DNA of 64,000 nt. Origin: Liolophura sinensis (taxonomy: Eukaryota > Mollusca > Polyplacophora > Chitonida > Chitonidae). The notes under the pieces were generated by a model. It saw nothing but the letters and a program-made list of their open reading frames with translations, was not told the DNA's origin and made no database searches. Below, piece by piece: positions 1 through 64,000 of this stretch (position 1 is its first letter; each line of letters opens with the position of its first letter). The DNA lies in NCBI RefSeq assembly GCF_032854445.1, contig NC_088300.1:48642984-48706983 (forward strand), read 5' to 3'. A program made the position numbers and the translations under genes.

Positions 1-918
1 TAAAATAAAAGCACTTGTTACTCGCATGTTTTAAAATTAATTCATGGAACAACAGCGGAATGGAAATACTTTGCCCATCTATTGGTTGGGCTTACCCTTA
101 AGGCATGTTTGTCGTCAATTCTGTCGTTCCAATGTCCCACATTCTGAAATCATTCCACCTTTTTATAGACTGGCCTTGAGCGCCTGGAGAGAATTTACCA
201 CAGGTGTACAGCAACCTGTAACATTGTGTTCAAACAGGTATATTTATGAATATTTTGTAACAAAAATAGTACATTGTCCAAGAGCAATGGTGTCTATGCC
301 GCATTTGGACTGGGTTAGAATATGGAAAACTGTTTTTCATCAATTCTTAGATCACAATTTGGTCAACTTCAGTTACAAGTTGGTTCATGAAATTTTGCCC
401 GTTAAGGAAAAACTTCTTAGGAGAAATGTAGCCACCGATGACTTGTGTGTTTTTTTGCTCCCTGTCTGAAACTGGGCAACATCTGTTTGTACAATGTAAG
501 ATCGTTCAGGATGTGTTTAATGACTTTAACCGGATATTTGTTTTGTTTGCGAACTACCTACCAAATATGGACTCGGAAACATTAATTTACAAGGTATGAA
601 CAGGGATGCTGTTGCTATTGTTAAGGCTACCAAAGGAATAATTAAAACCCATATTCATGTTGACTTTTTTCGACTAGACAGGCCATCTTTCGAGAAATCT
701 GGTGTATAAACAAAGTCTTCTGTACATTACGGAATGATAAATTAGTGTAGTTACTGAAATGAGCACCTAATGTGCAATTGTTCTATTCACAAAGCAGTCA
801 TCCTTCCTGTAATATTTTGTTTAATTAAGACTGTCTTGTGATTTCAAAAGCTTTGTTACATCTTGTGTATGTTATGACAATCTGGGAATAAATTCAACAA
901 TTTTCCCAAAAAAAAAAT
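1..918 (+). mobile_element. Non-LTR retrotransposon (LINE), 3' end only
   Basis: The first 900 bases read as the C-terminal end of a LINE reverse-transcriptase polyprotein followed by a 3' UTR. An open frame at 44-469 includes the stretch HLDWVRIWKTVFHQF and NFSYKLVHEILPVKEKLLRR, typical of the region after the RT domain in L1/Tx1-like elements. It stops just after DDLC. One frame over, the text continues as CSLSETGQHLFVQC, giving a C-x2-C...H-x4-C zinc-knuckle-like pattern. The break coincides with a run of seven T at 450-456, so it looks like a one-base homopolymer indel in a dead copy. An AATAAA lies at 887-892 and an A-rich tail at 908-920, which fuses with the first SRP RNA unit. The 5' part is outside the window. 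Clade assignment is tentative. Confidence 0.75.
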
Positions 919-1172
919 AATAAAAACGGTATGCACAAGTATGTACACATTTACATTTATTGTCTGATAACCCGTAATAAATCTTTCATGTGAATTAATC
1001 TAGGTCAACTTTCAAACAACATGTAAGTACACATAACTTGTGGTTCAACATGTTTATTTTAAAATACTAGCGTTATAATAATAATTTTCTGAAAACAAAA
1101 TAAACACCTAAGCCTTAAATACATATTTCCGTAAGTAAACCTTTGTAGAATTTATTTTGATCGCTGTATAAA

Positions 1173-1226
1173 GATGTCAACACGGTGAGCTATTGCATGA
1201 GATGTTAACAGGGTAAGCAATTGCAT
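1173..1226 (+). repeat. 26-bp direct duplication inside the spacer (shown for unit 1)
   Basis: Two imperfect copies, 1173-1198 and 1201-1226, each reading GATGT(C/T)AACA(C/G)GGT and ending ATTGCAT, lie 28 bp apart. All array units carry the pair. The divergent edge unit at 34.8 kb has only one copy. Confidence 0.85.
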
Positions 1227-1384
1227 AAGTCTGTCTCTGTAAAGCTGTTACAATGCATAAAACACATGGGGTTGAAAAAAAGTCCAGGACAATTGTCATT
1301 TTAAACTTTTAACCATTTCCATATTCCTTAAACTCAAGCCCTAGCACGCCGGGATGATAAAAAACATTTGAATTAACCCAGTGC

Positions 1385-1450
1385 AACAGGATATTGCCCA
1401 CACTGCATTATGCAGTTAGGTTAAGCCATGAAATAAATGGTGTTCTGCTG
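1385..1450 (+). promoter_or_regulatory. Conserved proximal promoter region of the SRP RNA units (shown for copy 1)
   Basis: The bases just upstream of every RNA copy are almost invariant, and recognisable even in the decayed relic at the right edge. They contain CAGTGCAACAGGATATTGCC, then the odd-centred palindrome ACTGCATTATGCAGT (1402-1416, -49 to -35), then an AT-rich GAAATAAAT (-21 to -13). Pol III genes with external promoters carry a proximal element and a TATA-like box in roughly these places, so these are candidates. Assignment to PSE or TATA is inference; internal A/B-box-like sequences in the RNA may also contribute. Confidence 0.55.
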
Positions 1451-1749
1451 GCTGGGAGTTGTGGCGTGCTCCTGTAATCTAGTTGCTTGGAGGCCGGGTG
1501 TGGCGGATGGCTTGAAGTTGGGATTCTTGCTAAGAGTTGGTCTGTGTTGATTGGGTGTCCGCGCTAAGATGGGCATCAATATGGGTACGACGAGGGAGCT
1601 CAGTGTATCCAGGTTGTCTAAGGAGGAGGGAACCGGTCCAGGGCGGAAACGCAGCAGGCAAAACCTCCCGTGTTCAGCAGTAGTGGGATCGCGCCCGTGA
1701 ATAGGCAACGCTTCGTAACCTGACTAAAACAGTCAGACCCACTCCTGTT
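1451..1749 (+). ncRNA. SRP RNA (7SL RNA) gene, copy 1 (reference copy)
   Basis: Signal recognition particle RNA, the scaffold that binds SRP9/14, SRP19, SRP54 and SRP68/72 and pauses and targets ribosomes to the ER. The match runs end to end with animal 7SL. The Alu-domain start is GCTGGGAGTTGTGGCGTG at +1, followed by CTGTAATCTAG and TTGGAGGC. Next come GGGTGTCCGCGCTAAG and GGGCATCAATATGG. The helix 6 GGAG tetraloop is at 1595-1598 (+145) and CCAGGTTGTCTAAGGAG follows. The helix 8 GGAA tetraloop lies at 1645-1648 (+195) with AGCAGG beside it, then AGTAGTGGGATCGCGCC and GTGAATAG. The 3' Alu strand CCTGACTAAAACAGTCAGAC ends at CCTGTTTT. The 299-nt length equals that of human 7SL. TTTT at 1748-1751 and TTTTT at 1758-1762 fit Pol III termination. 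Function is inferred from family conservation. Confidence 0.97.
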
Positions 1750-1767
1750 TTGGCACCTTTTTGTTTT
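1748..1767 (+). terminator. Pol III oligo-T terminators of SRP RNA unit (shown for copy 1)
   Basis: Three T runs follow the RNA 3' end: TTTT at 1748-1751, TTTTT at 1758-1762 and TTTT at 1764-1767. The same series recurs in nearly all units. The first run sits exactly where the 7SL family 3' end is expected; the later runs would act as fail-safe stops. Confidence 0.8.
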
Positions 1768-2341
1768 ATTTGACTGGTATTTTGCGCCGAACTTTCTATT
1801 TTACATATCAATGAAACCGGTATGCACAAGTATGTACAGGACTACATTTATTGTCTGATAACCCGTAATAAATCTTTCATGTGAATTAATCTAGGTCAAC
1901 TTTCAAACAACATGTAAGTACACATACCTTGTGGTTCAACATGTTTATTTTAAAATAGTAGCGTTATAATTATAATTTTCTTAAAACAAAATAAACACCG
2001 AAGCCTTAAATACATATTTCCGTAAGTAAACCTTTGTAGAATTTATTTTGATCGCTGTATAAAGATGTCAACAGGGTGAGCTATTGCATAAGATGTTAAC
2101 AGGGTAAGCAATTGCATAACTCCGACTCTGTAAAGCTGTTACAATGCATAAAACACATGGGGTTGAAAAAAAGTCCAGGACAATTGTCATTTTAAACTTT
2201 TAACCATTTCCATATTCCTTAATTTCAAGTCCTAGCACGCCGGGATGATAAAAAACATTTGAATTAACCCAGTGCAACAGGATATTGCCCACACTGCATT
2301 ATGCAGTTAGGTTAAGCCATGAAATAAATGGTGTTCTGCTG

Positions 2342-2640
2342 GCTGGGAGTTGTGGCGTGCTCCTGTAATCTAGTTACTTGGAGGCCGGGTGTGGCGGATG
2401 GCTTGAAGTTGGGATTCTTGCTAAGATTTGGTCTGTGTTGATTGGGTGTCCGCGCTAAGATGGGCATCAATATGGGTACGACGAGGGAGCTCAGTGTATC
2501 CAGGTTGTCTAAGGAGGAGGGAACCGGTCCAGGGCGGAAACGCAGCAGGCAAAACCTCCCGTGTTCAGCAGTAGTGGGATCGCGCCCGTGAATAGGCAAC
2601 GCTTCGTAGCCTGACTAAAACAGTCAGACCCACTCCTGTT
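2342..2640 (+). ncRNA. SRP RNA (7SL RNA) gene, copy 2
   Basis: Full-length copy with GGAG and GGAA loops and oligo-T stop intact. Private changes are CTAGTTACTTGG (A for G in the Alu domain) and CTAAGATTTGG. It belongs to the slightly diverged left edge of the array. Confidence 0.95.
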
Positions 2641-3231
2641 TTGGCACCTTTTTGTTTCATTTCACTGGTATTTTGCGCCGTACTTTCTATCTTACATATC
2701 AATAAAAACGGTATGCACAAGTATGTACACATTTACATTTATTGTCTGATAACCCGTAAAAAATCTATCATCTGAATTATTCTAGGTCAACTTTCAAACA
2801 ACATGTAACTACACATACCTTGTGGTTCAACATGATTATTTTAAAATAGTAGCGTTATAATTATAATTTTCTGAAAACAAAATAAACACCTAAGCCTTAA
2901 ATACATATTTCCGTAAGTAAACCTTTGTAGAATTTATTTTGATCGCTGTATAAAGATGTCAACACGGTGAGCTATTGCATAAGATGTTAACAGGGTAAGC
3001 AATTGCATAACTCCGACTCTGTAAAGCTGCTACAATGCATAAAACACATGGGGTTGAAAAAAAGGCCAGGACAATTGTCATTTTAAACTTTTAACCATTT
3101 CCATGTTTCTTAAATTTAAGCCCTAGCACGCCGGGATGATAAAAACATTTGAATTAACCCAGTGCAACAGGATATTGCCCACACTGCATTATGCAGTTAG
3201 GTTAAGCCATGAAATAAATGGTGTTCTGCTG

Positions 3232-3530
3232 GCTGGGAGTTGTGGCGTGCTCCTGTAATCTAGCTGCTTGGAGGCCGGGTGTGGCGGATGGCTTGAAGTT
3301 GGGATTCTTGCTAAGAGTTGGTCTGTGTTGATTGGGTGTCCGCGCTAAGATGGGCATCAATATGGGTACGACGAGGGAGCTCAGTGTATCCAGGTTGTCT
3401 AAGGAGGAGGGAGCCGGTCCAGGGCGGAAACGCAGCAGGCAAAACCTCCCGTGTTCAGCAGTTGTGGGACCGCGCCCGTGAATAGGCAACGCTTCGAAAC
3501 CTGACTAAAACAGTCAGACCCACACCTGTT
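3232..3530 (+). ncRNA. SRP RNA (7SL RNA) gene, copy 3
   Basis: Full length but one of the more diverged copies. It has GGGACCGCGCC instead of GGGATCGCGCC, GAGCCGGTCC instead of GAACCGGTCC, and GCAGTTGTGGG instead of GCAGTAGTGGG. The 3' end reads ACACCTGTTTT, and the second T run is interrupted (CACCTGTTTG). It may be a less functional edge copy. Confidence 0.93.
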
Positions 3531-4121
3531 TTGGCACCTGTTTGTTTCATTTGACTGGTTTTTTCCGCCGAACTTTCTATTTTACATATCAATGAAACCG
3601 GTATGCACAAGTATGTACAGGACTACATTTATTGTCTGATAACCCGTAATAAATCTTTCATGTGAATTAATCTAGGTCAACTTTCAAACAACATGTAAGT
3701 ACACATACCTTGTGGTTCAACATGTTTATTTTAAAATAGTAGCGTTATAATTATAATTTTCTGAAAACAAAATAAACACCGAAGCCTTAAATACATATTT
3801 CCGTAAGTAAACCTTTGTAGAATTTATTTTGATCGCTGTATAAAGATGTCAACAGGGTGAGCTATTGCATAAGATGTTAACAGGGTAAGCAATTGCATAA
3901 CTCCGACTTTGTAAAGCTGTTACAATGCATAAAACAAAAGGGTTGAAAAAAAGGCCAGGACAATTGTCATTTTAAACTTTTAACCATTTCCATGTTCCTT
4001 GAATTTAAGCCCTAGCACGCCGGGATGATAAAAAACATTTGAATTAACCCAGTGCAACAGGATATTGCCCACACTGCATTATGCAGTTAGGTTAAGCCAT
4101 GAAATAAATGGTGTTCTGCTG

Positions 4122-4420
4122 GCTGGGAGTTGTGGCGTGCTCCTGTAATCTAGCTGCTTGGAGGCCGGGTGTGGCGGATGGCTTGAAGTTGGGATTCTTG
4201 CTAAGAGTTGGTCTGTGTTGATTGGGTGTCCGCGCTAAGATGGGCATCAATATGGGTACGACGAGGGAGCTCAGTGTATCCAAGTTGTCTAAGGAGGAGG
4301 GAATCGGTCCAGGGCGGAAACGCAGCAGGCAAAACCTCCCGTGTTCAGCAGTAGTGGGATCGCGCCCGTGAATAGGCAACGCTTCGTAACCTGACTAAAA
4401 CAGTCAGACCCACTCCTGTT
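4122..4420 (+). ncRNA. SRP RNA (7SL RNA) gene, copy 4
   Basis: Full length. It carries the C-to-T variant GGAATCGGTCC near helix 8 and a private TCCAAGTTGTC. The downstream spacer has TTGACTGATTTTTTG, the type shared with copies 9 and 16. Confidence 0.95.
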
Positions 4421-5012
4421 TTGGCACCTTTTTGTTTTATTTGACTGATTTTTTGCGCCGTACTTTCTATCTTACATTTAAATAAAAACGGTATGCACAA
4501 GTATGTACACATTTACATTTATTGTCTGATAACCTGTAAAAAATCTATCATCTGAATTATTCTAGGTCAACTTTCAAACAACATGTAAGTACACATACCT
4601 TGTGGTTCAACACGTTTATTTTAAAATAGTAGCGTTATAATTATAATTTTCTGAAAACAAAATAAACACCGAAGCCTTAAATACATATTTCCGTAAGTAA
4701 ACCTTTGTAGAATTTATTTTGATCGCTGTATAAAGATGTCAACAGGGTGAGCTATTGCACAAGATGTTAACAGGGTAAGCAATTGCATAACTCCGACTCT
4801 GTAAAGCTGCTACAATGCATAAAACACATGGGGTTGAAAAAAAGGCCAGGACAATTGTCATTTTAACATTTTAACCATTTCCATGTTTCTTAAATTTAAG
4901 CCCTAGCACGCCGGGATGATAAAAAACATTTGAATTAACCCAGTGCAACAGGATATTGCCCACACTGCATTATGCAGTTAGGTTAAGCCATGAAATAAAT
5001 GGTGTTCTGCTG

Positions 5013-5311
5013 GCTGGGAGTTGTGGCGTGCTCCTGTAATCTAGTTGCTTGGAGGCCGGGTGTGGCGGATGGCTTGAAGTTGGGATTCTTGCTAAGAGTT
5101 GGTCTGTGTTGATTGGGTGTCCGCGCTAAGATGGGCATCAATATGGGTACGACGAGGGAGCTCAGTGTATCCAGGTTGTCTAAGGAGGAGGGAACCGGTC
5201 CAGGGCGGAAACGCAGCAGGCAAAACCTCCCGTGTTCAGCAGTAGTGGGATCGCGCCCGTGAATAGGCAACGCTTCGTAACCTGACTAAAACGGTCAGAC
5301 CCACTCCTGTT
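5013..5311 (+). ncRNA. SRP RNA (7SL RNA) gene, copy 5
   Basis: Full length, CTAGTTGC type. The 3' strand reads AAACGGTCAG rather than AAACAGTCAG, which removes one pair of the short CTGACT/AGTCAG complementarity. The 7-unit block repeated at +6,229 bp begins in this unit. Confidence 0.96.
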
Positions 5312-5903
5312 TTGGCACCTTTTTGTTTTATTTGACTGGTATTTTGCGCCCTCCTTTCTATCTTACATATAAATAAAAACGGTATGCACAAGTATGTACA
5401 CATTTACATTTATTGTCAGATAACCTGTAAAAAATCTGTCATCTGAATTATTCTAGGTCAACTTTCAAACAACATGTAAGTACACATACCTTGTGGTTCA
5501 ACATGTTTATTTTAAAATAGTAGCGTTATAATTATAATTTTCTGAAAACAAAATAAACACCTAAGCCTTAAATACATATTTCCGTAGGTAATCCTTTGTA
5601 GAATTTATTTTGATCGCTGTATAAAGATGTCCACAGGGTGAGCTATTGCACAAGATGTTAACAGGGTAAGCAATTGCATAACTCCGACTCTGTAAAGCTG
5701 CTACAATGCATAAAACACATGGGGTTGAAAAAAAGGCCAGGACAATTGTCATTTTAAACTTTTAACCATTTCCATGTTCCTTAAATTCAAGCCCTAGCTC
5801 GCCGGGATGATAAAAAACATTTGAATTAACCCAGTGCAACAGGATATTGCCCACACTGCATTATGCAGTTAGGTTAAGCCATGAAATAAATGGTGTTCTG
5901 CTG

Positions 5904-6202
5904 GCTGGGAGTTGTGGCGTGCTCCTGTAATCTAGCTGCTTGGAGGCCGGGTGTGGCGGATGGCTTGAAGTTGGGATTCTTGCTAAGAGTTGGTCTGTGT
6001 TGATTGGGTGTCCGCGCTAAGATGGGCATCAATATGGGTACGACGAGGGAGCTCAGTGTATCCAGGTTGTCTAAGGAGGAGGGAACCGGTCCAGGGCGGA
6101 AACGCAGCAGGCAAAACCTCCCGTGTTCAGCAGTAGTGGGATCGCGCCCGTGAATAGGCAACGCTTCGTAACCTGACTAAAACAGTCAGACCCACTCCTG
6201 TT
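5904..6202 (+). ncRNA. SRP RNA (7SL RNA) gene, copy 6
   Basis: Full length, CTAGCTGC type with AAACAGTCAG, close to the inferred consensus. It is matched by copy 13 at +6,229 bp. Confidence 0.96.
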
Positions 6203-6794
6203 TTGGCACCTTTTTGTTTTATTTGACTGGTTTTTTGCGCCGTACTTTCTATCTTACATATAAATAAAACCGTTATGCACAAGTATGTACACATTTACAC
6301 TTATTGTCAGATAACCTGTAAAAAATCTATCATCTGAATTATTCTAGGTCAACTTTCAAACAACATGTAAGTACACATACCTTGTGGTTCAACATGTTTA
6401 TTTTAAAATAGTAGCGTTATAATTACAATTTTTTTAAAACAAAATAAACACCTAAGTCTTAAATACATATATCCGTAAGTAAGCCTTTGTAGAATTTATT
6501 TTGATCGCTGTATAAAGATGTCAACAGGGTGAGCTATTGCACAAGATGTTAACAGGGTAAGCAATTGCATAACTCCGACTCTGTAAAGCTGCTACAATGC
6601 ATAAAACACATGGGGTTGAAAAAAAGGCCAGGACAATTGTCATTTTAACCTTTTAACCATTTCCATGTTTCTTAAATTCAAGTCCTAGCATACCGTGATG
6701 ATAAAAAACATTTGAATTAACCCAGTGCAACAGGATATTGCCCACACTGCATTATGCAGTTAGTTTAAGCCATGAAATAAATGGTGTTCTGCTG

Positions 6795-7093
6795 GCTGGG
6801 AGTTGTGGCGTGCTCCTGTAATCTAGTTGCTTCGAGGCCGGGTGTGGCGGATGGCTTGAAGTTGGGATTCTTGCTAAGAGTTGGTCTGTGTTGATTGGGT
6901 GTCCGCGCTAAGATGGGCATCAATATGGGTACGACGAGGGAGCTCAGTGTATCCAGGTTGTCTAAGGAGGAGGGAACCGGTCCAGGGCGGAAACGCAGCA
7001 GGCAAAACCTCCCGTGTTCAGCAGTAGTGGGATCGCGCCCGTGAATAGGCAACGCTTCGTAACCTGACTAAAACAGTCAGACCCACTCCTGTT
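6795..7093 (+). ncRNA. SRP RNA (7SL RNA) gene, copy 7
   Basis: Full length. It has GCTTCGAGG in place of GCTTGGAGG in the Alu domain, a change shared only with copy 14, its counterpart one block away. Confidence 0.95.
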
Positions 7094-7682
7094 TTGGCAC
7101 CTTTTTGTTTTATTTGACTGGTTTTTTGCGCCGTACTTTCTATCTTACATATAAATAAAACCGGTATGCACAAGTATGTACACATTTACACTTATTGTCA
7201 GATAACCTGTAAAAAATCTGTCATCTGAATTATTCTAGGTCAACTTGCAAACATGTAAGTACACATACCTTGTGGTTCAACATGTTTATTTTAAAATAGT
7301 AGCGTTATAATTATAATTTTCTTAAAACAAAATAAACACCTAAGCCTTAAATACATATTTCCGTAAGTAAACCTTTGTAGAATTTATTTTGATCGCTGTA
7401 TAAAGATGTCAACAGGGTGAGCTATTGCACAAGATGTTAACAGGGTAAGCAATTGCATAACTCCGACTCTGTGAAGCTGCTACAATGCATAAAACACATG
7501 GGGTTGAAAAAAAGGCCAGGACAATTGTCATTTTAACCTTTTAACCATTTCCATGTTTCTTAAATTCAAGTCCTAGCATACCGTGATGATAAAAAACAAT
7601 TGAATTAACCCAGTGCAACAGGATATTGCCCACACTGCATTATGCAGTTAGTTTAAGCCATGAAATAAATGGTGTTTTGCTG

Positions 7683-7981
7683 GCTGGGAGTTGTGGCGTG
7701 CTCCTGTAATCTAGTTGCTTGGAGGCCGGGTGTGGCGGATGGCTTGAAGTTGGGATTCTTGCTAAGAGTTGGTCTGTGTTGATTGGGTGTCCGCGCTAAG
7801 ATGGGCATCAATATGGGTACGACGAGGGAGCTCAGTGTATCCAGGTTGTCTAAGGAGGAGGGAACCGGTCCAGGGCGGAAACGCAGCAGGCAAAACCTCC
7901 CGTGTTCAGCAGTAGTGGGATCGCGCCCGTGAATAGGCAACGCTTCGTAACCTGACTAAAACAGTCAGACCCACTCCTGTT
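7683..7981 (+). ncRNA. SRP RNA (7SL RNA) gene, copy 8
   Basis: Full-length consensus RNA in an 888-bp unit. The base just upstream of the start is changed (GTGTTTTGCTG), as in copies 15 and 25. Confidence 0.96.
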
Positions 7982-8570
7982 TTGGCACCTTTTTGTTTTA
8001 TTTGACTGGTTTTTTGCGCCGTACTTTCTATCTTACATATAAATAAAACCGGTATGCACAAGTATGTACACATTTACACTTATTGTCAGATAACCTGTAA
8101 AAAATCTGTCATCTGAATTATTCTAGGTCAACTTGCAAACATGTAAGTACACATACCTTGTGGTTCAACATGTTTATTTTAAAATAGTAGCGTTATAATT
8201 ATAATTTTCTTAAAACAAAATAAACACCTAAGCCTTAAATACATATTTCCGTAAGTAAACCTTTGTAGAATTTATTTTGATCGCTGTATAAAGATGTCAA
8301 CAGGGTGAGCTATTGCACAAGATGTTAACAGGGTAAGCAATTGCATAACTCCGATTCTGTAAAGCTGCTACAATGCATAAAACACATGGGGTTGAAAAAA
8401 AGGCCAGGACAATTGTCATTTTAAACTTTTAACCATTTCCATGTTCCTTGAATTTAAGCCCTAGCACGCCGGGATGATAAAAAACATTTGAATTAACCCA
8501 GTGCAACAGGATATTGCCCACACTGCATTATGCAGTTAGGTTAAGCCATGAAATAAATGGTGTTCTGCTG

Positions 8571-8869
8571 GCTGGGAGTTGTGGCGTGCTCCTGTAATCT
8601 AGCTGCTTGGAGGCCGGGTGTGGCGGATGGCTTGAAGTTGGGATTCTTGCTAAGAGTTGGTCTGTGTTGATTGGGTGTCCGCGCTAAGATGGGCATTAAT
8701 ATGGGTACGACGAGGGAGCTCAGTGTATCCAGGTTGTCTAAGGAGGAGGGAATCGGTCCAGGGCGGAAACGCAGCAGGCAAAACCTCCCGTGTTCAGCAG
8801 TAGTGGGATCGCGCCCGTGAATAGGCAACGCTTCGTAACCTGACTAAAACAGTCAGACCCACTCCTGTT
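8571..8869 (+). ncRNA. SRP RNA (7SL RNA) gene, copy 9
   Basis: Full length with GGAATCGGTCC and GGGCATTAAT. Both changes recur in copy 16, one block to the right. Confidence 0.95.
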
Positions 8870-9461
8870 TTGGCACCTTTTTGTTTTATTTGACTGATTT
8901 TTTGCGCCGTACTTTCTATCTTACATTTAAATAAAAACGGTATGCACAAGTATGTACACATTTACATTTATTGTCTGATAACCTGTAAAAAATCTATCAT
9001 CTGAATTATTCTAGGTCAACTTTCAAACAACATGTAAGTACACATACCTTGTGGTTCAACATGTTTATTTTAAAATAGTAGCGTTATAATTATAATTTTC
9101 TGAAAACAAAATAAACACCGAAGCCTTAAATACATATTTCCGTAAGTAAACCTTTGTAGAATTTATTTTGATCGCTGTATAAAGATGTCAACAGGGTGAG
9201 CTATTGCACAAGATGTTAACAGGGTAAGCAATTGCATAACTCCGACTCTGTAAAGCTGCTACAATGCATAAAACACATGGGGTTGAAAAAAAGGCCAGGA
9301 CAATTGTCATTTTAACATTTTAACCATTTCCATGTTTCTTAAATTTAAGCCCTAGCACGCCGGGATGATAAAAAACATTTGAATTAACCCAGTGCAACAG
9401 GATATTGCCCACACTGCATTATGCAGTTAGGTTAAGCCATGAAATAAATGGTGTTCTGCTG

Positions 9462-9760
9462 GCTGGGAGTTGTGGCGTGCTCCTGTAATCTAGTTGCTTG
9501 GAGGCCGGGTGTGGCGGATGGCTTGAAGTTGGGATTCTTGCTAAGAGTTGGTCTGTGTTGATTGGGTGTCCGCGCTAAGATGGGCATCAATATGGGTACG
9601 ACGAGGGAGCTCAGTGTATCCAGGTTGTCTAAGGAGGAGGGAACCGGTCCAGGGCGGAAACGCAGCAGGCAAAACCTCCCGTGTTCAGCAGTAGTGGGAT
9701 CGCGCCCGTGAATAGGCAACGCTTCGTAACCTGACTAAAACGGTCAGACCCACTCCTGTT
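9462..9760 (+). ncRNA. SRP RNA (7SL RNA) gene, copy 10
   Basis: Full length, same subtype as copy 5 (CTAGTTGC, AAACGGTCAG). Confidence 0.96.
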
Positions 9761-10352
9761 TTGGCACCTTTTTGTTTTATTTGACTGGTATTTTGCGCCC
9801 TCCTTTCTATCTTACATATAAATAAAAACGGTATGCACAAGTATGTACACATTTACATTTATTGTCAGATAACCTGTAAAAAATCTGTCATCTGAATTAT
9901 TCTAGGTCAACTTTCAAACAACATGTAAGTACACATACCTTGTGGTTCAACATGTTTATTTTAAAATAGTAGCGTTATAATTATAATTTTCTGAAAACAA
10001 AATAAACACCGAAGCCTTAAATACATATTTCCGTAGGTAATCCTTTGTAGAATTTATTTTGATCGCTGTATAAAGATGTCCACAGGGTGAGCTATTGCAC
10101 AAGATGTTAACAGGGTAAGCAATTGCATAACTCCGACTCTGTAAAGCTGCTACAATGCATAAAACACATGGGGTTGAAAAAAGGGCCAGGACAATTGTCA
10201 TTTTAAACTTTTAACCATTTCCATGTTCCTTAAATTCAAGCCCTAGCTCGCCGGGATGATAAAAAACATTTGAATTAACCCAGTGCAACAGGATATTGCC
10301 CACACTGCATTATGCAGTTAGGTTAAGCCATGAAATAAATGGTGTTCTGCTG

Positions 10353-10651
10353 GCTGGGAGTTGTGGCGTGCTCCTGTAATCTAGCTGCTTGGAGGCCGGG
10401 TGTGGCGGATGGCTTGAAGTTGGGATTATTGCTAAGAGTTGGTCTGTGTTGATTGGGTGTCCGCGCTAAGATGGGCATCAATATGGGTACGACGAGGGAG
10501 CTCAGTGTATCCAGGTTGTCTAAGGAGGAGGGAACCGGTCCAGGGCGGAAACGCAGCAGGCAAAACCTCCCGTGTTCAGCAGTAGTGGGATCGCGCCCGT
10601 GAATAGGCAACGCTTCGTAACCTGACTAAAACAGTCAGACCCACTCCTGTT
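10353..10651 (+). ncRNA. SRP RNA (7SL RNA) gene, copy 11
   Basis: Full length. The change GGGATTATTGC (A for C) is shared only with copy 18 at +6,229 bp. Confidence 0.95.
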
Positions 10652-11241
10652 TTGGCACCTTTTTGTTTTATTTGACTGGTTTTTTGCGCCGTACTTTCTA
10701 TCTTACATATAAATAAAACCGTTATGCACAAGTATGTACACATTTACACTTATTGTCAGATAACCTGTAAAAAATCTATCATCTGAATTATTCTAGGTCA
10801 ACTTTCAAACAACATGTAAGTACACATACCTTGTGGTTCAACATGTTTATTTTAAAATAGTAGCGTTATAATTATAATTTTCTGAAAACAAAATAAACAC
10901 CTAAGCCTTAAATACATATATCTGTAAGCCTTTGTAGAATTTATTTTGATCGCTGTATAAAGATGTCAACAGGGTGAGCTATTGCAGAAGATGTTAACAG
11001 GGTAAGCAATTGCATAACTCCGACTCTGTAAAGCTGCTACAATGCATAAAACACATGGGGTTGAAAAAAAGGCCAGGACAATTGTCATTTTAACCTTTTA
11101 ACCATTTCCATGTTTCTTAAATTCAAGCCCTAGCACGCCGGGATGATAAAAAAAACATTTGAATTAACCCAGTGCAACAGGATATTGCCCACACTGCATT
11201 ATGCAGTTAGGTTAAGCCATGAAATAAATGGTGTTCTGCTG

Positions 11242-11540
11242 GCTGGGAGTTGTGGCGTGCTCCTGTAATCTAGTTGCTTGGAGGCCGGGTGTGGCGGATG
11301 GCTTGAAATTGGGATTCTTGCTAAGAGTTGGTCTGTGTTGATTGGGTGTCCGCGCTAAGATGGGCATCAATATGGGTACGACGAGGGAGCTCAGTGTATC
11401 CAGGTTGTCTAAGGAGGAGGGAACCGGTCCAGGGCGGAAACGCAGCAGGCAAAACCTCCCGTGTTCAGCAGTAGTGGGATCGCGCCCGTGAATAGGCAAC
11501 GCTTCGTAACCTGACTAAAACGGTCAGACCCACTCCTGTT
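11242..11540 (+). ncRNA. SRP RNA (7SL RNA) gene, copy 12
   Basis: Full length with TGAAATTGGG and AAACGGTCAG. It lies in an 889-bp unit whose spacer has TATCTGTAAGCC and TTGCAGAAGATG, a spacer type also seen before copies 19, 29, 32 and 36. Confidence 0.95.
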
Positions 11541-12132
11541 TTGGCACCTTTTTGTTTTATTTGACTGGTATTTTGCGCCCTCCTTTCTATCTTACATATA
11601 AATAAAAACGGTATGCACAAGTATGTACACATTTACATTTATTGTCAGATAACCTGTAAAAAATCTGTCATCTGAATTATTCTAGGTCAACTTTCAAACA
11701 ACATGTAAGTACACATACCTTGTGGTTCAACATGTTTATTTTAAAATAGTAGCGTTATAATTATAATTTTCTGAAAACAAAATAAACACCTAAGCCTTAA
11801 ATACATATTTCCGTAGGTAATCCTTTGTAGAATTTATTTTGATCGCTGTATAAAGATGTCCACAGGGTGAGCTATTGCACAAGATGTTAACAGGGTAAGC
11901 AATTGCATAACTCCGACTCTGTAAAGCTGCTACAATGCATAAAACACATGGGGTTGAAAAAAAGGCCAGGACAATTGTCATTTTAAACTTTTAACCATTT
12001 CCATGTTCCTTAAATTCAAGCCCTAGCTCGCCGGGATGATAAAAAACATTTGAATTAACCCAGTGCAACAGGATATTGCCCACACTGCATTATGCAGTTA
12101 GGTTAAGCCATGAAATAAATGGTGTTCTGCTG

Positions 12133-12431
12133 GCTGGGAGTTGTGGCGTGCTCCTGTAATCTAGCTGCTTGGAGGCCGGGTGTGGCGGATGGCTTGAAGT
12201 TGGGATTCTTGCTAAGAGTTGGTCTGTGTTGATTGGGTGTCCGCGCTAAGATGGGCATCAATATGGGTACGACGAGGGAGCTCAGTGTATCCAGGTTGTC
12301 TAAGGAGGAGGGAACCGGTCCAGGGCGGAAACGCAGCAGGCAAAACCTCCCGTGTTCAGCAGTAGTGGGATCGCGCCCGTGAATAGGCAACGCTTCGTAA
12401 CCTGACTAAAACAGTCAGACCCACTCCTGTT
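12133..12431 (+). ncRNA. SRP RNA (7SL RNA) gene, copy 13
   Basis: Full length, counterpart of copy 6 in the second 7-unit block. Confidence 0.96.
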
Positions 12432-13023
12432 TTGGCACCTTTTTGTTTTATTTGACTGGTTTTTTGCGCCGTACTTTCTATCTTACATATAAATAAAACC
12501 GTTATGCACAAGTATGTACACATTTACACTTATTGTCAGATAACCTGTAAAAAATCTATCATCTGAATTATTCTAGGTCAACTTTCAAACAACATGTAAG
12601 TACACATACCTTGTGGTTCAACATGTTTATTTTAAAATAGTAGCGTTATAATTACAATTTTTTTAAAACAAAATAAACACCTAAGTCTTAAATACATATA
12701 TCCGTAAGTAAACCTTTGTAGAATTTATTTTGATCGCTGTATAAAGATGTCAACAGGGTGAGCTATTGCACAAGATGTTAACAGGGTAAGCAATTGCATA
12801 ACTCCGACTCTGTAAAGCTGCTACAATGCATAAAACACATGGGGTTGAAAAAAAGGCCAGGACAATTGTCATTTTAACCTTTTAACCATTTCCATGTTCC
12901 TTAAATTCAAGTCCTAGCATACCGTGATGATAAAAAACATTTGAATTAACCCAGTGCAACAGGATATTGCCCACACTGCATTATGCAGTTAGTTTAAGCC
13001 ATGAAATAAATGGTGTTCTGCTG

Positions 13024-13322
13024 GCTGGGAGTTGTGGCGTGCTCCTGTAATCTAGTTGCTTCGAGGCCGGGTGTGGCGGATGGCTTGAAGTTGGGATTCT
13101 TGCTAAGAGTTGGTCTGTGTTGATTGGGTGTCCGCGCTAAGATGGGCATCAATATGGGTACGACGAGGGAGCTCAGTGTATCCAGGTTGTCTAAGGAGGA
13201 GGGAACCGGTCCAGGGCGGAAACGCAGCAGGCAAAACCTCCCGTGTTCAGCAGTAGTGGGATCGCGCCCGTGAATAGGCAACGCTTCGTAACCTGACTAA
13301 AACAGTCAGACCCACTCCTGTT
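13024..13322 (+). ncRNA. SRP RNA (7SL RNA) gene, copy 14
   Basis: Full length, counterpart of copy 7 with the same GCTTCGAGG change. Confidence 0.95.
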
Positions 13323-13911
13323 TTGGCACCTTTTTGTTTTATTTGACTGGTTTTTTGCGCCGTACTTTCTATCTTACATATAAATAAAACCGGTATGCAC
13401 AAGTATGTACACATTTACACTTATTGTCAGATAACCTGTAAAAAATCTGTCATCTGAATTATTCTAGGTCAACTTGCAAACATGTAAGTACACATACCTT
13501 GTGGTTCAACATGTTTATTTTAAAATAGTAGCGTTATAATTATAATTTTCTTAAAACAAAATAAACACCTAAGCCTTAAATACATATTTCCGTAAGTAAA
13601 CCTTTGTAGAATTTATTTTGATCGCTGTATAAAGATGTCAACAGGGTGAGCTATTGCACAAGATGTTAACAGGGTAAGCAATTGCATAACTCCGACTCTG
13701 TGAAGCTGCTACAATGCATAAAACACATGGGGTTGAAAAAAAGGCCAGGACAATTGTCATTTTAACCTTTTAACCATTTCCATGTTTCTTAAATTCAAGT
13801 CCTAGCATACCGTGATGATAAAAAACAATTGAATTAACCCAGTGCAACAGGATATTGCCCACACTGCATTATGCAGTTAGTTTAAGCCATGAAATAAATG
13901 GTGTTTTGCTG

Positions 13912-14210
13912 GCTGGGAGTTGTGGCGTGCTCCTGTAATCTAGTTGCTTGGAGGCCGGGTGTGGCGGATGGCTTGAAGTTGGGATTCTTGCTAAGAGTTG
14001 GTCTGTGTTGATTGGGTGTCCGCGCTAAGATGGGCATCAATATGGGTACGACGAGGGAGCTCAGTGTATCCAGGTTGTCTAAGGAGGAGGGAACCGGTCC
14101 AGGGCGGAAACGCAGCAGGCAAAACCTCCCGTGTTCAGCAGTAGTGGGATCGCGCCCGTGAATAGGCAACGCTTCGTAACCTGACTAAAACAGTCAGACC
14201 CACTCCTGTT
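13912..14210 (+). ncRNA. SRP RNA (7SL RNA) gene, copy 15
   Basis: Full-length consensus RNA, counterpart of copy 8. Confidence 0.96.
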
Positions 14211-14799
14211 TTGGCACCTTTTTGTTTTATTTGACTGGTTTTTTGCGCCGTACTTTCTATCTTACATATAAATAAAACCGGTATGCACAAGTATGTACAC
14301 ATTTACACTTATTGTCAGATAACCTGTAAAAAATCTGTCATCTGAATTATTCTAGGTCAACTTGCAAACATGTAAGTACACATACCTTGTGGTTCAACAT
14401 GTTTATTTTAAAATAGTAGCGTTATAATTATAATTTTCTTAAAACAAAATAAACACCTAAGCCTTAAATACATATTTCCGTAAGTAAACCTTTGTAGAAT
14501 TTATTTTGATCGCTGTATAAAGATGTCAACAGGGTGAGCTATTGCACAAGATGTTAACAGGGTAAGCAATTGCATAACTCCGATTCTGTAAAGCTGCTAC
14601 AATGCATAAAACACATGGGGTTGAAAAAAAGGCCAGGACAATTGTCATTTTAAACTTTTAACCATTTCCATGTTCCTTGAATTTAAGCCCTAGCACGCCG
14701 GGATGATAAAAAACATTTGAATTAACCCAGTGCAACAGGATATTGCCCACACTGCATTATGCAGTTAGGTTAAGCCATGAAATAAATGGTGTTCTGCTG

Positions 14800-15098
14800 G
14801 CTGGGAGTTGTGGCGTGCTCCTGTAATCTAGCTGCTTGGAGGCCGGGTGTGGCGGATGGCTTGAAGTTGGGATTCTTGCTAAGAGTTGGTCTGTGTTGAT
14901 TGGGTGTCCGCGCTAAGATGGGCATTAATATGGGTACGACGAGGGAGCTCAGTGTATCCAGGTTGTCTAAGGAGGAGGGAATCGGTCCAGGGCGGAAACG
15001 CAGCAGGCAAAACCTCCCGTGTTCAGCAGTAGTGGGATCGCGCCCGTGAATAGGCAACGCTTCGTAACCTGACTAAAACAGTCAGACCCACTCCTGTT
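14800..15098 (+). ncRNA. SRP RNA (7SL RNA) gene, copy 16
   Basis: Full length, counterpart of copy 9 (GGAATCGGTCC, GGGCATTAAT). Confidence 0.95.
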
Positions 15099-15690
15099 TT
15101 GGCACCTTTTTGTTTTATTTGACTGATTTTTTGCGCCGTACTTTCTATCTTACATTTAAATAAAAACGGTATGCACAAGTATGTACACATTTACATTTAT
15201 TGTCTGATAACCTGTAAAAAATCTATCATCTGAATTATTCTAGGTCAACTTTCAAACAACATGTAAGTACACATACCTTGTGGTTCAACATGTTTATTTT
15301 AAAATAGTAGCGTTATAATTATAATTTTCTGAAAACAAAATAAACACCGAAGCCTTAAATACATATTTCCGTAAGTAAACCTTTGTAGAATTTATTTTGA
15401 TCGCTGTATAAAGATGTCAACAGGGTGAGCTATTGCACAAGATGTTAACAGGGTAAGCAATTGCATAACTCCGACTCTGTAAAGCTGCTACAATGCATAA
15501 AACACATGGGGTTGAAAAAAAGGCCAGGACAATTGTCATTTTAACATTTTAACCATTTCCATGTTTCTTAAATTTAAGCCCTAGCACGCCGGGATGATAA
15601 AAAACATTTGAATTAACCCAGTGCAACAGGATATTGCCCACACTGCATTATGCAGTTAGGTTAAGCCATGAAATAAATGGTGTTCTGCTG

Positions 15691-15989
15691 GCTGGGAGTT
15701 GTGGCGTGCTCCTGTAATCTAGTTGCTTGGAGGCCGGGTGTGGTGGATGGCTTGAAGTTGGGATTCTTGCTAAGAGTTGGTCTGTGTTGATTGGGTGTCC
15801 GCGCTAAGATGGGCATCAATATGGGTACGACGAGGGAGCTCAGTGTATCCAGGTTGTCTAAGGAGGAGGGAACCGGTCCAGGGCGGAAACGCAGCAGGCA
15901 AAACCTCCCGTGTTCAGCAGTAGTGGGATCGCGCCCGTGAATAGGCAACGCTTCGTAACCTGACTAAAACGGTCAGACCCACTCCTGTT
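15691..15989 (+). ncRNA. SRP RNA (7SL RNA) gene, copy 17
   Basis: Full length, counterpart of copy 10, with one private change, GTGTGGTGGATGG for GTGTGGCGGATGG. Confidence 0.95.
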
Positions 15990-16581
15990 TTGGCACCTTT
16001 TTGTTTTATTTGACTGGTATTTTGCGCCCTCCTTTCTATCTTACATATAAATAAAAACGGTATGCACAAGTATGTACACATTTACATTTATTGTCAGATA
16101 ACCTGTAAAAAATCTGTCATCTGAATTATTCTAGGTCAACTTTCAAACAACATGTAAGTACACATACCTTGTGGTTCAACATGTTTATTTTAAAATAGTA
16201 GCGTTATAATTATAATTTTCTGAAAACAAAATAAACACCGAAGCCTTAAATACATATTTCCGTAGGTAATCCTTTGTAGAATTTATTTTGATCGCTGTAT
16301 AAAGATGTCCACAGGGTGAGCTATTGCACAAGATGTTAACAGGGTAAGCAATTGCATAACTCCGACTCTGTAAAGCTGCTACAATGCATAAAACACATGG
16401 GGTTGAAAAAAAGGCCAGGACAATTGTCATTTTAAACTTTTAACCATTTCCATGTTCCTTAAATTCAAGCCCTAGCTCGCCGGGATGATAAAAAACATTT
16501 GAATTAACCCAGTGCAACAGGATATTGCCCACACTGCATTATGCAGTTAGGTTAAGCCATGAAATAAATGGTGTTCTGCTG

Positions 16582-16880
16582 GCTGGGAGTTGTGGCGTGC
16601 TCCTGTAATCTAGCTGCTTGGAGGCCGGGTGTGGCGGATGGCTTGAAGTTGGGATTATTGCTAAGAGTTGGTCTGTGTTGATTGGGTGTCCGCGCTAAGA
16701 TGGGCATCAATATGGGTACGACGAGGGAGCTCAGTGTATCCAGGTTGTCTAAGGAGGAGGGAACCGGTCCAGGGCGGAAACGCAGCAGGCAAAACCTCCC
16801 GTGTTCAGCAGTAGTGGGATCGCGCCCGTGAATAGGCAACGCTTCGTAACCTGACTAAAACAGTCAGACCCACTCCTGTT
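16582..16880 (+). ncRNA. SRP RNA (7SL RNA) gene, copy 18
   Basis: Full length, counterpart of copy 11 (GGGATTATTGC). Confidence 0.95.
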
Positions 16881-17470
16881 TTGGCACCTTTTTGTTTTAT
16901 TTGACTGGTTTTTTGCGCCGTACTTTCTATCTTACATATAAATAAAACCGTTATGCACAAGTATGTACACATTTACACTTATTGTCAGATAACCTGTAAA
17001 AAATCTATCATCTGAATTATTCTAGGTCAACTTTCAAACAACATGTAAGTACACATACCTTGTGGTTCAACATGTTTATTTTAAAATAGTAGCGTTATAA
17101 TTATAATTTTCTGAAAACAAAATAAACACCTAAGCCTTAAATACATATATCTGTAAGCCTTTGTAGAATTTATTTTGATCGCTGTATAAAGATGTCAACA
17201 GGGTGAGCTATTGCAGAAGATGTTAACAGGGTAAGCAATTGCATAACTCCGACTCTGTAAAGCTGCTACAATGCATAAAACACATGGGGTTGAAAAAAAG
17301 GCCAGGACAATTGTCATTTTAACCTTTTAACCATTTCCATGTTTCTTAAATTCAAGCCCTAGCACGCCGGGATGATAAAAAAAACATTTGAATTAACCCA
17401 GTGCAACAGGATATTGCCCACACTGCATTATGCAGTTAGGTTAAGCCATGAAATAAATGGTGTTCTGCTG

Positions 17471-17769
17471 GCTGGGAGTTGTGGCGTGCTCCTGTAATCT
17501 AGTTGCTTGGAGGCCGGGTGTGGCGGATGGCTTGAAATTGGGATTCTTGCTAAGAGTTGGTCTGTGTTGATTGGGTGTCCGCGCTAAGATGGGCATCAAT
17601 ATGGGTACGACGAGGGAGCTCAGTGTATCCAGGTTGTCTAAGGAGGAGGGAACCGATCCAGGGCGGAAACGCAGCAGGCAAAACCTCCCGTGTTCAGCAG
17701 TAGTGGGACCGCGCCCGTGAATAGGCAACGCTTCGTAACCTGACTAAAACGGTCAGACCCACTCCTGTT
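17471..17769 (+). ncRNA. SRP RNA (7SL RNA) gene, copy 19
   Basis: Full length. The 5' half matches copy 12 (TGAAATTGGG). The 3' half has two co-occurring changes, AACCGATCC and GGGACCGCGCC, shared with copies 29 and 32. The block match at +6,229 bp ends inside this gene. Confidence 0.95.
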
Positions 17770-18358
17770 TTGGCACCTTTTTGTTTTATTTGACTGGTAT
17801 TTTGCGCCGTACTTTCTATCTTACATATAAATAAAACCGGTATGCACAAGTATGTACAAATTTACACTTATTGTCAGATAACCTGTAAAAAATCTGTCAT
17901 CTGAATTATTCTAGGTCAACTTGCAAACATGTAAGTACACATACCTTGTGGTTCAACATGTTTATTTTAAAATAGTAGCGTTATAATTATAATTTTCTTA
18001 AAACAAAATAAACGCCTAAGCCTTAAATACATATTTCCGTAAGTAAACCTTTGTAGAATTTATTTTGATCGCTGTATAAAGATGTCAACAGGGTGAGCTA
18101 TTGCACAAGATGTTAACAGGGTAAGCAATTGCATAACTCCGATTCTGTAAAGCTGCTACAATGCATAAAACACATGGGGTTGAAAAAAAGGCCAGGACAA
18201 TTGTCATTTTAAACTTTTAACCATTTCCATGTTCCTTGAATTTAAGCCCTAGCACGCCGGGATGATAAAAAACATTTGAATTAACCCAGTGCAACAGGAT
18301 ATTGCCCACACTGCATTATGCAGTTAGGTTAAGCCATGAAATAAATGGTGTTCTGCTG

Positions 18359-18657
18359 GCTGGGAGTTGTGGCGTGCTCCTGTAATCTAGCTGCTTGGAG
18401 GCCGGGTGTGGCGGATGGCTTGAAGTTGGGATTCTTGCTAAGAGTTGGTCTGTGTTGATTGGGTGTCCGCGCTAAGATGGGCATCAATATGGGTACGACG
18501 AGGGAGCTCAGTGTATCCAGGTTGTCTAAGGAGGAGGGAATCGGTCCAGGGCGGAAACGCAGCAGGCAAAACCTCCCGTGTTCAGCAGTAGTGGGATCGC
18601 GCCCGTGAATAGGCAACGCTTCGTAACCTGACTAAAACAGTCAGACCCACTCCTGTT
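18359..18657 (+). ncRNA. SRP RNA (7SL RNA) gene, copy 20
   Basis: Full length, CTAGCTGC with GGAATCGGTCC. By eye the RNA is identical to copy 21, but their downstream spacers differ. Confidence 0.95.
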
Positions 18658-19249
18658 TTGGCACCTTTTTGTTTTATTTGACTGGTATTTTGCGCCGTAC
18701 TTTCTATCTTACATATAAATAAAAACGGTATGCACAAGTATGTACACATTTACATTTATTGTCTGATAACCCGTAATAAATCTATCATCTGAATTATTCT
18801 AGGTCAACTTTGAAACAACATGTAACTACACATACCTTGTGGTTCAATATGTTTATTTTAAAATAGTAGCGTTATAATTATAATTTTCTGAAAACAAAAT
18901 AAACACCTAAGCCTTAAATACATATTTCCGTAAGTAAACCTTTGTAGAATTTATTTTGATCGCTGTATAAAGATGTCAACAGGGTGAGCTATTGCACAAG
19001 ATGTTAACAGGGTAAGCAATTGCATAACTCCGATTCTGTAAAGCTGCTACAATGCATAAAACACATGGGGTTGAAAAAAAGGCCAGGACAATTGTCATTT
19101 TAAACTTTTAACCATTTCCATGTTCCTTGAATTTAAGCCCTAGCACGCCGGGATGATAAAAAACATTTGAATTAACCCAGTGCAACAGGATATTGCCCAC
19201 ACTGCATTATGCAGTTAGGTTAAGCCATGAAATAAATGGTGTTCTGCTG

Positions 19250-19548
19250 GCTGGGAGTTGTGGCGTGCTCCTGTAATCTAGCTGCTTGGAGGCCGGGTGT
19301 GGCGGATGGCTTGAAGTTGGGATTCTTGCTAAGAGTTGGTCTGTGTTGATTGGGTGTCCGCGCTAAGATGGGCATCAATATGGGTACGACGAGGGAGCTC
19401 AGTGTATCCAGGTTGTCTAAGGAGGAGGGAATCGGTCCAGGGCGGAAACGCAGCAGGCAAAACCTCCCGTGTTCAGCAGTAGTGGGATCGCGCCCGTGAA
19501 TAGGCAACGCTTCGTAACCTGACTAAAACAGTCAGACCCACTCCTGTT
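19250..19548 (+). ncRNA. SRP RNA (7SL RNA) gene, copy 21
   Basis: Full length, same RNA subtype as copy 20. The downstream spacer is of the TTGACTGATTTTTTG type. Confidence 0.95.
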
Positions 19549-20140
19549 TTGGCACCTTTTTGTTTTATTTGACTGATTTTTTGCGCCGTACTTTCTATCT
19601 TACATTTAAATAAAAACGGTATGCACAAGTATGTACACATTTACATTTATTGTCTGATAACCTGTAAAAAATCTATCATCTGAATTATTCTAGGTCAACT
19701 TTCAAACAACATCTAAGTACACATACCTTGTGGTTCAACATGTTTATTTTAAAATAGTAGCGTTATAATTATAATTTTCTGAAAACAAAATAAACACCGA
19801 AGCCTTAAATACATATTTCCGTAAGTAAACCTTTGTAGAATTTATTTTGATCGCTGTATAAAGATGTCAACAGGGTGAGCTATTGCACAAGATGTTAACA
19901 GGGTAAGCAATTGCATAACTCCGACTCTGTAAAGCTGCTACAATGCATAAAACACATGGGGTTGAAAAAAAGGCCAGGACAATTGTCATTTTAACATTTT
20001 AACCATTTCCATGTTTCTTAAATTTAAGCCCTAGCACGCCGGGATGATAAAAAACATTTGAATTAACCCAGTGCAACAGGATATTGCCCACACTGCATTA
20101 TGCATTTAGGTTAAGCCATGAAATAAATGGTGTTCTGCTG

Positions 20141-20439
20141 GCTGGGAGTTGTGGCGTGCTCCTGTAATCTAGTTGCTTGGAGGCCGGGTGTGGCGGATGG
20201 CTTGAAGTTGGGATTCTTGCTAAGAGTTGGTCTGTGTTGATTGGGTGTCCGCGCTAAGATGGGCATCAATATGGGTACGACGAGGGAGCTCAGTGTATCC
20301 AGGTTGTCTAAGGAGGAGGGAACCGGTCCAGGGCGGAAACGCAGCAGGCAAAACCTCCCGTGTTCAGCAGTAGTGGGATCGCGCCCGTGAATAGGCAACG
20401 CTTCGTAACCTGACTAAAACGGTCAGACCCACTCCTGTT
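20141..20439 (+). ncRNA. SRP RNA (7SL RNA) gene, copy 22
   Basis: Full length, subtype of copies 5 and 10. It starts a third, shortened version of the block. The palindrome just upstream is altered here (TATGCATTTAGG). Confidence 0.95.
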
Positions 20440-21031
20440 TTGGCACCTTTTTGTTTTATTTGACTGGTATTTTGCGCCCTCCTTTCTATCTTACATATAA
20501 ATAAAAACGGTATGCACAAGTATGTACACATTTACATTTATTGTCAGATAACCTGTAAAAAATCTGTCATCTGAATTATTCTAGGTCAACTTTCAAACAA
20601 CATGTAAGTACACATACCTTGTGGTTCAACATGTTTATTTTAAAATAGTAGCGTTATAATTATAATTTTCTGAAAACAAAATAAACACCTAAGCCTTAAA
20701 TACATATTTCCGTAGGTAATCCTTTGTAGAATTTATTTTGATCGCTGTATAAAGATGTCCACAGGGTGAGCTATTGCACAAGATGTTAACAGGGTAAGCA
20801 ATTGCATAACTCCGACTCTGTAAATCTGCTACAATGCATAAAACACATGGGGTTGAAAAAAAGGCCAGGACAATTGTCATTTTAAACTTTTAACCATTTC
20901 CATGTTCCTTAAATTCAAGCCCTAGCACGCCGGGATGATAAAAAACATTTGAATTAACCCAGTGCAACAGGATATTGCCCACACTGCATTATGCAGTTAG
21001 GTTAAGCCATGAAATAAATGGTGTTCTGCTG

Positions 21032-21330
21032 GCTGGGAGTTGTGGCGTGCTCCTGTAATCTAGCTGCTTGGAGGCCGGGTGTGGCGGATGGCTTGAAGTT
21101 GGGATTCTTGCTAAGAGTTGGTCTGTGTTGATTGGGTGTCCGCGCTAAGATGGGCATCAATATGGGTACGACAAGGGAGCTCAGTGTATCCAGGTTGTCT
21201 AAGGAGGAGGGAACCGGTCCAGGGCGGAAACGCAGCAGGCAAAACCTCCCGTGTTCAGCAGTAGTGGGATCGCGCCCGTGAATAGGCAACGCTTCGTAAC
21301 CTGACTAAAACAGTCAGACCCACTCCTGTT
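21032..21330 (+). ncRNA. SRP RNA (7SL RNA) gene, copy 23
   Basis: Full length, like copy 6, with a private ACGACAAGGGAGC change on the 5' side of the helix 6 loop. Confidence 0.95.
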
Positions 21331-21922
21331 TTGGCACCTTTTTGTTTTATTTGACTGGTTTTTTGCGCCGTACTTTCTATCTTACATATAAATAAAACCG
21401 GTATGCACAAGTATGTACACATTTACACTTATTGTCAGATAACCTGTAAAAAATCTATCATCTGAATTATTCTAGGTCAACTTTCAAACAACATGTAAGT
21501 ACACATACCTTGTGGTTCAACATGTTTATTTTAAAATAGTAGCGTTATAATTACAATTTTTTTAAAACAAAATAAACACCTAAGTCTTAAATACATATAT
21601 CCGTAAGTAAGCCTTTGTAGAATTTATTTTGATCGCTGTATAAAGATGTCAACAGGGTGAGCTATTGCACAAGATGTTAACAGGGTAAGCAATTGCATAA
21701 CTCCGACTCTGTAAAGCTGCTACAATGCATAAAACACATGGGGTTGAAAAAAAGGCCAGGACAATTGTCATTTTAACCTTTTAACCATTTCCATGTTTCT
21801 TAAATTCAAGTCCTAGCATACCGTGATGATAAAAAACATTTGAATTAACCCAGTGCAACAGGATATTGCCCACACTGCATTATGCAGTTAGTTTAAGCCA
21901 TGAAATAAATGGTGTTCTGCTG

Positions 21923-22221
21923 GCTGGGAGTTGTGGCGTGCTCCTGTAATCTAGTTGCTTGGAGGCCGGGTGTGGCGGATGGCTTGAAGTTGGGATTCTT
22001 GCTAAGAGTTGGTCTGTGTTGATTGGGTGTCCGCGCTAAGATGGGCATCAATATGGGTACGACGAGGGAGCTCAGTGTATCCAGGTTGTCTAAGGAGGAG
22101 GGAACCGGTCCAGGGCGGAAACGCAGCAGGCAAAACCTCCCGTGTTCAGCAGTAGTGGGATCGCGCCCGTGAATAGGCAACGCTTCGTAACCTGACTAAA
22201 ACAGTCAGACCCACTCCTGTT
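21923..22221 (+). ncRNA. SRP RNA (7SL RNA) gene, copy 24
   Basis: Full-length consensus RNA in the position of copies 7 and 14 but lacking their GCTTCGAGG change. Confidence 0.96.
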
Positions 22222-22810
22222 TTGGCACCTTTTTGTTTTATTTGACTGGTTTTTTGCGCCGTACTTTCTATCTTACATATAAATAAAACCGGTATGCACA
22301 AGTATGTACACATTTACACTTATTGTCAGATAACCTGTAAAAAATCTGTCATCTGAATTATTCTAGGTCAACTTGCAAACATGTAAGTACACATACCTTG
22401 TGGTTCAACATGTTTATTTTAAAATAGTAGCGTTATAATTATAATTTTCGTAAAACAAAATAAACACCTAAGCCTTAAATACATATTTCCGTAAGTAAAC
22501 CTTTGTAGAATTTATTTTGATCGCTGTATAAAGATGTCAACAGGGTGAGCTATTGCACAAGATGTTAACAGGGTAAGCAATTGCATAACTCCGATTCTGT
22601 AAAGCTGCTACAATGCATAAAACACATGGGGTTGAAAAAAAGGCCAGGACAATTGTCATTTTAACCTTTTAACCATTTCCATGTTTCTTAAATTCAAGTC
22701 CTAGCATACCGTGATGATAAAAAACATTTGAATTAACCCAGTGCAACAGGATATTGCCCACACTGCATTATGCAGTTAGTTTAAGCCATGAAATAAATGG
22801 TGTTTTGCTG

Positions 22811-23109
22811 GCTGGGAGTTGTGGCGTGCTCCTGTAATCTAGTTGCTTGGAGGCCGGGTGTGGCGGATGGCTAGAAGTTGGGATTCTTGCTAAGAGTTGG
22901 TCTGTGTTGATTGGGTGTCCGCGCTAAGATGGGCATCAATATGGGTACGACGAGGGAGCTCAGTGTATCCAGGTTGTCTAAGGAGGAGGGAATCGGTCCA
23001 GGGCGGAAACGCAGCAGGCAAAACCTCCCGTGTTCAGCAGTAGTGGGATCGCGCCCGTGAATAGGCAACGCTTCGTAACCTGACTAAAACAGTCAGACCC
23101 ACTCCTGTT
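22811..23109 (+). ncRNA. SRP RNA (7SL RNA) gene, copy 25 (mosaic)
   Basis: Full length but hybrid. Upstream and 5' features (GTGTTTTGCTG, CCTAGCATACCGTG) match copy 8; 3' features (GGAATCGGTCC, then TTGACTGATTTTTTG) match copy 9. It has a private GGCTAGAAG in place of GGCTTGAAG. The simplest reading is an unequal exchange inside a unit that lost one unit from the block. Confidence 0.93.
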
Positions 23110-23701
23110 TTGGCACCTTTTTGTTTTATTTGACTGATTTTTTGCGCCGTACTTTCTATCTTACATTTAAATAAAAACGGTATGCACAAGTATGTACACA
23201 TTTACATTTATTGTCTGATAACCTGTAAAAAATCTATCATCTGAATTATTCTAGGTCAACTTTCAAACAACATGTAAGTACACATACCTTGTGGTTCAAC
23301 ATGTTTATTTTAAAATAGTAGCGTTATAATTATAATTTTCTGAAAACAAAATAAACACCGAAGCCTTAAATACATATTTCCGTAAGTAAACCTTTGTAGA
23401 ATTTATTTTGATCGCTGTATAAAGATGTCAACAGGGTGAGCTATTGCACAAGATGTTAACAGGGTAAGCAATTGCATAACTCCGACTCTGTAAAGCTGCT
23501 ACAATGCATAAAACACATGGGGTTGAAAAAAAGGCCAGGACAATTGTCATTTTAACATTTTAACCATTTCCATGTTTCTTAAATTTAAGCCCTAGCACGC
23601 CGGGATGATAAAAAACATTTGAATTAACCCAGTGCAACAGGATATTGCCCACACTGCATTATGCAGTTAGGTTAAGCCATGAAATAAATGGTGTTCTGCT
23701 G

Positions 23702-24000
23702 GCTGGGAGTTGTGGCGTGCTCCTGTAATCTAGTTGCTTGGAGGCCGGGTGTGGCGGATGGCTTGAAGTTGGGATTCTTGCTAAGAGTTGGTCTGTGTTG
23801 ATTGGGTGTCCGCGCTAAGATGGGCATCAATATGGGTACGACGAGGGAGCTCAGTGTATCCAGGTTGTCTAAGGAGGAGGGAACCGGTCCAGGGCGGAAA
23901 CGCAGCAGGCAAAACCTCCCGTGTTCAGCAGTAGTGGGATCGCGCCCGTGAATAGGCAACGCTTCGTAACCTGACTAAAACGGTCAGACCCACTCCTGTT
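23702..24000 (+). ncRNA. SRP RNA (7SL RNA) gene, copy 26
   Basis: Full length, subtype of copies 10 and 17 (shift from copy 17 is 8,011 bp, nine units). Confidence 0.96.
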
Positions 24001-24592
24001 TTGGCACCTTTTTGTTTTATTTGACTGGTATTTTGCGCCCTCCTTTCTATCTTACATATAAATAAAAACGGTATGCACAAGTATGTACACATTTACATTT
24101 ATTGTCAGATAACCTGTAAAAAATCTGTCATCTGAATTATTCTAGGTCAACTTTCAAACAACATGTAAGTACACATACCTTGTGGTTCAACATGTTTATT
24201 TTAAAATAGTAGCGTTATAATTATAATTTTCTGAAAACAAAATAAACACCGAAGCCTTAAATACATATTTCCGTAGGTAATCCTTTGTAGAATTTATTTT
24301 GATCGCTGTATAAAGATGTCCACAGGGTGAGCTATTGCACAAGATGTTAACAGGGTAAGCAATTGCATAACTCCGACTCTGTAAAGCTGCTACAATGCAT
24401 AAAACACATGGGGTTGAAAAAAAGGCCAGGACAATTGTCATTTTAAACTTTTAACCATTTCCATGTTCCTTAAATTCAAGCCCTAGCTCGCCGGGATGAT
24501 AAAAAACATTTGAATTAACCCAGTGCAACAGGATATTGCCCACACTGCATTATGCAGTTAGGTTAAGCCATGAAATAAATGGTGTTCTGCTG

Positions 24593-24891
24593 GCTGGGAG
24601 TTGTGGCGTGCTCCTGTAATCTAGCTGCTTGGAGGCCGGGTGTGGCGGATGGCTTGAAGTTGGGATTCTTGCTAAGAGTTGGTCTGTGTTGATTGGGTGT
24701 CCGCGCTAAGATGGGCATCAATATGGGTACGACGAGGGAGCTCAGTGTATCCAGGTTGTCTAAGGAGGAGGGAACCGGTCCAGGGCGGAAACGCAGCAGG
24801 CAAAACCTCCCGTGTTCAGCAGTAGTGGGATCGCGCCCGTGAATAGGCAACGCTTCGTAACCTGACTAAAACAGTCAGACCCACTCCTGTT
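24593..24891 (+). ncRNA. SRP RNA (7SL RNA) gene, copy 27
   Basis: Full length, near consensus, like copies 6 and 13. Confidence 0.96.
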
Positions 24892-25483
24892 TTGGCACCT
24901 TTTTGTTTTATTTGACTGGTTTTTTGCGCCGTACTTTCTATCTTACATATAAATAAAACCGTTATGCACAAGTATGTACACATTTACACTTATTGTCAGA
25001 TAACCTGTAAAAAATCTATCATCTGAATTATTCTAGGTCAACTTTCAAACAACATGTAAGTACACATACCTTGTGGTTCAACATGTTTATTTTAAAATAG
25101 TAGCGTTATAATTATAATTTTCTTAAAACAAAATAAACACCTAAGCCTTAAATACATATTTCCGTAAGTAAACCTTTGTAGAATTTATTTTGATCGCTGT
25201 ATAAAGATGTCAACAGGGTGAGCTATTGCACAAGATGTTAACAGGGTAAGCAATTGCATAACTCCGATTCTGTAAAGCTGCTACAATGCATAAAACACAT
25301 GGGGTTGAAAAAAAGGCCAGGACAATTGTCATTTTAAACTTTTAACCATTTCCATGTTCCTTGAATTTAAGCCCTAGCACGCCGGGATGATAAAAAACAT
25401 TTGAATTAACCCAGTGCAACAGGATATTGCCCACACTGCATTATGCAGTTAGGTTAAGCCATGAAATAAATGGTGTTCTGCTG

Positions 25484-25783
25484 GCTGGGAGTTGTGGCGT
25501 GCTCCTGTAATCTAGCTGCTTGGAGGCCGGGTGTGGCGGATGGCTTGAAGTTGGGATTCTTGCTAAGAGTTGGTCTGTGTTGATTGGGTGTCCGCGCTAA
25601 GATGGGCATCAATATGGGTACGACGAGGGGAGCTCAGTGTATCCAGGTTGTCTAAGGAGGAGGGAACCGGTCCAGGGCGGAAACGCAGCAGGCAAAACCT
25701 CCCGTGTTCAGCAGTAGTGGGATCGCGCCCGTGAATAGGCAACGCTTCGTAACCTGACTAAAACGGTCAGACCCACTCCTGTT
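25484..25783 (+). ncRNA. SRP RNA (7SL RNA) gene, copy 28 (one-base insertion in helix 6 loop)
   Basis: Otherwise full length, but reads ACGAGGGGAGCTCAG where all others have ACGAGGGAGCTCAG. The extra G falls in or beside the GGAG tetraloop of helix 6, the SRP19 contact, and could impair assembly. It has AAACGGTCAG in the 3' strand. Confidence 0.92.
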
Positions 25784-26372
25784 TTGGCACCTTTTTGTTT
25801 TATTTGACTGGTATTTTGCGCCCTCCTTTCTATCTTACATATAAATAAAAACGGTATGCACAAGTACGTACACATTTACATTTATTGTCAGATAACCTGT
25901 AAAAAATCTGTCATCTGAATTATTCTAGGTCAACTTTCAAACAACATGTAAGTACACATACCTTGTGGTTCAACATGTTTATTTTAAAATAGTAGCGTTA
26001 TAATTATAATTTTCTGAAAACAAAATAAACACCTAAGCCTTAAATACATATATCTGTAAGCCTTTGTAGAATTTATTTTGATCGCTGTATAAAGATGTCA
26101 ACAGGGTGAGCTATTGCAGAAGATGTTAACAGGGTAAGCAATTGCATAACTCCGACTCTGTAAAGCTGCTACAATGCATAAAACACGTGGGGTTGAAAAA
26201 AAGGCCAGGACAATTGTCATTTTAACCTTTTAACCATTTCCATGTTTCTTAAATTCAAGCCCTTGCACGCCGGGATGATAAAAAAACATTTGAATTAACC
26301 CAGTGCAACAGGATATTGCCCACACTGCATTATGCAGTTAGGTTAAGCCATGAAATAAATGGTGTTCTGCTG

Positions 26373-26671
26373 GCTGGGAGTTGTGGCGTGCTCCTGTAAT
26401 CTAGTTGCTTGGAGGCCGGGTGTGGCGGATGGCTTGAAATTGGGATTCTTGCTAAGAGTTGGTCTGTGTTGATTGGGTGTCCGCGCTAAGATGGGCATCA
26501 ATATGGGTACGACGAGGGAGCTCAGTGTATCCAGGTTGTCTAAGGAGGAGGGAACCGATCCAGGGCGGAAACGCAGCAGGCAAAACCTCCCGTGTTCAGC
26601 AGTAGTGGGACCGCGCCCGTGAATAGGCAACGCTTCGTAACCTGACTAAAACGGTCAGACCCACTCCTGTT
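26373..26671 (+). ncRNA. SRP RNA (7SL RNA) gene, copy 29
   Basis: Full length, same as copy 19 (TGAAATTGGG, AACCGATCC, GGGACCGCGCC, AAACGGTCAG). Confidence 0.95.
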
Positions 26672-27260
26672 TTGGCACCTTTTTGTTTTATTTGACTGGT
26701 TTTTTGCGCCGTACTTTCTATCTTACATATAAATAAAACCGTTATGCACAAGTATGTACAAATTTACACTTATTGTCAGATAACCTGTAAAAAATCTGTC
26801 ATCTGAATTATTCTAGGTCAACTTGCAAACATGTAAGTACACATACCTTGTGGTTCAACATGTTTATTTTAAAATAGTAGCGTTATAATTATAATTTTCT
26901 TAAAACAAAATAAACACCTAAGCCTTAAATACATATTTCCGTAAGTAAACCTTTGTAGAATTTATTTTGATCGCTGTATAAAGATGTCAACAGGGTGAGC
27001 TATTGCACAAGATGTTAACAGGGTAAGCAATTGCATAACTCCGATTCTGTAAAGCTGCTACAATGCATAAAACACATGGGGTTGAAAAAAAGGCCAGGAC
27101 AATTGTCATTTTAAACTTTTAACCATTTCCATGTTCCTTGAATTCAAGCCCTAGCACGCCGGGATGATAAAAAACATTTGAATTAACCCAGTGCAACAGG
27201 ATATTGCCCACACTGCATTATGCAGTTAGGTTAAGCCATGAAATAAATGGTGTTCTGCTG

Positions 27261-27559
27261 GCTGGGAGTTGTGGCGTGCTCCTGTAATCTAGCTGCTTGG
27301 AGGCCGGGTGTGGCGGATGGCTTGAAGTTGGGATTCTTGCTAAGAGTTGGTCTGTGTTGATTGGGTGTCCGCGCTAAGATGGGCATCAATATGGGTACGA
27401 CGAGGGAGCTCAGTGTATCCAGGTTGTCTAAGGAGGAGGGAATCGGTCCAGGGCGGAAACGCAGCAGGCAAAACCTCCCGTGTTCAGCAGTAGTGGGATC
27501 GCGCCCGTGAATAGGCAACGCTTCGTAACCTGACTAAAACAGTCAGACCCACTCCTGTT
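27261..27559 (+). ncRNA. SRP RNA (7SL RNA) gene, copy 30
   Basis: Full length, subtype of copies 20 and 21. Confidence 0.95.
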
Positions 27560-28151
27560 TTGGCACCTTTTTGTTTTATTTGACTGGTATTTTGCGCCCT
27601 CCTTTCTATCTTACATATAAATAAAAACGGTATGCACAAGTATGTACACATTTACATTTATTGTCAGATAACCTGTAAAAAATCTATCATCTGAATTATT
27701 CTAGGTCAACTTTCAAACAACATATAAGTACACATACCTTGTGGTTCAACATGTTTATTTTAAAATAGTAGCGTTATAATTATAATTTTCTGAAAACAAA
27801 ATAAACACCGAAGCCTTAAATACATATTTCCGTAAGTAAACCTTTGTAGAATTTATTTTGATCGCTGTATAAAGATGTCAACAGGGTGAGCTATTGCACA
27901 AGATGTTAACAGGGTAAGCAATTGCATAACTCCGACTCTGTAAAGCTGCTACAATGCATAAAACACATGGGGTTGAAAAAAAGGCCAGGACAATTGTCAT
28001 TTTAACATTTTAACCATTTCCATGTTTCCTAAATTTAAGCCCTAGCACGCCGGGATGATAAAAAACATTTGAATTAACCCAGTGCAACAGGATATTGCCC
28101 ACACTGCATTATGCAGTTAGGTTAAGCCATGAAATAAATGGTGTTCTGCTG

Positions 28152-28450
28152 GCTGGGAGTTGTGGCGTGCTCCTGTAATCTAGTTGCTTGGAGGCCGGGT
28201 GTGGCGGATGGCTTGAAGTTGGGATTCTTGCTAAGAGTTGGTCTGTGTTGATTGGGTGTCCGCGCTAAGATGGGCATCAATATGGGTACGACGAGGGAGC
28301 TCAGTGTATCCAGGTTGTCTAAGGAGGAGGGAATCGGTCCAGGGCGGAAACGCAGCAGGCAAAACCTCCCGTGTTCAGCAGTAGTGGGATCGCGCCCGTG
28401 AATAGGCAACGCTTCGTAACCTGACTAAAACGGTCAGACCCACTCCCGTT
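28152..28450 (+). ncRNA. SRP RNA (7SL RNA) gene, copy 31
   Basis: Full length, recombinant-looking mix of CTAGTTGC with GGAATCGGTCC and AAACGGTCAG. The 3' end reads ACTCCCGTTTT. The same combination recurs in copy 35, four units (3,560 bp) away. Confidence 0.95.
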
Positions 28451-29039
28451 TTGGCACCTTTTTGTTTTATTTGACTGGTATTTTGCGCCCTCCTTTCTAT
28501 CTTACATATAAATAAAAACGGTATGCACAAGTATGTACACATTTACATTTATTGTCAGATAACCTGTAAAAAATCTGTCATCTGAATTATTCTAGGTCAA
28601 CTTTCAAACAACATGTAAGTACACATACCTTGTGGTTCAACATGTTTATTTTAAAATAGTAGCGTTATAATTATAATTTTCTGAAAACAAAATAAACACC
28701 TAAGCCTTAAATACATATATCTGTAAGCCTTTGTAGAATTTATTTTGATCGCTGTATAAAGATGTCAACAGGGTGAGCTATTGCAGAAGATGTTAACAGG
28801 GTAAGCAATTGCATAACTCCGACTCTGTAAAGCTGCTACAATGCATAAAACACATGGGGTTGAAAAAAAGGCCAGGACAATTGTCATTTTAACCTTTTAA
28901 CCATTTCCATGTTTCTTAAATTTAAGCCCTAGCACGCCGGGATGATAAAAAAACATTTGAATTAACCCAGTGCAACAGGATATTGCCCATACTGCATTAT
29001 GCAGTTAGGTTAAGCCATGAAATAAATGGTGTTCTGCTG

Positions 29040-29338
29040 GCTGGGAGTTGTGGCGTGCTCCTGTAATCTAGTTGCTTGGAGGCCGGGTGTGGCGGATGGC
29101 TTGAAGTTGGGATTCTTGCTAAGAGTTGGTCTGTGTTGATTGGGTGTCCGCGCTAAGATGGGCATCAATATGGGTACGACGAGGGAGCTCAGTGTATCCA
29201 GGTTGTCTAAGGAGGAGGGAACCGATCCAGGGCGGAAACGCAGCAGGCAAAACCTCCCGTGTTCAGCAGTAGTGGGACCGCGCCCGTGAATAGGCAACGC
29301 TTCGTAACCTGACTAAAACGGTCAGACCCACTCCTGTT
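29040..29338 (+). ncRNA. SRP RNA (7SL RNA) gene, copy 32
   Basis: Full length, with AACCGATCC and GGGACCGCGCC like copies 19 and 29 but TGAAGTTGGG. Confidence 0.95.
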
Positions 29339-29930
29339 TTGGCACCTTTTTGTTTTATTTGACTGGTATTTTGCGCCGTACTTTCTATCTTACATATAAA
29401 TAAAAACGGTATGCACAAGTATGTACACATTTACATTTATTGTCTGATAACCCGTAATAAATCTATCATCTGAATTATTCTAGGTCAACTTTGAAACAAC
29501 ATGTAACTACACATACCTTGTGGTTCAATATGTTTATTTTAAAATAGTAGCGTTATAATTATAATTTTCTGAAAACAAAATAAACACCTAAGCCTTAAAT
29601 ACATATATCTGTAAGTAAGCCTTTGTAGAATTTATTTTGATCGCTGTATAAAGATGTCAACAGAGTGAGCTATTGCACAAGATGTTAACAGATTAAGCAA
29701 TTGCATAACTCCGACTCTGTAAAGCTGCTACAATGCATAAAACACATGGGGTGGAAAAAAAGGCCAGGACAATTGTCATTTTAAACTTTTAACCATTTCC
29801 ATGTTTCTTAAATTCAAGCCCTAGCACGCCGGGATGATAAAAAACATTTGAATTAACCCAGTGCAACAGGATATTGCCCACACTGCATTATGCAGTTAGG
29901 TTAAGCCATGAAATAAATGGTGTTCTGCTG

Positions 29931-30229
29931 GCTGGGAGTTGTGGCGTGCTCCTGTAATCTAGCTGCTTGGAGGCCGGGTGTGGCGGATGGCTTGAAGTTG
30001 GGATTCTTGCTAAGAGTTGGTCTGTGTTGGTTGGGTGTCCGCGCTAAGATGGGCATCAATATGGGTACGACGAGGGAGCTCAGTGTATCCAGGTTGTCTA
30101 AGGAGGAGGGAACCGGTCCAGGGCGGAAACGCAGCAGGCAAAACCTCCCGTGTTCAGCAGTAGTGGGATCGCGCCCGTGAATAGGCAACGCTTCGTAACC
30201 TGACTAAAACAGTCAGACCCACTCCTGTT
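29931..30229 (+). ncRNA. SRP RNA (7SL RNA) gene, copy 33
   Basis: Full length. The change TGTTGGTTGGGTG (G for A) is shared only with copy 37. Confidence 0.95.
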
Positions 30230-30818
30230 TTGGCACCTTTTTGTTTTATTTGACTGGTTTTTTGCGCCGTACTTTCTATCTTACATATAAATAAAACCGT
30301 TATGCACAAGTATGTACACATTTACATTTATTGTCAGATAACCTGTAAAAAATCTATCATCTGAATTATTCTAGGTCAACTTGCAAACATGTAAGTACAC
30401 ATACCTTGTGGTTCAACATGTTTATTTTAAAATAGTAGCGTTATAATTATAATTTTCTGAAAACAAAATAAACACCTAAGCCTTAAATACATATTTCCGT
30501 AAGTAAACCTTTGTAGAATTTATTTTGATCGCTGTATAAAGATGTCAACAGGGTGAGCTATTGCACAAGATGTTAACAGGGTAAGCAATTGCATAACTCC
30601 GATTCTGTAAAGCTGCTACAATGCATAAAACACATGGGGTTGAAAAAAAGGCCAGGACAATTGTCATTTTAACCTTTTAACCATTTCCATGTTTCTTAAA
30701 TTTAAGCCCTAGCACGCCGGGATGATAAAAAACATTTGAATTAACCCAGTGCAACAGGATATTGCCCACACTGCATTATGCAGTTAGGTTAAGCCATGAA
30801 ATAAATGGTGTTCTGCTG

Positions 30819-31117
30819 GCTGGGAGTTGTGGCGTGCTCCTGTAATCTAGCTGCTTGGAGGCCGGGTGTGGCGGATGGCTTGAAGTTGGGATTCTTGCTA
30901 AGAGTTGGTCTGTGTTGATTGGGTGTCCGCGCTAAGATGGGCATTAATATGGGTACGACGAGGGAGCTCAGTGTATCCAGGTTGTCTAAGGAGGAGGGAA
31001 CCGGTCCAGGGCGGAAACGCAGCAGGCAAAACCTCTCGTGTTCAGCAGTAGTGGGATCGCGCCCGTGAATAGGCAACGCTTCGTAACCTGACTAAAACAG
31101 TCAGACCCACTCCTGTT
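30819..31117 (+). ncRNA. SRP RNA (7SL RNA) gene, copy 34
   Basis: Full length with GGGCATTAAT and a private AACCTCTCGTG for AACCTCCCGTG on the 3' side of helix 8. The downstream T run is lengthened (CTGTTTTTTTTGCGCC). Confidence 0.95.
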
Positions 31118-31711
31118 TTGGCACCTTTTTGTTTCATTTGACTGTTTTTTTTGCGCCGTACGTTCTATCTTACATATAAATAAAAACGGTATGCACAAGT
31201 ATGTACACATTTACATTTATTGTCTGATAACCCGTAAAAAAATCTATCATCTGAATTATTCTAGGTCAACTTTCAAACAACATGTAAGTACACATACCTT
31301 GTGGTTCAACATGTTTATTTTAAAATAGTAGCGTTATAATTATAATTTTCTTAAAACAAAATAAACACCTAAGCCTTAAATACATATATCCGTAAGTAAG
31401 CCTTTGTAGAATTTATTTTGATCGCTGTATATAGATGTCAACAGGGTGAGCTATTGCACAAGATGTTAACAGGGTAAGCAATTGCATAACTCCGACTCTG
31501 TAAAGCTGCTACAATGCATAAAACACATGGGGTTGAAAAAAAGGCCAGGACAATTGTCATTTTAACCTTTTAACCATTTCCATATTCCTTAAATTCAAGT
31601 CCTAGCATACCGTGATGATAAAAAACATTTGAATTAACCCAGTGCAACAGGATATTGCCCACACTGCATTATGCAGTTAGCTTAAGCCATGAAATAAATG
31701 GTGTTCTGCTG

Positions 31712-32010
31712 GCTGGGAGTTGTGGCGTGCTCCTGTAATCTAGTTGCTTGGAGGCCGGGTGTGGCGGATGGCTTGAAGTTGGGATTCTTGCTAAGAGTTG
31801 GTCTGTGTTGATTGGGTGTCCGCGCTAAGATGGGCATCAATATGGGTACGACGAGGGAGCTCAGTGTATCCAGGTTGTCTAAGGAGGAGGGAATCGGTCC
31901 AGGGCGGAAACGCAGCAGGCAAAACCTCCCGTGTTCAGCAGTAGTGGGATCGCGCCCGTGAATAGGCAACGCTTCGTAACCTGACTAAAACGGTCAGACC
32001 CACTCCCGTT
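31712..32010 (+). ncRNA. SRP RNA (7SL RNA) gene, copy 35
   Basis: Full length, same subtype as copy 31, including ACTCCCGTTTT at the 3' end. Confidence 0.95.
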
Positions 32011-32599
32011 TTGGCACCTTTTTGTTTTATTTGACTGGTATTTTGCGCCCTCCTTTCTATCTTACATATAAATAAAAACGGTATGCACAAGTATGTACAC
32101 ATTTACATTTATTGTCAGATAACCTGTAAAAAATCTGTCATCTGAATTATTCTAGGTCAACTTTCAAACAACATGTAAGTACACATACCTTGTGGTTCAA
32201 CATGTTTATTTTAAAATAGTAGCGTTATAATTATAATTTTCTGAAAACAAAATAAACACCTAAGCCTTAAATACATATATCTGTAAGCCTTTGTAGAATT
32301 TATTTTGATCGCTGTATAAAGATGTCAACAGGGTGAGCTATTGCAGAAGATGTTAACAGGGTAAGCAATTGCATAACTCCGACTCTGTAAAGCTGCTACA
32401 ATGCATAAAACACATGGGGTTGAAAAAAAGGCCAGGACAATTGTCATTTTAACCTTTTAACCATTTCCATGTTTCTTAAATTTAAGCCCTAGCACGCCGG
32501 GATGATAAAAAAACATTTGAATTAACCCAGTGCAACAGGATATTGCCCACACTGCATTATGCAGTTAGGTTAAGCCATGAAATAAATGGTGTTCTGCTG

Positions 32600-32898
32600 G
32601 CTGGGAGTTGTGGCGTGCTCCTGTAATCTAGTTGCTTGGAGGCCGGGTGTGGCGGATGGCTTGAAGTTGGGATTCTTGCTAAGAGTTGGTCTGTGTTGAT
32701 TGGGTGTCCGCGCTAAGATGGGCATCAATATGGGTACGACGAGGGAGCTCAGTGTATCCAGGTTGTCTAAGGAGGAGGAAACCGGTCCAGGGCGGAAACG
32801 CAGCAGGCAAAACCTCCCGTGTTCAGCAGTAGTGGGATCGCGCCCGTGAATAGGCAACGCTTCGTAACCTGACTAAAACAGTCAGACCCACTCCTGTT
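32600..32898 (+). ncRNA. SRP RNA (7SL RNA) gene, copy 36
   Basis: Full length with a private GGAGGAAACCGG for GGAGGGAACCGG. Downstream spacer matches that of copy 34, 1,781 bp (two units) to the left. Confidence 0.95.
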
Positions 32899-33491
32899 TT
32901 GGCACCTTTTTGTTTCATTTGACTGTTTTTTTTGCGCCGTACGTTCTATCTTACATATAAATAAAAACGGTATGCACAAGTATGTACACATTTACATTTA
33001 TTGTCTGATAACCCGTAAAAAATCTATCATCTGAATTATTCTAGGTCAACTTTCAAACAACATGTAAGTACACATACCTTGTGGTTCAACATGTTTATTT
33101 TAAAATAGTAGCGTTATAATTATAATTTTCTGAAAACAAAATAAACACCTAAGCCTTAAATACATATATCCGTAAGTAAGCCTTTGTAGAATTTATTTTG
33201 ATCGCTGTATATAGATGTCAACAGGGTGAGCTATTGCACAAGATGTTAACAGGGTAAGCAATTGCATAACTCCGACTCTGTAAAGCTGCTACAATGCATA
33301 AAACACATGGGGTTGAAAAAAAGGCCAGGACAATTGTCATTTTAACCTTTTAACCATTTCCATATTCCTTAAATTCAAGTCCTAGCATACCGTGATGATA
33401 AAAAACATTTGAATTAACCCAGTGCAACAGGATATTGCCCACACTGCATTATGCAGTTAGCTTAAGCCATGAAATAAATGGTGTTCTGCTG

Positions 33492-33790
33492 GCTGGGAGT
33501 TGTGGCGTGCTCCTGTAATCTAGCTGCTTGGAGGCCGGGTGTGGCGGATGGCTTGAAGTTGGGATTCTTGCTAAGAATTGGTCTGTGTTGGTTGGGTGTC
33601 CGCGCTAAGATGGGCATCAATATGGGTACGACGAGGGAGCTCAGTGTATCCAGGTTGTCTAAGGAGGAGGGAATCGGCCCAGGGCGGAAACGCAGCAGGC
33701 AAAACCTCCCGTGTTCAGCAGTAGTGGGATCGCGCCCGTGAATAGGCAACGCTTCGTAACCTGACTAAAACAGTCAGACCCACTCCTGTT
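33492..33790 (+). ncRNA. SRP RNA (7SL RNA) gene, copy 37 (last full-length copy)
   Basis: Full length with several changes: TGTTGGTTGGG, AAGAATTGG and GGAATCGGCCC. It is the last copy with complete Alu and S domains. Confidence 0.94.
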
Positions 33791-34382
33791 TTGGCACCTT
33801 TTTGTTTTATTTGACTGGTTTTTTGCGCCCTCCTTTCTATTTTAAATAAAAATAAAAACGGTATGCACAAGTATGTACACATTTACATTTATTGTCTGAT
33901 AACCTGTAAAAAAATCTATCATCTGAATTATTCTAGGTCAACTTTCAAACAACATGTAAGTACACATACCTTGTGGTTCAACATGTTTATTTTAAAATAG
34001 TAGCGTTATAATTATAATTTTCTGAAAACAAAATAAACACCTAAGCCTTAAATACATATTTCCGTAAGTAAACCTTTGTAGAATTTATTTTGATCGCTGT
34101 ATAAAGATGTCAACAGGGTGAGCTATTGCACAAGATGTTAACAGGGTAAGCAATTGCATAACTTCGATTCTGTAAAGCTGCTACAATGCATAAAACACAT
34201 GGGGTTGAAAAAAGGCCAGGACAATTGTCATTTTAAACTTTTAACCATTTCCATGTTCCTTGAATTCAAGCCCTAGCACGCCGGGATGATAAAAAACATT
34301 TGAATTAACCCAGTGCAACAGGATATTGCCCACACTGCATTATGCAGTTAGGTTAAGCCATGAAATAAATGGTGTTCTGCTG

Positions 34383-34515
34383 GCTGGGAGTTGTGGCGTG
34401 CTCCTGTAATCTAGCTGCTTGGAGGCCGGGTGTGGCGGATGGCTTGAAGTTGGGATTCTTGCTAAGAGTTGGTCTGTGTTGATTGGGTGTCCGCGCTAAG
34501 ATGGGCACCTGTTTT
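34383..34515 (+). pseudogene. SRP RNA copy 38, S domain deleted
   Basis: Bases +1 to about +125 are normal, then GATGGGCA jumps directly to CCTGTTTTGGCACC, the normal 3' terminus. About 168 bp are missing, covering helices 6 and 8 and the 3' Alu strand. Promoter region and terminator remain, so a short transcript of about 130 nt is conceivable, but it could not form a normal particle. Confidence 0.9.
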
Positions 34516-35069
34516 GGCACCTTTTTGTTTTATCTGACTGGTGTTTTGCACCGTCCTTTCTATTTTAAATAAAAATGAATGTGTAATGCACAAGTATGTA
34601 CAGAACTGCATTTATTGTCTGATAACCCGTAATGATTCGTTCAACTGACTCAATCTAAGTCAGCTTTTAAACAACTTTTAAGTACACATACTTGGTTGTT
34701 CAACATGTTTATTTGAAAATACTAGCGTAATAATAATCGTTTCTGAAAACAAAATAAACACCGAAGCTTTAAATACATATTTCCGTAAGTAAACCTTTGC
34801 ATAATTGATTTTATCGCTGTATAAAGATGTCAACAGGGTAAGCAATTGCATAACTCCGACTCCGTGAAGCTGCTGTAATGCATAAGACACAAAGCGTTGA
34901 AAAGAAGGCTAGGACAATTGTCACTTTAACCTTTTAACCATTTCCATATTCCATAAATGCAAGCCTTAGCACGGTGGGATGTTAAGGAAAACTTGAATTA
35001 ACCCAGTGCAACAGGATATCGCCCTCCACATTATGTAGTGAGGTTGAGCCATGAAATAAATGGTGTTCA
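34516..35069 (+). repeat. Divergent spacer of the edge unit
   Basis: This is recognisably the array spacer and proximal region (GTATGTACAG, TTTATTGTCTGATAACCCG, TTGAATTAACCCAGTGCAAC) but with many substitutions. It has one copy of the 26-bp sub-repeat instead of two, and a broken palindrome (CACATTATGTAGTG). Confidence 0.9.
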
Positions 35070-35238
35070 GTCGGTTGGGAGTTGTGATCGAGTGTGTGCG
35101 CTAAGATGGGCATCAGTATGGGTACGACGAGGGAGCTCAGTGTGTCCAGGTTGTCTAAGGAGGAGGGAACCGGTCCAGGGTGGAAACGCAACAGGCAAAA
35201 CCTGCCGTGTTCAGCAGATGTGGGATCGTGCCCGTGAA
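35070..35238 (+). pseudogene. Relic SRP RNA gene, copy 39
   Basis: It starts as TTGGGAGTTGTG, then loses roughly 100 bp of the Alu domain before GCGCTAAGATGGGCATC. The S domain is present (GAGGGAGCTC; GGTGGAAACGCAACAGG) with changes beside both loops. Homology ends at GCCCGTGAA, so the 3' Alu strand is gone. It marks the old right border of the array. Confidence 0.88.
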
Positions 35239-35242
35239 GGGG

Positions 35243-35752
35243 GTTCTGTAACATCTATATGCACTATGACCAATCCCCAAGTGAGTGTGATCCTATAATA
35301 TACCGTTTATTATCTCCATTGTGGAGATGATACTGTAGTATCTATATATACTACAAGAGTGACAAGACCCCATGTGTAAGCGAGCCTGTAGTATCTCTAT
35401 GGATTGTAAGATTGACCAATCCCCACGTTAAGGTGATTCTGTCGTATGGCTAAGGGCTGTTAAAATGACTACCCGCCAAAGTGAAGATGATTTTGTAGTA
35501 TCTCCACAAGCTATAAGAATGACCAGTCCTATATATATATACTATAAGAATGACCAATCCCCACGTGAAGGTAATCCTGTAATATCCATATATACCATAA
35601 GAATGACAACGTGTAAATGTGATCTTGTAGTATCTCTATGAGTTTTAAGAATGGCCAGTCCTCACGTAAAGGTGATTCTGTAGTGTCTATAAATACTACG
35701 AGAATGACCAGTCCCCATGTGAAGGCCGTCCTCTAGTATTTCTATGGGTTAT
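35243..35752. repeat. Degenerate minisatellite, unit roughly 55-65 bp
   Basis: About eight or nine imperfect repeats of a pattern like AGAATGACCAATCCCCACGT followed by GAAGGTGATCCTGTAGTATC and a TATATA-containing segment. Units vary in length and identity. It starts within a few bases of the last SRP RNA homology. Confidence 0.75.
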
Positions 35753-36964
35753 ATTCTATTGTAAAGACATTAATTTAAAGCTCACCAATCAGTGAATAGG
35801 CCTAGATGTAAAATCGAAAATAACAGTAACATCCAACTCAACCAGTTAATCAGTACAAGACCTATAAACATAACTCGATAGGTACACTGAAGATCCAAGA
35901 GGATTTGTGATATCTCACAAATTCACTGGTACATACACCTTTATGTATAATGTCTTCTGATGTATTAGGCTTGGTATTGAGCGTAGTGGGAGATGGCACA
36001 ACTCTTATTAACCTTATTCCCCATATCACACTACGGTATTTGACCAACATAAAATATCCAACCATCCATTTATTTACCACTCAATACAGTGGTATTCACT
36101 ACGGGATGTATTAATTATTATGTAGCAAGATCTTTACCCTTAGAGATGACGTGTGTCATCTACAAAACACTTGGTAAGCTTATGTATATATACCGAACGG
36201 GCTATTGACCATGTGACCTAAGTTAACCAGTCACATCCAAGCTTTACCCATCAGTCGGATTTGGGGAACTAATTGCTCTGACAAAAATGCAGAAAACCAT
36301 AACAATAGAAATATGGTTAACAGGAGCTTCTGTGCTAACGTGAGAGGGTTTTTCTTGAAGTTTAAAAAGCACCAACTATATCCATTAAATAAGAAAATTT
36401 GACAAAAAGTTCACAGCACATATATTATCCGAGGAACATTACTCCTAAAGTAACAAAATTCTATTAAAACACCTCATATTTACCTTAGCAAAGAGACGTA
36501 AAAGCAATCTAATGTCTGGCTACGCCCGACTCCAAGCACTACGCTGAGGTCGTAGGGAAATAACACACAAATAATCCGCTTGACTTCCCTTGCTTACATG
36601 AACAATTGCTCTCAATAAAGTGAAAAGTTACGGTCAGTTACTCAACTAGAATATTTCTACATGCACTTGCTCATTGTAAACAAACGGAATGGCCGATATG
36701 GGTGAGGAGAGAGTTAAAGCCTACATAAGATGTAGGTTAGTGTACAGAACATGCAAGGTGTCAAGTACTATAAAAGAGGTTATATGTCACGTCAGGTCTG
36801 GGGGATCTTTCAAACAATGCCCTACGTTACCCTGGGAAACAAACTACGTAATCAACTAACTGAATATTTGGGACAGTCCCACATATAACCTGTACTTATA
36901 AAGTGAATTACGAGTGGTATAACTACGTATGTATCACACATTTATTGCACACAGCATTATTTCT
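35753..36964. other. Intergenic sequence, nothing recognised
   Basis: AT-rich, short open frames only, no conserved protein or RNA pattern seen on either strand. Confidence 0.5.
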
Positions 36965-37191
36965 TACACTATTTATTTATTTGACTAGTGTTTAACGCGG
37001 TACTCCAAGCAGTCGGGGGAAATCGTACAGATCCTTGGGAAACCCACGACCATCCGGAGATTGCTGACACACCTTCCCACGTACGGCTGCAGTGGAAGAT
37101 AGCATGAGCTGGAGAACGACCGCATTGGCGAGAAGCTCGTCATTGCGTTGCACAGGCGTGCTTACCCTTCTCGGCCACGGAGGCCCCCAAT
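36965..37191 (-). mobile_element. tRNA-headed SINE, family A, diverged copy
   Basis: On the + strand it begins TTTATTTATTTGACTAGTG and GCGGTACTCC, continues GGGAAACCCACGACCATCCG and ends TCGGCCACGGAGGCCCCC. Read on the minus strand, that end is a tRNA-like head with box-A-like TGGCCGAGAAGG. The same family occurs in the HERC1 introns at 48.4, 53.1, 58.2 and 60.8 kb. Confidence 0.7.
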
Positions 37192-37213
37192 GGGTTATAA
37201 GAATGACCAGCCT
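37192..37213. repeat. Stray fragment of the 35.2-kb minisatellite
   Basis: GGGTTATAAGAATGACCAG here matches the minisatellite pattern 1.5 kb to the left and abuts the head of the SINE, so the SINE may have split or captured part of that repeat. Confidence 0.45.
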
Positions 37214-37845
37214 GTACAGCCTACAAGAATGAAAAAAACCAATGCTCGGATGAAAATAGAATATTTGCTAATTTCTTGGACTAATATAGTTATTTTTCAG
37301 GAGTTTAATCGGTATGCAAACAAATATAACAGTTTGTAGTCATTGCTGTATTACATACAATACCGGTACATAACAGTTCAGATGAAAGCGTATATTTGTT
37401 AACATATATATTTAAAGGAAATGTCTTTTGAATCGCTGTCAGCGATCTTGTATCCGTTGGATTTGTATAATGTTCGGTTTTCCACATATTCAGGGTATTT
37501 CTGCAGAGCTTTCATGATGTTATCTTGTTCGACTGGACCTTATTGGTCGCTAGCGAAATGGCAAAAAGTGACCTTTTCCCCAATGCTTTAACATTGGGCG
37601 GTCATTTTGTTTTTGACGCGAACGGTTGGTCACGTGACCTTCAACCGGGTCTGTCTTACAGAATGTACGGTGATATAGAATAAGTTCATGAAGAGAACGT
37701 TGAGCTGTAAAGGCGCACTCATTTGTCCACGGAAGCCCAATTGAGGAGCAGGCAGGTTTAGAATCTTGACCTATCAAGCGGTCTGTCTTTCATCAAACAA
37801 ACAACTACAAAGATAAATACGTAAAAAAAAAACCATGTTTACTCA
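37214..37845. other. Intergenic sequence, nothing recognised
   Basis: Contains a 75-codon minus-strand open frame (37550-37777) with no recognisable motif, and no convincing gene. Confidence 0.4.
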
Positions 37846-37854
37846 CAAGATTGA

Positions 37855-38065
37855 TCCATAAAAGCAACGTTTTGGGGGGATTTTACGTTGACGTAAGCGA
37901 CAACCAGTCCCAGCGTGGAGCCCCTTTCTCCTCAAAGCGGTCCTTGTTGAGGTGCACTGATAGGTACTGTTACCTATCGGCGTCTGAGATTAGGCAGACG
38001 ATGGCGACTTGTCAACAAACAATGTGAACGATTCTGGTAATGAAAAGCAATACTCTTTCGACATT
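37855..38065. promoter_or_regulatory. Candidate CpG-richer promoter or first-exon region of HERC1
   Basis: CpG is denser here than nearby. There is a CRE-like TGACGTAA near 37889 and an 8-bp-arm hairpin GATAGGTA/TACCTATC at 37959-37978. Possible donors point both ways: CTGGTAATG at about 38036 on the + strand and TTGTGAGTAAAC at about 37845 on the - strand. It lies 2.2 kb upstream of the first coding exon. Promoter identity is inference only. Confidence 0.25.
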
Positions 38066-38876
38066 TGGACATGGAAACTGTCCAAAATCGTGGAAAAACG
38101 CAAGGATGCTAGAGGCCAGATGTTGATGAAAGAAGCGAAGTAGGTACAGCAGGGAAAAATTTTTATCTCTCGAAATCTGGGGTCTGGGTGAACTGGGAAT
38201 AGGCAGAGTGCTATTTGGGGTAACCCGTTACAGCCCTGCTGCGCGAATGCGTGTCAGTTTTCCTTTTTTTTTACTCGCTCAGGATGTATTTAAATTAGTA
38301 AGTGGTCAGAGTTTTATGAAAAAGCTTGCTAGCAATTAAAGTTTGGCCCAGGTGCTTATGTTTAATGTCAAGTTGAACTGTAAATTGTAATAATAAGATT
38401 AGTAGGACAAAATGAACAGTGTGCGAAGGCACTACTACAAGACCCATATTATGTATAAAGTTGGATCAATCAGCTGGTCTTCCCATTTCACCGGTGTCAC
38501 ACTAACATTTCAGGATTTAGGCCTACGTAATGAAGTTTTACTGTCTAATATTACTTCCTATGAAGAGAGATATCAGAATCGTGCCGGCCTAAAGACTTGA
38601 ATGGCGGACAGAATCGACTTATAATATAAAAAAGTATAATTAAAAAGACTGGAAAAGAGAGGTTTCAGTGACTTACTAGATGGAAATCTTCAAAGGAAAG
38701 TGATTCAGGAAGAACAGGTTTCAAGTTATCCAACAATTATGTAAATAGTTGTCAAGATTTTAGTTTGTTTACAGGTTAACTTCCTTTACCAAAATGAAGC
38801 AAAACAGGGATGTAAGTGTTGACCTCCAATGTTTTCCTGGCCAGTATGGTTAGTTGACTCTGGCAATATGAGGACC
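38066..38876. other. 5' flank or first intron of HERC1, nothing recognised
   Basis: AT-rich with short open frames only. A 62-codon frame (38412-38600) shows no motif. Confidence 0.4.
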
Positions 38877-38985
38877 GCTTTGGTGGCCTAATGGTTAGAG
38901 CGCCAACCTCAGTCGGTAGATTCTTCGTCCTCACATGACTTAAATATTGTGCAACGTAAAACCCCAAGCATACATAGTATACATG
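38877..38985 (+). mobile_element. Short tRNA-headed SINE, family B
   Basis: It begins GGTGGCCTAATGGTTAGAGC, a tRNA-like head with box A. It ends AACGTAAAACCCCAAGCATAC, close to the tail AACGTTAAACCCCAAGCTCT of the SINE at 61.8 kb. Confidence 0.65.
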
Positions 38986-40214
38986 TGCATACATATATCA
39001 AGTATCATGGCTCCCAAAGTTTTTCTTCTTTCTGAACTTATCCAGGAAATGGAACTGAAACTAAACCAAATTGTGACATATTTTACATTTCTTGATACTT
39101 GAAATGTGTTCTCTCTGGGTCTGTTTCAAGAAGAATCTGACTGCAAGTGCTTTTCTTCAGGGCCATGCTGATAGGTCTTTCTCTGCTGTTTGCCTGACCG
39201 TTTTTGGTAACTCCTAAGGCATACACATCTAGCTGTGTACTTTTTGTTTCAGTTCAGGTGCATTGTTATAGACCTGCACAAAAATCTTTGTATCATGTTA
39301 TCTCGATACTATTTACTGAAAAGATATCGTTAAAAAAATTTTTGGTCTTCAACTGCTGTGCGTCATGCCAGCATAGCAACAGAAATGCCGACACAATGGT
39401 GTCTGTTAAACAAGAGGCATGTAATATTGTACATTCTCACAGGGCTGATGTGCCTACACTTGTGTGTTATTATAATTAATCTGTGCATTGAAACAGACAT
39501 TTGTATACCATCCATCAACCAAATGGACTTTTCTTGTAAATAATCATCCGTTCAGCTACCAAAATGTATATAAAGGATGATACAATCATGCAAAGAAAAG
39601 CAGTCAACAATTTTTATTGATATTGGAAAGACACAAGGAATGATCTTTATAAATTAATGGAATCAGTATTCAAATTTTGTGCCATCTTTTATACTGCTAA
39701 TATCCTCTTCTTTTTTTATTATGCCCCCCCCCCCCTCCTTATTTAGAGGAGATATACAGTGATTGCTTTTTCTGTCTGTCCCTCTCAAATTTATGTAGAG
39801 CATATCTGAGCAGTTAACAGGTATAGGAGTCTCAGACTCACATGAAGTAGGCAAAATGTCCTGAAGTTATGCACTGTCAGGTTATTTTTTCATGTTTTGA
39901 TATGTTTTAGGAGCTGTCTGCGTTTTGGCATACTGTTTCATTCATTTTCAACAAAATTGTTGTCATGCTCATTCAGTTGTGGACTTTGACCTAGGTATTA
40001 TTCTGATGGCTGAAACTGGATTGCTTTTGTAATACTTCCAGAGTGCTGGTTTATAATAGATTTACCCCACGCATTTAATTATGATATCACAGAAGAAACT
40101 GTCTCACTAAGAATCAGAGTAACAAATATACTGTAACTGATATTTTTTTCTGTCTGGAAGCTATACTGCATTCATTTAATGTTTTTTCAGACTGGTTGTT
40201 TTGTTACATTTCAG
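38986..40214. other. Upstream sequence or intron before the HERC1 start exon
   Basis: AT-rich, with a C11 run near 39724. I see no conserved exon. It ends in two nested 3' splice-site candidates, TTTTTTCAG (to 40190) and ACATTTCAG (to 40214). Confidence 0.45.
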
Positions 40215-41156
40215 GGCTGCATCAATATGGGACTGGCACCACAGTTAAAGTGTAAATGGTTGGAACATCTCAACTCCAGTTGGGTAAATGAAGATTGTGA
40301 GAGCCTTTCAAGGCAGGACACACTGTTGTTGTTGTACAACAAGTTATTAACATCCAAGGAGCTGATTCACATCCTGCAGCAAACCTTGCACTTGAAGAGC
40401 CCACTTTTACCCGACTTTGAGAGAGAACCAGCCACACCAGAAGAACAGCAGCAATACTTGAATAAGTTACTACAAAGTCAGAAGTCACTAGCTCATTTTG
40501 TATGCTCTAACACCCCTTTTACCCTCAGTTTGCAACAGCGTTTAATTGTACTGCAGAGAATTTATCATGCAGTTTCAAGTAAATATCATGATCTGTCCAA
40601 ACCTGGAGTTGTTACAGTGTCAAAAGCTGAGCACCAGAAACATGTAGATGAAGGAAAGCATCTGGTTTCTAAGCCACACTCGGGAACAGATGCTCTGATA
40701 GAAATGGGCGTAAGAACTGGACTCCGGCTGATGTTTTCTCTATTGAAACAGAACTGGGTGATTGCAGATAAAATAGGAGAGCCGTCATTGTGTAATGATG
40801 TACTCCAAACTGCATTAGGGGTTGTTAGTAACCTCCCAGCCTTGTCCTTAGCGAATGAGTCGAAGCTGCCTTCCTTGGGGTTACATTCACTGTCTGAGGT
40901 GACTAAGTTTCTGATGAGTGTTACTGGACCCAACTCCAGTGCAGATGCTACTGGCAGACAGCTGGCAGCAGAACTGATGTTGGCTTTAGCTGCTCAAAGG
41001 GGATCCTTGAGGTATTTACTGGAATGGATAGAAGTGGCGCTTTGTTCTTCAAGCAGTAAGCCAAACCAGACAAGTCCTGTAGCTGAGGATGAAAAACCTC
41101 AGCAGATCTCCCAGGAGTTTTTTATGGAGATTTTGACACAAATGAAAGGCTCTATG
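40215..41156 (+). CDS. HERC1: HERC1 start exon (ATG at 40227)
   Basis: 310 codons, 40227-41156, phase 0 at the end, donor ATG|GTAAG. Encodes the N-terminal helical region with [34 protein letters not shown]-like [29 protein letters not shown] and [15 protein letters not shown], all closely matching vertebrate HERC1. The frame is open upstream to 40179, but conservation starts at the 40227 ATG. A second acceptor at 40190 could lengthen the 5' UTR by 24 nt. Confidence 0.95.
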
Positions 41157-44100
41157 GTAAGTTTTATTCTATAATTATATCTGAACAGATACATTTTGAG
41201 ACTCCACAGACACGTAAAATCCTTCAATGTTTGATATGAATTAAATGTCCCATGACATGCTTGCTAGTGATCTAGAATATGTCATCAGTTTTTATTTGTA
41301 GTAATATGCCTTTGTCATCATTACTTTAGGTACAGCAGGAATCTTTCACTGAGCCTGCAAATAGTTGTGTTTGTGTTCATGTAAGTATGAAATAAAGAGA
41401 TTAATTTGGGCTTCATGGGAAGGAAGTGCAGTGCATTACATGTACATACTCTGCTATCATTTTGTGTTTTGTTTTCACAGGGAAGTTCAAGTCGCCACAG
41501 TTTAGAGCAGCGCTGCTCACATTCTGATGGACAGACATCAACATATGAAGTTGCTCTTTTACTACTAGAGGAGGTAATATTTAGCTCCCCAACAACCACT
41601 GGGTCTTTTTATTTCCAAGAAATCCTTATGGTACACCAAGCTCATTCAACTTGTGCCTGTGTCTCTGATTTGCTACAATATACTAGATAGTTTGTGTGAT
41701 AGAGGATTATGCACTAACTAAAGACCACCAACCTTTTGATAATGGGGTGTGTGTTTTGAATCCATCTCTCACTGGAGGGACTACCTCTTAACCTAATTGT
41801 GTCAGGTACTTTTGATGTCTATCCTGTTTCATCCACTCTTCCCTGTCATACGATACCTATGGCATATTGTTGAGTAATGATTGTTGAGTAATGATTAATA
41901 AATGCTCACTATACGTCAAGCCCTCACAACATGCACCACTCAACATGATTTCCTTTGACAGGTGTATCAGATGGCAGCTGAGTATGCCAGCACCTGTATG
42001 AGTCCAGATGAGAATAAGAACAGTTGTACTGTCAATAGTAACAGATATAAGCCTGTACTGTCCACCGGTGTGTGTGATGTGTATGTGTGGGGAAGTAACA
42101 GCAGTCATCAGTTAGCGGAGGGCAATCAGGAAAAAATACTCTCCCCCAAACTCGGCTCATCTTTTGCTGATGTTCAACAGGTAAGTATGTTGGGAGTAAT
42201 TGGTGTGTGGAAAGTGTATAGTGAATGCCTTGTGGCTAAATTCTTGACTATGGCGTTAAACTCCAATCAAGTAAGTAAGTACTTGTGGTTTGTGACTTTC
42301 ATGAAAATGGTTATAATTTTAGAACACAACTTCATGTATATGATCTTATATATGAATGAATAAATGAAACTTTTATTTAAAGAGAGTAGCTCTGTCATAT
42401 TCAACAATTTGCTCTTCCCAGAGGCCCTCTGTAACAATACATGAACATTAAACGAGTACAAATAGTATATACAATTTCATTTTTTAAAAACATGTCAATA
42501 ATACATCACTACATATATTTACTGGTTGAAACAATAATGATTATTTGTCATCATCAAAGTTCTCAACATGAGAAGTACATGTATTATTATATTTTGGAAG
42601 GTCATTTATATAGGTTATGAAAAGTAGTGGCCCCAATATTGAGCCTTGTGAAACACCTGTTCCTATCGTCTTCTCAAGATAGAATTGAGTGGTTTACCAT
42701 ATCAAATGCAGGTTAAGCTTTTTTGTTTTAGCTCTTGTATATTGGGTTATTACACATGGATTGAAGGTTAGGCATTATTTTTTGCTCCCTAGTTTAAGGT
42801 ATGGTGTGTAAATGCACATTCTCAGATGACAGGTTAAGCTTTCTTTTTTAGCTGCTGTATCATGGCAATCATATGTGGATCTCTAACATACAGTGTTAGA
42901 AAGTTAGGTTTTCTTTGTGTTTTTTTATATTTCTTTTTGCCTGTGTACGTCTGCAAATTTCCTACTCTTGGAAGGTTGAACTGTTTTATGGGTTTTGGTT
43001 ATATAGGCTTTGTGAAATTTTTTAATGATTTTATTTGTTAGACTTTCAGTTCAACAATTTACCACTTTTATAAACTTCAATATAATTTCAATTTGTAATA
43101 AACACGTTCTCTAGAAATTAAGGCTTCATTTCCGTCACTTTATTGCTTATGAAATTTATGGACAACACATTTTAATTTGCTAAGGTGTGGCTTTACCATT
43201 GAAGATCTTGATTGTAAATTACTTTTGGTACAATTTTCAAAGAAATTCATACATTAATTGGAAATCTGTTCAGAATCATCAGTTACATGTACATCGTTTT
43301 GCCAGTTATAATTTGATTAGGAATAGAAGGAGAGTGGTTTGGATTTATGGTCCACAGTACTTTCCAAATATCATTACCAGTACTCTCCTTATTTATTTTA
43401 GAATTTAACTCATTCTTTTTGCCAACAAAAATTTGCTGTTAACTTTGTTTTTCCAATATTTGCAGCTTTTCTCATTATTTTGTTGTTTAGCCAAATCGCG
43501 TTAATAAATAGCTGATGTTATCTCTTCAGTTTTCCATAAAGGTTTGGAAATGTTTTAAATGGGTATATATATTGAGAATATTCTGAAAAATACTTATCCA
43601 TCCTTCATTTGTAATATTTGGAGCTTCAATTTGTTCAAAAGTACCCAAACAGTGAAATAATTAAGTCTGAACTAAAGGTACTTTTGTCAAAATGTTTGCA
43701 GTCTCTTTACTGAATAGTAGTATGCCTGTGTTTTTTGTTCTAATTAACTTTTGATTTCGAAGTAATGCATGTAGGAAAATGATCACTGATGGCTACCTGT
43801 GGAACATTCACTGCAAGTACTTTCTCATGTGATGTAACATAAATATGATCAATTTGGTAAGGATTTATGTTTATTCTGGTAGGTTTATCAATAAGTTGTT
43901 TGAATGTAAAAGATTCCATTACTTTTCCCTGGTTTAGGATTTGGGTGTCTAAGGTCTGTGTTTATATCACATAAGGTTATAATATCCTTATTTTTTTTTT
44001 TTTGCTATGATGTTTTCAAAATCATTTATCCATTGATTGGGGGAGTTTGGAGGCCTATACACAAAGCATACAAGAAAGGATTTTGATTTATGGGGCTTAA

Positions 44101-47100
44101 TTTCCATTAAAATAATTTCTAAAAAATCATTTTCAAGATCATGGCTTCATGTTTATGTTAAAATATAACATGGTAAAATAGATACTATAATACCGCCTTA
44201 TTTTTTGGATTGTCTGTATAATCTCATGGGTTTGCCTGTTTTCAATTAATTGCACTGTAGTACTGAAAGCAGTGTTAGTCTCAAAACAAGCCGAAAACAT
44301 GTCAATTAAAAGATACTATGCAAGCCATTTAAACACATCACTTCCCACACCTTATATGTTGATGCCTAGCATGATTATATCCATGAGGTATTACAAGTAA
44401 ATATTGCATCATTGTCATTACCATTGAAGATATGGACTCACCCTGTCACAAGAAAACACAGTATTTGTGCTCACACCTAAAATTTGTAATTAAAAATGTG
44501 TTATCTTAAAAACACTTGACTTCATCTTTGTACTTAATTAATTCCTGCTTAATTTACACTTAAATCTGCATCACAGATAGAGAGCGGTCAATACTGTACA
44601 TTTGTGACACACTCGGATGGTACTGTCAGCGCCTGTGGGAAGGGTAGCTACGGCAGGCTGGGCCTTGGTGACTCAAACAACCAAACTCGACCTATGAAAG
44701 TTACCTTTGACCCCCAGAGGTCAATCAGAAAGGTCTCATCTTCCAAGGGGTCAGATGGTCACACTCTAGCGCTGACAACAGATGGGGAAGTATTCAGCTG
44801 GGGAGATGGTAAGTCCTACCGCACAAAGACCAGCCCACATGCAGTTGTACAGAGGGTATTGCACGTTAAATGTTGAATACCATATTCAAAGGTAGAAATG
44901 ATCACCCACTTGACTTACGGTATTCAACCATCACTGCAGTATTCTATTTATTAGTATTATTTTGATATTATGAATGATTTTGTGTATTTTAGCTGCGTTT
45001 TCCCAGACTTTTATATAGCGTGACATGATGTATGATACGCTATATAAAGGTCTGTGAAGACCTGCAGCTAAAATACACAATCAGCGCCATGACGTTGTGT
45101 CTTGTTTTGTGACATAGAAATGTTAAAGTTGACTAAACTTGTATTATAACATCATCCTGCTGATCTGAGAAATATCAGAAAACAAAATGTTTATTCCTTG
45201 ATGTCATGGCTCCTAGGTGTGATATATCAAAATATTATAACAATAGTGATATTTCGCTTGTGAAATAATACTTTTAACAGTGAAGCAAATCCTGACATTT
45301 CACATATATAGAAATAATGAAAAGCCTTTCAGATCATTCATTGACCTCTAATTTAATAGTGGCTGCCATGACATTGTAGAAAAGCATCAATACATGTATG
45401 TAATCACGTGATCAGAATGATAATACCAGGTCACAGGAATGTCAAGAGATTTTTCAGATTGGAAAATGAAATTAAAAGCAAGTGCAAGGTTTTTAGGCAA
45501 GAAATGTTCTCTGTCAATAACAGCATTGTATCTCATAGTGCCCTTGCATCCTCATTTTATTACATGACACAGGATTTCTAACTAATGTTTTGTCTGTTAA
45601 AACCAGGCGATTATGGAAAACTTGGCCACGGAAACAGCTCCACTCAGAAGTACCCCAAATTGGTTCAAGGCTCATTGGCTGGCAAGGTATAAATCGAATC
45701 ACATGTATTACTCGATGTAAACAACTGGACATATACTTGCCAGCTGTAAGACAAAGTGGAGATACTTTGCTTTTTCTTTTTTAACGTCAACAAATACTCA
45801 AATTTCACTGTTCGTGGTTCTGTTTTTCAATGTGTTGACTGTTTGTTTGACACTACATGGTGGTGTCTTTTGTGTAAATCAGAGATCAGTGCACTCAGCC
45901 ATGTAAAAGTACAAGTGCAGTAAGTACTGTAATATTTGATTTATGAGAGAAATCCTAATATTTCAACTTTATATATCTTATAAGTGTATGCACATACTTT
46001 GAGGTTTGTTTGTTTGTGTAGGCGATCCGTTGCATCTCAGCTGGCTACAGACATAGCGCCGCAGTGACGGATGATGGAGAGCTGTTTACTTGGGGGGAAG
46101 GGGATTACGGAAGACTGGGTAAGAGTTATCTGGTTTGATAGCAGTAGACTTTACAGGTATGATGTATGAAATTTTGCTACATTAAGGTATCTTGACAGGC
46201 AAAAAAAACCAGGAAAGTTTCAAAATATATACCCTAATTCCTCAACCTTTTCGCGTATGAAAGAACAATTTACAGTTGAATTTATGCACCTTTTCAATTT
46301 GATTTTGGAGACAATACTACATGGGTTGGATTTCAGGGTGTCACAAAAAGTATAAATTTATCAGTTAACACAGGTCAATGCTTTCAGAATATGCTTAAAT
46401 AAACACCTTGCAAACATGCGAAAAGTTTCAAAAATTATAACATGTATATTTCACCTGTGTAAAGAAACAAAAACTGAATTGATCATTGACATTGCTGTCG
46501 CTATGTAATGAGTGCATGCACACCTAGCAGTTGTTGTAGTTGCTGCATAATTAGTGATATAGGTACGTTGTTACTGGCATATTGACACTGTGAAGTTGAA
46601 TTGTTAGAGTTCTGCTGTAATCAGGTCACCTACATGTTTGCAGGTGCCATCCTTGCAATGCAATAATGGCATTAATAAATATTACATTTGTAAGGTTGTT
46701 TAAACAGTCATATGGTTGACATGAAACATTGATTTATTAGAATAAAAGATGCATGAAATGCTTTGGTATTATTTCTTAATGTGCAGATTATCATGTGTAA
46801 TAACATATACATGTAACAGTACAAACAAATTTTTTAACTTTCACTTTGGGGAGTAAAAATGGCTTCAAAGTACAGTTTTCTTAATGCCCCAGAAGTCTGT
46901 CTGGAAATTAAGTAGCTTGCAGCAGTTAAGTCAACAATGGTCCCTGTTTTCTGTAGGGGGCAGACCGAACAGTTAAGCTGGCCCAAAGAAGCTGTGCAGT
47001 ATCTATGTATATGATACCGGTTCACTGGGCTCAGGGCACTTGGGCGGTGTTCACCAAGTTCCAAACAAGATCAACGATGATGTAATTTCTGAAAAAATTT

Positions 47101-50100
47101 GACCGTTGACAGATAATATGCATAATAGAGAGGGGTAATTAACAGGTACCAAAATACCTCCAAAATGAAATTTTTTAACAAAAATTTGGGGGCATTATTT
47201 TCTTCATTTGGCATAGAAACATAATCTTTGTTTTATAGTTGCTTTTCATGTATCCTTTAGTAAACATTGCTCTGCAAGCATGATTGAGTACTTAACTCCT
47301 ATATTGATTTGTTTAAAGGTCATGGGGATAGTAACAGTAAAACCATGCCCACCCAGGTGAAGCAAATTAACAGTGTGGGACAGGTGGCATGCGGCAGCTC
47401 CCATACATTAGCTGTCTCACAGGATGGCAAAACCACCTGGTCATTTGGAGGCGGTGACAGTGGTAAGTGTGAATACAGAAAATATTACTTATCTCACATT
47501 TTATGAAAGGTCTTAATTAGACAAAATGTACACATGAAACACGTGGTCTGTAAAAACAATATAGAGATTTCCCAGTGCTTTATATTTTTTTTAAGTGTCA
47601 GTTTTTTGAGGTTTTTTGCCTGACTGAAACCTTAAGGTAAACAGCATTAGTAATTTATGTCAGTGTTGTATAAACTAAATAAAATCGAGTGAAAAGAAAC
47701 CGATGTATGTGCAGTGATAAGTTTTTTTATTGATACAGGTTATATAAAATATGCTGGCATCCACTGCAGTGCAGCTATTTTATGTTGCAGGAAAACTTGG
47801 CCATGGAGACACAAGTAGATTGTATAAACCTAAAGTCATAGACTTCTTTGTGGGTCATTATGTGAGGAAGGTAGCATGTGGCAGTCAAACATCACTGGCT
47901 CTCACTTCTACAGGACAGGTGAGGTTGTACTGTCATAGCCTCCTTTGTGGATAGTTGTGTTTTGAAGGTATCATCATCAGCTCTCCACAAGGCAGATAAG
48001 GTCATAAGAACAAGGGGCTTATTGAAAACTTACCATAATCCTTACTTCCTCTGATCCAGATTTGGTGTGTTTGCCAACAGTATTTAAATCTTTGCATTCC
48101 CTCGTTTAATAACAACAAACAATGCCCACAAGTTACATGTGCATTTAGGCTGTCCTTTTAATTTTTGTCGCATATTGTTGTTGTTGCAGTTATTTGCGTG
48201 GGGCTGTGGCTCCTGTCTGGGGTGTGGCTCAGCAGAGTTCACGGCTCTACAGCCTCGTCTAGTGGAGGATTTACAGACAATGAGAGTGGTGGATGTCTCT
48301 CATGGAGACAGCCATTGCTTGGCGCTGACACATGGTAAGCATACAGGGTCTTTTAGAGACAATCAGTTTTAATAACTGAGGGCCTCCATGGCCAAGTGGT
48401 TAATGTGAATGTCCCACAGAGTGACTCAGGAGACTCCCACCAATTCCTCTCCAGTCGTGCTTGGGAAGGTCTGTTAGCATCTGTGGATGGTTGTGGGTCT
48501 CCCCTGGGCTCCACCCAGTTTCCTCCCACCATAATGCTGACTGCGATCATGTATGTGAAATATTCTTGAGTATGGCATAAAACGCCAATCCGATAAACGA
48601 ATAAATAAATAATTTTAGCAACCTTCATTTCACAGTGATGAAATTTAGGGCAAGGATGATGACATGATCAAAGTTTTTAACTGTTTGAATGATGAAGTAG
48701 TAGCGTTAACAAGTTAAATTGAACTGAATGAAATGATGGCCAGTGCATTTCACTATTGTGTTTGCTCAGCTCAGCTCAGCTGTCCTATCGTTTCTATTGG
48801 TCATGTGATAAAAATTGCCTGTCGCTGACAGGTAGACAGGCATTTTTTCGATCCCTTGTTGATTGGCTATGATGCTGACTAATATCCAATCATAGCACAT
48901 CTTGCGTAAATGAGCCTGCCAGCACCCTCACAACTTAATTTATTTACAGTCTCATGAGGTGCATTTTGCAACATTTACTGAGAATAAATACTTTTAAACA
49001 AACGTATCGCAGTAGGTGTTTTTTTGTATTTTGTATCGTATTGTATGGCAATGAATCATTACACACCGATATGGCGGTGTAATTTTACATCCCTAGCACA
49101 ATGTAGATGTAAATGTATGTGCCATCAAACAATGTAATTATACTTTTCAGACAATGAGGTGTACGCCTGGGGTAACAATGCGATGGGACAATGTGGTCAG
49201 GGTCATGTGCTGAGCCCTGTAATCCGGCCTCTTAAGGTCACAGGGTTAGCCGGAGTGAACATCAATCAGATCTCAGCGGGAACATCCCACAGTATAGCAT
49301 GGACAGCTCTACCCACAGACAGGTAAGGCCAGGTGTTGTACAGGGTTAATGGGTTACATCTCACCTGCTGTACATTTAAGCATTATCGCTATCTACAGAA
49401 CTAGAACATTTGAAGTTTTTCACAGATTGTCTCTACAGTTAGAGCAGAATCTTACTGGAAACAAATCACATTGCTTTAAAATGTACTGAGACATGGCCCT
49501 TTGTGAGATGTATGGGTCTTTCATGTAGAGATGAAATGTATAAATTGAAGAACTGTTTGAAATAGGATGATCCTGTATGATTTGATCATCAGATATTGTC
49601 TGTTATTTACTGTGCTAGCACAAGCTTTAAGATTTTGTGGCTTTTAAAATTTTTAAAAGTACATGCTTTATACTGTCTCGATCTCTCAGCATACCTGCGT
49701 ACTTAACTCTGTAGAAATATTTCAGCTGTGGTGGTACCAGTACAAATAGACTATTTTAACTCATATTTCAGCTTTGTGTGGTTAATATTTCACACAGTAG
49801 GAATTTTTACGTTGATTGTATATTAAATAAAACCATAGGCTAGAATTTCAAATGTTATCTACCTTTTGCTTTATTTTCAGACATGTTGTTGCATGGCATC
49901 GGCCATTTTGCGTTGATTTACAAGAAGCCACCTTCTCTCTTTTGAGATCCTTTCTGGAAAGATACTGTGAAAGTTTTGAAGGTCATCCTCCTGCGCCATT
50001 TACATCATCCGAGTATGTGTCAAACATGTATTTAGTCCATACACTGTATTGGTTGCATTGTACTTGTCTGAAATACATGCTGACTGTCTAGCTTCATAGC

Positions 50101-53100
50101 ACACATCTTTGAAATCTAGCATGCCGTAAAGCTGTTTAAGTTTCAGTTAGCACAATTTGTAATGCCAGAATGGTTTAGGCTAAATTTAAATGCATCAAGA
50201 TCTTAACAGGTGTTCAGTATTATGGCCATGTTTAAAAAACTTTCATCATACCTGTAGTATTCATACATGTACCAGTTTAGTATATTCTCTGTCCTCAAGT
50301 TACATGTATCTTTTGACCTTACAATTGTTGCAGGGATCACCATAAGTTTGTATTACTTTGCCTAAAGCTGTTGTGTACCCACCTATCACTAGCCATGGCA
50401 GGAGGCGTCGCCAGCAGTATCCTAGGTAACCAGGCCAGACCACTCAGAAACTTGCTATTTCGTCTGATGGACACTACCATGCCACAGGAAGTGCAACAGG
50501 TAACACAAATCACCTTTTCCCATTCTTTGTTAGATAATTGTGTATTATTGTATTTTGTTGTAATTGCAATCTGGTATTTAAAGCCGAAGTGAACCGTCCA
50601 CAGTATATGTCTTTCAAGTGTGAAACGTAAAAGTAGTGTGGATGTGAATTTTTTTTTTTTCTGTAATTAGAGCCAGGTTTGACTAGAATGGCTAGAATCA
50701 TAGGTTTGCAAAACCAAGTTGATTTGACTTGACAGTGAATGTCTTGTATTGTGTCATAAATGAGTCATAAATGTGGACTTTGGTGAAAAGGTAAAAGAAT
50801 CACAGTAACACACATAAATTATTGTTTGCACAGGCTGTGTCTGAGGCCCTGTCAATAGGGGCGCCTCTCTTGTTGCCACCACTGAGAGAGAGGATGGAAC
50901 TGCTACACTCTCTGTTACCTCAGGGCCCAGGAAAGTGGACAAGTCTCACTAAGGGACAGGTAAATCATCAAAACACTTTCATTTGCTTTTACATGTATGT
51001 TTTATTCAGCTCTTGATATTTATTTATTTTAAAAAAATGTCTGTCTTCTGATTGTTTCTTGCTGTTATGGGACAGGTAAATTATCTGAACTCTCATATTT
51101 GCTTTTACATTGATTCAGCTCTTGATATTTGTGTATTTAGTGAAAAGAAAATGAAAATGCAAGGAAAGCTCTAATGCCTGTGAGTATGTCCATCCTGTGA
51201 ATATTGTATCTTGTTGTTGACAGAGGACTCAGCTTGGTATTATACTGACAAGCCTGCATGATAACCAGCACATAGCCTCCCTGCTGGGGTTTGGCTGTCC
51301 CCAGGACGTGACAGAGCTTAGACAAGAGCACCCCCCACAGCTGGATGTCCACCTGGCCCAGGTTCTCATGAAGACGATTCTGAAAAACCTCGTCTTCAAT
51401 ACGGTAAGATCAGTTCAGTAACATAATTTTAATGGACTTTTTGAGGGTGCTCTAGTGTAATGTGTTTGATATCGCTGTGCACAGCCATCTTGGTTATAAT
51501 GTAATTTCTTGTGGTCAGGTTGACACAAGAAAGGTTTATTAAGTTTCATAGATAACTGTTATCTTGGATCTAGATGGGATGGAAACAAATTTAAGTTACA
51601 TTTGTACATGATATACAAGGGGCACTGCTGTGCCTATAATTAAGAAAATTGTTGAGTTGTTTTATCATCATAACTGAAAAAATTGTTTTTTTAATTCTCA
51701 CATGCAAATGCCAGTATTTATTTTCCCCAGCTACTGTTCAGTGTGAAAGAATGTGTTCCATGCAATAAATTAAAGGCGAACTATTTGAGAAAGGCCGCTA
51801 GACATTGTTTTTAAGATTTTGTTCTATTATCTTCGTGTGACAGGAGGAAGCTCTAAGTGAAATAGAGAAAAATGAGTGTCTACAGGTGATGTCTTTTGAA
51901 GATGGAGACTTACCATTGCAGCTTCATCAACTTCTATCATCCCTCCATAAGCACTTGTTGGCTTACCTCTTTGTCAACACTAATGAACAGGTAAACTCCC
52001 AAATCATGTCTCCTGCTTTGACAATGCAATTCAAAGAATTTGATAGCCGGCCCATGTGTACATGTAGCTCTTTGGAATTAAGTGTTGATTGGACTGCATT
52101 TAATCAGCCCTTGAGCAATGATGTTGAGTGCTTGAATTCAAGCCCTCTGTAAGTCACAAGTCTACTGGTAATCATGATAAGTTAGCAGTTTTCTTCAACC
52201 TTTGCCCCACTTTCTTTCAACAATAAAAATGAATGTACTTGTGTAAGTGAATTATTCTTGAGAATGGCATAAAAATCAACCTTCTAAAACATTTTTCCAG
52301 TGTTTTCATCACTAAAATAAAGCCTGTTTGACACAGCTGACGTCATGTTGTTCAGATATTGATACTGATGCTAAACTTAGCCCAAACTGTTTTCATACAT
52401 CCAGTCTGTTGGTTTCAGCTTCCTTGTGTCATGTCACTATTACATCAGCACCTAGCCCTGATGATGCCTCAGTGTGGAGAGATACTAGCGCACTTTCACA
52501 CCTTGCTGGTCGCTGCCAGTGGTAATGTGACTTTACAGAACAAACTTAGAGGTAATCATGTGGGAACAAGATTTAGATAGAGCTCCCTTTTGACTCCTTC
52601 TATACAGCTTTCTAATATTGTGCCACCTTCGCTGTGTTAGTGTGTTTGTCAACATAAGAAGACCATTTCATATGCATTTTTAAAATTTGTTTTCCAAGTT
52701 CCGTGTATATTGTGCTATGAACTATACTTCAAACAAACAGCTTAGACTTCTGTTTGAAGCTATTCTTTAAGTGTTTAAGTATTCAGCTCTTGAACTCTTG
52801 TACTAAAACAGCTCACTGATGGTTTCAGACATACTGTTCAACTCTCCAGCGGGTGCCATGCTGGTTCACATTGTGAGCGCTCTGCTGCTCTTACCAGTGC
52901 ACATGTGCACACCTGTGTTACCTGAGATGTTAGGACTTCTGCCTCAGCTGGACAAGCTGAACCGCTGCCTGCCTGTTATCAGAGAGCTGGAGGAGCATGA
53001 ACTTCACACTAGTCCTCAAGGTCAGTCACATTAGACACTCGAGGTAATGATTGAGAGGATTTACACTAGACCTATAAACCTGACCACTGTAATGTAAGGG

Positions 53101-56100
53101 AAACAATCTTTGAGCTGTGTTCATATTTATTTATTTATTTATTTGATTGGTGTTTTATGCCGTACTTCAGAATATTTCACTTATACGACCATGGCCAGCA
53201 TTATGGTAAGAGGAAACTGGGCTAAACCCATGACCATCTGCAGGTTGCTGCAGACCTTCCATTGCCATGGATTCCATATATCACTGTATACATCATATGT
53301 AGACTTTACCAAGGCCGTCAAAATAATTTTGTATTTTAATTTATCTGTGCTGAAATGGTGACAACAGTTTTATTGCAATGTGCTTTATACTTTGATGTTC
53401 AAATAACCAACCTCTTTTGTTTTGCTTAGCATAAAAATGCATTTATTGAAATGGTCATTTGCATAGTTGCATTGTCTGCATGTATGTCGTGGCATGAGAT
53501 AGTATGAAAAATTATCGAAAGTTTCTTTATGATCCATCAGTATAATTTCTGATGGCTGTGTACTGATTTTTTTGTGTGTAAACTGGCTTCACCACTGATT
53601 TTTGCATTTGTGCTGTAGAACCTGGCTCAGAGAGTAACACAGATTGTAGAGGATGTCAGTCAGCAGAGAAGAAATTACCTGATCATGTGAGACACTGGCT
53701 GTGGTTGGTGGAATTAGAAAGAGCAGTTTCATATCTGATTGGCCGATGTTTAGGAGGAAAACTAGTCAGCTCATCCTCTTCTCCTGCTGAAGTGAAATGC
53801 TCCACCTGGCTTAGCAGGATCCTCTTAAGTAATGGGTTGGAGCTTACCTATAATGAAGTGGGTGAGCACAGCAGTCAGAACTGCCTACTCAGTTTTGCTA
53901 CATTATGTGCATTGTTTACAACTTATACCTAGGAAAAGTAATGCAACAACTTAATTTGATCATATTGTTTGAAGAGACAGCTTTACAGGACTGAGTGTTC
54001 TCCAGTGTATTTTATTTCAAATTATATGGACATAAGTTCTGAAGGACAAAACAGATCTTCAAAGCAAGACTTTTGGCCAAGTTGAAAGTCATATTGAGAT
54101 CTTAAGGCAGTAGCCAGATCATACTGTACACAGTTAATTAATAATAATATTATTAGTCAAGTGTTTTCGCATTGCCTGGTGAAATTTTTTATTGGCGCTC
54201 TATCCGTTGTTTTGACCATTACCCAGGCAATACGAAAACGGTTGATTAATAAAATATAGTTATGTAGATGTAAATGTAGCTCTTGGTATGTTAGCAGTCA
54301 CCAAGTTTATTTATGTTTTACGGGCGAGCAGAAAGCAGAAAATCCAAAAATAGAATAAACTTATAACTGAAAATCCACCGTTTTATTTTTGTTTTTATGA
54401 TTTTCCAGTTTTTCAATACTTTCTGATCACGTAAATATCCTTTCAACAGGTAAAATTGCTGGTATTGTCCACTGGTCCTGTAAATTAGAAAATTTTTTGA
54501 AATTTTCACCTTTTATTTTTATACCCTCCTCCAACATTGGAAAACCATTTACTCGGCCTGAAAAACAAGAAATTAAGTTGGTGTGGTCAAAAGACAAGCC
54601 TAAGAGCTTGTGACTAACTTTAAAACGACTTTTTCTCTATAAGGTTGGTGATTGTGCAACTTCTAAACCTTGTTGATTTAATCACAGACAAACTAGGAGA
54701 TGAGTTTGTGCACATGGTGATGTCTGGTGAACGAGAGGAGCGTGTATTCAATGTCAACCCCCAAACTGGAGACCTGTCCGTGCTGGTAGATCTGACCAGA
54801 GGAGACTGCACAGAACAAACTACCCACCTTCTACAGGCCTTTGAGGAGTATGCCAGAATTAAAGGTAAATACACAGAACAAAAGAATAGCTGTGAAATCC
54901 TGCAAGAGTTAATGTCGCAAAGCATTTGACTGATCAACAGACAGAGCAGCTAATAGAGATGCTTGTTGTAGATAAAAAGTGTATTATTTGTCCCTCTTTC
55001 TTTAGGGAGGCTCTTCACAATTCTGCCATTTAAATTCACTTGAGGTGCTTGAATCCAGCTGCTGGTATGTTTTTTACTGTGAGTTTAGTTGAATTTTCAG
55101 AAAGTTTGACAAAGTGTGGTAAAGTTTCTCAAACTTTCCAGATCTCGCCCACCTTAAACACTGGTAGGCTTGTATAATGGAACTACTATTAAATGCTGTT
55201 CCATTGATCACAACGCTCGCCTGGGGCATCATGTCTCAAAGGTATGCACTGTATCTATTTTCTGCTAGATGTAGAATATGTCACCTTTTCCCTTGCTGAA
55301 GAGTCTACCTACATGCACATGTATGCACCTCCTTTTGAATCCCATTTATTGCCTGTATTGTCGTTTGTATTTGTATTATATTTCAGACTGGGATGCTTTA
55401 GAAATGCAGGAGAAATCAGTGGTCAGTGCTGTGTGTAGGATATTTTTCGCCTGTTTACTCAAACATTGTGGCCTACTCAAGCATGCCCTTGAAGCCAACT
55501 GGTAAATATTTATATTTTTTAGAATTTATACCTGCTATTCCAGAGATAAGTTTTTAAAATGATGCAAATGAAAATTTTCATATTAAACACGCAGTAATAC
55601 AGTAATCAGATTGTAATGTGATGTATTTAGCTTTTTATGACTGACCCATGGAATGAAAGATTCAGTAGTTGCAGTAAATATAATTTAATGTATCATCAAC
55701 ATATTCTCATTTGGTGTAACACCTGTGTACAAATTTATGGCTTAAATGTCAGGAGTGGGTGACACATATACAGAGCATCTAGTTATTATATTTGGTTTTG
55801 TGTGTAGAAATTCTACTGACAATTACATCCGACCTGACATGGTGACAAATCTGGTGAAAATTGTGCGTACTGAAGATGTGGGCTAAATATTGACAATACT
55901 CACTGTTCTCTCATAGCCCCACTCAGATCCTGGAAGTCATCTACCAGCTTGTGAATCAGTGCCGCAACAGGCTGACCAATTGTAGAGGATCAACTGTGCA
56001 AGGGGCAGACAACCTCAGCAATCCAGAGCCCCAAAGGTTAGGGGGTGGGCTGGGCAGTGTTCGCAAACCTCCTCGTAGGAGAGTGTTTGAAGGGGAGGAG

Positions 56101-59100
56101 TGCCAGGAGGAAGGGACAACTGAGGACACCTTTGATGAAGGGGCTGAACATATGCCAGAAAGGGAGAGAACCACAAGTACAGAAGCAGGTAGGATGCACA
56201 TACATGAGTATAAAGTGTGCCTACATTTTTGATTAGTTGTTTTTGTGACAAACAAACAACAAAAACATATATATGCAGGGATGGTAATTGTCCGCGGATT
56301 TGGTTTTGCCAAGGGTCGAATTTGTAATTCGTGTCAATTCGATAAAAAGATATTGAGCAGAAGAGGGTATGTGGAGGAACGGCAATGTCTTTTCGGTGGC
56401 ATCACAGGCACCTACCCTTGTTATGTGACTGTACTGTGTTAACAGTGATGTGCTTCAGGCCTAATATACCTTAGTCACATTGTGATTGGTCGAGATGTGC
56501 TTGTTATCCAATCAGAATTTGCATTACAACATTGTGTGGCAGTACAAAATTGTGTTTCGCTTTAGGTGCGTAAAAAGATCCGTGTAAAGATGTACAAAAA
56601 TTTCTGAATCAAAAAAATGAGGCACAAGGCACGAGCCGTCTGAAAAACAAATTCTGATGGGCTTGGCTGGAAAGATCTGTGACTGTTAGGGCGAAACTAA
56701 GGAAAATTATCCAGGAAGCCGTAGAAAAGTTGGCAGATTTCATCACCAAAGGCGACTTGCCAGGGAAAGTGCCGGGTACTTATTGTAGTGATGTAATCAG
56801 TTACGGATTAAGCGGATGTGTTGCGCTGACAAAGCATACCACTAAGAGCCAGAAACATGCGAACATGGTATCAGCATGGACAAACTACTTCAGCCTTCAA
56901 ACTTTAACCTGCAGCAACAACAACAAAATCTGCTGTAAAGCAGCTGACCACCTCCAGGCCCTAGTGGCAAAACGAATTGTCTCATCAAACATGAATTATT
57001 GACTTTTGAACCTGAAAGTGTGTTGTGACTGACTTTCAGTAAGATGCAACATATAATTTAATTGTTTTCAATGTGTAGGCCATAAATTGAAATGGACAAA
57101 AATCAAGCCTTGTGTACATAAATAGTAAGTAATCTGTTAGCTTACTGTAAATATAAATTTAATTGGGTTTGCCTGTGAAATCATGAAAATCAATTTTATA
57201 AAAATCATAAATTTGTGTTGTCATCTGTGTATGTTTTTTTGTCTGAATTGCTAACCTTGCATTTTTAAAAGCTTAAATGCCTTGTGCTTTCACGGGGGCT
57301 TTACCCTCCTGCACCCTCTGCCGGGCTCTGCCCTGGACCCGACTAGGGACCGATGTCCCCCAGACCCCTTGACTAATTTCAGCTCATTCCCATCCATATA
57401 TATGTAAATGACATAAAAATGGACATACTGCTATCGTGGGTTCAAATGTTTTATGATGTTTAAATTTTTTTCCTTCATAGAATGATCCCTTTGTTTGTTT
57501 CAGGCCTTTCAGATGTGAGTGTTGGCAGTGAGGGTGTAGATGAGGGGGATGAGGACATGTTCAGGGAGACATGTAAAGCTTACCTGAGGCGGTGTGTCTT
57601 TCTTCTACTGGGCGTCAGACCTTGTCTCTCTGGTAAGAGCTAAGAGATAGCTTTGACACGAGTTAGGTTGTAGATGAGGGCAATAAGGACATGTTCAGGG
57701 AGACATGTAAAGCTTACATGAGGATATGCGTCTTTCTTCTACTGGTCGTCAGACGTTGTTTCTCTGGTAAGTGCTAAGGGAAAGCTTTGACATGAGTGAG
57801 GGTGTAGATGAGGGGGATGAGGACGTGTTTGGGGAGACATGTAAAGCCTCCTTGAGGAGGTGTGTCTCCTTGTCTCTTGGGTAAGTACTGATGATAACGG
57901 GCCTTGCTTGGTCAGTAAAGGTGATCGTTGTCATACATACATGTAAATGATAGGCTTTAGAAAGTTAGCTTATTTTTTGCTGGAGACTGTCAAAATTAAT
58001 CTGTTTGGTTATTACAGGAGCCAATGAAGAGAGTATGTTGGAGTACGCTGTAGACTGGAAAGAGGATGTCAACAATGCTCTGAGTCCATCTGAAGGTTAA
58101 AATCTTTTATTTTTTTATGTTTTTGTCATCAGTATGTAAAAACCAGATTGTTATGATTAAATTCATTTATTTATTTACTTGATTGATGTTTTACGCCGTA
58201 CTCAAGAATATTTCTCTAGCAGTATGGTGGGAGGAAATCAGGCAGAGCCCGGGGGAAACCCAAGACCATCCGCAGGTTGCTGACAGACATACCACATAAA
58301 ACCAGAGAGGAATCCAGCATGAGCTGGGCATGAATACACAGCGACTGCATTGACAGAGGCCCCTGAGTCAATATACTGTGCGAGCACACTAAACACTAGC
58401 CCACAGAGGCCCCTGTCATTATGAAAGATTGGCATAATAAACGATCAGTAATATTTAAATAGCAGGTAACAGGCTGGTGATAAAACCTGCATCGACATTA
58501 ATACATCTGGGTGATAACCATTACATTTTACATTCTATTCTTTTGGGTGATATCAGATTTGAGTTTTTCACATGACAACGAGAAAACTGCGCTGGAGACC
58601 TTAGTGTGCCTGCTCTCCATGTCCTACCAGAAGGTTGATGATGGGCAGGTGGTCAGAGCTAGAGATCCTCCTGCCTCGGTCGCAGTCCACACCCTTCTCA
58701 AGACACTAGCTGTGGATGTCCTGAGGTTTGTTTGCGGGGAGCGACAGACCTCTGGATTATTCCATGATAAAGTACACAAGCACAGCTGCACAGATACCCA
58801 GATAATGTTTCTGGCCATGAAAGAGAGACAGAAGAAAGCAGATGTAAGCAAGCAGCAAATCACAAAAAACTGCACTACTGTACTTTGCTTTAAAAATTCA
58901 CAAGTAAAGGTTATAAAATATTACGTTTAGTGTTTAGACTCACATCTTCCCACTAGGATATCATCCTGTTTTCTAAGCAAGTCGTAAAGGATCTTTTTAA
59001 GAATCAGGCAGAATGAGTAACTTGAATAGTCATGTTTGAAAGTTCATGTCAAATAATTTTACAAAAAAATATCTTTCGCCATCTTAAATAATATGTTATT

Positions 59101-62100
59101 TCCAACTCATTGATGGTTTGGGTTTTTTTTTTTGCACACATACTCATAAAAGTACTCTCGAAAGTACTTAAATGCTACCTACGTGTATGTGTAACCCAAA
59201 ATTGGAGGCTATTGAGGTGGCTCACCCAGAATTGGATAAAACTTATAGCTACAGTTATCTTAGGATTTGCATTTCTGTTTGTATGGTTTGTTGCTAGGAG
59301 CGTGTTCATGCCCTGGACCAGATAGTGGAGATTCTATCTTCTGAGCAGGATAAAGCTTCACTCCAGCTTCAGGCTGAAGACACAACCCCAACTTCCCTGC
59401 CTATCATCAACTCTACCACACTGCTTAACTCTGTACATATCCAGTTTATAGCAGGCTGCTTTGGCCTCAGTATTCTCCAACCATCGGGACCTGCTGCGCA
59501 ACAACAGTGTTATCAGGTTTGTGATTGCCGGGATTTTTTCCTTCCCATTGAAGTGAGTGAAAAGTGCCCTGAAAATTTGCATGGTATTGCTTTTTGTTGC
59601 CTAAAGATGGAAACATATGGTTATACTTAAAAAGATGAAGAGGTACAGAATCGATTGTGTGATTGGCTGATGTGAGAGATAGGCAAGTCCAGGCTATTCT
59701 AGCATAAGCTGAATTTTAGTTATGGCGGATTTATTCAATCATGACAAATGCTGCATGGTTTAACCCAGGAAGTCCTATCTTCACTGTCAGCCAATCACTG
59801 TCAATTCTGTATACTCCTGAACGACTTTGATTGACTTTGGTTTTTCTACTACTTCAGACTTTTGCAGACTGTATATCCATGATTTTTGAGAACCTTGAAA
59901 TGTTCACAAACACAAATGTTCAAATCAGGGAAAACAATTTTTACACAGCCAGTGAGAAACTGAAACTCAAAAGGAATCAAAATTCTTGGCTTTGGGTAGA
60001 TAACAATTAGAATCTAAGAAATTTTTTCCGTCTTTTCGGAAGTAACCAATTCCTATAGGAATGTTCAGATTTAATATAAGAGATTTTTTGTCTAATACTT
60101 GCCCCGGGATAACAAAGCAGTCTTAGACTTAGACTTCAGTCATTAAATGTGGTATGTTCCTTTCTGTTATTCTAGCTGAAATGTGTTGTACAGTAACTTA
60201 TCCAGAATTAGCATTTTCAAGTAAAATTTTGACCTTGTAATGTAAGAAACAACAATTTTAATGTGATTTGAAATTTAAACTGAAGAGTGTAAGATCGCTG
60301 TATGATCCCAAGCCAGGACAACAGGAGCTCAGTGTTGAACTGACCAAATGTTATGTTATACTGTATCTAGGCTGGCCTGGAGTCTGCAAAGCACAGCAGT
60401 TTACACCAGGTGCAGAAGTCTACAAACAGGATGGCTGAGCTGCTTGTTGTCTCATTACAAAGCAGGGAGAAGACTGACTCTATTGATGAAGGTAACATGT
60501 CCTGTGTAGATTGTTTTCTCTGTATTTACTCACTGAAGATCAGCAACAGATTTCCTGTGTATAAAGATATTATGGTATAGACAACTCTTTTGTAATACTT
60601 ACATGTAGTACACATATTTGACGCCTTAAAAAGAGGCAGTATAAGTGTTTGTGGTGAATGGTCTTTAGAGAGAGTTTTCCGAACTTAGCCAAAGAGCATT
60701 TCATCCAGGGACTTTGTAGATATGGCCAGGTGTAGCTTTTTGTTCTGGATGGACTGTGGATCAGCAGAGTTCATAATCCACCACAATCCTTATCTGTTAT
60801 TGGCCTTTAGTGATCTTATTTATTCATTTATTTGATTGTGTTTTTCAATGTTCTCAAAAATGTGTCTACTACAGCGGCCAGTATTATGGCAGAAGGAAAC
60901 TGGGCATACACACAGCCTTCTGCTCTAAGTACCAGATGGAGGCCATCTTTGAAGAACAGTCACAAGACATCACTTTTTCGTGAAACTCCTCATGGCGAAT
61001 AATGTGAAGAACTCTAGCGCCAGTCTTAACTTGTAAATCCTAGGATGGTTGCTTGTTGATAACGTGATCCTGTACACTTTGTCAGACATGGTAATATCAT
61101 ATTACTCTACTTTCAGTTACCCAGCAGCGACTGTCCCTGATGACAGTGTTTGCTCTGAGCATGAGTTACCTCCCATCTGACATATCACTGGTTGTTTCTC
61201 GTGGGCTGCTGGAATTGCTCTTCAAACTCTGCGGAAAACCCAAAACTCTGTCCTTCTGGCAACAGCTTGTACTGACCGGTTCTGACCTGTCTCAGCTAAA
61301 TGTTATCCTGGAGGTGGCCAGTCTACGTCTGCTGCAGATCCTCACCATGACAACAGGGTATGTGGGATGCCTAATGAAGAAAAGTAGCCCCCCCCCCACC
61401 CAACCCCCCCCCCCACCCCCACCCCTATCTTATTTTAGAGAAGATAGCTTTGGTAGAAATCTCCAGGAGTGAATTATTGAAGTTTTGCTTGGGGATATTT
61501 TGGACTATATATTCACAAGTGGCTTACCATTTCACCATGTTCACCATGTTCACATTTTGTACATGTACCTTGACCATTATTGCAGGATATATGGAGATCA
61601 GATGGATGAAGAGGTTGTGAGTGCTCTTGTGGATGTCATGTGGAGACTTCTTCATCAGTTACTCCAGGCGACCTCAGACGGATGGACTCCAAACTCTGAT
61701 CTGTCTCTTCTTGACTACACTGGTAAGAGCGAAATCTGATCATCTTACGTACATGTATCTTGTGCACCATAAGAATCTTGAAAGTACGCTAATTTATGCA
61801 AACAATGAACAGAGGAATTTTCTCAATTTACTGTTTTCTGGCCTTGATAGCACAGTTGGTTCTGCTTCAGAAGCGGTAGATCCAGGGTCAATTCTGGGTC
61901 GTGTCACACCTAAGACCTTAAAAGAGGAAGTTGTAACTTCCTCGCTTGGCTTTCAGCATGAAAGTACAAAAGGGATAGTGCAACGACTGGTTGACCCGTA
62001 TCAGTATAATGGCTGGGTGGGGCGGGCTTACTTGCCTTCGATAAGGCGTCTCAGTGAAGCAGCACTAGATAAAGGGGCGGTGGAAACCTGTCCTGCAACA

Positions 62101-62859
62101 AAGGAGGCACGTGCATGCACTCTAAGGACTCCTTCGTTGTCATATGACTGAAAAATTGTTAAGTACAACGTTAAACCCCAAGCTCTCACTCAATTTACTG
62201 TTTACAGGAATATCTGTACCATGTCAGCATTATATCGTGTGACTTTAAAGAAGTCAGCCTATTCTACTGTCTGATAAATAAGGTATTCTTGCTCGCTATT
62301 TGTGTCAGTTCAATTCACAATGACTTAAATTCATTTGTGTGTTGTTATCTGTGATGTGTATATTTGAATGCTTGTAGGTAAGTCTGAAGGCCCCATGCCT
62401 GGACAGTCGGTTGTTGGGGACGTACTTGTGTTTCTGGGCAGAATGTCATCCTCGAAAGCCGTCAAGAAAATACTTGCGTCCCAGAAATGGACAACTCTGT
62501 TACTAGATATCAACAGCAAGACAACACAAGATGGTGAGAGCATGAGAAAGAAGTGCATTTTAAAGGGAAATAAATACACTAAAAATATAAACTTACATTT
62601 TTCCACAAGAGTGCTCTCCTACCTGTCAAACAAACATCAAAACACCTCTATAAGCTCATTAGAACTCTCTGAATCTGGCAAATGTGCCATGTAATCCTGG
62701 CCTAAGCTTTAGTTCATTACCGTACTTATGCTATTGTCTACTACTTTGCCAGGTGTTCCTGTTGTGTCTAGCCTGAGGACCAGACTGATAGCTCTGTTCT
62801 TGCTGGAGACCGTACTACCTGTGTGTGCCAGGGCGGGTGAAGAAGATCATATCAAACAG
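40215..62859 (+). CDS. HERC1: HERC1 orthologue, 5' part of the gene (whole span, introns included)
   Basis: HERC1 is a giant (about 4,860 residues in human) ubiquitin ligase. It has an N-terminal helical region, two RCC1-like domains (RLD), a SPRY domain, WD40 repeats and a C-terminal HECT domain, and is linked to membrane trafficking and growth signalling. Here about 31 GT-AG exons, whose phases fit throughout except at one junction (53.9-54.6 kb), encode roughly the first 1,900 residues. The start [19 protein letters not shown] matches the vertebrate N terminus at the same offset, which fixes the ATG at 40227. RLD1 is complete (41962-49322), with the repeated [34 protein letters not shown] and [11 protein letters not shown] signatures. 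The downstream helical region is conserved ([35 protein letters not shown]-like text). SPRY, WD40, RLD2 and HECT lie beyond the window. Introns not listed separately hold nothing I recognise. Confidence 0.97.
41330..41380 (+). CDS. HERC1: Possible cassette exon of HERC1
   Basis: 51 nt, exactly 17 open codons in phase 0 ([17 protein letters not shown]), flanked by TTACTTTAG and CAT|GTAAGTATG. Inclusion or skipping both keep the frame. Vertebrate HERC1 has no obvious counterpart, so it may be lineage-specific, alternative or spurious. Confidence 0.45.
41481..41573 (+). CDS. HERC1: HERC1 exon before RLD1
   Basis: 31 codons, phase 0 both ends, from TTTTCACAG to GAG|GTAATA. Ends with [10 protein letters not shown], aligned with vertebrate YEAALCLFEE. 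Confidence 0.9.
41962..42180 (+). CDS. HERC1: HERC1 exon, start of RLD1
   Basis: 73 codons, phase 0, CAG|GTAAGTATG donor. Contains [20 protein letters not shown], the first RCC1-type blade strand of the N-terminal RLD. Confidence 0.94.
42236..42290 (+). mobile_element. SINE tail fragment (family A)
   Basis: TTCTTGACTATGGCGTTAAA and CTCCAATCAAG followed by AAGTAAGTAAG match the tail of the family A SINE at 48.4 kb; the head is missing. Confidence 0.5.
42345..44270 (-). mobile_element. Degraded LINE in antisense orientation within a HERC1 intron
   Basis: On the minus strand, an endonuclease-like segment reads [13 protein letters not shown] (about 44040-44075) followed by a decayed NTDL. An RT segment then reads [13 protein letters not shown] and YINDL (about 42595-42665), followed by FDDD where an active-site (F/Y)xDD is expected. 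A 3' UTR ends with AATAAA and an ATTC-type tail at 42347-42375. The order endonuclease, RT, tail is that of a CR1/Jockey/L2-like LINE. Many stops and a short total length show it is dead. The 5' end is uncertain. Confidence 0.8.
44577..44808 (+). CDS. HERC1: HERC1 exon, RLD1
   Basis: Phase 0 to phase 1, CTGCATCACAG acceptor and GATG|GTAAGTCC donor. Encodes [24 protein letters not shown] and [20 protein letters not shown], two RCC1 repeats with the expected Gly-rich turns. Confidence 0.96.
44976..45083. repeat. Long imperfect inverted repeat (hairpin or MITE)
   Basis: The left arm TGTGTATTTTAGCTGC...TTTATATAGCGT faces the right arm ACGCTATATAAA...GCAGCTAAAATACACA. Arms are about 45-50 bp around a short centre. 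It sits in the intron after the 44.6-kb exon. A MITE-like palindromic element is likely; a structured intronic RNA is less likely. Confidence 0.65.
45607..45686 (+). CDS. HERC1: HERC1 exon, RLD1
   Basis: 80 nt, phase 1 to 0, AAAACCAG acceptor, AAG|GTATAAA donor (weak). Encodes [19 protein letters not shown]. Confidence 0.93.
46022..46118 (+). CDS. HERC1: HERC1 exon, RLD1
   Basis: 97 nt, phase 0 to 1. Encodes [20 protein letters not shown] and [10 protein letters not shown]. Confidence 0.95.
46119..47318 (+). other. HERC1 intron, nothing recognised
   Basis: 1.2 kb, AT-rich. A 76-codon minus-strand frame at 46834-47064 shows no motif. Confidence 0.5.
47319..47462 (+). CDS. HERC1: HERC1 exon, RLD1
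   Basis: 144 nt, phase 1 to 1. Encodes [14 protein letters not shown], then [20 protein letters not shown] and FGGGDSG. Confidence 0.95.
47791..47918 (+). CDS. HERC1: HERC1 exon, RLD1
   Basis: 128 nt, phase 1 to 0. Encodes [19 protein letters not shown] and [14 protein letters not shown]. Confidence 0.95.
48190..48334 (+). CDS. HERC1: HERC1 exon, RLD1
   Basis: 145 nt, phase 0 to 1. Encodes [16 protein letters not shown] and [16 protein letters not shown]; the run of Gly and Cys is shared with vertebrate HERC1. Confidence 0.95.
48378..48612 (+). mobile_element. tRNA-headed SINE, family A
   Basis: The head GGCCTCCATGGCCAAGTGG has a box A. The body includes TGGTTGTGGGTCTCCCC and CACCATAATGCTGAC. 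The tail reads CTTGAGTATGGCATAAAACG and ends in ATAAATAAATAA. This is the most complete family A copy in the window, in an intron on the sense strand. Confidence 0.8.
49151..49322 (+). CDS. HERC1: HERC1 exon, end of RLD1
   Basis: 172 nt, phase 1 to 2. Encodes [19 protein letters not shown] and [15 protein letters not shown], closing the propeller. Confidence 0.95.
49881..50012 (+). CDS. HERC1: HERC1 exon after RLD1
   Basis: 132 nt, phase 2 to 2. Encodes [19 protein letters not shown] and [14 protein letters not shown]. Confidence 0.93.
50334..50499 (+). CDS. HERC1: HERC1 exon, helical region
   Basis: 166 nt, phase 2 to 0. Encodes [20 protein letters not shown] and [13 protein letters not shown]. 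Confidence 0.95.
50834..50959 (+). CDS. HERC1: HERC1 exon, helical region
   Basis: 42 codons, phase 0, donor CAG|GTAAATC. Encodes [20 protein letters not shown]. The end of this exon and its donor are duplicated 116 bp downstream. Confidence 0.95.
50953..51142 (+). repeat. Intronic tandem duplication carrying a second splice donor
   Basis: GGGACAGGTAAATCATC with TTTGCTTTTACAT and TTCAGCTCTTGATATTT at 50953-51025 recurs as GGGACAGGTAAATTATC with the same blocks at 51069-51136. The unit starts in the last six exon bases, so the GGACAG|GTAAAT donor is present twice. Confidence 0.85.
51224..51403 (+). CDS. HERC1: HERC1 exon, helical region
   Basis: 60 codons, phase 0. Encodes [20 protein letters not shown] and [14 protein letters not shown]. 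Confidence 0.94.
51844..51990 (+). CDS. HERC1: HERC1 exon, helical region
   Basis: 49 codons, phase 0. Encodes [20 protein letters not shown]; vertebrate counterpart HLHELLCSLQKQLLAF. Confidence 0.92.
52205..52290 (+). mobile_element. SINE tail fragment (family A)
   Basis: ATTATTCTTGAGAATGGCAT with AAAAATCAA matches the tail of the 48.4-kb SINE; no head remains. Confidence 0.45.
52419..52551 (+). CDS. HERC1: HERC1 exon, helical region
   Basis: 133 nt, phase 0 to 1, TTGGTTTCAG acceptor. Encodes [20 protein letters not shown] and ends QNKLR. Confidence 0.92.
52829..53020 (+). CDS. HERC1: HERC1 exon, helical region
   Basis: 192 nt, phase 1 to 1, CAAG|GTCAGT donor. Encodes [19 protein letters not shown] and [17 protein letters not shown]. 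Confidence 0.94.
53128..53275 (-). mobile_element. tRNA-headed SINE, family A, head truncated
   Basis: On the + strand: TTTATTTGATTGGTGTTTTA, then TGCCGTACTTCAG, GGCCAGCATTATGGTAAGAG and ATGACCATCTGCAGGTTGC. This is the tail and body of family A in reverse; the tRNA head is missing. Confidence 0.7.
53619..53861 (+). CDS. HERC1: HERC1 exon, helical region
   Basis: 243 nt, phase 1 to 1. Encodes [20 protein letters not shown], matching vertebrate WVWLVDLERTIALLIGRCL. Donor GTGG|GTGAGC. Its phase does not fit the next clear exon. Confidence 0.92.
53989..54004 (+). CDS. HERC1: Possible 16-nt microexon of HERC1
   Basis: Between CTTTACAG and GTGTAT, the 16 nt GACTGAGTGTTCTCCA would turn phase 1 into the phase 2 needed by the next exon and read NEV-GLSVLQ-LVIV. 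This is the only candidate I noticed that mends the frame. Weak donor; a sequence error or another exon would also explain the gap. Confidence 0.2.
54149..54256. mobile_element. MITE-like inverted-repeat element
   Basis: The left end TATTAGTCAAGTGTTTTCGC and ATTGCCTGG is mirrored at the right as CCAGGCAATACGAAAAC and GGTTGATTAATA. Terminal inverted repeats are about 30 bp with few mismatches; total length is about 108 bp. Confidence 0.65.
54644..54864 (+). CDS. HERC1: HERC1 exon, helical region
   Basis: 221 nt, phase 2 to 1, acceptor CTCTATAAG. Encodes [20 protein letters not shown] and [13 protein letters not shown]. Confidence 0.88.
55387..55501 (+). CDS. HERC1: HERC1 exon, helical region
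   Basis: 115 nt, phase 1 to 2. Encodes [20 protein letters not shown] and [18 protein letters not shown]. Confidence 0.9.
55917..56188 (+). CDS. HERC1: HERC1 exon, acidic linker
   Basis: 272 nt, phase 2 to 1. Encodes [20 protein letters not shown], then a low-complexity basic and acidic linker ([27 protein letters not shown]). The vertebrate gene has an acidic linker at the same place. Confidence 0.85.
56655..57002 (+). other. Unrecognised open frame in a HERC1 intron
   Basis: The frame is open from the stop at 56655 to the TGA at 57000, about 115 codons, without an ATG near its start. It begins [20 protein letters not shown] and continues [16 protein letters not shown]. Composition looks protein-like, and it may be a fragment of a transposon gene or a captured exon. 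I do not recognise it. It is probably not part of HERC1. Confidence 0.3.
57504..57632 (+). CDS. HERC1: HERC1 exon, linker (copy 1 of a triplicated exon)
   Basis: 129 nt, phase 1 to 1, TTTGTTTCAG acceptor, TCTG|GTAAGAGC donor. Encodes [20 protein letters not shown] and [13 protein letters not shown], aligned with vertebrate HRCALLILGVSP. Only this copy has the upstream acceptor. Confidence 0.88.
57536..57895 (+). repeat. HERC1: 134-bp tandem repeat covering an exon and its donor (2.7 copies)
   Basis: GTAGATGAGG starts at 57536, 57670 and 57804, an exact 134-bp spacing. Each copy runs through the exon body, donor and about 40 bp of intron. Copy 2 stays open ([20 protein letters not shown]) and keeps CTCTG|GTAAGTGC. 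Copy 3 is shortened ([19 protein letters not shown]) but keeps GGTAAGTAC. Copies 2 and 3 lack the original acceptor. Confidence 0.88.
58018..58095 (+). CDS. HERC1: HERC1 exon, linker
   Basis: 78 nt, phase 1 to 1, TATTACAG acceptor. Encodes [20 protein letters not shown]. Low conservation; supported by splice sites, phase and position. Confidence 0.75.
58163..58427 (-). mobile_element. tRNA-headed SINE, family A
   Basis: On the + strand: CTTGATTGATGTTTTACGCC, then GTACTCAAGAATATTTC, GGCAGAGCCCGGGGGAAACC and ACCATCCGCAGGTTGCTGAC. It ends CTAGCCCACAGAGGCCCCT, the reversed tRNA-like head. Confidence 0.75.
58557..58843 (+). CDS. HERC1: HERC1 exon, helical region
   Basis: 287 nt, phase 1 to 0. 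Encodes [40 protein letters not shown] and [15 protein letters not shown]; the last aligns with the vertebrate AIIAMEQQQLRAE region. Confidence 0.88.
59298..59516 (+). CDS. HERC1: HERC1 exon, helical region
   Basis: 73 codons, phase 0. Encodes [17 protein letters not shown] and [20 protein letters not shown], matching vertebrate STLLTSVRLQFLAGCFGL. The donor CAG|GTTTGT is non-optimal. Confidence 0.92.
59644..59811. mobile_element. MITE with TA-flanked inverted repeats
   Basis: Left TACAGAATCGATTGTGTGAT and TGGCTG; right CAGCCAATCACTGTCAATTC followed by TGTA. Inverted repeats of about 45 bp or more, bounded by TA on both sides, total 168 bp. TA target duplication suggests a Tc1/mariner-related non-autonomous element. 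Confidence 0.7.
60371..60491 (+). CDS. HERC1: HERC1 exon, helical region
   Basis: 121 nt, phase 0 to 1. Encodes [18 protein letters not shown] and [13 protein letters not shown]. Confidence 0.8.
60815..60925 (-). mobile_element. Diverged SINE fragment (family A)
   Basis: TTCATTTATTTGATTGTGTT, CGGCCAGTATTATGGC and GGAAACTGGGC follow the family A tail and body in reverse, with many changes. Confidence 0.5.
61117..61357 (+). CDS. HERC1: HERC1 exon, helical region
   Basis: 241 nt, phase 1 to 2. Encodes [36 protein letters not shown] and [15 protein letters not shown], all close to vertebrate HERC1. Confidence 0.95.
61387..61428 (+). repeat. Poly-C/CCA tract just after a splice donor
   Basis: A C-rich run interrupted by A and AA begins 29 bases into the intron after the 61117-61357 exon. 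Low complexity, likely length-variable. Confidence 0.8.
61586..61722 (+). CDS. HERC1: HERC1 exon, helical region
   Basis: 137 nt, phase 2 to 1. Encodes [20 protein letters not shown] and [10 protein letters not shown]. Confidence 0.92.
61837..62188 (+). mobile_element. Young full-length tRNA-derived SINE, family B, with 15-bp target duplication
   Basis: The head has box A TAGCACAGTTGG and box B-like GGTCAATTC. The body contains the inverted repeat GAGGAAGTT/AACTTCCTC and GGTTGACCCG. The tail reads AACGTTAAACCCCAAGCTCT. It is flanked by identical CTCAATTTACTGTTT at 61822-61836 and 62189-62203. It resembles SINEs I associate with molluscs (RUDI-like V-SINEs are one possibility). Its open frames are not genes. 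Confidence 0.88.
62378..62533 (+). CDS. HERC1: HERC1 exon, helical region
   Basis: 156 nt, phase 1 to 1. Encodes [20 protein letters not shown] and [14 protein letters not shown], matching vertebrate GDFLVFLRRVVSSKAIQ. Confidence 0.94.
62753..62859 (+). CDS. HERC1: HERC1 exon, last in window
   Basis: 107 nt, phase 1 to 0, CAG|GTGAGC donor. Encodes [20 protein letters not shown], aligned with vertebrate LRTRLLALHVLEAVLPAC. The next exons, leading to the SPRY domain, are outside the window. Confidence 0.93.
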
Positions 62860-64000
62860 GTGAGCTGATAAGGGATTTCTGCAGGTCTGTATTAACAGTA
62901 ATGTATACAAGTGTTCAGGCATGACATTAGAATTTCTCAGGGTGTGTAATGGTAACATATTTAAGCAACTCTTAAGGGCATGGTGAAATGTTTTAAGGGA
63001 CATTTAAGATTGTTGAAATGACTTTAAAAGTTATAAAGGTTTGAATTGATGATATAAGTAATTCTTAGGGCAGGAACAATAACAATGGCTTGGAAGTTTT
63101 ATGCTAAAAGAAAAGAACTCAATTATACCTTAAATGAAAAAGCTATACTTAAAGTTAGATAAAATTTTTAAATTGTCTGTCAGCAGCACTTGTTATTTGA
63201 GTATTTCATGGTTAAACATCAAAAGCTTAGAACTCTCATTTACACCGCCATTTGAACAGATTACATACATCATCGTGCTTAGCTTCACCCAGTAGCTCTT
63301 CAAGACATGGCATTCCAGACACAGTTTGGCAGAAAACAGCCACGCATGTAGGTATGATGTGGCCCTCTAGTACATCCCAAACTGTTCCTTTTTAGAGTTG
63401 GCTTTCACAGACCTTAAAATCCACGATTATCACGATATACATACATATTTAGCTGAGACTGGAAAACCATGTTAATCATATGGTAAGAGTAAAAGCTTAA
63501 GCACCTTGACATCACAATGAATATTCAAGAGGAGGAAAGGAAGCTTTTCATTGGACAAGCCTAAAACATGGCAGGGCTATCAATGTGCCACGAATTGATA
63601 GATTTTGTAGAAAGTGACCATTTTTAAAAGCGTTTTTCTTTCTTGTGAAAACTTTTAAAAATCTAAAAAAAAAAAAGCAGAAATTCCACACAGTTTGTAT
63701 AGCTCTTTTATTTAAGGTATATTTTGTATGAATGCGATCCTTTTTTTTAATCTTGGAACATTATTTGGATTTTTCAATCTGTGTTTGTTAAACATATGAA
63801 TTGTCTCATTGTGTTTACTTTGATTCTTCAACCTTTTCGAATGTTTACAGGGTGTTCATTTAAGCATATTCTAAGGGCATTAGTCTGGACAGAATGATAA
63901 AATTAGGTTTTACGTGAAGCCCTGAAATCAGACAACCCAACCAATGTAGGTTTGCCTTCAAAATCAAATGAATAAGCTGTATAAACTGTACTGAAAGTTG
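62860..64000 (+). other. HERC1 intron, cut by the window end, nothing recognised
   Basis: AT-rich sequence without a conserved exon or repeat that I can identify. Confidence 0.5.

Follow-up and report, generated by a model that had tools for sequence, protein, structure and literature searches.

A head-to-tail array of 37 full-length SRP (7SL) RNA genes in a chiton genome

In the window (the whole 64,000-nt stretch of DNA analysed here), near-identical SRP (7SL) RNA genes follow one another head to tail at a single chromosomal site, which lies next to HERC1. SRP RNA is the RNA component of the particle that directs proteins into the secretory pathway of the cell. Scanning the whole window (cmscan, Rfam 15) matched 37 of 37 units to RF00017 (Metazoa_SRP), full length and on the + strand (1451..33789), with scores of 234.1–248.4 bits (best E 3.3e-67) against a gathering score of 70 and a unit-to-unit spacing of 888–893 bp, confirming an initial annotation that had read the repeat as a uniform cluster of full-length SRP genes on this strand. 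The signature loops it had pointed out, GGAG at +145 and GGAA at +195, which we take to be those of helix 6 and helix 8, are kept in 37/37 copies, as is the TTTT it gave as a stop at +298, a T-run terminator directly after the RNA. Copy 28 (25484) carries a single extra G beside the GGAG loop. Pairwise identity among the units is 94.7–100% (mean 97.0%), and they share a ~590-bp spacer, whose matches listed genome-wide all lie at the array locus (41/41, with 40 of the 41 candidates scored). The features are as follows, scores being those for RF00017.

1..918, +, LINE-like (non-LTR retrotransposon-like) insertion, 3' end, read by eye
919..34507, +, tandem array, 37 complete SRP RNA units and the start of a 38th, period 888–893 bp
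1451..1748, +, SRP RNA gene 1, 247.6 bits
2342..2639, +, SRP RNA gene 2, 245.6 bits
3232..3529, +, SRP RNA gene 3, 236.7 bits
4122..4419, +, SRP RNA gene 4, 242.1 bits
5013..5310, +, SRP RNA gene 5, 245.5 bits
5904..6201, +, SRP RNA gene 6, 248.4 bits
6795..7092, +, SRP RNA gene 7, 244.1 bits
7683..7980, +, SRP RNA gene 8, 247.6 bits
8571..8868, +, SRP RNA gene 9, 244.9 bits
9462..9759, +, SRP RNA gene 10, 245.5 bits
10353..10650, +, SRP RNA gene 11, 248.3 bits
11242..11539, +, SRP RNA gene 12, 241.5 bits
12133..12430, +, SRP RNA gene 13, 248.4 bits
13024..13321, +, SRP RNA gene 14, 244.1 bits
13912..14209, +, SRP RNA gene 15, 247.6 bits
14800..15097, +, SRP RNA gene 16, 244.9 bits
15691..15988, +, SRP RNA gene 17, 246.3 bits
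16582..16879, +, SRP RNA gene 18, 248.3 bits
17471..17768, +, SRP RNA gene 19, 234.1 bits
18359..18656, +, SRP RNA gene 20, 247.4 bits
19250..19547, +, SRP RNA gene 21, 247.4 bits
20141..20438, +, SRP RNA gene 22, 245.5 bits
21032..21329, +, SRP RNA gene 23, 244.0 bits
21923..22220, +, SRP RNA gene 24, 247.6 bits
22811..23108, +, SRP RNA gene 25, 244.6 bits
23702..23999, +, SRP RNA gene 26, 245.5 bits
24593..24890, +, SRP RNA gene 27, 248.4 bits
25484..25782, +, SRP RNA gene 28, one extra G beside the GGAG loop, 239.7 bits
26373..26670, +, SRP RNA gene 29, 234.1 bits
27261..27558, +, SRP RNA gene 30, 247.4 bits
28152..28449, +, SRP RNA gene 31, 246.4 bits
29040..29337, +, SRP RNA gene 32, 238.2 bits
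29931..30228, +, SRP RNA gene 33, 244.1 bits
30819..31116, +, SRP RNA gene 34, 241.8 bits
31712..32009, +, SRP RNA gene 35, 246.4 bits
32600..32897, +, SRP RNA gene 36, 243.2 bits
33492..33789, +, SRP RNA gene 37, 243.1 bits
34383..34515, +, 38th copy, internally deleted, its first 125 nt fused to the terminator end, from sequence, not among the hits above gathering score
35082..35238, +, 39th copy, diverged remnant covering model 96–252 only, 93.1 bits

The bounds first proposed for the array, 919 and 34507, fit the sequence: at the former, unit sequence picks up again behind the 3' end of the LINE-like element, and at the latter an internal deletion cuts the 38th copy. The insertion, ~5 kb in length, sits between the array and decayed units to its left in flanking segment L013, with unit matches stopping at L013:5986 and restarting at window position 919. 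Decayed SRP units continue left of the window (RF00017 gives those at the left edge 210 and 137 bits), and two truncated SRP copies, the 38th and 39th, lie at the right edge; both array edges are decayed units running into other sequence.

A minus-strand frame repeated with the unit, originally given as 95 codons, measures 100 codons from stop to stop and occurs 35 times in the array; it gives us no cause to regard it as a coding frame. ARAGORN found no tRNA genes in the window, and when one unit was scanned for other RNA genes at permissive Rfam settings, three matches besides SRP came up, all far below the gathering score (E 0.7–2.1). SRP genes can hide in an apparently ordinary satellite, and the locus serves as a warning of this. 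Elsewhere, in a collection of genome contigs, a 20-base SRP motif matched one archaeal MAG contig whose surroundings look protein-coding by eye, which we take as chance. A 17-base motif has matches in 21 viral contigs.

Across the genome, 40 of 47 SRP candidates were scored, of which 38 lie at the array locus; the others are one solitary SRP gene, whose RF00017 score of 258 bits is above that of every array copy, and one dispersed, decayed copy of 146 bits without a T-run. The seven unscored candidates from this search may include five known array-edge fragments, and the family search, with 26 of its 4744 first-look candidates scored, may have missed weak dispersed copies.

The array consensus differs from the solitary gene at 43 of 298 sites. 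Among 120 pairs of the model, pairing survived a change on both sides in five and on a single side in 14; five are broken and four gained in the array, and 16 are non-standard in both genes. The two genes form 98 and 99 standard pairs, compared with 87.4 +/- 2.6 under random placement of the changes, and 0 of 2000 such placements reached 98, although the five double changes only equal the maximum of 2000 random trials. Copy 6 and the solitary gene differ at 31 of 94 sites in helix 5 and at 11 of 204 in the other domains (1/45 in the Alu 5' domain, 10/159 in the S domain; Fisher p 1.3e-9). No helix 5 bias is seen when the left-edge decayed copy is compared with copy 6 (6/94; Alu 5' 4/45; S domain 6/159). 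Because pairing is kept beyond chance and the differences are concentrated in helix 5, the comparison indicates, at the level of sequence, that the divergence between array and solitary gene reflects selection for SRP structure. One copy, folded to minimum energy, did no better than shuffled sequence (z 0.41), being equalled or surpassed by 125 of 200 shuffles.

Within the array, variable columns are rarer in the genes (26/299) than in the distal spacer (98/496; p 2e-5). The 100 bp upstream are about as invariant as the gene (9/102), and the spacer at -300..-151 is almost so (pi 0.016 vs 0.011 for the gene). In the left-edge decayed unit, the 100 bp upstream have diverged more than the gene, at 13/103 positions versus 17/298, and the spacer at -300..-101 at 13/200, about as little as the gene. 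Since nearby spacer is nearly as uniform in both the array and the left-edge unit, the low variation of the genes may partly be regional homogenisation. Mutations within the array do not avoid pair breakage (8 of 26 vs 9.3 expected), although no pair-breaking allele occurs in more than 3 of 37 copies. In the comparison with the solitary gene, copy 28 (Rfam 239.7 bits), for which 47 pairs were counted only because its one-base insertion had been left unaligned, was dropped from the counts.

Private differences fall largely in the nine edge units (1–4 and 33–37) of the 37, which hold 40 of 57. A segment seven units long is repeated at a distance of 6229 bp with 5 mismatches, and exact repeats in the array extend to 2844 bp at most. 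Edge units richest in private differences, together with duplicated blocks, therefore argue for unequal exchange. The locus displays each feature by which concerted evolution is recognised, namely a uniform period, a single locus, edge units that are the most diverged and block duplications. We propose that unequal exchange and the duplication of several units at a time have homogenised the array, as happens in 5S rRNA and rDNA arrays, that selection on SRP function would have kept the array RNA intact, and that a large part of the SRP RNA in the animal most likely comes from the array, with a single long-diverged solitary gene alongside.

Taken as a whole, the array is very probably a multigene family of SRP (7SL) RNA genes at one place in the genome. 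It might instead be a satellite that happens to carry an SRP copy, passively expanded and mostly silent, with the solitary gene making the SRP RNA. That gene scores higher and alone might suffice, mutations in the array break pairs about as often as expected, and the spacer in part varies hardly more than the gene; however, a silent repeat accounts poorly for a divergence from the solitary gene that preserves structure and is focused in helix 5, for a terminator and signature loops retained in every one of 37 copies, and for the decay of copies outside the homogenised zone (210, 137 and 146 bits), and we judge it unlikely. A SINE-like or retroposed cluster of SRP pseudogenes, for which there is a model in the 7SL-derived SINEs that the available text of PMC10886601 describes in other animals, is far harder to reconcile with uniform spacing, a shared ~590-bp spacer and a single locus without a dispersed family (38 of the 40 scored candidates, of 47, being at the array), and its probability is negligible.

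The number of copies could also have been inflated in assembly, through joined haplotypes or false repetition, from a true array that is much shorter. Consistent with this, the genome was assembled from HiFi reads at 14x with a mean read of 8.3 kb and 1.24% heterozygosity (as given in the text of PMC11068029), the seven-unit stretch is nearly duplicated (5 mismatches in 6229), and four pairs of whole units are identical. Yet there is no N in the window or in flanking segments L013 and L014, the longest exact repeat is shorter than the mean read, 33 whole-unit sequences among the 37 are distinct, and both edges are decayed units passing into other sequence, all of which makes such inflation very improbable.

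From sequence features, we infer Pol III transcription of the array copies and a promoter in each array unit. Upstream of the array genes and the solitary gene, only an AT-rich stretch within -30 is in common by eye, with no other clear motif. The published RNA-seq for the chiton genome is described as poly-A selected (PMC11068029). That one genome holds two diverged classes of SRP RNA gene is new here. We raise tentatively, as a rather doubtful extension, that both the arrayed and the solitary class may be functional and long-diverged, with different helix 5 and upstream sequence, and perhaps with tissue- or stage-specific use leading to two kinds of SRP particle. Such use would liken them to the 5S rRNA genes of the frog, which fall into oocyte and somatic classes. 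The 43 diagnostic sites make the source class of SRP RNA in each tissue directly testable.

Head-to-tail tandem arrangement is familiar for 5S rRNA genes, and the likeness to 5S organisation drawn by the initial annotation is apt, as the same genome carries tandem 5S genes on another contig (C4), at spacings of about 385 bp and multiples. Both arrays consist of a short gene of Pol III type and spacer, head to tail, although the 5S array encodes another RNA, has ~385 bp spacing rather than 888–893 bp, and presumably differs in promoter type.

Few-copy 7SL genes of the same family, RF00017, are reported in other metazoans, with one SRP RNA copy in Didemnum vexillum (PMC5006418) and, for Schistosoma mansoni, a text count of eight probable candidates and a table row reading 12 and 4+1 (PMC2770079), in contrast to the 37 in one array of the chiton. 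The arrangement was initially called notable, which holds, but it has a precedent in a hydroid: the paper on the Hydractinia genome speaks of tandem arrays of SRP RNA (PMC11067881), the only such report found in a literature search outside which most subscription papers lie. Its text names SRP RNA, 5S rRNA and tRNA among the arrays of an earlier H. echinata draft assembly and, as in the chiton, describes evenly spaced, near-identical ncRNA copies with similar spacers. Hydractinia is, however, a cnidarian and so of another phylum, its arrays span many ncRNA classes in both species (rRNA, U1, U2, U5, U6, U3 and tRNAs), and the passages on its arrays give no SRP copy, edge or selection analysis. 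Also new is a mollusc SRP RNA array with its full anatomy, which joins the one earlier report of such arrays found in animals. It suggests that concerted evolution of the 5S type is possible for 7SL genes too, beside a diverged solitary paralogue.

Scanned against all Rfam families, the window gave 37 full-length Metazoa_SRP matches and one partial match, all on the + strand, and no other family above gathering score. The genes are spaced at 888-893 bp, and the motif positions and array limits put forward in the initial annotation are correct. Beyond the uniform genes, the right edge carries two incomplete copies:

start 34383, + strand: 38th SRP copy, first 125 nt, then skips to the terminator
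35082-35238, + strand: remnant of a 39th SRP copy, partial Metazoa_SRP match

In the searched genome (609,464,459 bases, 632 contigs), the window is part of contig C6 (82.49 Mb). The units to its left are decayed: one full-length SRP copy scores 210 bits and one damaged copy 137 bits, beside smaller fragments. Between them and the 37 are ~5 kb that read by eye as a damaged LINE. As the flanking units are decayed on both sides, the uniform array is set between old, decaying edges. All 41 spacer matches listed (40 of 41 candidates scored) fall at this locus, 38 inside the window and 3 to its left. The spacer holds a 28-bp direct duplication (e.g. window 12744-12798) at 38 places, one before each of genes 1-38, while by eye a single version of this sequence precedes the 39th remnant. 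Right of the array is a HERC1-like gene, whose ORF at 40137-41174 is 50-58% identical to the first 20 proteins listed, HERC1 being the one named protein among them; RCC1 repeats occur in three later ORFs. Within this region (57527-57867), a 134-bp unit is repeated 2.5 times; by eye, GGTAAG or GGTAAGT comes after a similar exon-like stretch in its copies, which suggests a possible tandem exon duplication.

Genome searches (26 of 4744 and 40 of 47 candidates scored) found two SRP loci outside the array locus, both on C6:

C6:52970097-52970394, minus strand: solitary SRP gene, 258 bits, followed by a run of seven T
C6 ~2.43 Mb: dispersed SRP copy, 146 bits, without a T-run

Since only part of the candidates was scored, other weak copies may have been missed. 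By eye, a near-perfect inverted repeat (arms ~75 nt each) lies ~1 kb from the solitary gene (C6 ~52.969 Mb; 308-463 of stretch L001), and near the decayed dispersed copy (1265-1310 of stretch L029) there is a histone 3' stem-loop-like match of 30.2 bits, below the gathering score of 34. In a 41-row tree, rooted for drawing only and with a bootstrap not fully settled, one strong split (100/100) separates the solitary gene and dispersed copy from all array and left-edge copies.

Of 298 positions, 43 distinguish the array consensus from the solitary gene, and we compared the pairing of the two over the Rfam structure with changes unpolarised.

Fate of 120 Rfam pairs, array consensus versus solitary gene
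unchanged and paired: 75/120
unchanged and non-standard in both: 16/120
both sides changed, pairing kept: 5/120
one side changed, pairing kept: 14/120
broken in the array: 5/120
gained: 4/120
unpaired in both: 1/120

Standard pairs number 98 in the array consensus and 99 in the solitary gene, while random placement of the same changes left 87.4 +/- 2.6, with a maximum of 96 in 2000 trials. Double-changed pairs averaged 1.0 at random, the observed 5 equalling the maximum among these trials. By domain, copy 6 differs from the solitary gene at 31 of 94 helix 5 sites, 1 of 45 sites in the Alu 5' domain and 10 of 159 in the S domain (Fisher p 1.3e-9). We infer that such helix 5-biased, compensated divergence is the pattern expected of an SRP RNA evolving under function, where the linker helix would drift with compensation while the protein-binding ends hold. 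The decayed left-edge copy shows no helix 5 bias relative to copy 6 (Alu 5' 4/45, S domain 6/159, helix 5 6/94).

Within the array, variable columns are scarcer in the gene (26/299) than in the distal spacer (98/496; p 2e-5), and the 37 copies comprise 22 distinct gene sequences; however, the spacer at -300..-151 is almost as uniform as the gene, which counts against a special constraint on the latter. Nor do gene mutations within the array avoid pair breakage (8 of 26, 9.3 of 26 expected). Yet pair-breaking alleles occur in only 1-3 copies, and the four commonest gene alleles (17, 12, 10 and 4 copies) either fall in unpaired columns or leave pairing intact, a suggestive point in favour of pairing constraint. 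Constraint on single copies seems weak, as expected when a gene is one of dozens. Folding an array copy by minimum energy was uninformative. Against the array consensus, the left-edge unit has changes at 17/298 gene sites, at 13/103 sites in the 100 bp next to the gene on its upstream side and at 13/200 in -300..-101, and so its upstream region is not specially conserved.

Units 1-4 hold 27 and units 33-37 hold 13 of the 57 private differences. A near-copy of 5013-11241 (seven unit lengths), differing by 5 mismatches, lies 6229 bp downstream, and other unit pairs are >99.5% alike at lags of 4, 5, 9, 10, 12, 14, 16, 17 and 21 units (lags to 25 examined). The pattern is that of unequal exchange, multi-unit duplication and stranded edges. 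Assembly error as the source of the array is a limited worry, given that the locus contains no N and its longest exact repeat is 2844 bp, whereas HiFi reads average 8.3 kb; some concern remains as coverage was only 14x (Liolophura japonica genome paper, PMC11068029).

In the transcription model, Pol III would start at the G at +1 of each array gene and stop at TTTT at +298, with five T at +308 serving as a putative backup terminator, which 36 of 37 copies carry, and the RNA would join SRP. By eye, array genes and the solitary gene share no upstream motif but AT-rich sequence within -30, so promoter use could differ between the two classes.

Elsewhere in the genome, COX1 matches occur seven times at ~15.5-kb steps on contig C99 and once on C632; C99 appears to be the mitochondrial genome in concatenated form, which may be an artefact of assembly. 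In a protein database clustered at 90%, the mitochondrial COX1 lists chitons in first (94%) and fourth (93%) place, and the entries in between are gastropods.

The same genome carries tandem 5S genes (47 of 15286 candidates scored) on contig C4 at 7.98-8.04 Mb (7984520-8036231), plus one at 8.08 Mb, the spacings including 382-392 bp and multiples of it; five further copies on C238 are among the matches listed. The all-Rfam scan of the window placed no 5S gene in the SRP array. A literature search, whose reach into subscription papers was small, found no mollusc SRP RNA array. The Hydractinia genome paper (PMC11067881) reports many ncRNAs as arrayed, and SRP RNA is one of those it names for an earlier H. 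echinata assembly; on that account, an SRP RNA tandem array as such is already known.
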